DNA of 35,932 bases, taken from Burkholderiales bacterium. GTDB taxonomy: Bacteria; Pseudomonadota; Gammaproteobacteria; Burkholderiales; Ga0077523. The notes below the pieces were generated by a model, which searched no databases, was not told the DNA's origin, and was given only the letters and a program-made list of their open reading frames with translations. The number at the start of each line of letters is the position of its first letter. Positions within the stretch are counted from its first letter, which is position 1. Of this stretch, positions 1 to 35,932 are shown one piece after another. The position numbers were made by a program, and so were the translations under genes. Where the stretch lies: positions 7,173 to 43,104 of the forward strand of contig JALHMS010000015.1 of NCBI GenBank assembly GCA_022843925.1, written 5' to 3'.

Positions 1-800
1 CGAAGCCCGACCCACGGGGGTTGTTTCCAGCGTCGATGAATCCAGTGGCGAGCGCCCCTTCGTGGGTCGAGCATCGCTCGACGCTGCGCTGGCTTGGGCG
101 CAGCGATGAATCCAGGAACGCGGGCGTCGGGCGAAGCCCGACCCACGGGGGTTGTTTCCAGCGTCGATGAATCCAGTGGCGAGTCTCCCTTCGTGGGTCG
201 AGCACTGCTCGACGCTGCGCCGGCTTGGACGCAGCGATGAATCCGGGCGCGCAGGCGTCGGGCGAAGCCCGACCCACGGGGGTTGTTTTCAGCGTTGCGG
301 CATCCAGGGGCGGAGGCCCTTCGTGGGTCGAGCACCGCTCGACGCTGCGCTGGCTTGGGCGCAGCGACGAATCCAGGAACGCAGGCGTCGGGCGAAGCCC
401 GACCCACGGGGGTTGTTTCCAGCGCAGCGGCATCCAGGGGCGGAGGCCCTTCGTGGGTCGAGCACCGCTCGACGCTGCGCTGGCTTGGGCGCAGCGATGA
501 ATCCAGGCACGGAGGCGTCGGGCGGAGCCCGACCCACGGGGGTTGTTTCCAGCGCAGCGGCATCCAGGGGCGGAGGCCCTTCGTGGGTCGAGCACCGCTC
601 GACGCTGCGCTGGCTTGGGCGCAGCGATGAATCCAGGAACACGCGCGTCGGGCGAAGCCCGACCCACGGGGGTTGTTTCCAGCGTCGATGAATCCAGTGG
701 CGAGCGCCCCTTCGTGGGTCGAGCATCGCTCGACGCCGCGATGGCTTGGGCGCAGAGGCGAATCCTGGAACGCGGGCGTCGGGCGGAGCCCGACCCACGA
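1..800 (+). repeat. Family A inverted-REP (BIME-like) tandem array 1
   Basis: About six direct repeats of a 130-131 bp unit; the GTCGGGC-GAA-GCCCGAC hairpin recurs with its right arm near 1, 132, 263, 393, 523, 653 and 784. Each unit holds two hairpins in opposite orientation: GTGGGTCGAGC-ATC-GCTCGAC and GCGTCGGGC-GAA-GCCCGACCCAC. The second is nearly the reverse complement of the first, the layout of a bacterial interspersed mosaic element made of two inverted REPs. The two linkers between hairpins both contain GATGAATCCAG or a close variant. Units between about 290 and 660 carry a variant linker (GCGGCATCCAGGGGCGGAGG) and are almost identical to each other, which suggests recent local duplication. 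The array is cut by the left window edge. Long open frames run through it, but they are by-products of a stop-poor repeat. Confidence 0.93.
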
Positions 801-813
801 CCCGCGCGGAACG

Positions 814-1707
814 ATGATCCCGGTCCTGGGGGCAGCGCCGTGCGCGGAGGCGCTCCGTCGTCTATCGTACGAACGATTTCCCCGCCCGGACGCGACCATC
901 CGAAACGCCCACCATCCCGCCTTTGCGCCAGCCGCCGCGCTCGTGGACCTCACCACCCTCTCTGCCGCGACGGACGCGGCCGCGTTTCAGGACTTCGTCG
1001 CCGCGGCACCGGTGCCGCCCAGGAACGCCGACGGCCTGCCGTTGCGCCCGGTGGACCTGCCGGCCGGCGGCGCGGCGGCGTACGAGCGGCGGATCAGCGA
1101 GACCGGCGAACTGGCCGTGCGCCCCGACACCTGGCACGACCGTCTCAACGTCCTCGCCTGGTGTCTCTTTCCGCGCGCAAAGGCGGCGCTGAATGCACGT
1201 CACGTCGGGGATCTCGCGTTTGCCGACGCGCCCGTCCGGTCCCGCGTCCGCGATGCGCTCACGCTGTTCGACGAGGACGGCCTCGTCGTCGCCTGCGCGG
1301 ACCCGTCTCTCGAAGCGCTCGTCCGCGCGCATCGCTGGACCGAACTGTTCGTCGAGCGTCGCGCGGATGTCGTGTCCCGCTGGGCGTGTGTCCCCTTCGG
1401 CCACGCCTTGATGGAGAAGCTGCTCGATCCATTCGTCGGACTCACCGCGAAGGTTCGCTTCGTGGACGTCCCGGCCGCGTGGTTCGACGCACCGTGGCCG
1501 GAACGCATCTCGACGCTCGACGCCGCACTCGCTGACGCACTCCGCGACCCCGCGGACTTCACCACGCCGCGCGTGCTCGCGCCGCTGCCGGTGCTCGGGC
1601 TGCCGGGATGGTGGGACGACAACACCGATCCGCGGTTCTTCGAAAATCGGGGATACTTCCGCGCCTCACCGGAGCCCGGATCACGCCATGTCAAAAAACG
1701 TGCATAA
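814..1707 (+). CDS. DUF3025 family protein
   Basis: A 297-aa protein resembling the DUF3025 family of Burkholderiales and relatives, recognised from the central block with WHDRLNVLAWCLFPRAKAAL and the following HVGD. The function of the family is not known. No signal peptide or membrane segment is evident, so it is probably cytoplasmic. I chose the ATG at 814 because the frame upstream is repeat sequence; the last family A hairpin ends at about 800, so the leader is almost entirely repeat-derived and holds only a weak GCGGAA-like ribosome site. The frame is open further up to 673, through the repeat, so an N-terminal extension cannot be excluded. The 3' end overlaps the cystathionine beta-synthase gene by 20 bp, suggesting co-transcription. 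Confidence 0.8.
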   Translation: MIPVLGAAPCAEALRRLSYERFPRPDATIRNAHHPAFAPAAALVDLTTLSAATDAAAFQDFVAAAPVPPRNADGLPLRPVDLPAGGAAAYERRISETGELAVRPDTWHDRLNVLAWCLFPRAKAALNARHVGDLAFADAPVRSRVRDALTLFDEDGLVVACADPSLEALVRAHRWTELFVERRADVVSRWACVPFGHALMEKLLDPFVGLTAKVRFVDVPAAWFDAPWPERISTLDAALADALRDPADFTTPRVLAPLPVLGLPGWWDDNTDPRFFENRGYFRASPEPGSRHVKKRA

Positions 1708-3055
1708 CGACATTCTCGGCGCCATCGGCCACACGCCGCTGGTACGACTCAACCGCATCGTGCGCGACATCCCCGCGACGGTGTACGCGAAGGTCGAGAC
1801 GACCAACCCGGGCCACAGCATAAAGGACCGCATGGCGCTGCGCATGATCGAGGACGCCGAGCGCGCGGGCCTGCTGAAGCCCGGCGGCACGATCATCGAG
1901 GGCACCAGCGGCAACACGGGGATGGGCCTCGCGATCGCCGCCATCGTGAAGGGCTACAAGTGCATCTTCACGACCACCGACAAGCAGTCGAAGGAGAAGG
2001 TCGACGCGCTGCGGGCCTTCGGGGCGGAGGTGATCGTCTGCCCGACCGACGTCGACCCCGAGGACCCGCGCTCGTACTACTCCGTCTCGTCGCGCCTCGT
2101 GAAGGAGACGCCCAACTCCTGGAAGGCGAACCAGTACGACAACCCGAGCAACGCCCGCGCGCACTACGAGAGCACGGGCCCCGAGATCTGGGAGCAGACC
2201 GAGGGCCGCGTCGATCACCTCATCGTCGGCGTCGGCACGGGTGGCACGCTGTGCGGCACGGGCCGGTTTCTGAAGGAGAAGAAGCCGGGCGTGCAGATCC
2301 TCGGCATCGACACGTACGGCTCGGTCTTCAAGAAGTACAAGGAGACCGGCATCTTCGACAAGAACGAGATCTACCCGTACGTGACCGAGGGCATCGGCGA
2401 GGACTTCCTGCCCGAGAACGTCGACTTCTCCGTGATCGACCACTTCGAGAAGGTGACCGACCGCGACGCCGCCATCTGGACCCGCGAGATCGTGCGCCAG
2501 GAAGGCATCTGGGTGGGCTACTCGGCGGGCTCGGCCATCGCCGGCCTCATGCAGATGAAGGACCGCTTCCGCGAGGGCGAGACGATCGTCGTGATCTTCC
2601 ACGACCACGGCACGCGCTACGTGGGCAAGATCTTCAACCCCGAGTGGATGCGCATGATGGGTTACGAGAACATCGAGGGCCCCACGGCCCGCGAACTCGT
2701 GCGCAACAAGAAGGCCGCGGCGCTCGTCGGCCTGGAAGTGACGGCGAGCATCGCCGACGCGATCCGCCTGATGGGGGAACACGACTTCTCGCAGATCCCC
2801 GTCACCCAGGACGGCCGCATCGTGGGGTCGCTCTCGGAGTCCCACGTGTACGCGTGCATGGTGAAGGACCCCAAGCTGCGCCACGAACCCGTGAAGGCGA
2901 TCCTGCAGAAGCCGTATCGCTTCGTCGACATCGAGACGCCGGTGTCGCTGCTCGCGCCGATGATCACGCCGGAGCATCCGGCCGTGCTGGTGAAGGATTT
3001 CCCCGCCGACCGCACCTACCTGCTCACCGGCTACGACGTGCTCGGGGTGGTCTGA
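1688..3055 (+). CDS. cbs: Cystathionine beta-synthase (PLP enzyme with C-terminal CBS pair)
   Basis: A 455-aa fold-type II PLP enzyme that would condense serine (or O-acetylserine) with homocysteine to cystathionine in the cytoplasm. The Schiff-base lysine is K46 in SIKDR, the substrate loop is TSGNTGMG (residues 73-80), the phosphate loop is GTGGT (183-187), and YSAGSA (278-283) supplies the serine near the pyridine nitrogen. EGIGEDF (234-240) is typical of cystathionine beta-synthases rather than plain cysteine synthases. Residues from about 338 to the end form a tandem CBS-domain module, the usual regulatory tail, so length and architecture are complete. The ATG at 1688 lies inside the end of the DUF3025 gene, with GGAG at 1671 upstream. 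No cystathionine gamma-lyase lies nearby. A serine sulfhydrylase activity is the main alternative. Confidence 0.92.
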   Translation: MSKNVHNDILGAIGHTPLVRLNRIVRDIPATVYAKVETTNPGHSIKDRMALRMIEDAERAGLLKPGGTIIEGTSGNTGMGLAIAAIVKGYKCIFTTTDKQSKEKVDALRAFGAEVIVCPTDVDPEDPRSYYSVSSRLVKETPNSWKANQYDNPSNARAHYESTGPEIWEQTEGRVDHLIVGVGTGGTLCGTGRFLKEKKPGVQILGIDTYGSVFKKYKETGIFDKNEIYPYVTEGIGEDFLPENVDFSVIDHFEKVTDRDAAIWTREIVRQEGIWVGYSAGSAIAGLMQMKDRFREGETIVVIFHDHGTRYVGKIFNPEWMRMMGYENIEGPTARELVRNKKAAALVGLEVTASIADAIRLMGEHDFSQIPVTQDGRIVGSLSESHVYACMVKDPKLRHEPVKAILQKPYRFVDIETPVSLLAPMITPEHPAVLVKDFPADRTYLLTGYDVLGVV

Positions 3056-3070
3056 GGGACGGAAGTGGCG

Positions 3071-4729
3071 TCAGGCGTCGTACCGGTCGATGACGTGGCC
3101 GGGCCCGGCGTCGAGCGCCACGTAGTCCGTCCCGTCGAACACCTGGGTGCCGTTCACCCACACGCCGTGGACGCCGGTCGGTCGGCGGATCGTCCTTTCG
3201 CCGCCGGCCGGGAGATCCCGCTGCCGCACGAGGCCTGAGAGACCGACCCGCGCCGGATCGAACAGCAGGAGATCCGCCCATCCGCCGGGGGCGATGCGCC
3301 CGCGCCCCGGGATGCGGTACTGCGCCGCCGGATGCGATGTCAGCCGACGCACACCTTCCTCCAGCGTGAACGTGCCGGTCTCGCGCACCCAGTGAGACAG
3401 CAGGTGCAGCCCGAACCCCGCATCGCAGAAGTAGATGAGGTGCGCGCCCGCATCCGAGAGTGCGATCACGCCGGCCTCGTGCTTCAGCAGCGGGGCAACA
3501 CCCGCGTCGTCGTTCTGGAAGAGCTTCGCGATGAAGCGCGTCCGCAGGCCGTCGGCGAGCGCGGTGTCGAAGAAGAAGTCGAGCGGATCCACGGCGGCCT
3601 CGGCGGCGCGCTGCGAGACCGACGTCCCGTCGGGCATCTCGACCTTGCGCCAGTCGCCGTGGAAGAGAATGCCCGGCTTCGGGTGCGCGAGGTTTTCGCG
3701 CAGCCGCGCACGGAAGGCGGGGTCGGCGTAAATCGCCGGCAGCTCGCCCGGTGTCGCGGTCTTCACGCGGTCGAACGCGTCGTGCGACAGCATCAGGTAC
3801 GGATCTTCCAGCGTGAAGTCGAACGACAGTGGCTGGCAGCTCGTCTGGATCGCGACCTCATGACCACGCGCACGCGCGGCCGCGCAGCGTTCGTACCAGT
3901 CCATCGCGGTCTTCGGCGCGCTGGCGTTGTGCATCGTCAGCACCGTGACGATGAACGCCGGGCGGCCCGTGCGCACGGCGATGTCCTCCATGAACTCCGG
4001 CGTGCCGCGCGGGCCGGTGGCCATCACGAACACACCGCGACCGGCCGCCCGCAGCGGTTCGACGAGCGCATGCAGCTCGGCGTCGGAGGCGATGGTCGAC
4101 GGCATCGGCAGGCCGCCGAAGCCGCTGTGATTCGGCGAGAACGACGACGCGAAACCGGCCGCACCTTGGGCCAGGGCCTCCTTCACCAGCGCGCGCATCC
4201 GCGCGATTTCATCGGCGGTGGGCGTCGCCCGCGTCGATGCCTCCGCGCCCATCACGGCCGTCCGCACCGTCGAATGTCCGAAGAGCACGCCGACGTTGGC
4301 GTACGGCTTCACGCGTCGCAGCTGATCCAGGTATTCCGCGAACGTCTCGAACTCCCAGCGCGTCCCCGTGAGCAGCGCGTCGAGGTCCATGCCTTCGACG
4401 ACCGAGAGATTCTTCACGATGGTCTCGCGCAGCAGGGCGGGGCAGGGGGCGATGCCGAAGCCGCAGTTGCCCATGATCGCCGTCGTCACGCCGAGCGAGG
4501 GCGACGGCGACAGCGTGCGGTCCCACGTGATCTGCGCGTCGTAGTGCGTGTGGACGTCGACGATGCCGGGCATGAGTGCGAGGCCGTCGGCATCGACGGT
4601 CTGCCGGGCTGCGTCCGTGATGCGGCCCACCGCGACCACGCGGCCGTCCGCCACGGCGACGTCGCCCCTCATGCGGGGGGCGCCGGTGCCGTCGATGATG
4701 GTGGCGCCGCGGATCAGGAGATCGTGCAT
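3071..4729 (-). CDS. Amidohydrolase family protein, N-acyl-D-amino-acid deacylase type
   Basis: A 552-aa metal-dependent hydrolase of the D-aminoacylase branch of the amidohydrolase superfamily. It has the N-terminal beta-sandwich start (HDLLIRGATIIDGTG), the metal motif VDVHTHYDAQ with H60 and H62, and MGNCGFG with C89, the cysteine that bridges the metal in D-aminoacylases. Length is normal to slightly long for the family (about 480-580). The ATG at 4729 was chosen because similarity begins there; the frame stays open to 4894, but that part is not family-like. Known members hydrolyse N-acyl-D-amino acids, and others act on related cyclic or acylated amides, so the substrate is uncertain. 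No signal peptide is seen. It is convergent with the cystathionine beta-synthase gene (13 bp apart) and divergent from the TauD-like gene. Confidence 0.85.
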   Translation of the reverse strand: MHDLLIRGATIIDGTGAPRMRGDVAVADGRVVAVGRITDAARQTVDADGLALMPGIVDVHTHYDAQITWDRTLSPSPSLGVTTAIMGNCGFGIAPCPALLRETIVKNLSVVEGMDLDALLTGTRWEFETFAEYLDQLRRVKPYANVGVLFGHSTVRTAVMGAEASTRATPTADEIARMRALVKEALAQGAAGFASSFSPNHSGFGGLPMPSTIASDAELHALVEPLRAAGRGVFVMATGPRGTPEFMEDIAVRTGRPAFIVTVLTMHNASAPKTAMDWYERCAAARARGHEVAIQTSCQPLSFDFTLEDPYLMLSHDAFDRVKTATPGELPAIYADPAFRARLRENLAHPKPGILFHGDWRKVEMPDGTSVSQRAAEAAVDPLDFFFDTALADGLRTRFIAKLFQNDDAGVAPLLKHEAGVIALSDAGAHLIYFCDAGFGLHLLSHWVRETGTFTLEEGVRRLTSHPAAQYRIPGRGRIAPGGWADLLLFDPARVGLSGLVRQRDLPAGGERTIRRPTGVHGVWVNGTQVFDGTDYVALDAGPGHVIDRYDA

Positions 4730-4893
4730 GGACGTTCCAATGAGGAGGGGGTGGCCTGCCGGCTTGTCGTCCGGCAGGAAGCGTCCGATTCTATGCGCGC
4801 GCAACGCCGGAATCGCGCTGCAGTGCACGAGTGCGCGACCCGCGATCGTGGCGCGATAATCGGTGCCCACGCCGCGTATCGGGATCCATCGCA

Positions 4894-5763
4894 ATGACTG
4901 CCGCCGCCCGCCAGATCGCCTCCCCCGGCATCCGCCGCCTCACGCCCGCCATCGGCGCAGAACTGACGGGCATCGACTTCTCGCGCGACATCGACGACGC
5001 CACGTTCGCCGTCGTGCACGACGCGTTCCTCGAGTACGGCGTGCTGCTCTTCGGCGTGCACGATCTCTCACCCGCGCAGCAGGTCGCGTTCGCGCGGCGC
5101 TTCGGCGAGGTGCAGATCCACGTGATGAACCAGTACCACGCCGACGGCTTCCCCGAGTTGTACCGGCTCTCGAATCTCGACGAGCACGGCAACCCCAACG
5201 GGCGCCATCCCGACAAGGGCACGCTCGCGTGGCACACCGACGGTTCGTGGCGACCGGTGACCGGCCAGGCCACGATCATCTATTCGGAGATCGTCCCCGC
5301 GACCGGCGGCGAGACGCACTTCTGCGACATGGTGGCGGCGTACGAACGGCTGAGTCCCGGGTGGAAGGCGCGCATCGCCGATCTGCGCGCCGTGCACAAC
5401 CTCGATTTCTCGCGCACGCGCCGCCACGGCGAGGATCCGATGACCGAGGCGCAGAGGCGCGCGACGCCGCCCGTCGATCACCCGATCGTGCGCACGCATC
5501 CCGAGACGGGCCGGAAGTGCATATTCCTGGGCGACCACGCCGAATACATCCTCGGGATGGACTACGACGCCGGCCGCGCCCTCATCGAGGAGCTGAACGC
5601 GCTCGCCATCCACGCGGACTCAACGTACGAGCACCACTGGAAGCCCGGCGAGATGCTCGTGTGGGACAACCGCCGCCTGCAGCACCGCGCCACTGAATAC
5701 GACGCGGCCACCCAGCGGCGCGTGATCCGTCGCTGCACGGTGCTGGGCGAAGTGCCGCACTGA
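4894..5763 (+). CDS. TauD/TfdA family 2-oxoglutarate-dependent dioxygenase
   Basis: A 289-aa non-haem Fe(II)/2-oxoglutarate dioxygenase. The iron facial triad is visible as H114 and D116 (WHTDGSW) and H264 (LQHRATEYD), and an arginine at 275/276 is placed to bind the 2-oxoglutarate carboxylate. Length matches TauD/TfdA enzymes (about 280-300). Known relatives hydroxylate taurine, 2,4-D, alkylsulfates and other organic acids; the substrate here cannot be read from sequence. The ATG at 4894 is where family similarity begins; an upstream in-frame ATG at 4831 would add a non-conserved arginine-rich leader. GATAAT at 4855-4860 could be a -10 element, but no good -35 accompanies it. It is divergent from the amidohydrolase and 108 bp ahead of the NIPSNAP gene on the same strand, so these may form one catabolic locus. 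Confidence 0.88.
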   Translation: MTAAARQIASPGIRRLTPAIGAELTGIDFSRDIDDATFAVVHDAFLEYGVLLFGVHDLSPAQQVAFARRFGEVQIHVMNQYHADGFPELYRLSNLDEHGNPNGRHPDKGTLAWHTDGSWRPVTGQATIIYSEIVPATGGETHFCDMVAAYERLSPGWKARIADLRAVHNLDFSRTRRHGEDPMTEAQRRATPPVDHPIVRTHPETGRKCIFLGDHAEYILGMDYDAGRALIEELNALAIHADSTYEHHWKPGEMLVWDNRRLQHRATEYDAATQRRVIRRCTVLGEVPH

Positions 5764-5871
5764 AGACGCTTGCAACGCCGGTGGCGTCCGCCCAGCGGTT
5801 ACCATCGCGCCCTCGTCGCGGGCACCGCTCGCGACGAACCGTCACCACGCACCACCCCTCAGGAGGAATCC

Positions 5872-6195
5872 ATGCTGCTCGACGTCCGCACCTACACCTG
5901 CCGCCCCGGCACCATCAAGAAGCACCTCGCGCTCTACGAAGCCAAGGGGAAGGGCCCGCAGACCCGTCACCTCGGTCAGCCGTTCGCGTATCTCACGACC
6001 GAGACCGGCAACGTGAACCAGTACATCCACATCTGGGCGTACGAGAACGCGGGTGATCGCGAGACGAAGCGTGCCGCCATGTGGGCCGATCCGGAATGGC
6101 TCGCCTACACCCAGGAGAGTGCTGCGCTCGGCGCGCTGGAGTCGCAGGAGAATCGTTTGATGACCCCGGTGTCGTTCTTCCCGATCACGCGCTGA
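5872..6195 (+). CDS. NIPSNAP family protein
   Basis: A 107-aa small protein of the NIPSNAP family (dimeric ferredoxin-like alpha/beta barrel). Recognised from the start MLLDVRTYTCRPGTIKKHL and the WAYENAGDRETKRAAMWADP block typical of the family. Bacterial members often sit beside catabolic enzymes and their biochemical role is mostly unknown. An excellent ribosome site, AGGAGGAATC at 5861-5870, fixes the ATG at 5872 and rules out the longer frame. It follows the TauD-like gene by 108 bp and converges on the acyl-CoA synthetase gene, 43 bp away. No signal peptide is present. Confidence 0.88.
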   Translation: MLLDVRTYTCRPGTIKKHLALYEAKGKGPQTRHLGQPFAYLTTETGNVNQYIHIWAYENAGDRETKRAAMWADPEWLAYTQESAALGALESQENRLMTPVSFFPITR

Positions 6196-6238
6196 GGCCG
6201 TGCCGCGGCTGGCGCGCCCCGCGCACGCCGGCCGTGGC

Positions 6239-7807
6239 CTACACCGCCAGCCGCGCCCGCTCCTGTTCCACCAGCTTCCGGCGCAGGATCTTTCCCGAGG
6301 GGGATTTCGGGATCGCCTCCACCACCTCGATGCGACGGATCTTCTTGTAGGGCGCCACGCGCTCCGCCACGAAGGCGAGGATGGCGTCGGTGTCGATCGG
6401 CGACTTCAGCACGACGAATGCCTTCGGGACCTCGCCGGTCTCTTCATCGGGGCTCGGGATCACCGCGGCATCAGCGATCGACGGGTGCGTGAGCAGCACG
6501 GCCTCCAGCTCGGCCGGCGCGATCTGATACGCGTTGTGCTTGATCAGCTCCTTCACGCGATCGACGATGAAGAAGTAGCCGTCGGCGTCCACATGGGCCA
6601 CATCACCGGTGCGCAGCCAGCCGTCGGGCGTGATGGTCTCGGCCGTGGCATCGGGCCGGCGCCAGTACCCGCGCATCACGTTCGGCCCGCGCATCCAGAG
6701 TTCGCCGCGCCCGCCGGGTGGCGCGTCGAGGCCGGTTTCCGGATCCACCAGGCGCGCCTCCATGAGCGGCCAGCACACGCCCACCGACCCGCTGCGCGAG
6801 AAGCCGAGCGAGTCGATGTTCGTGATCGAGGCCCCGGCGAGTTCCGTCATGCCGTAGCCCTGATAGATGGCGCATCCGACGCGCCTGGCGCAGGCCTCCT
6901 CCACCTCCTGGCCGAGCGGGGCGGCGCCGCTGCCGATGGTCTCGAGGCTCGAGAGGTCGTACTTGTCCACGAGCGGATGCTTCGCGAGCGCCAGCACGAT
7001 CGGCGGGACGAGCGGGGCGTACGTGACCCGGTATTTCTGCACGCAGTCGAGGAACACCTCGAAATCCCATCGCGCCATGGTCACGAGCTTCGCGGCGACG
7101 CGCAGCCCGAGCATCAGGATCAGCATCATCCCGTAGATGTGGAAGAACGGCAGGGCGGCGAGGATGACGCTGTCGGTGACCTGCGGGCGCGTCGGCTCCG
7201 CCTGGCAGAGCTGCGCCACCAGATTGCGGTGCGTGAGCATCACGCCCTTCGGCACACCGCTCGTGCCGCTGGAGTAGGGCAGGGCGGCGAGATCGTCGGC
7301 CGGGTCGATGGCGACCGCGGGCACCGGTCCGGTCTCTCGCATGAGTGCCGCGTAGGGCGTCGCACCCTCTCCCTCGCCGAGCACGATGATCTCCTCCACC
7401 GGCGTGCCTGCCGCGGCGGCGATGGCCTGCGGCAGCAGCGGTCCGACGGTGAACAGGATCCGCGCGCCGGTCTCGGTGAGCTGGTGCGCGACCTCGTCGC
7501 GGGTGTAGAGCGGATTCAACGTCGTGACGATGCCGCCGACGAGATTGGTGCCGAGGAACACGCAGGCGTACTCCGGCACGTTCGGCGAGAGGATGGCGAG
7601 CACGTCGCCCTTGCGGAACCCGCGCGTCGCCAGCGAGGCGGCGAAGCGCTCTGTCTGCGCGACCACCTGCGCGGCCGTCAGCATCCGGCCGCTCGGCCCG
7701 TCGACGACGGCGGCGCGCTCACCCTGGGCGCGCAGCGCGCCGAGCACGAAATGCGGCAGGGACACATCGGGGACGGCGACGTTGTCGCATGGGCTTCGAT
7801 GGATCAT
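6239..7807 (-). CDS. Acyl-CoA synthetase, 4-coumarate-CoA ligase-like (AMP-forming)
   Basis: A 522-aa ANL-superfamily enzyme that would activate a carboxylic acid with ATP to an acyl-AMP and then form the CoA thioester. Diagnostic motifs are the phosphate loop YSSGTSGVPKG (178-188), the aromatic GYGMTE (317-322), RTGD (399-402) and the C-terminal KSPSGKILRR with catalytic K506. The overall pattern (PDVSLPHFVL start, LIKHNAYQIAPAELE hinge region) is that of the 4-coumarate-CoA ligase/long-chain group, but the true acid is unknown. The ATG at 7807 gives a family-typical N-terminus; the frame stays open far upstream, antisense to the DUF1223 gene, and that part is not coding. The start has only a weak ribosome site. 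It is divergent from the DUF1223 gene, with 156 bp between starts. Confidence 0.9.
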   Translation of the reverse strand: MIHRSPCDNVAVPDVSLPHFVLGALRAQGERAAVVDGPSGRMLTAAQVVAQTERFAASLATRGFRKGDVLAILSPNVPEYACVFLGTNLVGGIVTTLNPLYTRDEVAHQLTETGARILFTVGPLLPQAIAAAAGTPVEEIIVLGEGEGATPYAALMRETGPVPAVAIDPADDLAALPYSSGTSGVPKGVMLTHRNLVAQLCQAEPTRPQVTDSVILAALPFFHIYGMMLILMLGLRVAAKLVTMARWDFEVFLDCVQKYRVTYAPLVPPIVLALAKHPLVDKYDLSSLETIGSGAAPLGQEVEEACARRVGCAIYQGYGMTELAGASITNIDSLGFSRSGSVGVCWPLMEARLVDPETGLDAPPGGRGELWMRGPNVMRGYWRRPDATAETITPDGWLRTGDVAHVDADGYFFIVDRVKELIKHNAYQIAPAELEAVLLTHPSIADAAVIPSPDEETGEVPKAFVVLKSPIDTDAILAFVAERVAPYKKIRRIEVVEAIPKSPSGKILRRKLVEQERARLAV

Positions 7808-7963
7808 GGCGGCGCACTCGCTGCGTGTGTGAGGTGCCGCATGGTAGGGGGCCACCTCGTCCGGGACAATCGAGAGCCGTGCGGCACTGCGGCATTGCAT
7901 CTGCCCGCGAGCGCGCCTCGTATCTGTCGGATCGTCGTGTTCCTCGACTCCTGCGAGAGCGCC

Positions 7964-8782
7964 ATGCCCCGATCGACCCCTTTTCCATCGACCGTTCCGC
8001 TTTACGCGGTGCTCCTCGCGGCGGCGACCGCTGCGCTGCCCGCATCCGCCGCATCTCCGTGTGCGTTGAAGTCGGGACCGTACCGGACCCCGGTGCTGGA
8101 GCTTTTCACGTCCGAAGGATGCAGCAGCTGTCCGCCGGCGGACCGCTGGCTCTCGATGACGTTCGACGCTGCGCGGCCCCCGATCAACGCCGTGCCCCTC
8201 GCGTTCCACGTCGACTACTGGGACCGCCTCGGCTGGCCCGACCGCTTCGCCGATCGTACGTATGGCGAGCGGCAGAACGAGGTCGCGCGCCGGGCGCGTT
8301 CGCGCACCGTCTACACGCCGCAGTTCGTGTTCGATGGTGGCGATGCGGGTCCGGGTGGCATCGCGACACGCCTCGCGCCGTTGTCGCAGGCGGCTGCCGG
8401 ACAGGCGGCCGAGCGCAACATCACCGCGAGCATCGCCCGCCAGCCGGACGGCAGCCTGCGGATCTCGGGCACTTCCCTGGCCAACGCCAACGGTGGACCC
8501 ACGGTGGCCAGCCACACTTTCGTGGCGCTCTACCAGAACGCCCTGGTGTCGCGGATCGCGGCAGGGGAGAACGCCGGAAGGTTGCTGCGCCATGACTTCG
8601 TCGTCCGCCGGTTTGCGGGCCCGTTCCCGTCCGATGGCGCAGGCCGGTCCGCCTTCGATGTCCGTTGGGTGTCGCCCACCGAGTTCCGCCCCGACGAAGC
8701 GGGCGTGGCGGTGTTCACCGAGGACGCGGTGACCGGCCGCACCCTGCAGGCTGTGGCCGGACCGCTTTGTCCGGGCGGATGA
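7964..8782 (+). CDS. Exported DUF1223 (thioredoxin-fold) protein
   Basis: A 272-aa protein of the DUF1223 family. The N-terminus is a Sec signal peptide with a hydrophobic core at about 11-25 and a likely cleavage after ASA near residue 29. The family hallmark LELFTSEGCSSCPPADRWL follows, carrying a CxxC pair (C53, C56) as in thioredoxin-like folds. The protein is probably periplasmic and its reaction is unknown; the CxxC suggests a redox role, which is inference. The ATG at 7964 is the start that gives a complete signal peptide; the frame is open for a long way upstream but antisense to the acyl-CoA synthetase. Family A array 2 begins 8 bp after the stop codon, so its hairpins form the 3' end of this transcript. 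Confidence 0.87.
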   Translation: MPRSTPFPSTVPLYAVLLAAATAALPASAASPCALKSGPYRTPVLELFTSEGCSSCPPADRWLSMTFDAARPPINAVPLAFHVDYWDRLGWPDRFADRTYGERQNEVARRARSRTVYTPQFVFDGGDAGPGGIATRLAPLSQAAAGQAAERNITASIARQPDGSLRISGTSLANANGGPTVASHTFVALYQNALVSRIAAGENAGRLLRHDFVVRRFAGPFPSDGAGRSAFDVRWVSPTEFRPDEAGVAVFTEDAVTGRTLQAVAGPLCPGG

Positions 8783-8789
8783 CGCGGTC

Positions 8790-9477
8790 GGGCGTCGAGC
8801 GAAGCTCGACCCACGGGGGCTGTTTTCAGCGCCGATGAATCCAGTGGCAAGGATGTTCGTGGGTCGCGCTACGCTCGACGCGTCGATGGCTTGGGCCCAG
8901 CGATGAATCCAGGAACGCAGGCGTCGGGCGGAACCCGACACGCGGGGGTTGTTTCCAGTACCGACGAGTCCAGTGGCGAGGATGTTCGTGGGTCGAGCTA
9001 CGCTCGACGCGCCGATGGCTTGGGCACTGCGATGAATCCAGGAACGCAGGCGTCGGGCGAACCCGACCCACGGGGGTTGTTTTCAGCGCCGATGAATCCA
9101 GTGGCGAGGATGTTCGTGGGTCGAGCTACGCTCGACGCGCCGATGGCTTGGGCACTGCGATGAATCCAGGAACGCAGGCGTCGGCGAAGCCCGACCCACG
9201 GAGGGCGTTCTCAGCGCCCCTGGTCCCAACGGCACAGCCCTTCGTGGGTCGAGCTACGCTCGACGCGTCGATGGCTTGGGCCCAGCGATGAATCCAGGAA
9301 CGCAGGCGTCGGGCGAAGCCCGACCCACGGGGGTTGTTTTCAGCGCCCCTGGTCCCGACGGAACAGCCCTTCGTGGGTCGAGCTACGCTCGACGCAGCGC
9401 GCGCTTGGGCACAACAGCGCATCCAGGAACGCAGGCGTCGTGCGAAGCCCGACCCACGGAGGGCGTTCTCAGCGCCG
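8790..9477 (+). repeat. Family A inverted-REP array 2
   Basis: About five units with period 128-129 bp; the marker GCTTGGG recurs near 8889, 9018, 9146, 9274 and 9403. Same two inverted hairpins and the same orientation as array 1. Here the first hairpin is GTCGAGC-TAC-GCTCGAC with a loop different from array 1, and several linkers carry CTGGTCCC instead of GATGAATCCAG. It fills the whole space between the DUF1223 and YciI-like genes, both on the + strand, apart from about 110 bp before the latter. Confidence 0.93.
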
Positions 9478-9586
9478 AGTTGTCACCACACTGTCTTCGC
9501 ATCCCGCTGCGGCGCGGTGTACGCTCGCGCCACCGCGTCCGTCCCTTCCTTCCCGGCGCGACCAACCCAGTGCAAAGGATTGTCCG

Positions 9587-9883
9587 ATGCCCTATGCCAT
9601 CCAGACGCTCGACAAGCCCGGTGCAGCAGACATCCGCGCCCGCACCCGTCCGGCCCACCTCGAGTACCTGACCACTCACCAGCATCTTCTGCTGGCGGCC
9701 GGAGCGCTCATCGACGACGACGGTACGGGTGGCAGCGGCGGCATCCTGATCGTGGACACCGACGATCGTGCCGAGGCGGAGCGCTTCATTGCCGAGGACC
9801 CGTTCACGCTGGCCGGGCTCTTCGAGAAGGTCACGGTGACACGCTGGCGCAAGGCGTTCTTCGACGGTCAGCGCCTCGTCTGA
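9587..9883 (+). CDS. YciI-like family protein
   Basis: A 98-aa protein resembling the YciI family (ferredoxin-like alpha/beta dimer). It starts MPYAIQTLDKPGA, has RPAHLEYL near residue 25 where the family has a conserved His, and ends with the usual AERFIAEDPFTLAGLFEKV block. Family members are small cytoplasmic proteins of mostly unknown function, some related to muconolactone isomerase-like folds. The ATG at 9587 follows AAAGGAT at about 9574, a reasonable ribosome site; an upstream in-frame ATG at 9440 lies in repeat sequence and was rejected. It stands 75 bp ahead of the large histidine kinase gene on the same strand and could share its message. Confidence 0.85.
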   Translation: MPYAIQTLDKPGAADIRARTRPAHLEYLTTHQHLLLAAGALIDDDGTGGSGGILIVDTDDRAEAERFIAEDPFTLAGLFEKVTVTRWRKAFFDGQRLV

Positions 9884-9958
9884 CGCGATGAGCGGGCATT
9901 CGGGAGGGCCCTCGGTGCAGTCGGACGGGGCTTCGGAAACGGGGGGCCTGCCCGCGCC

Positions 9959-12900
9959 ATGAAGCCGACGCCGCCGACCGGGCAGCGCGCGAGCGGGGGG
10001 CGTCCGGAGCAGGCGTTGGCGTTCGCTGTCGCGCCGTGGATCGTGCTCGGCCTTTCGCTCACGCTCACCGTCCTCGCCTGGTGGTCCGCCGGGGCCGACC
10101 GGTCGCAGGATGAAGCGCGGCATTTCGACGCCGTTGTCGCCGATGTCCTGCAGCGCGTGGACGCGCGCTTCGTTGCAACGGAACAGGCAGTGCGTGCCGC
10201 GGCGAGCTTCGTATCCACCAGCAGGGACGTCACGGCGGCAGACTGGGAACACTTCGTCCGCGGACTCTCGCTGCCGGAGACCACGTTTCCCGGTGCCATG
10301 GGGATGGGTTACGTCCAGCGTGTGCCGGACGGCGATCTCCCGGGTCATGTCGACGCGCTGCGCCGCGGCCGGGCCGGCTACACCGTCTGGCCCGAGGGCG
10401 CCCCGTCCGACCACTATCCCATGGTCTTTGTGTGTCACCTCGATGCCGCCGCCGCGGACCGATCCCTCGGATTCGACTCCGCCGCCGACGGCCCGCGGCG
10501 TGATGCGATCGAGCGCGCAGCGAGCACGCGGAAGCTGACGTACTCGCGCGTCGTCACCAATCGACCCGACGTCGGCGCGGGTGCGAAAGGGCTGGTCCCG
10601 TCGGGCCCCGCGTTTCTGATGTACGCGCCTGCGTGGGCACCGGCGGCCCCGGGGCGGGAGGGGCAGCTCAGGGGCCTTGCCATGGCGCGCGTGGACATCC
10701 AGTCGCTGCTGAAGAGCGCGCTGCCCGCCGGATCCGTTGCGGCCGTTGCCCTTGTCGCCGTGGATTCCGACGGCCGTACCGTCACGATCGACACCCATCC
10801 CGATGGGGCGCGGTTCGTGCGCCTTGCCCCCCGCGAAGTGGCCAGCACCCGCGGCGGCGTGGCGTTCTCGATTCGCGTCGCGCCACTGGCGTCGTTCGGG
10901 ATCGCCGACGGAGGCGGCCTGGTCTTCTGGGTACCCATCGTCGGCGGCCTGGCGTCCTTCGCCCTGTTCGGTGGCGTCCTGGTGCTCGACCGGCGACGCC
11001 GGGCCGAAGTGGCCGGTCTCAACGCGGCGATCGACGAGAACGCACGCCGATTTCGCGACATGGCCGACACGGCGCCGTTCACGGTATGGCTCGCGGACAC
11101 GAGGATGTGGATCACGTATCTCAACCCGGCCTGGTCGGAGAGCACAGGATTGCCCGCCGGTCAGGTCACGCTGCAGAGTTTTGCGCCGGCGTTGCATCCC
11201 GAGGAGAAGCCGCTTCTGGAAGGCACCGCCCGCAACGCCATCGCCACGCTCGCCGACTTCGCCGTGCAGCACCGCGTCCGGCACGTGGGCGGGCAGTGGC
11301 GCTGGCACCTGACGCGCGGACGCGCCATCCGTGACGGTCAGGGGAGGCCGGTCGGCTTCATGGGGATGTCGCTCGACATCCATGACCTGAAGGCCGCCGC
11401 CTCCGAGCGCGAGGCCAGTCTCGCCTTCATGAAGGACCTCGTCGACGCGATTCCGATCCCGATCGTCGTGAAGGACGACAAGCTGCGCTTCGTGTACGTC
11501 AACACCGCGGCCGGCGACATGCTCGGTCGAACGCCGGACGAAGTCCTGGGAATGGACGATTTCGCGTTGTTCCCGCGGGAGGACGCCGAGCGATTCCGCG
11601 AGCGCGACCATGACGTCCTGGCCTCCGGCAAGGCGCTGCGCGACGACGTCACGTACGCGCCGATCCACGGGCCCAGGGTCGTGAAGGGGCTCGGCATGCA
11701 GGTGCCGCTGCGGCGTCCCGACGGCAGCGTGTTCCTGGTGGTCTCTGCGATCGACATGACCGACCGCCACGAGGCCGAGCAGGCCGCGCGCCGGGAACGG
11801 GGATTCCTCGATGCCATCATCGACGCCATGCCGCAGCCCGTGTTCGTGAAGGACGACCGGCATCGGTGGGTCCGGGTCAACCAGGCCTTCGCCGACGTCT
11901 TCGGACAATCGAAGGACGCGATCGTCGGCCGTTCCGATTGCGATTTCCTCCCACCCGAGATCGTTGCCGAGGCCTACGCGGAGGACGACGAGGTTCTCGC
12001 GACCGGGCAGCCCGTGACACGGGAGATCCGCGCGAGACGGCCGGGCAGCGACGGTCGCTGGGTCCTGTTGCGCAAGGCCCTGGTGCAGCGGGAGGATGGG
12101 GCGCGATTCGTCGTCGGCACGACGGCCGCCATCGACGATCTGAAGGCGGCGCAGGAGCGTTCGGAGAACGGCGAGCGACTCCTCGTGCAGGTGCTCGAAG
12201 CGCTTCCGATCATCTTCGTCGCGAAGGACGAGAAGGGTCGCGTCGTGCTGGCGAACGATGCGTTCCTCTCGTTCCACGGCCTCGAGCGGGAGGCGACGCT
12301 CGGCCGCACCGATGTCGAACTGTTCGGGCCGGACCGCGGCGGGTGGTATCGCGCCCAGGACCGCGCGATGCTGGATGGCGGCGAGCCCCTCGTTTTCGAG
12401 GAATCCATGACGGCGGCCGACGGCAGCGGTCACTGGGTCATCAAGAGCAAGCGTCTCGTCGACACCCCGGGGACCGGGAAGCTGGTGCTCGTCACGGTGC
12501 AGGACATCACGGCGCGGCGGACGGCAGAGGCCTTCCTCGACGCGGTGCTCCAGTCCATCCCGGTACCGATCGTCGTGAAGGACCGCCATCACCGGGTCGT
12601 CCAGGCGAATCGCGAGATCCTCGATTTCTTCGGGTGCAAGCGCGAGGATTTCATCGGGCGCACCGACGACGATCTCTTCGAGCCCGCGACCGCCGCCCAG
12701 AACCGCGCCGAGGACGACGCGCTGTTCGCGACGCACGGCGAGACCTCCATCGAGCAGCGCTACGACATCGCAGGTTCGCGCAGCGCGTGGATCATCAAGC
12801 GCAAGCGCGCGTTCTCGATGCCCTCGGGCGAGCAGTTCATCGCGCTGTCGTTCGTCGACATCACCGAGCGCCGGGAGGCGGAACTCGAAGTGCGACGCAG

Positions 12901-15364
12901 CCGCGCCTTCCTCGACGCGCTGATCGGGGCGATGCCGCAGGGCGTGTGCGTCAAGGACGAATCCGGCGTCTGGGTGCTCGCGAACGAAGCGCTGTGCCGC
13001 ATGTCCCGCCAGCCGGCGGAGCGGGTCATCGGACACCGCAATGCCGACATCTACGGCGAGGAGGCCGGCCGTCGCTACGACGCCGAGGACGCCGAGACGC
13101 TGCGCAACGGTATCCCGGTGGTCGTCGAGGAGTTCACGGCCGCCGCCGCCATCGCCCCTTGGATCCTGAAGACGAAGACACCGGTGACCATGCCCGACGG
13201 CAGCCGTTATCTCGTCGTCACGGTCACCGACATCACGGCGCCCAAGCGCGCGGGCGAGGCGGCCGAGCGCGCCCGCCACTTCCTCGACGAGATCGTCGAC
13301 GCGGTGCCCGTGCCGGTGTACGTCCGCGACGCGGCGCATCGCATCGTCGTCACGAACCAGGCGGCCGTGCGGCTCCATCGGCGTCCCAAGCACGAACTCA
13401 TCGGTACCACGCTCGGCGCGCTGCTCGGCGCGCCGGCCGATCTGGAGGGGCGACTGCGGCAGGCCACGGGGGACTCCCGCGTGGTCGAGGTGCCGCTGTC
13501 CTATCCCGATGGCCGCGTGCTCTGGACGATGCGCAGCGAGGTGGCCACGCAGCTCGCCGACGGCAGCGAGTACGTGATCAGCGTCGATGTCGACATCACC
13601 GAGCGGCGCAGGGCGGAGCAGGCGCTGCGCCAGACGTCCCTGCGCCTGGAGGTGCTCAACGCGATCGCACGTGCGATGACCGCCGGCGCGTCGATCGACG
13701 CGATCCGCCAGATCGCGGTGCGGGAGCTGTCACTCGTGCTCGGAGGAAGGCTGGTCGCGCTGTGCGAAGTCGAGCCGGATGGCGGCCTGAACCCCCTCGC
13801 CTCCGCCGCGATGCCCGATGGTCTGGCAGCCGCGACCGGTGGAACGGTCCGGCAGCGAATGGCGCCGGGGGCCGTGGCTGCCCTGCGCGCCGGCGAACTG
13901 GTCCGTGTGGAGAACGCGTCCCGGGATCCCCGTTGCGACGGGCAGCAGTTGACGATCGGCGACGCGCCGGTGGTCGCCTTCCTCGATGCGCCCATTCGAA
14001 GGGGACGCGACGATGGCTTCATCGCCGTCCTGTGCGTGGCCTCGACCACCCCCCATGCCTGGACCGACCAGGAGGCGACCATCGTCACGGAGGTCTCCAA
14101 GACCCTGGCGGTCGCCGAGATCAACGCGCGCACCGAAGCCGAACGGCGGCGCGTCGAGACCGAGTTGCGGGATCGCGAGTCCCGGTTGCGCACCATCGTG
14201 TGGGCGGCCGACCTCGATGTCTGGTCGTGGGACATCCGCGCCCAGACGCTCCAGCTCTCGCCCGGGGCCGCCACCCGGGTCGGGCGGCACGGCCATCCGC
14301 TCGAGATCCCTATGGCGGACTTCCTGGCACACGTGCACCCCGACGACCGCGAACGCATGGCTCGGACAGTGCGGCAGGCACTCACCTCCGACGCCGACCA
14401 GTACGAGGTCGAGTACCGGCTGCAGCATGTCGAAGGGTTCTACATGGACACGCTCGCCCGGGCGCACATCAGCCGCGATGCGGATGGGATGGCCGTGAAG
14501 GTCATGGGGGGCAGTCTCGACGTCACCGAGTACCGCGCCGCGCAGGAGGCCCTGCGGCGCCACCGCGACGACCTGGAGCGGCTCGTCGCCGAGCGCACGC
14601 GGGAACTGACCGAGGCCAAGGAGGCGGCCGAGATGGCGAACCAGGCGAAGTCGGCGTTCCTGTCGAACATGTCGCACGAACTCCGTACGCCGATGCACGC
14701 GATCCTGTCGTTCTCGCGCCTCGGCATCGACCGGAGCCACGGGGGGCAGGGTTCCGTCGATCGCCTCACCCAGTATCTGGAGCGCATCCACCAGAGCGGC
14801 AACCGGCTCCTGCTGCTGCTGAACGATCTGCTCGACCTCTCGAAGCTCGAAGCCGGCAAGATGCATTACGAGTTCGACCACCACGAGCTGCCGGACATCG
14901 CCGGTACGGTGGCGGCGGAACTGGCCGAGCTGGCCCGGGAGAAGCAGGTGCAGGTGTCGATCGAGGAGGACGGCCGGGCGCCGCGGGCCTGGTGCGATGC
15001 CGTGCGGATCGCGCAGGTCGTCCGCAACCTGCTCTCCAACGCGATCAAGTTCACGCCGGCCGGCCGCCGCGTCCGTCTCGTCATCGACGCCGATGCCCTG
15101 GATGGCGAACCCGCGGCACGGCTTCAGGTGATCGACGAAGGCGTGGGCATCCCGCCCGACGAACTGGAGACCGTCTTCGACAAGTTCGTCCAGAGCAGCA
15201 AGACCAAGAGCGGTGCGGGCGGTACCGGCCTCGGGCTCGCGATCTGCCACGAGATCGTGCAGCAGCACGGCGGCCGGCTCTGGGCGATGAACAATCCCGA
15301 CGGTGGGGCCTGCTTCACGTTGCTGCTCCGCATGCGCCCCGGCTTCACCGCGTCCACGCACTGA
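9959..15364 (+). CDS. CHASE/multi-PAS/GAF sensor histidine kinase
   Basis: A 1801-aa membrane sensor kinase. TM1 is at about 22-42, a CHASE-type periplasmic sensor at about 55-300 and TM2 at about 321-343. Cytoplasmic PAS domains follow at roughly 364-478, 487-604, 612-730, 738-852, 856-972, 981-1095 and 1105-1217, then a GAF domain (about 1228-1390) and another PAS (about 1405-1526). HisKA has the phosphoacceptor H1573 in MSHELRTPM, and the ATPase has its N box at 1690-1700, G1 (DEGVGIP) from 1726, F box VFDKF at 1739-1743 and G2 (GGTGLGLAI) to 1762. There is no receiver or HPt domain, and no response regulator gene lies in the window, so its partner is elsewhere. The second to seventh PAS domains share a repeated opening motif, a sign of internal duplication. 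The ligand is unknown. Confidence 0.93.
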   Translation: MKPTPPTGQRASGGRPEQALAFAVAPWIVLGLSLTLTVLAWWSAGADRSQDEARHFDAVVADVLQRVDARFVATEQAVRAAASFVSTSRDVTAADWEHFVRGLSLPETTFPGAMGMGYVQRVPDGDLPGHVDALRRGRAGYTVWPEGAPSDHYPMVFVCHLDAAAADRSLGFDSAADGPRRDAIERAASTRKLTYSRVVTNRPDVGAGAKGLVPSGPAFLMYAPAWAPAAPGREGQLRGLAMARVDIQSLLKSALPAGSVAAVALVAVDSDGRTVTIDTHPDGARFVRLAPREVASTRGGVAFSIRVAPLASFGIADGGGLVFWVPIVGGLASFALFGGVLVLDRRRRAEVAGLNAAIDENARRFRDMADTAPFTVWLADTRMWITYLNPAWSESTGLPAGQVTLQSFAPALHPEEKPLLEGTARNAIATLADFAVQHRVRHVGGQWRWHLTRGRAIRDGQGRPVGFMGMSLDIHDLKAAASEREASLAFMKDLVDAIPIPIVVKDDKLRFVYVNTAAGDMLGRTPDEVLGMDDFALFPREDAERFRERDHDVLASGKALRDDVTYAPIHGPRVVKGLGMQVPLRRPDGSVFLVVSAIDMTDRHEAEQAARRERGFLDAIIDAMPQPVFVKDDRHRWVRVNQAFADVFGQSKDAIVGRSDCDFLPPEIVAEAYAEDDEVLATGQPVTREIRARRPGSDGRWVLLRKALVQREDGARFVVGTTAAIDDLKAAQERSENGERLLVQVLEALPIIFVAKDEKGRVVLANDAFLSFHGLEREATLGRTDVELFGPDRGGWYRAQDRAMLDGGEPLVFEESMTAADGSGHWVIKSKRLVDTPGTGKLVLVTVQDITARRTAEAFLDAVLQSIPVPIVVKDRHHRVVQANREILDFFGCKREDFIGRTDDDLFEPATAAQNRAEDDALFATHGETSIEQRYDIAGSRSAWIIKRKRAFSMPSGEQFIALSFVDITERREAELEVRRSRAFLDALIGAMPQGVCVKDESGVWVLANEALCRMSRQPAERVIGHRNADIYGEEAGRRYDAEDAETLRNGIPVVVEEFTAAAAIAPWILKTKTPVTMPDGSRYLVVTVTDITAPKRAGEAAERARHFLDEIVDAVPVPVYVRDAAHRIVVTNQAAVRLHRRPKHELIGTTLGALLGAPADLEGRLRQATGDSRVVEVPLSYPDGRVLWTMRSEVATQLADGSEYVISVDVDITERRRAEQALRQTSLRLEVLNAIARAMTAGASIDAIRQIAVRELSLVLGGRLVALCEVEPDGGLNPLASAAMPDGLAAATGGTVRQRMAPGAVAALRAGELVRVENASRDPRCDGQQLTIGDAPVVAFLDAPIRRGRDDGFIAVLCVASTTPHAWTDQEATIVTEVSKTLAVAEINARTEAERRRVETELRDRESRLRTIVWAADLDVWSWDIRAQTLQLSPGAATRVGRHGHPLEIPMADFLAHVHPDDRERMARTVRQALTSDADQYEVEYRLQHVEGFYMDTLARAHISRDADGMAVKVMGGSLDVTEYRAAQEALRRHRDDLERLVAERTRELTEAKEAAEMANQAKSAFLSNMSHELRTPMHAILSFSRLGIDRSHGGQGSVDRLTQYLERIHQSGNRLLLLLNDLLDLSKLEAGKMHYEFDHHELPDIAGTVAAELAELAREKQVQVSIEEDGRAPRAWCDAVRIAQVVRNLLSNAIKFTPAGRRVRLVIDADALDGEPAARLQVIDEGVGIPPDELETVFDKFVQSSKTKSGAGGTGLGLAICHEIVQQHGGRLWAMNNPDGGACFTLLLRMRPGFTASTH

Positions 15365-15371
15365 ACATCCG

Positions 15372-15386
15372 GGCGGGCGACCCGCC
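15372..15386 (+). terminator. Weak hairpin after the kinase gene
   Basis: Perfect 6-bp stem GGCGGG-CGA-CCCGCC, starting 7 bp after the kinase stop codon and followed by only a short T run (ATCGTTTCG). It could be a weak or partial terminator. The MFS gene starts 34 bp further on, so read-through is likely. Confidence 0.3.
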
Positions 15387-15419
15387 ATCGTTTCGCGACC
15401 CTCGGGTATTCTCGCCCCG

Positions 15420-16616
15420 ATGCTTCCCGTGACCCGGCGTTCCACGCTCTTCCTCCTCGCGGCCGCCGGCTTCGTGTCGGGCGCCTCCATGCGCGCCACC
15501 GATCCGCTGCTCCCCACCCTGGGCCACGATTTCGGTGCGCGTGTCGCCGATGTCGCGATGGTCCTGACCGCCTTCACCTTCGCGTACGGCCTGTTCCAGC
15601 CGATCCACGGCGTCGTGGGCGACCGGTTCGGCAAGCTCCGTGTGGTCTCCATCGCGATGCTCTTCGCGGCCGTGGCGGCGACTGCCAGCGCTTTCTCCGT
15701 CGGTCTGGGCGGGTTGACCCTCTTCCGCTTCCTCACCGGCATGGCGTCGGGCGCGGTGATTCCGCTCTCCCTCGCCTTCATCGGTGACCGCTTCGCGTAC
15801 GAGGGCCGGCAGGCGCGGCTCGGCCGCTTCATCGCAGGCACGTTGCTGGGCCAGAGCATGGGGCCGCTCATCGGCGGGCTGCTGTCGGATCTGCTCGGCT
15901 GGCGTGCGGCCTTCGTGGCGCTGGGCGGCGCGTTCCTCGTCGTCGGCGTGCTGCTCGGGTGGGAAGCCCTGCGGGACGACGACCGCGGCAGCGGCATCTT
16001 CTCGGCGCCGTGGCAGCGCTACGGCGAGATGCTCCGCTCCGCCCGTGCCCGCGCCGTGCTCGCCACCGTCGGTATCGAGGGGTTCCTCTTCTTCGGCGCG
16101 TTCGGTTTCGTCGGTGCGTACCTGAAGCAGCGGTTCGGCCTGTCGGACAGCCTGACGGGCCTCATCGTGGCCGGTTTCGGCGTGGGCGGCGTGGCGTACA
16201 GCGTGATGGTGGTGCGGCTCGTGAAGCGGCTGGGCGAGGCGGGGCTCGTGGGGGCCGGCGGCGTCACGCTGCTCGCGTGCTTCCTCGGCATCGCAGTGAT
16301 GCCGGCATGGTTCGCAACGGCCCCGTTCGTCGTGCTGCTCGGTTTCGGCTTCTACATGCTGCACAACACGCTGCAGGTGCGCGCAACCGAGATCGCGCCC
16401 GCGGCCCGCGGGGCTGGCGTGTCGTTCTTCGCGTTGTGTCTGTTCCTCGGTCAGGCGATCGGCGTGTCGGCGTTTGGCGCGGTCATGGATCGCTTCGGCT
16501 ACCCTGGCCCGTTCGTCGCGGCCGGCGTGGGACTCGCGCTCCTGGCGGTCGGCTTCCGGCGGTTCCTCCGCGCGCATCCCGTAGGGGCCATGGAGATGCC
16601 GCCGCGGGCGAGCTAG
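15420..16616 (+). CDS. MFS transporter
   Basis: A 398-aa major facilitator superfamily permease of the DHA1-like type with about 12 hydrophobic segments across its length. The loop 2-3 signature GDRFGKLR (67-74) is intact, and a charged central loop (REALRDDDRG-like, near 190-210) separates the two six-helix halves. It is probably an inner-membrane exporter or importer of a small molecule; the substrate cannot be told. The ATG at 15420 is 55 bp after the kinase gene and puts the N-terminus directly before TM1; a longer frame from 15303 runs inside the kinase gene and is not credible. It may be co-transcribed with the sensor kinase. Family A array 3 begins about 35 bp after its stop. Confidence 0.88.
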   Translation: MLPVTRRSTLFLLAAAGFVSGASMRATDPLLPTLGHDFGARVADVAMVLTAFTFAYGLFQPIHGVVGDRFGKLRVVSIAMLFAAVAATASAFSVGLGGLTLFRFLTGMASGAVIPLSLAFIGDRFAYEGRQARLGRFIAGTLLGQSMGPLIGGLLSDLLGWRAAFVALGGAFLVVGVLLGWEALRDDDRGSGIFSAPWQRYGEMLRSARARAVLATVGIEGFLFFGAFGFVGAYLKQRFGLSDSLTGLIVAGFGVGGVAYSVMVVRLVKRLGEAGLVGAGGVTLLACFLGIAVMPAWFATAPFVVLLGFGFYMLHNTLQVRATEIAPAARGAGVSFFALCLFLGQAIGVSAFGAVMDRFGYPGPFVAAGVGLALLAVGFRRFLRAHPVGAMEMPPRAS

Positions 16617-16651
16617 GAGTGGCCCAGGAAGTACCGCGCCGAAGGAGGCCT

Positions 16652-17016
16652 CGGCGCTGAAGACACCCCCGTGGGTCGGGCTCCGCCCGACGCCCGCGTT
16701 CCCGGATTCGCTGCTGCGCCCAAGCCGGCGCAGCGTCGAGCGATGCTCGACCCACGAAGGGCCTTCGTCCCTGGACTCGTCGACGCTGGAAACAACCCCC
16801 GTGGGTCGAGCTTCGCTCGACGCCCGCGTTCCTGGATTCGCTGCTGCGCCCGAGTCCACGCAGCGTCGAGCGATGCTCGACCCACGAAAGGGCCTCGCGA
16901 CTGGATTCCTCGGCGCTGAGAACAACCCCCGTGGGTCGAGCTTCGCTCGACGCCCGCGTTCCTGGATTCGCCGTTGTGCCCAAGCCATCGCCGCGTCGAG
17001 CCATGCTCGTCCCACG
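16652..17016 (-). repeat. Family A inverted-REP array 3
   Basis: Just under three units with period 130 bp (GTGGGTCG at 16671, 16801 and 16931), in the opposite orientation to arrays 1 and 2. Hairpins are GTCGGGC-TCC-GCCCGAC or GTCGAGC-TTC-GCTCGAC alternating with GTCGAGC-GAT-GCTCGAC. The last hairpin (about 16995-17012) is degenerate, with CATGCTCGTCCCAC in place of the consensus, so the right edge looks decayed. Confidence 0.92.
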
Positions 17017-17085
17017 CCGCTGCCGGTGGCGCGCCGACCCAGCGCTGTGCGACGATACACGGCTGGTCCTGACCCCGGTTCCGCC

Positions 17086-17283
17086 ATGGAAGACACGCCG
17101 CCCGCCATCACCGCCGCTTCGCAGGTTGCCCGCATCTTCGAGTGGCGACGCGGCTTCGAAACGATCCCTCCGTTCGACCCGGGTATCGAGGCGGGGCGCT
17201 TTGTCGCATGGGCCGAAACGGCCGGCACCGCTGCCGGGGTTCTCTGCCCGCGCGTCGACCAGCGCCCCCTGGAGGCCGCATGA
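17086..17283 (+). CDS. Small unknown protein (65 aa) coupled to the SufU-like gene
   Basis: A 65-aa ORF that I do not recognise. It starts MEDTPPAITAASQVARIFEW, is acidic, contains a single cysteine (LCPRVDQ near residue 54), and has no signal peptide or membrane segment. It is supported by context: its TGA overlaps the ATG of the SufU-like gene in an ATGA arrangement, the classic sign of translational coupling, and it begins just past repeat array 3. Its ATG has no strong ribosome site. The frame is open leftward through the array as far as 16801, so part of the openness may come from the stop-poor repeat. It could be a real accessory protein of the iron-sulfur scaffold or a chance ORF that only provides coupling. 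Confidence 0.5.
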   Translation: MEDTPPAITAASQVARIFEWRRGFETIPPFDPGIEAGRFVAWAETAGTAAGVLCPRVDQRPLEAA

Positions 17284-17717
17284 GCAAGCTGTACGACGAG
17301 GTCGTCCTCGATCACATCCGCAACGCACGCAACTACCGCGTGATGGAGGGTGATCACCGCATCGGCGAGGCGGTGAATCCGCTGTGCGGCGACACGTTCA
17401 CCGTCTTCGTTCGCGTGACCGGGGATGTGGTCGACGAGGTGAGTTTCCAGTGCGAGTGCTGCGGCATTTCGATGGCGTCGGCCTCGATCATGACCGAATG
17501 GGTGCGCGGCCGGCGGGTGGCGGATGCGCTCGCCGTGAAGTCGACGTTTCTCGCCGCGGCGCGTGCGCGGGTGGTGTCGGCCGGCGATGATGCGCCACCC
17601 GACCACGAGGCCGTCCTGCGCGTCGTGGCCGCCACGCCGAATCGTGAGGGCTGTGCGACGCTTGCCTGGACCGCCCTCGAGAACGCGCTCACGGATTCCG
17701 GATCGGCCGTCGCCTGA
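17280..17717 (+). CDS. SufU/NifU-N-like iron-sulfur scaffold protein
   Basis: A 145-aa protein of the NifU N-terminal/SufU group. Key residues are visible: C36 and D38 in NPLCGD, C61 in the CCGISMASAS block (with extra cysteines C58 and C60), and C125 in REGCATLAW. These match the three cysteines and the aspartate that bind zinc or nascent clusters in SufU. SufU proteins accept sulfur from a SufS-type cysteine desulfurase; IscU-type proteins build clusters. The CATLAW ending and the lack of an IscU LPPVK-like motif favour the SufU side. No desulfurase or other Suf/Isc gene is in the window. Start ATG 17280 has GGAGG just upstream and overlaps the 65-aa ORF. The binding-protein gene follows 33 bp later on the same strand. 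Confidence 0.85.
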   Translation: MSKLYDEVVLDHIRNARNYRVMEGDHRIGEAVNPLCGDTFTVFVRVTGDVVDEVSFQCECCGISMASASIMTEWVRGRRVADALAVKSTFLAAARARVVSAGDDAPPDHEAVLRVVAATPNREGCATLAWTALENALTDSGSAVA

Positions 17718-17750
17718 CATCCCCGCTTCTCACGACTCCCGCTCCCGACC

Positions 17751-18764
17751 ATGCGCCGCGTCCACGCCCTGCTCTGCCTTGCCGTCTCGCTCGTACTCGC
17801 GTTGGCGCTGCCCGCCGAAGCCGCGCCGGAGAAGCCCCGCCTGCGCATCGCCGTCGGCGGCAAGGCGACGCTCTACTACCTGCCGCTCACGCTCGCCGAA
17901 CGCCTGGGCTATTTCCGCGACGAAGGGCTCGACGTGGAGGTCATCGACTTCCCCGGCGGCGCGAAGGCGCTGCAGGCCGTGATCGGTGGCAGCGCCGACA
18001 TCGTGTCGGGCGGATTCGAGCACACGATCCAGATGCACGCGAAGGGGCAGAAGCTCCAGGCCTTCGTGCTGCAGGGCAATGCGGCGCTGGCGCTCGGACT
18101 CGTGAAGGGGCGTCTCGACGGATACCAGGGTCCGAAGGATCTCGCCGGCCGCAGGGTCGGCGTGACGGCCCCCGGGTCGAGCACGCACACGCTGCTGAAT
18201 CACCTGCTCGCGTCGGCCCAGCTGAAGCCTGGCGACGTGGCGGTCGTGGGTGTCGGCACGGGGGCGACGGCGGTGGCGGCCGCGCGCGGCGGGCAGATCG
18301 ATGCGATCGTGAACGTCGAGCCGGCGATGGTGATGCTCGAACGGGCGGGCGACATTCGCATCGCGCACGAGACCTTCAGCGAGGCCGGTTCGCGCCTCGT
18401 GTACGGCGGTGTGCTGCCGTCCGCCTGCCTGTACGCGAAGATCGATTTCGTGCGCGCGAACCCGCTCACCGTGCAGGCGCTGACCAACGCGATGGTGCGG
18501 GCGTTGCGCTGGTTGCAGGCGGCGTCGAACGAGGATGTGCTGAAGGCGATCCCGCCCGAGTACGCGCTCGGTGATCGCACGGCCTACCTCGCGGCGCTCA
18601 CACGGCTCCGTGGTGTGTACTCGAAGGATGGCGTGATCCCTCCGGCGGGGGCCGAGCTGTCGCTGCGCATCACTGCGCAGGACGACGCCGCGGTGCGCGC
18701 CGCATCGATCGCGCTCGACCAGATCTACACGAACGCGTTCGCGCAGAAGGTGCCCGCACGCTGA
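17751..18764 (+). CDS. ABC transporter substrate-binding protein (NMT1/SsuA-like), Sec-exported
   Basis: A 337-aa periplasmic binding protein of the NrtA/SsuA/THI5 type. A Sec signal peptide (RR then a leucine-rich core, cleavage after AEA near residue 24) leads to the fold-typical opening RIAVGGKATLYYLPLTLAE and a GLDVEVIDFPGGAKALQAV block. The loop APGSSTH, near residue 144, is usual for ligand contact. Family members bind sulfonates, nitrate, pyrimidines or aromatic acids; the ligand here is unknown. It lies 33 bp after the SufU-like gene and 50 bp before a paralogue about 60% identical by eye. No permease is found in the operon. Confidence 0.9.
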   Translation: MRRVHALLCLAVSLVLALALPAEAAPEKPRLRIAVGGKATLYYLPLTLAERLGYFRDEGLDVEVIDFPGGAKALQAVIGGSADIVSGGFEHTIQMHAKGQKLQAFVLQGNAALALGLVKGRLDGYQGPKDLAGRRVGVTAPGSSTHTLLNHLLASAQLKPGDVAVVGVGTGATAVAAARGGQIDAIVNVEPAMVMLERAGDIRIAHETFSEAGSRLVYGGVLPSACLYAKIDFVRANPLTVQALTNAMVRALRWLQAASNEDVLKAIPPEYALGDRTAYLAALTRLRGVYSKDGVIPPAGAELSLRITAQDDAAVRAASIALDQIYTNAFAQKVPAR

Positions 18765-18801
18765 ACCCGGCGGTGGTGCGCGGGTCGGACGGAACAATGA
18801 C

Positions 18802-18810
18802 GGAGGAGGG
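18802..18810 (+). promoter_or_regulatory. Strong ribosome binding site deciding the second binding-protein start
   Basis: GGAGGAGGG lies 4 bp before the ATG at 18815. This favours that start over the in-frame ATGs at 18797 and 18773. Confidence 0.75.
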
Positions 18811-18814
18811 CACC

Positions 18815-19876
18815 ATGGACGGAACCCGGAGTGAAGCGCAGCACCTCGACCTCAGCCGCCGCCGCGCGATTCTGCAGATCGGTGCCGGTGTCGCCGGCCT
18901 CGCCCTCGGCGTGTCCCGCGCCCATGCCTCGCCCGAGAAGCCGCGCCTCACCCTTGCGGTCGGCGGCAAGGCGACGCTCTACTATCTGCCTCTCACGCTG
19001 GCCGACCGCCTCGGCCACTTCCGTGACGAAGGACTCGAGCCCGAGATCGTCGACTTCCCCGGCGGCGCCAAGGCACTGCAATCGCTGATCGGCGGCAGCG
19101 CGGACGTAGTGTCGGGCGCCTACGAGCACACCATCACGATGCAAACGCTCGCGCAGAAGGTGCAGGCCTTCGTGCTGCAGGGCATGAACCCCGGACTCGA
19201 ACTCGGCATCGTCCGCGCCCGCGCGGCGGCGTATTCGTGGCCGAAGGACCTCAAGGGGATGCGCGTCGGCGTATCCGCGCCGGGGTCGAGCACGCACATG
19301 CTGGTGAACCATCTGCTCGCCTCCGTCGGACTCACGCCGGACGACGTTTCGATCATCGGCGTGGGCAGCGGGGCCGGTGCCGTGGCCGCGGTGCGCGGCG
19401 GGCAGATCGACGCGCTCTCGTCCGTCGAGCCGGTGATGAGCCTGCTCGAGAAGAGCGGCGATCTGAAGATCGTGCACGAGACGATCACCGACGACGGCAC
19501 GCGCAAGATCTTCGGCGGCACGATGCCGGCGGCGACGCTCTACGCGAAGCAGGCCTTCATCCAGGCGAATCCCAACACGGTGCAGGCGCTCGCGAACGCG
19601 ATGGTGCGGACGCTGAAGTGGCTTGCCGCGGCCTCCACCGACGATGTCCTGAAGGCGGTGCCGCCGGAGTATCTGCTGGGCGATCGCGCGCTCTACGCCA
19701 TGGCCTTCGAGCGCCTGCGCCGCACCTACTCGAAGGACGGCCGCATCCTGCGCAAGGGCGTGGAGAACAGCTACCAGGTGCTGCTGGCGAACAACAACGC
19801 GGTACGCCGTGCGCCGGTGCTCTTCCTCGAGCAGACCTACACGAACGTGTTCGTCGACAAGGCGCTCGCGCGGTGA
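18815..19876 (+). CDS. ABC transporter substrate-binding protein (NMT1/SsuA-like), probable Tat export
   Basis: A 353-aa paralogue of the upstream binding protein, aligned nearly without gaps from EKPRL onward (AVGGKATLYYLPLTLA, DFPGGAKALQ, APGSSTH). The N-terminus differs: DLSRRRAILQIGAGVAGLALG carries a twin-arginine motif followed by a weakly hydrophobic stretch, so export is probably through Tat rather than Sec. Cleavage would fall near AHA-S. The ligand is unknown, perhaps related but not identical to that of the first protein. The stop codon overlaps the start of the ATPase gene (GTGA), so the two are translationally coupled. Tandem paralogues with different export signals point to duplication followed by exchange or loss of the leader. 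Confidence 0.9.
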   Translation: MDGTRSEAQHLDLSRRRAILQIGAGVAGLALGVSRAHASPEKPRLTLAVGGKATLYYLPLTLADRLGHFRDEGLEPEIVDFPGGAKALQSLIGGSADVVSGAYEHTITMQTLAQKVQAFVLQGMNPGLELGIVRARAAAYSWPKDLKGMRVGVSAPGSSTHMLVNHLLASVGLTPDDVSIIGVGSGAGAVAAVRGGQIDALSSVEPVMSLLEKSGDLKIVHETITDDGTRKIFGGTMPAATLYAKQAFIQANPNTVQALANAMVRTLKWLAAASTDDVLKAVPPEYLLGDRALYAMAFERLRRTYSKDGRILRKGVENSYQVLLANNNAVRRAPVLFLEQTYTNVFVDKALAR

Positions 19877-20685
19877 CGGAGACGCTGTTGCGTTCGCCTG
19901 CCGCCGTGGCCTTCGAGGCCGTCGACTGCCGTTTCACCAGCCGCGAAGGGGTCGACACCACGGCCGTGTCCGGCGCGACGTTCGAAGTGGGCGAGGGCGA
20001 GTTCGTCAGCCTCGTCGGGCCCACGGGCTGCGGCAAGTCCACGCTGCTGAACGCCGCGGCAGGCCTGCTGCTGCCGGCCGACGGCCAGGTCCGCGTGTTC
20101 GGAGAACCGCTGCCCGGTCGCAACGTCCACGCGGGCTATCTCTTCCAGGGCGAGGCCCTGCTGCCGTGGAGATCGGCGCGCGACAACGTCTGCTTCGGTC
20201 TCGAACTGCGCGGCGAACCGCGCGACGCGGCGCTCGCGAAGGCCGACGACTGGCTCGCGCGCGTCGGCCTCGCGGGCCACGGCGGCAAGTATCCGCACGA
20301 GATGTCGGGCGGGATGCGCAAGCGCGTGGCACTCGCGCAGACGCTCGTGGTGGAGCCCCGCATCCTGCTGATGGACGAACCCTTCTCGGCGCTCGACGTG
20401 CAGACGCGCGTGCTCATGGAGAACGAACTGCTCGCGCTGTGGCAGCAGGACCGGAAATCGGTGCTCTTCGTGACGCACGACCTCGAGGAGGCGATCGCGC
20501 TTTCGGATCGCGTGATCGTGCTCTCGGCCGGACCGGCGAGCCGCCCGGTGGGGACGTTCCCCATCGACCTGCCGCGTCCGCGCGACGTCGCGGAGGTCCG
20601 CCTCACGCCGGAATTCGTCGATGTGCATCGGCGGATCTGGGACACGCTGCGGGCCGAGGTGATGCGGGCGCATCGGGTGGGGTAG
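19873..20685 (+). CDS. ABC transporter ATP-binding protein (SsuB/TauB-like)
   Basis: A 270-aa ABC ATPase of the nitrate/sulfonate/taurine importer group. Walker A GPTGCGKST (49-57), Q-loop Q92, signature SGGMRKR (145-151), Walker B ILLMDEP (164-170) and the switch histidine in VTHD (H202) are all intact, so it should be active. The GTG at 19873 overlaps the preceding stop codon as GTGA and is the only start that keeps the full N-terminal strand. It should energise import for one or both upstream binding proteins, but the permease gene expected next to it is absent: the stop codon is followed within 20 bp by family A array 4. The partner permease may lie elsewhere or have been lost. Confidence 0.92.
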   Translation: MTETLLRSPAAVAFEAVDCRFTSREGVDTTAVSGATFEVGEGEFVSLVGPTGCGKSTLLNAAAGLLLPADGQVRVFGEPLPGRNVHAGYLFQGEALLPWRSARDNVCFGLELRGEPRDAALAKADDWLARVGLAGHGGKYPHEMSGGMRKRVALAQTLVVEPRILLMDEPFSALDVQTRVLMENELLALWQQDRKSVLFVTHDLEEAIALSDRVIVLSAGPASRPVGTFPIDLPRPRDVAEVRLTPEFVDVHRRIWDTLRAEVMRAHRVG

Positions 20686-20700
20686 GGGGGTGTCGGGGGT

Positions 20701-21050
20701 GCGTGGGTCGGGCTCCGCCCGACGCCCGCGCTTCTGGATTCACCGCTGTGCCCAAGCCAGCGCCGCGTCGAGCGATGCTCGACCCACGAAGGGCCTGCGC
20801 GATTGGATACCGCGGCGCTGAAAACAATCTCCGTGGGTCGGGCTTCGTCCGACGCCCGCGTTCCTGGATTCACCGCTGTGCCCAAGCCATCGCCGCGTCG
20901 AGCGATGCTCGACCCACGCAGGTGCCTCGCAACTGGATGCCTTGACGCTGAGAACAACCCCCGTGGGTCGGGCTCTGTCCGACGCCCGCGTTCGTGGATC
21001 CGCAGCTGTACCCAAGCCAGCGCAGCGTCGAGCGATGCTCGACCCACGAA
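20701..21050 (-). repeat. Family A inverted-REP array 4
   Basis: Just under three units with 130-bp period (GTGGGTCGG at 20703, 20833 and 20963), same orientation as arrays 3 and 5. It fills the space between the convergent ABC ATPase and RIO kinase genes, ending 8 bp from the RIO stop codon. The last outer hairpin has GTCGGGC-TCT-GTCCGAC, a mismatch pair in the stem. Its hairpins would form the 3' ends of both converging messages. Confidence 0.92.
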
Positions 21051-21057
21051 TCCCGAC

Positions 21058-21903
21058 CTACTCCGCCATCTGCCGCTGCCGCCGCTCCTCTTCCTCCTCG
21101 ATCACCGCATCGATGTCGCGGAGCAGAGCCGCGATGTCCGGCGGGGTGGTGTCGTGGTCGAACTTGCCCGTGAGTTCCACCTCGGGCGTGAGCGCGCCCG
21201 CCGCGTACAGTGCCCAGATCTCGTGGCCGTAGTCGGTGGTGAGCAGCTCCGGCGCGAACCGCCCGAAGAACCTGGCGAGGTTGCCGACGTCGCGGATGAG
21301 CATCCGGCCAGCGTTGTTGTTGCCCGCCGCGTCGATGGCCTGGGGCAGATCGATGATGACCGGCCCGTGGGCGTCGACGAGCACGTTGAACTCCGAGAGG
21401 TCGCCGTGGACGATGCCGGCGCACAGCATCCGCACCACCTGCCGGATCAGCATCGCGTGGTACTCGCGGGCGTCCTCGGGCGTGAGTTCGAGATCGTCGA
21501 GGCGCGGCGCCGCGTTGCCGTCGGCGTCCATCACCAGTTCCATGAGGAGCACGCCCTCGTGGAAGTTGTAGGGCGTTGGCACGCGCACGCCGGCGTTCGC
21601 CAGCAGGAAGAGCGCGTCGACCTCGGCGTGCTGCCACGCGGCTTCCTGCTCCTGGCGGCCGTAGCGCGAACCCTTCTGCATCGCGCGCGCCTGCCGGCTG
21701 TTCTTCACCTTGCGGCCTTCGGTGTATGCGACGCTCTGCCGGAAGCCGCGCTTGTCGGCCTCCTTGTAGACCTTCGCGCAGCGCACCTCGCCGCCGCACA
21801 CGACCACGAACACCATGGCCTCCTTGCCGCTCTTCAGCTGGCGCACGACCTCGTCGACGAGGCCGTCTTCGACCAGGGGCAGCAGGCGCGGGGGCGTCTT
21901 CAT
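21058..21903 (-). CDS. RIO1-like serine protein kinase
   Basis: A 281-aa bacterial RIO-family protein kinase (PA4780-like). The nucleotide loop is SGKEAMVF (25-32) and the ATP lysine is K44 in CAKVYKE. The catalytic loop VHGDLSEFN carries D168 and N173, and the metal-binding aspartate D185 lies in IIDLPQA, the RIO version of the DFG motif. The bacterial flexible segment KVKNSRQARAM follows at about 65-75. Substrates of bacterial RIO kinases are not established. A glutamate-rich tail (EEEEERRQR) ends the protein. It begins 28 bp after the pyruvate carboxylase stop on the same strand, so it is probably the second gene of that operon. Confidence 0.92.
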   Translation of the reverse strand: MKTPPRLLPLVEDGLVDEVVRQLKSGKEAMVFVVVCGGEVRCAKVYKEADKRGFRQSVAYTEGRKVKNSRQARAMQKGSRYGRQEQEAAWQHAEVDALFLLANAGVRVPTPYNFHEGVLLMELVMDADGNAAPRLDDLELTPEDAREYHAMLIRQVVRMLCAGIVHGDLSEFNVLVDAHGPVIIDLPQAIDAAGNNNAGRMLIRDVGNLARFFGRFAPELLTTDYGHEIWALYAAGALTPEVELTGKFDHDTTPPDIAALLRDIDAVIEEEEERRQRQMAE

Positions 21904-21931
21904 CGGCGGAGCGCTCCCGCGATGGCGGCCA

Positions 21932-24900
21932 TCAAGGGGCGAACTCGAGCATGAGATCGCGCGCAGCCACGGTGTCGCCGGACCGCACGTGCACCGAACG
22001 CACGATGCCGTCGCGGTCGGCGCGGATCTGCGATTCCATCTTCATGGCCTCGATGGACACGAGCGGATCACCGGCCTTCACCTGCTGGCCGACCTTCACC
22101 GAAACGGTGACGATCATCCCGGGCATCGGTGCGGCGACATGGGCGACGTTGCCCAGTTCGGCCTGCACGCGCCGCGCCGCCTTCGGGGCGCCGGCCTTCT
22201 CGACGCGCATCGTGCGCGCCTGGCCGTTCAGTTCGAAGAAGACCTTCACGAGGCCCTCCTCCTCGGCCGGCGCCGTGCCCTGCATGCGGATCACGAGCGT
22301 CTTGCCGGGGTCGAGATCGACCGCGATCTCCTCGCGCTCGGCCATCCCGTAGAAGTACGCGGCGGTGGGCAGGACGCTCACGTCGCCGTAGTGCCGGCGA
22401 TGCTCCGAGTACTCGCGGAAGACCTTGGGGTACATGAGATACGACGCGAGATCGGTGTCGGTGATGTGATGGCCGGCGATCTTCTCGGCGTCCTTGCGGG
22501 CGCCTTCGAGGTCGACCTCGGGGAGCGTGTCGCCGGGACGATAGGGCCGCGGCGGGACGGGCAGGATGGGTGCGCTCGTGTCGCACTTCAGCACCTTGCG
22601 CGACAGCGACTCCGGGAAGCCGTCGGGTGGGAAGCCGAGTTCGCCCTTGAAGAGCGACACCACGGATTCCGGGAACGCGACATCGCGCTCGGGGTTCATC
22701 ACGTCGGCGCGCGAGAGGTCGTTCGCCACCATGAAGATCGCCATGTCGCCCACGACCTTCGACGTGGGTGTGACCTTCACGATGTCGCCGAACATGCGCG
22801 ACACGTCGGCGTAGGCCTGCGACACCTCGGACCAGCGATGCTCGAGCCCCGTGGCGCGCGCCTGCTCGCGCAGGTTCGTGTACTGCCCGCCGGGCATCTC
22901 GTGCCGATACACGTCGGCGGTGCCGGCGCGGATGTCGGCCTCGAACGGTGCGTAGACCTTGCGAACACCCTCCCAGTAGTCAGACAGCGCCTGGAGCGTG
23001 TCGCGATCGATGCCTGCTGCGCTGCCGTCGGACAGCCGGCACGGATCGCGGGCGTCGCCTTCCAGTGCGGCGACGATGGCACCGAGGTTCGGTTGCGACG
23101 TGAGGCCGCTCATGGCGTCGAGTGCGCCGTCGACCGCATCGGCACCCGCCTCGACGGCCGCGAGGATGGATGCGGCGCCGATGCCGCTGGTGTCGTGCGT
23201 GTGGAAGTGGATCGGCATGCCGGTCTCTTCCTTCAGCGCCTTCACGAGTTCGCGCGCCGATCGCGGCCGGCACACGCCCGCCATGTCCTTGATCCCGAGG
23301 ACGTGCACGCCGGCCTTCTGCAGCTGGCGCGCGATGTCGATGTAGTACTGCATCGTGTACTTGCGCGACGTGTCGTGCAGGTCGCCCGTGTAGCAGATCG
23401 AGCCCTCGCACAGTGCCCCGGTCTCGCGGACGGCGTCGATGGCGACGCGCATGTTCTCGACCCAGTTGAGCGAGTCGAACACGCGGAACAGGTCGATGCC
23501 GCCCTTGCCGTCGATGCCGCGCGCCGCCTGCTGGACGAAGTAGCGGACGACGTTGTCGGCGTAGTTCGTGTAGCCCACGGCGTTCGACGCGCGGAGCAGC
23601 ATCTGGAGCAGCACGTTCGGCATGGCCTCGCGGAGCTTCGCGAGGCGCTGCCACGGATCCTCCTTGAGGAAGCGCAGGGCGACGTCGAACGTGGCGCCGC
23701 CCCAGCATTCGAGCGAGAAGAGCCCCGGCGCCATCCGCGCGTAGTGCGGGGCGATGCGGAGCATGTCGGCCGTGCGCATGCGCGTGGCGAAGAGCGACTG
23801 GTGGGCGTCGCGCATGGTCGTGTCGGTGAGCAGCACGCGCCGCTCGGCGAGCATCCACTGGGCGAACTTCTCGGCGCCCAACTCGCGCAGGCGGTCGCGC
23901 GTGCCGGCGGGAATCGGCGACGTGATGTCGGTCTTCGGGACGATGAGGTGGGCGTGGGTGAGGTCCGGCTTCTGCCGCCCCTTCATGTCGGGATGGCCGT
24001 TCACCGTGACGTCGCCGAGATAGCGCAGCACGCGCGTCGCGCGGTCGCGGCGCTTCGCGAACTTGAACAGCTCCGGCGTCGTGTCGATGAAGCGCGTCGT
24101 CACCGTGCCCGCGGCGAAGTCGGGATGGTTGATCACGTTCTCGACGAACTGGAGGTTCGACGACACGCCGCGGATGCGGAACTCGCGCAGGCCGCGGTCC
24201 ATGCGGCGGATGGCTTCCTTCGCCGTCGGGGCCCACGCCGTCACCTTCACGAGCAACGAATCGTAGTAGGGCGTGATGACGGCGCCCGTGTAGGCCGTCC
24301 CGCCGTCCAGCCGGAGGCCGAAGCCCGCCGCGCTGCGATACGCGGTGATGCGCCCGTAGTCGGGGGTGAACGCGTTCTCGGGGTCTTCGGTCGTGATCCG
24401 GCACTGGAGCGCATGGCCGTTCAGGCGGATGTTCTCCTGCGTGGGCACCGGGCAGTTCTCGTCGCCGATGCGCCCGCCCTCGGTGATGCTGATCTGCGAC
24501 TTCACGATGTCGATGCCGGTCACCTGCTCGGTGACGGTGTGCTCGACCTGGATGCGCGGGTTCACCTCGATGAAGTAGAACTTGCCGGTGTCGGCATCCA
24601 TCAGGAACTCGACGGTGCCCGCATGCGTGTAGTTCACGGCGCGGCCGAGCCGCAGCGCCGCCTGGCAGAGTTCGTCGCGCGTCGCGGCGTCCAGGTAGGG
24701 TGCCGGGGCGCGCTCGACGACCTTCTGGTTGCGGCGCTGCACTGAACAGTCGCGTTCGAAGAGGTGCACGAGATTGCCGTGCGTGTCGCCCATGATCTGG
24801 ACTTCCACGTGCCGCGCGCGGCGCACGAGCTTCTCGAGATAGACCTCGTCGTTGCCGAAGGCGCCGGCGGCTTCGCGGCGCGCGACGTCCAGCTGCGTTT

Positions 24901-25441
24901 CGAGATCCGCTTCGGTCTCGATCACGCGCATCCCGCGCCCGCCCCCACCCCAGCTCGCCTTCAGCATGAGCGGGTAACCGACCTCGGCCGCGAGCACCTT
25001 GGCCGCGGCCAGATCGTGCGGCAGCGGTCCGGTCGCGGGCATCACGGGGACACCTGCGGCGACCGCCGCGTTGCGCGCCGCGACCTTGTTGCCGAGCGTC
25101 GTCATCACTTCCGGCGTCGGCCCCACGAACCGGATGCCGGCCTCGGCGCACGCACGCGCGAAATCGGGGTTCTCGGAGAGGAAGCCGTAGCCGGGATGGA
25201 TGGCATCCACCTTCGCCTGCCTGGCGATGCGGATGATGTCCGGGATGTCGAGGTACGCCTGCAGCGGCTTCCTGCCCTCGCCGACCCGGTAGCTTTCGTC
25301 CGCCTTGAAGCGGTGCAGGGCGAAGCGGTCTTCCGTGGAATAGATCGACACGGTGCGGATGCCGAGTTCGGCGGCGGCACGCATCACGCGGATGGCGATC
25401 TCGGAGCGGTTGGCGACGAGCAGGGACTCGATGGCGGACAT
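21932..25441 (-). CDS. pyc: Pyruvate carboxylase
   Basis: A 1169-aa single-chain pyruvate carboxylase making oxaloacetate from pyruvate, bicarbonate and ATP. Biotin carboxylase occupies about 4-455, with ATP-grasp loop KASWGGGGRGM (161-171) and EVNPRIQVEH (292-301). The carboxyltransferase starts near 533 (TDTTMRDAHQS, 539-549), with K718 in GIKDMAG as the lysine that is carbamylated in known enzymes and metal ligands in HFHTHD (H747, H749). The biotin domain ends the protein with EAMKMES, biotinylated lysine K1134. All parts are present and the length is typical. The ATG at 25441 is where similarity starts; the frame stays open to 25573 without family resemblance. Its role is anaplerosis. 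The RIO kinase follows 28 bp downstream. Confidence 0.96.
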   Translation of the reverse strand: MSAIESLLVANRSEIAIRVMRAAAELGIRTVSIYSTEDRFALHRFKADESYRVGEGRKPLQAYLDIPDIIRIARQAKVDAIHPGYGFLSENPDFARACAEAGIRFVGPTPEVMTTLGNKVAARNAAVAAGVPVMPATGPLPHDLAAAKVLAAEVGYPLMLKASWGGGGRGMRVIETEADLETQLDVARREAAGAFGNDEVYLEKLVRRARHVEVQIMGDTHGNLVHLFERDCSVQRRNQKVVERAPAPYLDAATRDELCQAALRLGRAVNYTHAGTVEFLMDADTGKFYFIEVNPRIQVEHTVTEQVTGIDIVKSQISITEGGRIGDENCPVPTQENIRLNGHALQCRITTEDPENAFTPDYGRITAYRSAAGFGLRLDGGTAYTGAVITPYYDSLLVKVTAWAPTAKEAIRRMDRGLREFRIRGVSSNLQFVENVINHPDFAAGTVTTRFIDTTPELFKFAKRRDRATRVLRYLGDVTVNGHPDMKGRQKPDLTHAHLIVPKTDITSPIPAGTRDRLRELGAEKFAQWMLAERRVLLTDTTMRDAHQSLFATRMRTADMLRIAPHYARMAPGLFSLECWGGATFDVALRFLKEDPWQRLAKLREAMPNVLLQMLLRASNAVGYTNYADNVVRYFVQQAARGIDGKGGIDLFRVFDSLNWVENMRVAIDAVRETGALCEGSICYTGDLHDTSRKYTMQYYIDIARQLQKAGVHVLGIKDMAGVCRPRSARELVKALKEETGMPIHFHTHDTSGIGAASILAAVEAGADAVDGALDAMSGLTSQPNLGAIVAALEGDARDPCRLSDGSAAGIDRDTLQALSDYWEGVRKVYAPFEADIRAGTADVYRHEMPGGQYTNLREQARATGLEHRWSEVSQAYADVSRMFGDIVKVTPTSKVVGDMAIFMVANDLSRADVMNPERDVAFPESVVSLFKGELGFPPDGFPESLSRKVLKCDTSAPILPVPPRPYRPGDTLPEVDLEGARKDAEKIAGHHITDTDLASYLMYPKVFREYSEHRRHYGDVSVLPTAAYFYGMAEREEIAVDLDPGKTLVIRMQGTAPAEEEGLVKVFFELNGQARTMRVEKAGAPKAARRVQAELGNVAHVAAPMPGMIVTVSVKVGQQVKAGDPLVSIEAMKMESQIRADRDGIVRSVHVRSGDTVAARDLMLEFAP

Positions 25442-25754
25442 GGTCGGGGAGGGCGATCGAAGGGTTGTGGAGTGCGGGTGGGAGGCGCAAGCCTTGAATG
25501 ACACGCTGCCGTTGGTCGCGCGTTCGGAAGCCGCAACGCCATCCTCGTCCCTTGGCCGAATGGTAACGGACATGGCCCCAGCAAAGGGTGCCGATTTGCG
25601 CGCTGCGGAAGCACCCTGTTTCGAGGGGCTTTCGCGCGACCATGGCAGCGGAATGCTGCTCTACGGCATCTGGTTCCGGAATGCGGAACGGCGGGGCGCT
25701 CGCTGTCCTCATATGCATCGTCAGGACTCGGCGTTGCGGGGTTCGTCGAGGCGC
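25442..25754. other. Intergenic stretch upstream of pyruvate carboxylase
   Basis: About 310 bp between the pyruvate carboxylase start and array 5. It must contain the pyc promoter, but I find no convincing -35/-10 pair on the - strand. Open frames here have no recognisable product. Confidence 0.5.
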
Positions 25755-26707
25755 CCTTGGCGACGCAGCGTCGAGCGATGCTCGACCTACGAAGGGGCGC
25801 TCGCCACTGGATTCATCGACGCTGGAAACAACCCCCGTGGGTCGGGCTCCGCCCGACGCGCGCGTTCCTGGATTCGCCGCTGAGCCCAAGCCGGCGCAGC
25901 GTCGAGCGATGCTCGACCCACGGAGGGGCGCTCGCCACTGGATTCATCGACGCTGGAAACAACCCCGCGTGGGTCGGGCTTCGCCCGACGCCCGTGTTCC
26001 TGGATCCGAAGCTGAGCCCAAGCCGGCGCAGCGTCGAGCGATGCTCGACCCACGGAGGGGCGCTCGCCACTGGATTCATCGACGCTGGAAACAACCCCGC
26101 GTGGGTCGGGCTCCGCCCGACGCCCGTGTTCCTGGATTCGCCGCTGAGCCCAAGCCGGCGCAGCGTCGAGCGATGCTCGACCCACGAACAGCGTCGCCAC
26201 TGGAAGCCTCGACGCTGGAAACAACCCCGTGGGTCGGGCTCCGCCCGACGCCCGCGTTCCTGGATTCGCAGCTGAGCCCAAGCCCTCGCAGCGTCGAGCG
26301 ATGCTCGACCCACGGAGGGGCGCTCGCCACTGGATTCATCGACGCTGGAAACAACCCCGTGGGTCGGGCTTCGCCCGACGCGCGTGTTCCTGGATTCGGC
26401 GCTGAGCCCAAGCCCTCGCAGCGTCGAGCGATGCTCGACCCACGAAGGTCCTCGCCCCCGGATTCCTCGCCGCTGAAAACAACCCCGCGTGGGTCGGGCT
26501 TCGCCCGACGCCCGCGTTCCTGGATTCGCCGCTGAGCCCAAGCCGGCGCAGTGTCGAGCGATGCTCGACCCACGAAGGGCCTTCGCGACGGGATGCTTCA
26601 GCGCTGAAAACAACTCCCGTGGGTCGAGCTTCGCTCGACGCCCGCGTCCTTGGATTCGCCGCTGAGCCCAAGCCGGTGCCGCGTCCAGCCGAAGCTCGAC
26701 CCACGAA
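25755..26707 (-). repeat. Family A inverted-REP array 5
   Basis: The largest array, just over seven units. GTGGGTCG marks lie at 25837, 25969, 26101, 26229, 26359, 26489 and 26619, so spacing is 128-132 bp. Units at about 25837-26230 are nearly identical and share the linker CGCCACTGGATTCATCGACG, which is the reverse complement of the array 1 linker. It lies between the divergent pyruvate carboxylase and tex genes, leaving only about 90 bp before tex. Confidence 0.93.
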
Positions 26708-26731
26708 AGCCTCTCCATCCGTTTGTCAATC

Positions 26732-26760
26732 TTGCCCCGGTCCCCGCCTTCGGCCATATT
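26732..26760 (+). promoter_or_regulatory. Possible sigma70-type promoter for tex
   Basis: TTGCCC at 26732-26737 and CATATT at 26755-26760, separated by 17 bp, each matching four of six consensus bases. It sits in the only non-repeat sequence between array 5 and tex. Confidence 0.35.
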
Positions 26761-26798
26761 CCATCGATTGTTCCTCCCCTTCGAGCCCTCACGTCTTC

Positions 26799-29141
<2,343 letters not shown>

Positions 29142-29161
29142 CGAACCGGGATCCGATCGCC

Positions 29162-30253
29162 ATGACCCCGCCCGACGTCCACGTCCTCCCGGCGAAGCTC
29201 CACGCCCTCACGAGCGCGATTTTCGAGCGCGCCGGGTGGAGTGCCCGGGATTCCGGGCTCGCGGCCGATCACCTCGTCCTCGCCAATCTGAGCGGCCACG
29301 ACTCCCACGGCGTCGGAATGGTGCCCCGGTACATCCTGTCTGCCAGGAACGGCCTGCTGAAGACGGGCGACACGCTCACCACCGTGGTCGACGCGGGCGC
29401 GCTGCTCACGCTCGACGGCGGCCTGGGGCTCGGGCAGGTGGTGGGGCACGACGCGATGGCCATCGCGATCGATCGCGCGCGTCAGCACGGTGTCACGGTG
29501 CTCAGCCTGCGCAACACGCATCACCTCGGCCGCATCGGGCACTGGGGCGAGCAGGCCGCGGCTGCGGGCCTCGTGTCAATGCACTACGTGAACGTGATCG
29601 GGCGCCCGGCGCTCGTCGCGCCGTGGGGCGGCAGCCGGGCGCGGTTCTCGACGAACCCGGTCTGCGTCGCGTATCCGCGGCCGGGGCAGGAACCCATCGT
29701 GCTCGATTTCGCGACGTCGCGCATCGCGCACGGCAAGACGCGCGTCGCGTGGAAGCGCGGCGTGCCGGTCGCCGACGACAATCTGCTCGATAGCGAAGGT
29801 CACCCGACGAACGACCCGTCGGTGATGTGGACCGAACCGCTCGGTGCGCTGCTGCCGTTCGGCGATCACAAGGGCTACGGCCTCGCGATGATGTGCGAAC
29901 TGCTGGCGGGCGGCCTGAGCGGTGCCGGCACGATCCCCGGTCGCACCGACTGGAACGTGATCGACAACAACATGCTGTGCGTCCTCATCGACCCCGCGAA
30001 GCTGGGCGGCGCGGAGACGCAGGCCGCCGAGGCCGAGCGCGTCATCGAGTGGGTGCGTTCCACGCCCCCGGCCGAGGGCTTCGATCGCGTGCGCATTCCT
30101 GGTGAACCCGAACGCGAGATGCGCGCACAGCGCAGCGCGACGGGTACGCCGATCGATCCGACGACATGGGGCGAGATCGTCGCGACTGCGGTGTCGCTGG
30201 GGATCGTTCGCGAGGATGTGGCCGCGCTCTCCGGGGTCGCCGTTCCCGGCTGA
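29162..30253 (+). CDS. Ldh family NAD(P)-dependent oxidoreductase (malate/L-lactate/ureidoglycolate dehydrogenase type)
   Basis: A 363-aa oxidoreductase of the Ldh2/MdhII family, which uses NAD(P) through a fold unlike Rossmann lactate dehydrogenases. Family motifs are DSHGVGMVPRY (47-57), LRNTHHLGRIGHW (116-128) with the conserved histidines, and GDHKGYGLA in the second half. Members reduce or oxidise 2-hydroxy acids such as malate, L-lactate, ureidoglycolate, sulfolactate or 2,3-diketogulonate; which one is used here is not readable. Two starts are possible: ATG 29162 (chosen, with GGGATC upstream) or TTG 29138, which would overlap the tex stop as TTGA and add eight residues. It is probably co-transcribed with tex. 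Its 3' end converges on the hydrolase gene 21 bp away. Confidence 0.88.
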   Translation: MTPPDVHVLPAKLHALTSAIFERAGWSARDSGLAADHLVLANLSGHDSHGVGMVPRYILSARNGLLKTGDTLTTVVDAGALLTLDGGLGLGQVVGHDAMAIAIDRARQHGVTVLSLRNTHHLGRIGHWGEQAAAAGLVSMHYVNVIGRPALVAPWGGSRARFSTNPVCVAYPRPGQEPIVLDFATSRIAHGKTRVAWKRGVPVADDNLLDSEGHPTNDPSVMWTEPLGALLPFGDHKGYGLAMMCELLAGGLSGAGTIPGRTDWNVIDNNMLCVLIDPAKLGGAETQAAEAERVIEWVRSTPPAEGFDRVRIPGEPEREMRAQRSATGTPIDPTTWGEIVATAVSLGIVREDVAALSGVAVPG

Positions 30254-30274
30254 AGCGCCGACCGACGTCCAGGA

Positions 30275-31234
30275 TCAGTCCCGCGCCAGCATCCCCGCAA
30301 GTTCGCGTCGCAACACGGGAGCTGCGAGCGCTGTCGCGGCGCCATCGCGCCCGGCGTGGGCGCCGCGCTTCCAGCAGTTCGCGAACGTCTTCTCGAACAC
30401 GTAGGGGCCCGTGATGTGGGCAACGGCAGGCGCGCAGCGCGCGAAGTTGCCGGCCTGCGGGAGGTACACGGGGCTCCCCGCGGGCGTGTCGAACGAATGG
30501 TGGGCGCCGGGGTACACGGTGATCGCGGCGTCGTGTCCGTTCGCCTTCAGTTCATCGACCCAGTCCACGCAGGGTTGGGCCGGCGTCCAGTCGTCCAGTG
30601 CGCCCGTGTGGATCCGCAACGGCGCGGTGATCTCGTCGCGTTCCGGATAGCGGATGTTGCAGTACGGGTAGAACGCGATGAAGCCACGGAATCGCGGCTG
30701 GCCGGCGGGCGCGTGGATGCCAGCCGCCCACGCTGTGGCCGCGTTCGATGTGACGACGCCGCCGTGCGAGAAACCCATGAGGACGATGCGCGCGGCGTCG
30801 ATCTTCGGGTGCGTCGCGAGGCGCCGCAGGGCCCCGTAGACATCGGGGACCGATTGCAGCGGGACGAGGCTGCCGGTGGCGCATACGCCGCTGACGCCGC
30901 GGGAGACGAAGCTCTCCACCGTGAGCGTGGCGTAGCCCCATTCCCGAAGCAGCGGGAGCCACGTGAGGTCGCCGTACCCGAAGCCGGCGCAGCCATGCGC
31001 GAGGATCACGGCCGGAAACGGCCCCGGTCCCTCGGGCAGCCGGAGCCGTCCCGAGAGGGTCACCGAGTCCTCACGTACCTCGTAGCGGCCGTCCGGGGCT
31101 TTCACGATGCTGCCCACCGATGGGAACGAGAGCCGTTCCGTGTCGGCTGCGGCCAGCGTCGGGCTGGCGGCGATCGCGACCGCCGCCAGCAGCCATCGGT
31201 TGATTTTGCGCAAGGTGCGCCATTGCGTTGTCAC
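30275..31234 (-). CDS. Exported dienelactone hydrolase family protein
   Basis: A 319-aa alpha/beta hydrolase with a Sec signal peptide (core WLLAAVAIAASPTLA, cleavage after AAA near residue 30), so it probably acts in the periplasm. The nucleophile elbow is GFSHGG (S156), the acid is D214 or D215 in GALDDWTP, and the histidine is H246 in GAHHSFD, a complete triad. The oxyanion region AHGCAGF lies near 79-85. Two cysteine pairs could form disulfides after export. True dienelactone hydrolases carry a cysteine nucleophile; the serine here points to a general esterase or peptidase-like activity, which is inference. The GTG at 31234 is preceded by AAGGGGA with good spacing. It follows the unknown exported protein by 62 bp and may be co-transcribed. 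Confidence 0.85.
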   Translation of the reverse strand: MTTQWRTLRKINRWLLAAVAIAASPTLAAADTERLSFPSVGSIVKAPDGRYEVREDSVTLSGRLRLPEGPGPFPAVILAHGCAGFGYGDLTWLPLLREWGYATLTVESFVSRGVSGVCATGSLVPLQSVPDVYGALRRLATHPKIDAARIVLMGFSHGGVVTSNAATAWAAGIHAPAGQPRFRGFIAFYPYCNIRYPERDEITAPLRIHTGALDDWTPAQPCVDWVDELKANGHDAAITVYPGAHHSFDTPAGSPVYLPQAGNFARCAPAVAHITGPYVFEKTFANCWKRGAHAGRDGAATALAAPVLRRELAGMLARD

Positions 31235-31296
31235 GGGTGGTCCCCTTCCCTCTTGCGCGGGGCAGCCTGGAACGCGTGCCCTCGCGCGGCGCCAGC

Positions 31297-31950
31297 CTAT
31301 CTGAGGTCGAGCGTGAACAGTTCTCGCGACGACCGAGCACCGAACGAGTTCTCGTACTGCTGACGCACCAGGACCAGCTTGCCCTTGACAGTGCTCCACC
31401 AGTAGGTCGCGCGTTCGGTGCCCTTCACCGGGGGTTGGGAGTCGTCGCGGCGCCGTGCCTCGATCTCGCCTCGCATCGACACCCGCCAGGCGGTGAACTG
31501 GCCGGCCGGCGTCTCGACGTAGGTCACGGCCTCGACCCTGCGTTGCTGCGTCACCTCGCTCACGAACTTCTCGCTGGTGACGACCATCCGGTGCGACCAC
31601 TGGGCGCCCTTCGCCAGAGGAAACACGACCCACGCTTCCCCGGGTTCGAAACGGCAGGCTTCGCTGTTGGCCACGCAGATACCCTCGAGGCGCGCCATGT
31701 CTGCCCTGGCATAGGCGGCATCGTACGACCGGCCTCCGATCTCCTGGCGCGTGTGGACCCGGTCGCCTGCGACGTCGATCACCACTTCGGTGGCTGCGAT
31801 GGACTTGCCGCTCAGCACGTAGGCGTGCCCGAACCGGTCGCCGGGTTCCCAGGGCCGGACCTGTTCGAGAGACTGGGCGGACGCCGCCGCCGGCGCGAGG
31901 CAGCCGGTGATGAATGCCATCAAGGCGAGGGAGCGATGGGTCTGGTTCAT
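31297..31950 (-). CDS. Exported protein of unknown function
   Basis: A 217-aa protein that I do not recognise as a named family. It begins with a clear Sec signal peptide (LALMAFITGCLAPAAASA, cleavage near residue 25). The mature part is rich in beta-type sequence, has one cysteine pair (C92 and C99), and contains blocks such as ETPAGQFTAWRVSMRGEIEA and YWWSTVKGKLVLVRQQYENS. The latter resemble proteins that report on conversion of an exported substrate or lipid, but this is only a general impression. The ATG at 31950 has GAGGAGGA with ideal spacing on the - strand. It heads a likely two-gene unit with the exported hydrolase downstream. Confidence 0.8.
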   Translation of the reverse strand: MNQTHRSLALMAFITGCLAPAAASAQSLEQVRPWEPGDRFGHAYVLSGKSIAATEVVIDVAGDRVHTRQEIGGRSYDAAYARADMARLEGICVANSEACRFEPGEAWVVFPLAKGAQWSHRMVVTSEKFVSEVTQQRRVEAVTYVETPAGQFTAWRVSMRGEIEARRRDDSQPPVKGTERATYWWSTVKGKLVLVRQQYENSFGARSSRELFTLDLR

Positions 31951-32109
31951 GGGAATCCTCCTCTTCGACGTGGGGACTTCCAGTGGTCGTCGCCGCCACG
32001 CCGGGGGTCTCTGCGACCGCCAGGCGACGGGCTTTCCTTTTCGCCCGCGAGGCTCGGGAGTGCCGAGTCATCGTGGGCGTGTGATCCGGCCGCGGGTGGG
32101 GAAAACGGG

Positions 32110-32140
32110 TTGACGGAAACCTGTTACAGCGTTAGGTTTC
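32110..32140 (+). promoter_or_regulatory. Promoter with overlapping dyad upstream of the PEP-CTERM gene
   Basis: TTGACG at 32110-32115 and TAGGTT at 32133-32138 are separated by exactly 17 bp, a good sigma70-type pair. A perfect 7-bp inverted repeat, GAAACCT (32116-32122) and AGGTTTC (32134-32140), fills the spacer and covers the -10. This looks like an operator, so a repressor could block the promoter. The start codon is about 65 bp beyond the expected transcription start. Confidence 0.55.
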
Positions 32141-32210
32141 AGCCAAGGTTGCCGCGACCGCCCACAGGCACGGACAACCGCCATGATGCATCGCCGATCT
32201 GGAGACCTCC

Positions 32211-32879
32211 ATGCGCATGAATGCCCTGTTGTCGATGTTGTTCGCGGCCCTTGCTGTTCAGGCAAGCGGTGCCGCGGCTGCCACTGTGGTGAACGGTGGC
32301 CTCGAATCCTCCGCCCCTCCGTTCATCGAATCGGTGACACCGGGCAACACCGCCAACGGTTGGCGAGCGGTGGGCAAGGACATCGAGTTCGTGAAGAACG
32401 GTTTCTCAGGCGCCGGTGATGTCGTCGCCTCGGCGCAGGAAGGCGACTGGTTCGTCGACCTGAATGGCGTGAGCGGTGCCGGTGGCATCGGCCAGGACAT
32501 CGCGACCACCGCGGGTCAGGCGTACCGCATCGAGTTCTGGATGTCGGGCAACGCGGGTCCGCTCGGCAGCACCAGCGCGGACGGTTCCCGGTCTCTCGAC
32601 GTTCTCTGGAACAACTCGGTGGCGGGCAGCTTCACGTTCACGTTCCAGCCGGGCGACCAGTGGAACAATCTGCGCTGGGAGAAGCATTCCGTGCTCGTCA
32701 CCGGCGCGAGCGGCCTCGATTCGCTGGAGATCCGCAGCACGTCGAGCTTCTATGCCGCGGCGGGGCCGTTCGTGGACGCCATCACGATCACCGCGGTGCC
32801 GGAACCGGGGACGTGGGCGATGCTGGCGGCGGGCCTCGGGCTGATGGCCGTCGGCGTGCATCGTCGTCGCGTGCGCTGA
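32211..32879 (+). CDS. PEP-CTERM sorting domain protein, DUF642/choice-of-anchor C-like
   Basis: A 222-aa exported protein. A Sec signal peptide (about 1-24, cleavage after AAA) is followed by a DUF642/choice-of-anchor-type beta domain, recognised from VNGGLES, GWRAVGKDIEFV, WFVDLNGVSGAGGIGQDI and YRIEFWMSGNAG. The C-terminus is a textbook PEP-CTERM signal: VPEPG at 196-200, a hydrophobic helix (TWAMLAAGLGLMAVGV) and a basic tail HRRRVR. Such proteins are cut and sorted by exosortase and usually end up in the extracellular or biofilm matrix. No exosortase or EPS genes are in the window. The ATG at 32211 follows GGAG at 32201. Its own promoter and terminator make it a single-gene unit. Confidence 0.92.
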   Translation: MRMNALLSMLFAALAVQASGAAAATVVNGGLESSAPPFIESVTPGNTANGWRAVGKDIEFVKNGFSGAGDVVASAQEGDWFVDLNGVSGAGGIGQDIATTAGQAYRIEFWMSGNAGPLGSTSADGSRSLDVLWNNSVAGSFTFTFQPGDQWNNLRWEKHSVLVTGASGLDSLEIRSTSSFYAAAGPFVDAITITAVPEPGTWAMLAAGLGLMAVGVHRRRVR

Positions 32880-32900
32880 GCGATTCGGAACCGCAGTGCT

Positions 32901-32938
32901 GGCAAAGGCCCCGGAAGGGGCCTTTGCCGTTTCTGTGT
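32901..32938 (+). terminator. Rho-independent terminator
   Basis: Perfect 12-bp stem GGCAAAGGCCCC / GGGGCCTTTGCC with a GGAA loop (32901-32928), followed by GTTTCTGTG. It lies 21 bp after the PEP-CTERM stop codon. The A-rich left arm also gives some T-run character on the opposite strand, so it may serve the convergent Lrp gene too. Confidence 0.88.
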
Positions 32939-32988
32939 CCGACGCGGCGTCGATTCCCCCTCGAAACGCGTACTTCGCCGCCCCCCGG

Positions 32989-33507
32989 CTACCCCACGAA
33001 CCGCACCCGCCGATGCGGCTGCCGCGGCCGCGCGATGTGATCCAGCGGCAGTTCGCGGGTCTCCTTCACGCTCGCGATCGCGATGTTCGTCTTCACCTGC
33101 GCGACGCCGGGCAGCGTGAGCAGCCGTTTCATCATCAACTCCGAGAAGACGCCGAGGTCCGGCGCCACGATGCGCAGCACGTAGTCGACCTCGCCGGTCA
33201 CCGCGAAGCATTCGAGGACTTCGGGGATCAGTGCCACCTCGCGCTCGAAGTCGGCCGGCCGCGTCTTGTCGTGCCGTTCGAGGATCACCTGGGCGTAGGC
33301 GGTGACCGACAGCCCCACGGCGTGCGGATCGAGCAGCGCGGCGTAGCGGGTGATCACCTGGGCTTCCACCAGCCGCTGCACGCGCCGGCTCACCTGCGAT
33401 GCGGATAGATGCGTGATGCCGCCGAGGACAGCGTTGGTCGCCAGGCCGTCCCGCTGCAGGGCCTGCAGGAGCGCCAGGTCGTGGCGGTCGATCTCGATGT
33501 CGTTCAT
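32989..33507 (-). CDS. Lrp/AsnC family transcriptional regulator
   Basis: A 172-aa regulator with an N-terminal winged helix-turn-helix (about 5-55; LSASQVSRRVQRLVEAQVI is the recognition region) and a C-terminal RAM effector domain (about 65-145) with the family pattern VLECFAVTGEVDYVLRIVAPD. Length is typical (150-170) with a short basic tail. Such proteins form octamers or dimers and respond to amino acids. It is divergently placed 122 bp from the indolepyruvate/phenylpyruvate decarboxylase gene, so it most likely controls that gene in response to an aromatic or branched amino acid; this is inference from position. The ATG at 33507 starts MNDIEIDRHDL, the usual Lrp opening. The frame is open further upstream, but that part is antisense to the decarboxylase gene. 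Confidence 0.93.
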   Translation of the reverse strand: MNDIEIDRHDLALLQALQRDGLATNAVLGGITHLSASQVSRRVQRLVEAQVITRYAALLDPHAVGLSVTAYAQVILERHDKTRPADFEREVALIPEVLECFAVTGEVDYVLRIVAPDLGVFSELMMKRLLTLPGVAQVKTNIAIASVKETRELPLDHIARPRQPHRRVRFVG

Positions 33508-33629
33508 GGATTTCTCGTTCGATGCACGGAATGTGCGCAGAGTACGCCGTTGGCGGGCCAAGTCGAACGCACCTTGCGCGGCCCTCGCGTGAGAATGGTT
33601 GCATCGATCATGCCCCGCGGAGTCTCCCC
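33508..33629. promoter_or_regulatory. Divergent control region of the Lrp and decarboxylase genes
   Basis: A 122-bp region with two small dyads: GCAC-N5-GTGC at 33524-33536 and TTGGC-GG-GCCAA at 33550-33561. Either could be an operator for the adjacent Lrp-type regulator. No strong -35/-10 pair is visible. Confidence 0.35.
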
Positions 33630-35255
33630 GTGAATCTCGTCGAATCCCTGCTGCACGCCCTGGTGGCCCGCGGCGCCCGCCAGATCTTCGGCATCCCCGG
33701 CGACTTTGCGCTGCCTTACTTCCGCGTGATCGAGGCGTCGGGCCTGCTGCCGCTCTACACGCTCTCGCACGAGCCGGCGGTGGGCTTCGCCGCCGACGCG
33801 GCGGCACGCATCGACGGCGCGATCGGTGTCGCTGCGGTGACGTACGGCGCGGGCGCGCTGAACATGGTCAATGCCGTCGCCGCTGCATACGCCGAGAAGT
33901 CCCCGGTCGTCGTGCTGTCCGGCGGCCCCGGCAAGACCGAGTCGGCCTCGGGATTGCTCCTGCACCACCAGGCGAAGACGCTCGACTCGCAGGCCCGCAT
34001 GTTCGAGGAGATCACATGCGCCCAGGCGCGCCTGGACGATGCGGCGCGCGCGCCGGCAGAGATCGCGCGCGTGCTCGACGCGTGCCTCGCGCACTCGCGA
34101 CCGGTGTATCTGGAGATCCCCCGCGACATGGTCGATGTCGCCTGCGGGCCTGTGCCCTCCGTGGCGCCGATCCCCCTCGACGAGGCCGCGGTGGCTGCGT
34201 GCGCCGACGAAGTCCTCGCGCGCCTCGCCAAGGCACAGCGCCCGGTGCTCGTGGTCGATGTGGAGGTGCGACGCTTCGGCGCAGAGGAACGCGTCGCGGA
34301 ACTGGCCCGCCGCCTCGGCCTTCCGGTCGCCACCTGCTTCATGGGTCGCGGCTTGTTGGCCGACGCCGACGCACCGCTGGTCGGCACGTACATGGGCGTG
34401 GCTGGGCTGCCGGAGGTGACCCGCCTGGTGGAGGATTCCGACGGCCTGCTCCTGCTCGGCGTGATCCTGTCGGACACCAACTTCGCGGTGTCCGAGAAGC
34501 GCATCGACCTTGCGCGGGCGATCGTCGTCTGCGATGGCATGGTGCGGCTCGGCTACCACGTCTATCCGGACGTCCCGCTCGTGGCCCTCGTCGACGCGCT
34601 GCTGGCGCGAACCGCACCGCGTGCACAGCGCTACGAGCCCATGAAGACCGACTATCCACGCGGCCTGTCGGCCGACGACGCGACGATCAACCCGAGCGAC
34701 ATCGCCACAGCGGTGAACGATCTGATGGCGGTCCACGGGCGCCTCGACATCGCTTCCGACATGGGCGACTGCCTCTTCACCGCGATGGACATGGAGCACG
34801 CCGCGCTCGTCGCACCGGGCTACTACGCGACGATGGGCTACGGCGTGCCGGCCGGGTTGGGCCTGCAGGCGGCAACCGGGCGGAGACCGCTGGTCCTCGT
34901 CGGCGACGGCGCGTTCCAGATGACGGGCTGGGAGCTGGGCAACTGCCGTCGATACGGCTGGGATCCCATCGTGCTGGTGTTCAACAACGCGAGCTGGGAA
35001 ATGCTGCGGACGTTCCAGCCCGAGTCGACCTTCAACGACCTCGACACGTGGGATTTCGCGACGCTGGCGCGCGGGCTCGGCGGGGATGGCGTTCGTGTCC
35101 ATTCGCGGCGCGAACTGCGCGACGCCCTCGAACGGGCGATGGCGACGCGCGGACGATTCCAGCTGGTCGAGATCATGATCCCGCGCGGGGTGCTGTCACC
35201 GACCCTGGAGCGATTCGTCGCGGGGGTGAAGCGGTTGACGGCGCGGAGCGTGTAG
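33630..35255 (+). CDS. ipdC: Indolepyruvate/phenylpyruvate decarboxylase (ThDP-dependent)
   Basis: A 541-aa thiamine-diphosphate 2-keto-acid decarboxylase. It resembles the Azospirillum brasilense IpdC/PPDC protein closely, from memory, along the whole chain (GIPGDFALP, TLSHEPAVGFAADAAAR, SDTNFAVS, WEMLRTFQPES, FATRGRFQL). Active-site residues are D25, the activating glutamate E48 and the HH pair 112-113 (LLLHHQAKTLD), which separates decarboxylases from acetolactate synthases. The ThDP/Mg motif runs from VGDGAFQ (about 424) to FNN (about 453). It would convert indole-3-pyruvate or phenylpyruvate to the aldehyde, a step toward auxin-type or phenylacetic acids. The GTG at 33630 aligns with the Azospirillum start and has GGAG 7 bp upstream; the upstream ATG at 33522 adds an unrelated leader. 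Confidence 0.93.
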   Translation: MNLVESLLHALVARGARQIFGIPGDFALPYFRVIEASGLLPLYTLSHEPAVGFAADAAARIDGAIGVAAVTYGAGALNMVNAVAAAYAEKSPVVVLSGGPGKTESASGLLLHHQAKTLDSQARMFEEITCAQARLDDAARAPAEIARVLDACLAHSRPVYLEIPRDMVDVACGPVPSVAPIPLDEAAVAACADEVLARLAKAQRPVLVVDVEVRRFGAEERVAELARRLGLPVATCFMGRGLLADADAPLVGTYMGVAGLPEVTRLVEDSDGLLLLGVILSDTNFAVSEKRIDLARAIVVCDGMVRLGYHVYPDVPLVALVDALLARTAPRAQRYEPMKTDYPRGLSADDATINPSDIATAVNDLMAVHGRLDIASDMGDCLFTAMDMEHAALVAPGYYATMGYGVPAGLGLQAATGRRPLVLVGDGAFQMTGWELGNCRRYGWDPIVLVFNNASWEMLRTFQPESTFNDLDTWDFATLARGLGGDGVRVHSRRELRDALERAMATRGRFQLVEIMIPRGVLSPTLERFVAGVKRLTARSV

Positions 35256-35287
35256 AGGGGTACGCGTCGTCGGAGGGGGCCACGCTT

Positions 35288-35932
35288 TTGTAGGAGCGGG
35301 CCATGCCCGCGAGAGCGTCGATTCCGGTTGGAACGTTTCGCGTGCGCTCACCGCTTTCGGGGCCATGGGCCCCTCCTACAAGGGCGGCGGACGTGCCACC
35401 CGCTGTGGGAATGGGCCACGCGTTTTCTGTAGGAGCGGGCCATGCCCGCGAAAGCGTCGATTCCGGTTGGAACGTTTCGCGTGCGCTCACCGCTTTCGGG
35501 GCCATGGGCCCCTCCTACAAGGGCGGTGGATGCGCCACCCGCTGTGGGAATGGGCCACGTGTTTTGTAGGAGCGGGCCATGCCCGCGAAAGCGTCGATTC
35601 CGGTTGGAACGTTTCGCGTGCGCTCACCCCTTTCGGGGCCATGGGCCCCTCCTACAAGGGCGGCGGATGCGCCACCCGCTGTGGGAATGGGCCACGTGTT
35701 TTGTAGGAGCGGGCCATGCCCGCGAAAGCGTCGGTTCCGGTTGGAACGTTTCGCGTGCGCTCACCGCTTTCGGGGCCATGGGCCCCTCCTACAAGGGCGG
35801 CGGACGTGCCACCCGCTGTGGGAATGGGCCACGCGTTTTCTGTAGGAGCGGGCCATGCCCGCGAGAGCGCCGATTCCGGTTGGAGCGCTGCCAGGGCATT
35901 CACCGCTTTCGGGGCCATGGGCCCCTCCTACA
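35288..35932 (+). repeat. Family B inverted-REP (BIME-like) tandem array
   Basis: More than four units of 137-139 bp; TGTAGGAG starts each at 35289, 35428, 35565, 35702 and 35841. Each unit opens with TGTAGGAGCGGGCCATGCCC (stem GCGGGC/GCCCGC) and closes with GGGGCC-ATG-GGCCCC followed by CTCCTACA. The end is thus the inverted counterpart of the start, giving a pair of inverted REPs per unit. The sequence is unrelated to family A, but resembles REPs common in Pseudomonas and relatives. The array begins 33 bp after the decarboxylase stop and continues past the window edge. Confidence 0.93.

Follow-up and report, generated by a model that had tools for sequence, protein, structure and literature searches.

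The tandem arrays described in this study are, with high confidence, BIMEs built from 130-bp units of inverted REPs, which serve as cognate nonautonomous substrates of the Y1 HUH transposase RAYT-A, whose gene lies on a different contig, and which were founded and subsequently turned over. The window, namely the entire stretch of DNA analyzed, comprises 35,932 nucleotides (C15:7173-43104) of the 5.57-Mb genome of a Burkholderiales bacterium (G000), assembled in 64 contigs. BIMEs with GTGG-headed REPs and a cognate RAYT constitute a kind that is known already, and this genus is newly added to it. A comparison with G006, the closest of the genus members according to the RIO (99%) and YCII (98%) proteins, provides the most useful new point, since it suggests that the places of the arrays are conserved and their contents replaced.

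Five arrays of one hairpin family, designated REP-A (GTGGGTCG), were identified in the window. The initial annotation had described approximately 24 units of approximately 130 bp in five arrays occupying approximately 9% of the window; Tandem Repeats Finder assigned 3146 bp (8.8%) to the five arrays, and a strand-aware scan permitting at most two mismatches located 49 hairpins in them, mostly alternating, which corresponds to approximately 24 units of 130 bp. Array 1 (1..799, plus strand; 6.1 copies, period 130 bp) is cut by the window start, contains at least 12 alternating hairpins, and carries the linker core GATGAATCCAG on the plus strand. An example unit on the plus strand of this array (669..799) consists of a linker with the core, a GTGGGTCGAGC hairpin (+), a further linker, and a GTGGGTCGGGC hairpin (-); when this unit was folded as single-stranded DNA, the z-score was -1.98, and 7 of 200 shuffles folded equally well. 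Array 2 (8791..9478, plus strand; 5.3 copies, period 129), which exhibits 10 hairpins at two mismatches or fewer and 11 at three or fewer, neighbors a DUF1223 gene (+) and a YCII-like gene (+), and array 3 (16649..17016, minus strand; 2.8 copies, period 130; 6 hairpins) neighbors an MFS gene (+) and a NifU_N gene (+). Array 4 (20702..21050, minus strand; 2.7 copies, period 130; 6 hairpins) is located between converging genes, an ABC ATPase (19860-20682, named by eye from its ORF) and a RIO kinase (Pfam). Array 5 (25764..26705, minus strand; 7.2 copies, period 130; 15 hairpins) is located between diverging genes, a pyruvate-carboxylase-like gene (named by eye from its ORF) and Tex (Pfam), and is upstream of Tex. 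All five arrays were intergenic in the window, in the sense of lying outside the genes that Pfam recognized or that were named by eye from their ORFs, with array 1 running off the window and long ORFs that cross arrays assumed to be spurious. An Rfam scan of the window yielded no match above the gathering score.

The REPs of the REP-A family have mostly a GTGG head, a 7-bp stem (GTCGRGC/GCYCGAC), and a loop of 3-4 bases, and the consensus CGTGGGTCGGGCTnCGCCCGACGC, derived from 83 distinct variants among 198 copies, is a GTRG-tagged palindrome within the 20-40 nt range of such elements. The two hairpins of a unit are inverted relative to each other; they mostly read CGTGGGTCGAGC-loop-GCTCGACG and CGTGGGTCGGGC-loop-GCCCGACG and are spaced approximately 64 and 66 bp apart. 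The inverted arrangement previously noted in the window also characterizes a larger sample (C1-C3 and the window), in which the orientation alternated in 129 of 132 REP-A neighbor pairs and the spacing was 64-66 bp in at least 108 of the 132. The shared linker core is real but not universal, because GATGAATCCAG (at most two mismatches) was present in 63 of 160 linkers and in none of 160 shuffled linkers in the samples of the two genomes. Wherever two successive linkers both carried the core, its orientation was the same (25 of 25 pairs). Because GATGAATCCAG keeps one orientation in successive linkers, the REP-A unit may represent a duplicated half-unit in which the REP orientation alternates.

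The copies were not confined to this region, as the BIME reading had implied. A 23-base REP-A pattern gave 606 exact matches genome-wide, compared with none for the pattern read backwards, and the wider strict pattern GTGGGTCGRGCN{3,4}GCYCGAC gave 399 + 380 = 779 matches, with none for the reversed control. These counts are probably lower bounds because several contigs begin with REP arrays. We further examined a 1.155-Mb array sample (C1 1-400000, C2 1-360000, C3 1-359000, plus the window), which contained 157 REP-A hairpins in 25 loci; 141 of the 157 belonged to arrays of at least four hairpins, and the maximum was 15. Without the window, the sample contained 107 REP-A hairpins in 20 loci, 91 of them in arrays of at least four, with a maximum of 14. 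The reversed-pattern controls in the sample gave 5 matches for REP-A and 0 for REP-B, a second family described below. C2, C4, and C5 are among the contigs that begin with REP arrays. The window is locally richer than the genome, given that REP-A arrays span 0.80% of the sample even with the window included. A covariance model, applied as a check on 150 candidates per genome rather than as a copy count, matched 145 candidates in the own genome, 147 in G006, and 5 in G077, which belongs to another family of the same order. In five other genus members, with 150 candidates scored apiece, it matched none.

We analyzed stem covariation in the 83 distinct variants obtained from the 198 copies of both genomes (own and G006), with degenerate variants retained. 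The results revealed that the REP-A hairpin is maintained by compensatory change, on which the initial annotation had made its BIME reading depend: 34 of 580 stem cells were changed on both sides, compared with 13.2 in shuffles, with 31 of these 34 double changes at a single pair, the fifth, which was G-C in 39 and A-U in 31 of the 83 sequences; this was the only pair left free (R and Y) by the pattern used for gathering the rows, which already held most of the stem. The remaining 3 double changes were at the sixth pair. The number of stem pairs with a double change (2) was not unusual (149 of 500 shuffles). Stem pairing was 95.3%, compared with 92.3% in shuffles, none of which (0 of 500) was as high, and shifting the partner by 1-3 columns reduced the pairing to 41% or less.

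The window also contains a sixth array, which lies outside the coordinates of the initial annotation and was overlooked there. This array (35277..35932, no strand assigned; 4.8 copies, period 137 bp; 10 hairpins) reaches the window end and consists of REP-B (GTAGGAGCGGGCC), a hairpin family unrelated to REP-A. REP-B had 289 + 325 matches genome-wide, with none for the reversed pattern, and the 1.155-Mb sample contained 152 REP-B hairpins in 28 loci, with up to 18 hairpins in an array.

Three Y1_Tnp genes were found in the own genome, and one of them, RAYT-A (C33:35178-35603), is the hairpin-flanked Y1 RAYT gene that the initial annotation had proposed to look for. Against NF047646, the NCBIfam profile of REP-associated tyrosine transposases (cut-off 80), RAYT-A scored 117.2 bits, RAYT-B on C27 scored 121.7 bits, and the third gene, on C3, scored 71.2 bits, which is under the cut-off. 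The Pfam Y1_Tnp scores were only 23.4-26.7 bits (cut-off 23). The HUH motif (H64-x-H66) and the catalytic tyrosine (Y117) were invariant in all eight aligned RAYTs, and a profile of the eight, compared with solved structures, identified TnpA-REP (4er8) as the best match (E 2.5e-13). RAYT-A is located between arrays of REP-A hairpins, with 9 on one side and 5 on the other (L003 788-1306 and 1935-2173, both strands). The proposed RAYT-linked BIME reading is thus supported by the 779 genome-wide matches, the stem covariation, and the REP-A hairpins flanking RAYT-A. The surroundings of RAYT-A contained 32 REP-A and 0 REP-B in 20 kb, and those of RAYT-B contained 34 REP-B and 0 REP-A in 16.7 kb, with REP-B on both sides of the gene. 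The genome therefore holds a clean system pair, in which each of the two RAYTs neighbors a REP family of its own.

To place both families in a wider context, we searched 150 genomes with the strict patterns. REP-A was present in six genomes, including the own genome (779 matches), G006 (521), G077 (33), and three genomes with single matches, and was absent from the other 144; REP-B was present in two, the own genome and G006 (418). Neither strict pattern was found in the other 10 genus members searched. G077 provided the next best RAYT match to RAYT-A (60% identity), which is flanked by GTAGGTCGGG hairpins. GTDB genomes were also scanned for RAYT loci, and the best 80 of 538 were kept; 69 of these were examined, and the 11 truncated ones were left out. 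Among these best 80 of 538 loci, 67 homologous RAYTs had 200 bp or more of sequence to either side. GTRG hairpins were detected within 400 bp on each flank in 32 of the 67, compared with 0 of 60 control windows 2.4-2.8 kb away; in the other 35, a simple hairpin finder did not detect hairpins on both flanks. A 10-mer core was shared in 30 of the 67 loci. RAYTs and REPs also clustered together: a tree of 77 RAYTs placed RAYT-A in a group of eight (support 99/92), seven of which were labeled with TCG-stem REPs, and the eighth, L113, had GTAGGTCGGG and GTAGGTCAGG hairpins on its sole readable side. The TCG-stem label required 3 changes on the tree, compared with a shuffled mean of 7.7, and none of 500 shuffles was as low. 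RAYT-B grouped with RAYTs beside AGC-type REPs. The position of RAYT-A in the tree is less sure because its branch is long (0.92).

Among E. coli strains, the number of BIME copies varies. G006 is close enough to the own genome to show arrays changing length in place. The flanks of the window arrays were 83-95% identical to G006 in DNA. The hairpin numbers in the own genome and G006 were, respectively, at least 12 and 10 for array 1, 10-11 and 11 for array 2, 6 and 6 for array 3, 6 and at least 12 for array 4, and 15 and 8 for array 5. The correspondence of array 1 is less sure, since a thiol-peroxidase-like gene (named by eye) lies between the array and the shared flank in G006, and the numbers vary with the interval and mismatch limit, so that array 2 had 10 hairpins compared with 11 in G006, yet 11 at three mismatches or fewer. 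We tried 52 arrays of at least two hairpins from the wider sample of the own genome, and 11 of them (4 REP-A and 7 REP-B; 3 in the window) were mappable by both flanks. In all 11, the same REP family occupied the same place in G006, one of them with a single hairpin; 8 or 9 of the 11 differed in hairpin number, and the numbers were equal in 2, or in 3 at a laxer mismatch limit. No clear empty site between the two genomes was found among the mapped arrays. In the reverse mapping, 10 of 23 G006 arrays tried were mapped, and one G006 array (C56:18232) had no array in the computed interval of the own genome, though the forward mapping had paired them. The 10 loci of other genus members beside RIO and YCII genes all lacked REP-A and REP-B, with junctions too diverged to read.

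We then compared the units themselves in the five window arrays. The two dimer types had unit identities of 0.919 and 0.890 within arrays, compared with 0.885 and 0.859 across arrays of the same genome (permutation p 0.0005; the dimer types share hairpins, and the units are non-independent). Units of corresponding arrays in the own genome and G006 were on average no more alike (0.888 and 0.840) than units of unrelated arrays (0.888 and 0.847; p 0.58 and 0.97), with arrays 1 and 4 matched to G006 by one flank only owing to the window start and a contig start. The corresponding units of array 4 were somewhat more alike (0.908 and 0.887, compared with a cross-genome mean of 0.888 and 0.847), which speaks somewhat against full turnover at that array. 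The contents of the five arrays in the window have turned over. Because several array ends lie at the same place in both genomes, as judged by eye, these findings point to arrays of common descent followed by turnover of their contents.

The higher identity of units within arrays than between arrays and the different array lengths in the two genomes could also be expected of simple tandem satellites that arise solely by replication slippage or unequal crossing-over, with no transposase involved. We consider this explanation very improbable, because the same unit is scattered over many distinct sites in both genomes and a RAYT gene has an array of this hairpin on either side; slippage accounts for the growth of arrays but not for their spread. 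It is also very improbable that the two REP families share a single mobilizing RAYT and that the flanking association is accidental. G006, which holds both families, would fit such an arrangement, given that a RAYT-B orthologue (82% identity) is the sole one of the two RAYTs found there; RAYT-A was not found in this assembly, which is 89% complete and contains the 521 REP-A matches, and the sequences flanking RAYT-A on either side had no convincing match in it (40 of 213-273 candidates scored, no positive control). The missing RAYT-A also speaks against the preferred reading, but at this scope it carries little weight. The exclusive company of each RAYT in the own genome argues against a single mobilizer, as does the grouping of RAYT-A with RAYTs of TCG-stem REPs and of RAYT-B with those of AGC-type REPs.

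A different possibility, which we regard as rather unlikely to be the main reason, is that the hairpins are kept for a host function, such as transcription end, protection of mRNA 3' ends, or binding of gyrase or another protein, with the RAYT domesticated or incidental. The conservation of place in 11 of 11 mappable arrays during turnover of their contents is in line with such a function, and so is the proximity (7-32 bp) of four window arrays (2, 3, 4, and REP-B) to the stop codon of an adjacent ORF; TnpA-REP has moreover been termed domesticated in one report (PMC8266576). Against it, array 5 lies between diverging genes, upstream of Tex, and none of the other 10 genus genomes searched contains the strict REP-A pattern. 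This explanation is compatible with, and not exclusive of, mobilization of REP-A by RAYT-A. More tentatively than otherwise, we propose that the arrays might be fixed addresses with replaceable contents: an array of the same REP family would persist at an intergenic place while its units are amplified, lost, and homogenized so rapidly that two species with 81-98% identity in the flanking DNA would have hardly any recognizable units in common, as if its presence were selected and RAYT action or recombination rewrote it.

For the preferred reading, that of BIMEs mobilized by RAYT-A, the behavior of the RAYT family suggests the following course. RAYT-A or a recent ancestor would bind the single-stranded REP-A hairpin, cut beside it, and found copies at new intergenic places, so that cutting and joining of its cognate single-stranded REP are attributed to RAYT-A by analogy. 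The arrays may then grow, shrink, and homogenize locally through unequal recombination, slippage, or repeated RAYT action. The two RAYT-REP systems and the close relative make two questions about BIMEs testable, namely whether growth proceeds by RAYT action or recombination and whether the place of an array is under selection. RAYT-B had diverged faster between the own genome and G006 (dN 0.112, dS 0.743) than two window genes, RIO (dN 0.009, dS 0.160) and YCII (dN 0.009, dS 0.311), in agreement with the fast divergence of rayt genes stated in an earlier report (PMC2817692). The literature on copy number variation, concerted evolution, or GTGGGTCG provided nothing useful among the matches listed.

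Two ideas concerning the GTGG head were examined and rejected. In the Marinomonas system, a GTAG-to-GTGG substitution reportedly shifted cleavage to CC, with CA still allowed (PMC8266576). A guide-sequence rule, by which a GTGG head would be accompanied by CC and a GTAG head by CT within 8 bases upstream, was not supported by the counts: CC and CT were present in 62 and 19 of 79 G-type REP-A, 43 and 46 of 74 A-type REP-A, and 80 and 88 of 143 REP-B, and beside the compared RAYTs in 61 and 89 of 147 GTAG and 26 and 33 of 50 GTGG REPs (those of RAYT-A included). Five alignment columns, one of them merely a gap, were considered as RAYT-A residues tied to the GTGG head, and none separated the 15 of 73 loci labeled GTGG.

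Compared with known systems, REP-A resembles the BIMEs and GTAG-tagged REPs of E. coli, Pseudomonas, and Stenotrophomonas (SMAG), as two reports describe them, in being a short palindrome with a GTRG head that is intergenic, present in hundreds of copies, and arranged in inverted pairs with conserved linkers and tandem reiteration (PMC3733652, PMC2817692). It differs in its head, which is mostly GTGG rather than GTAG, in the concentration of the sampled copies (141 of 157) in arrays of at least four, and in a linker core that is direct in successive linkers. GTGG is the head of most O. terrae GTAG-20 elements according to one of these reports (PMC3733652). RAYT-A shares with the RAYT/TnpA-REP transposases of NF047646 the HUH motif and catalytic tyrosine, a profile score over the cut-off, and flanking REPs of its own; it differs in its long branch and low Pfam Y1_Tnp score. 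The REPINs of P. fluorescens SBW25 are likewise inverted REP pairs, partly in tandem arrays, but are mostly singlets; the largest cluster there comprises four REPINs, and the tandem arrays extend to 12 REPs (PMC3116915). The REPs sampled here, by contrast, mostly belong to arrays, which reach 15 hairpins for REP-A and 18 for REP-B. The greater density that the initial annotation claimed relative to most described genomes is thus supported in part for REP-A, by comparison with that one genome. The GTAGGTCGGG REPs beside the RAYTs of Sideroxydans, Thiobacillus, and Methylococcaceae records and of G077, which are 55-60% identical to RAYT-A, have a stem (mostly GTCGGGC) and loop similar to those of REP-A but a GTAG head, and G077 has only its 33 matches to the GTGG pattern. 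The simplest reading would be a retained REP stem with replacement of the GTAG head by GTGG.

The window carries, at 35277-35932, an array of REP-B, a tandem BIME family that is unrelated to the GTGG-headed REP-A hairpins of arrays 1 to 5. A whole-genome pattern count in the source genome yielded 614 strict matches to the REP-B pattern TGTAGGAGSGGSCCATGSCCSCGA, and the REP-associated tyrosine transposase gene of this family (RAYT-B) was located at C27:59750-60184. The REP-B array adjoining RAYT-B contains a short N run (L002, about 1059-1068).

REP arrays were identified at the starts of contigs C2, C4, and C5 of the source genome and of contigs C5, C12, C18, and C26 of G006, its closest relative among the genus members compared. 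Because these contigs start inside REP arrays, both assemblies probably break at such arrays, and the true REP counts are probably higher.

In the source genome (window 1-840), array 1 abuts the apparent start of a thiol-peroxidase-like gene, whereas in G006 this gene, named by eye, separates the array from the shared flank (L270 2230-2900). This sequence comparison suggests a deletion adjoining array 1 in the source genome.

Elsewhere in the window, a 1801-aa reading frame (9959-15364) was seen by eye to contain numerous PAS-like repeats and to end in a histidine-kinase-like part. Two paralogous substrate-binding-protein-like genes lie side by side at 17751-19876 (81% identity over 266 nt), followed by an ORF that was named by eye as an ABC ATPase. 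The RIO kinase gene adjoins array 4 (20702-21050). In G002, another genus member, inspection by eye revealed a differing tandem inverted-repeat array, GTAGCCCGGACGAGGCGC..., that also adjoins the RIO kinase gene (C34; L067 about 2340-3230) but lies on the opposite side of it from the array in the window.
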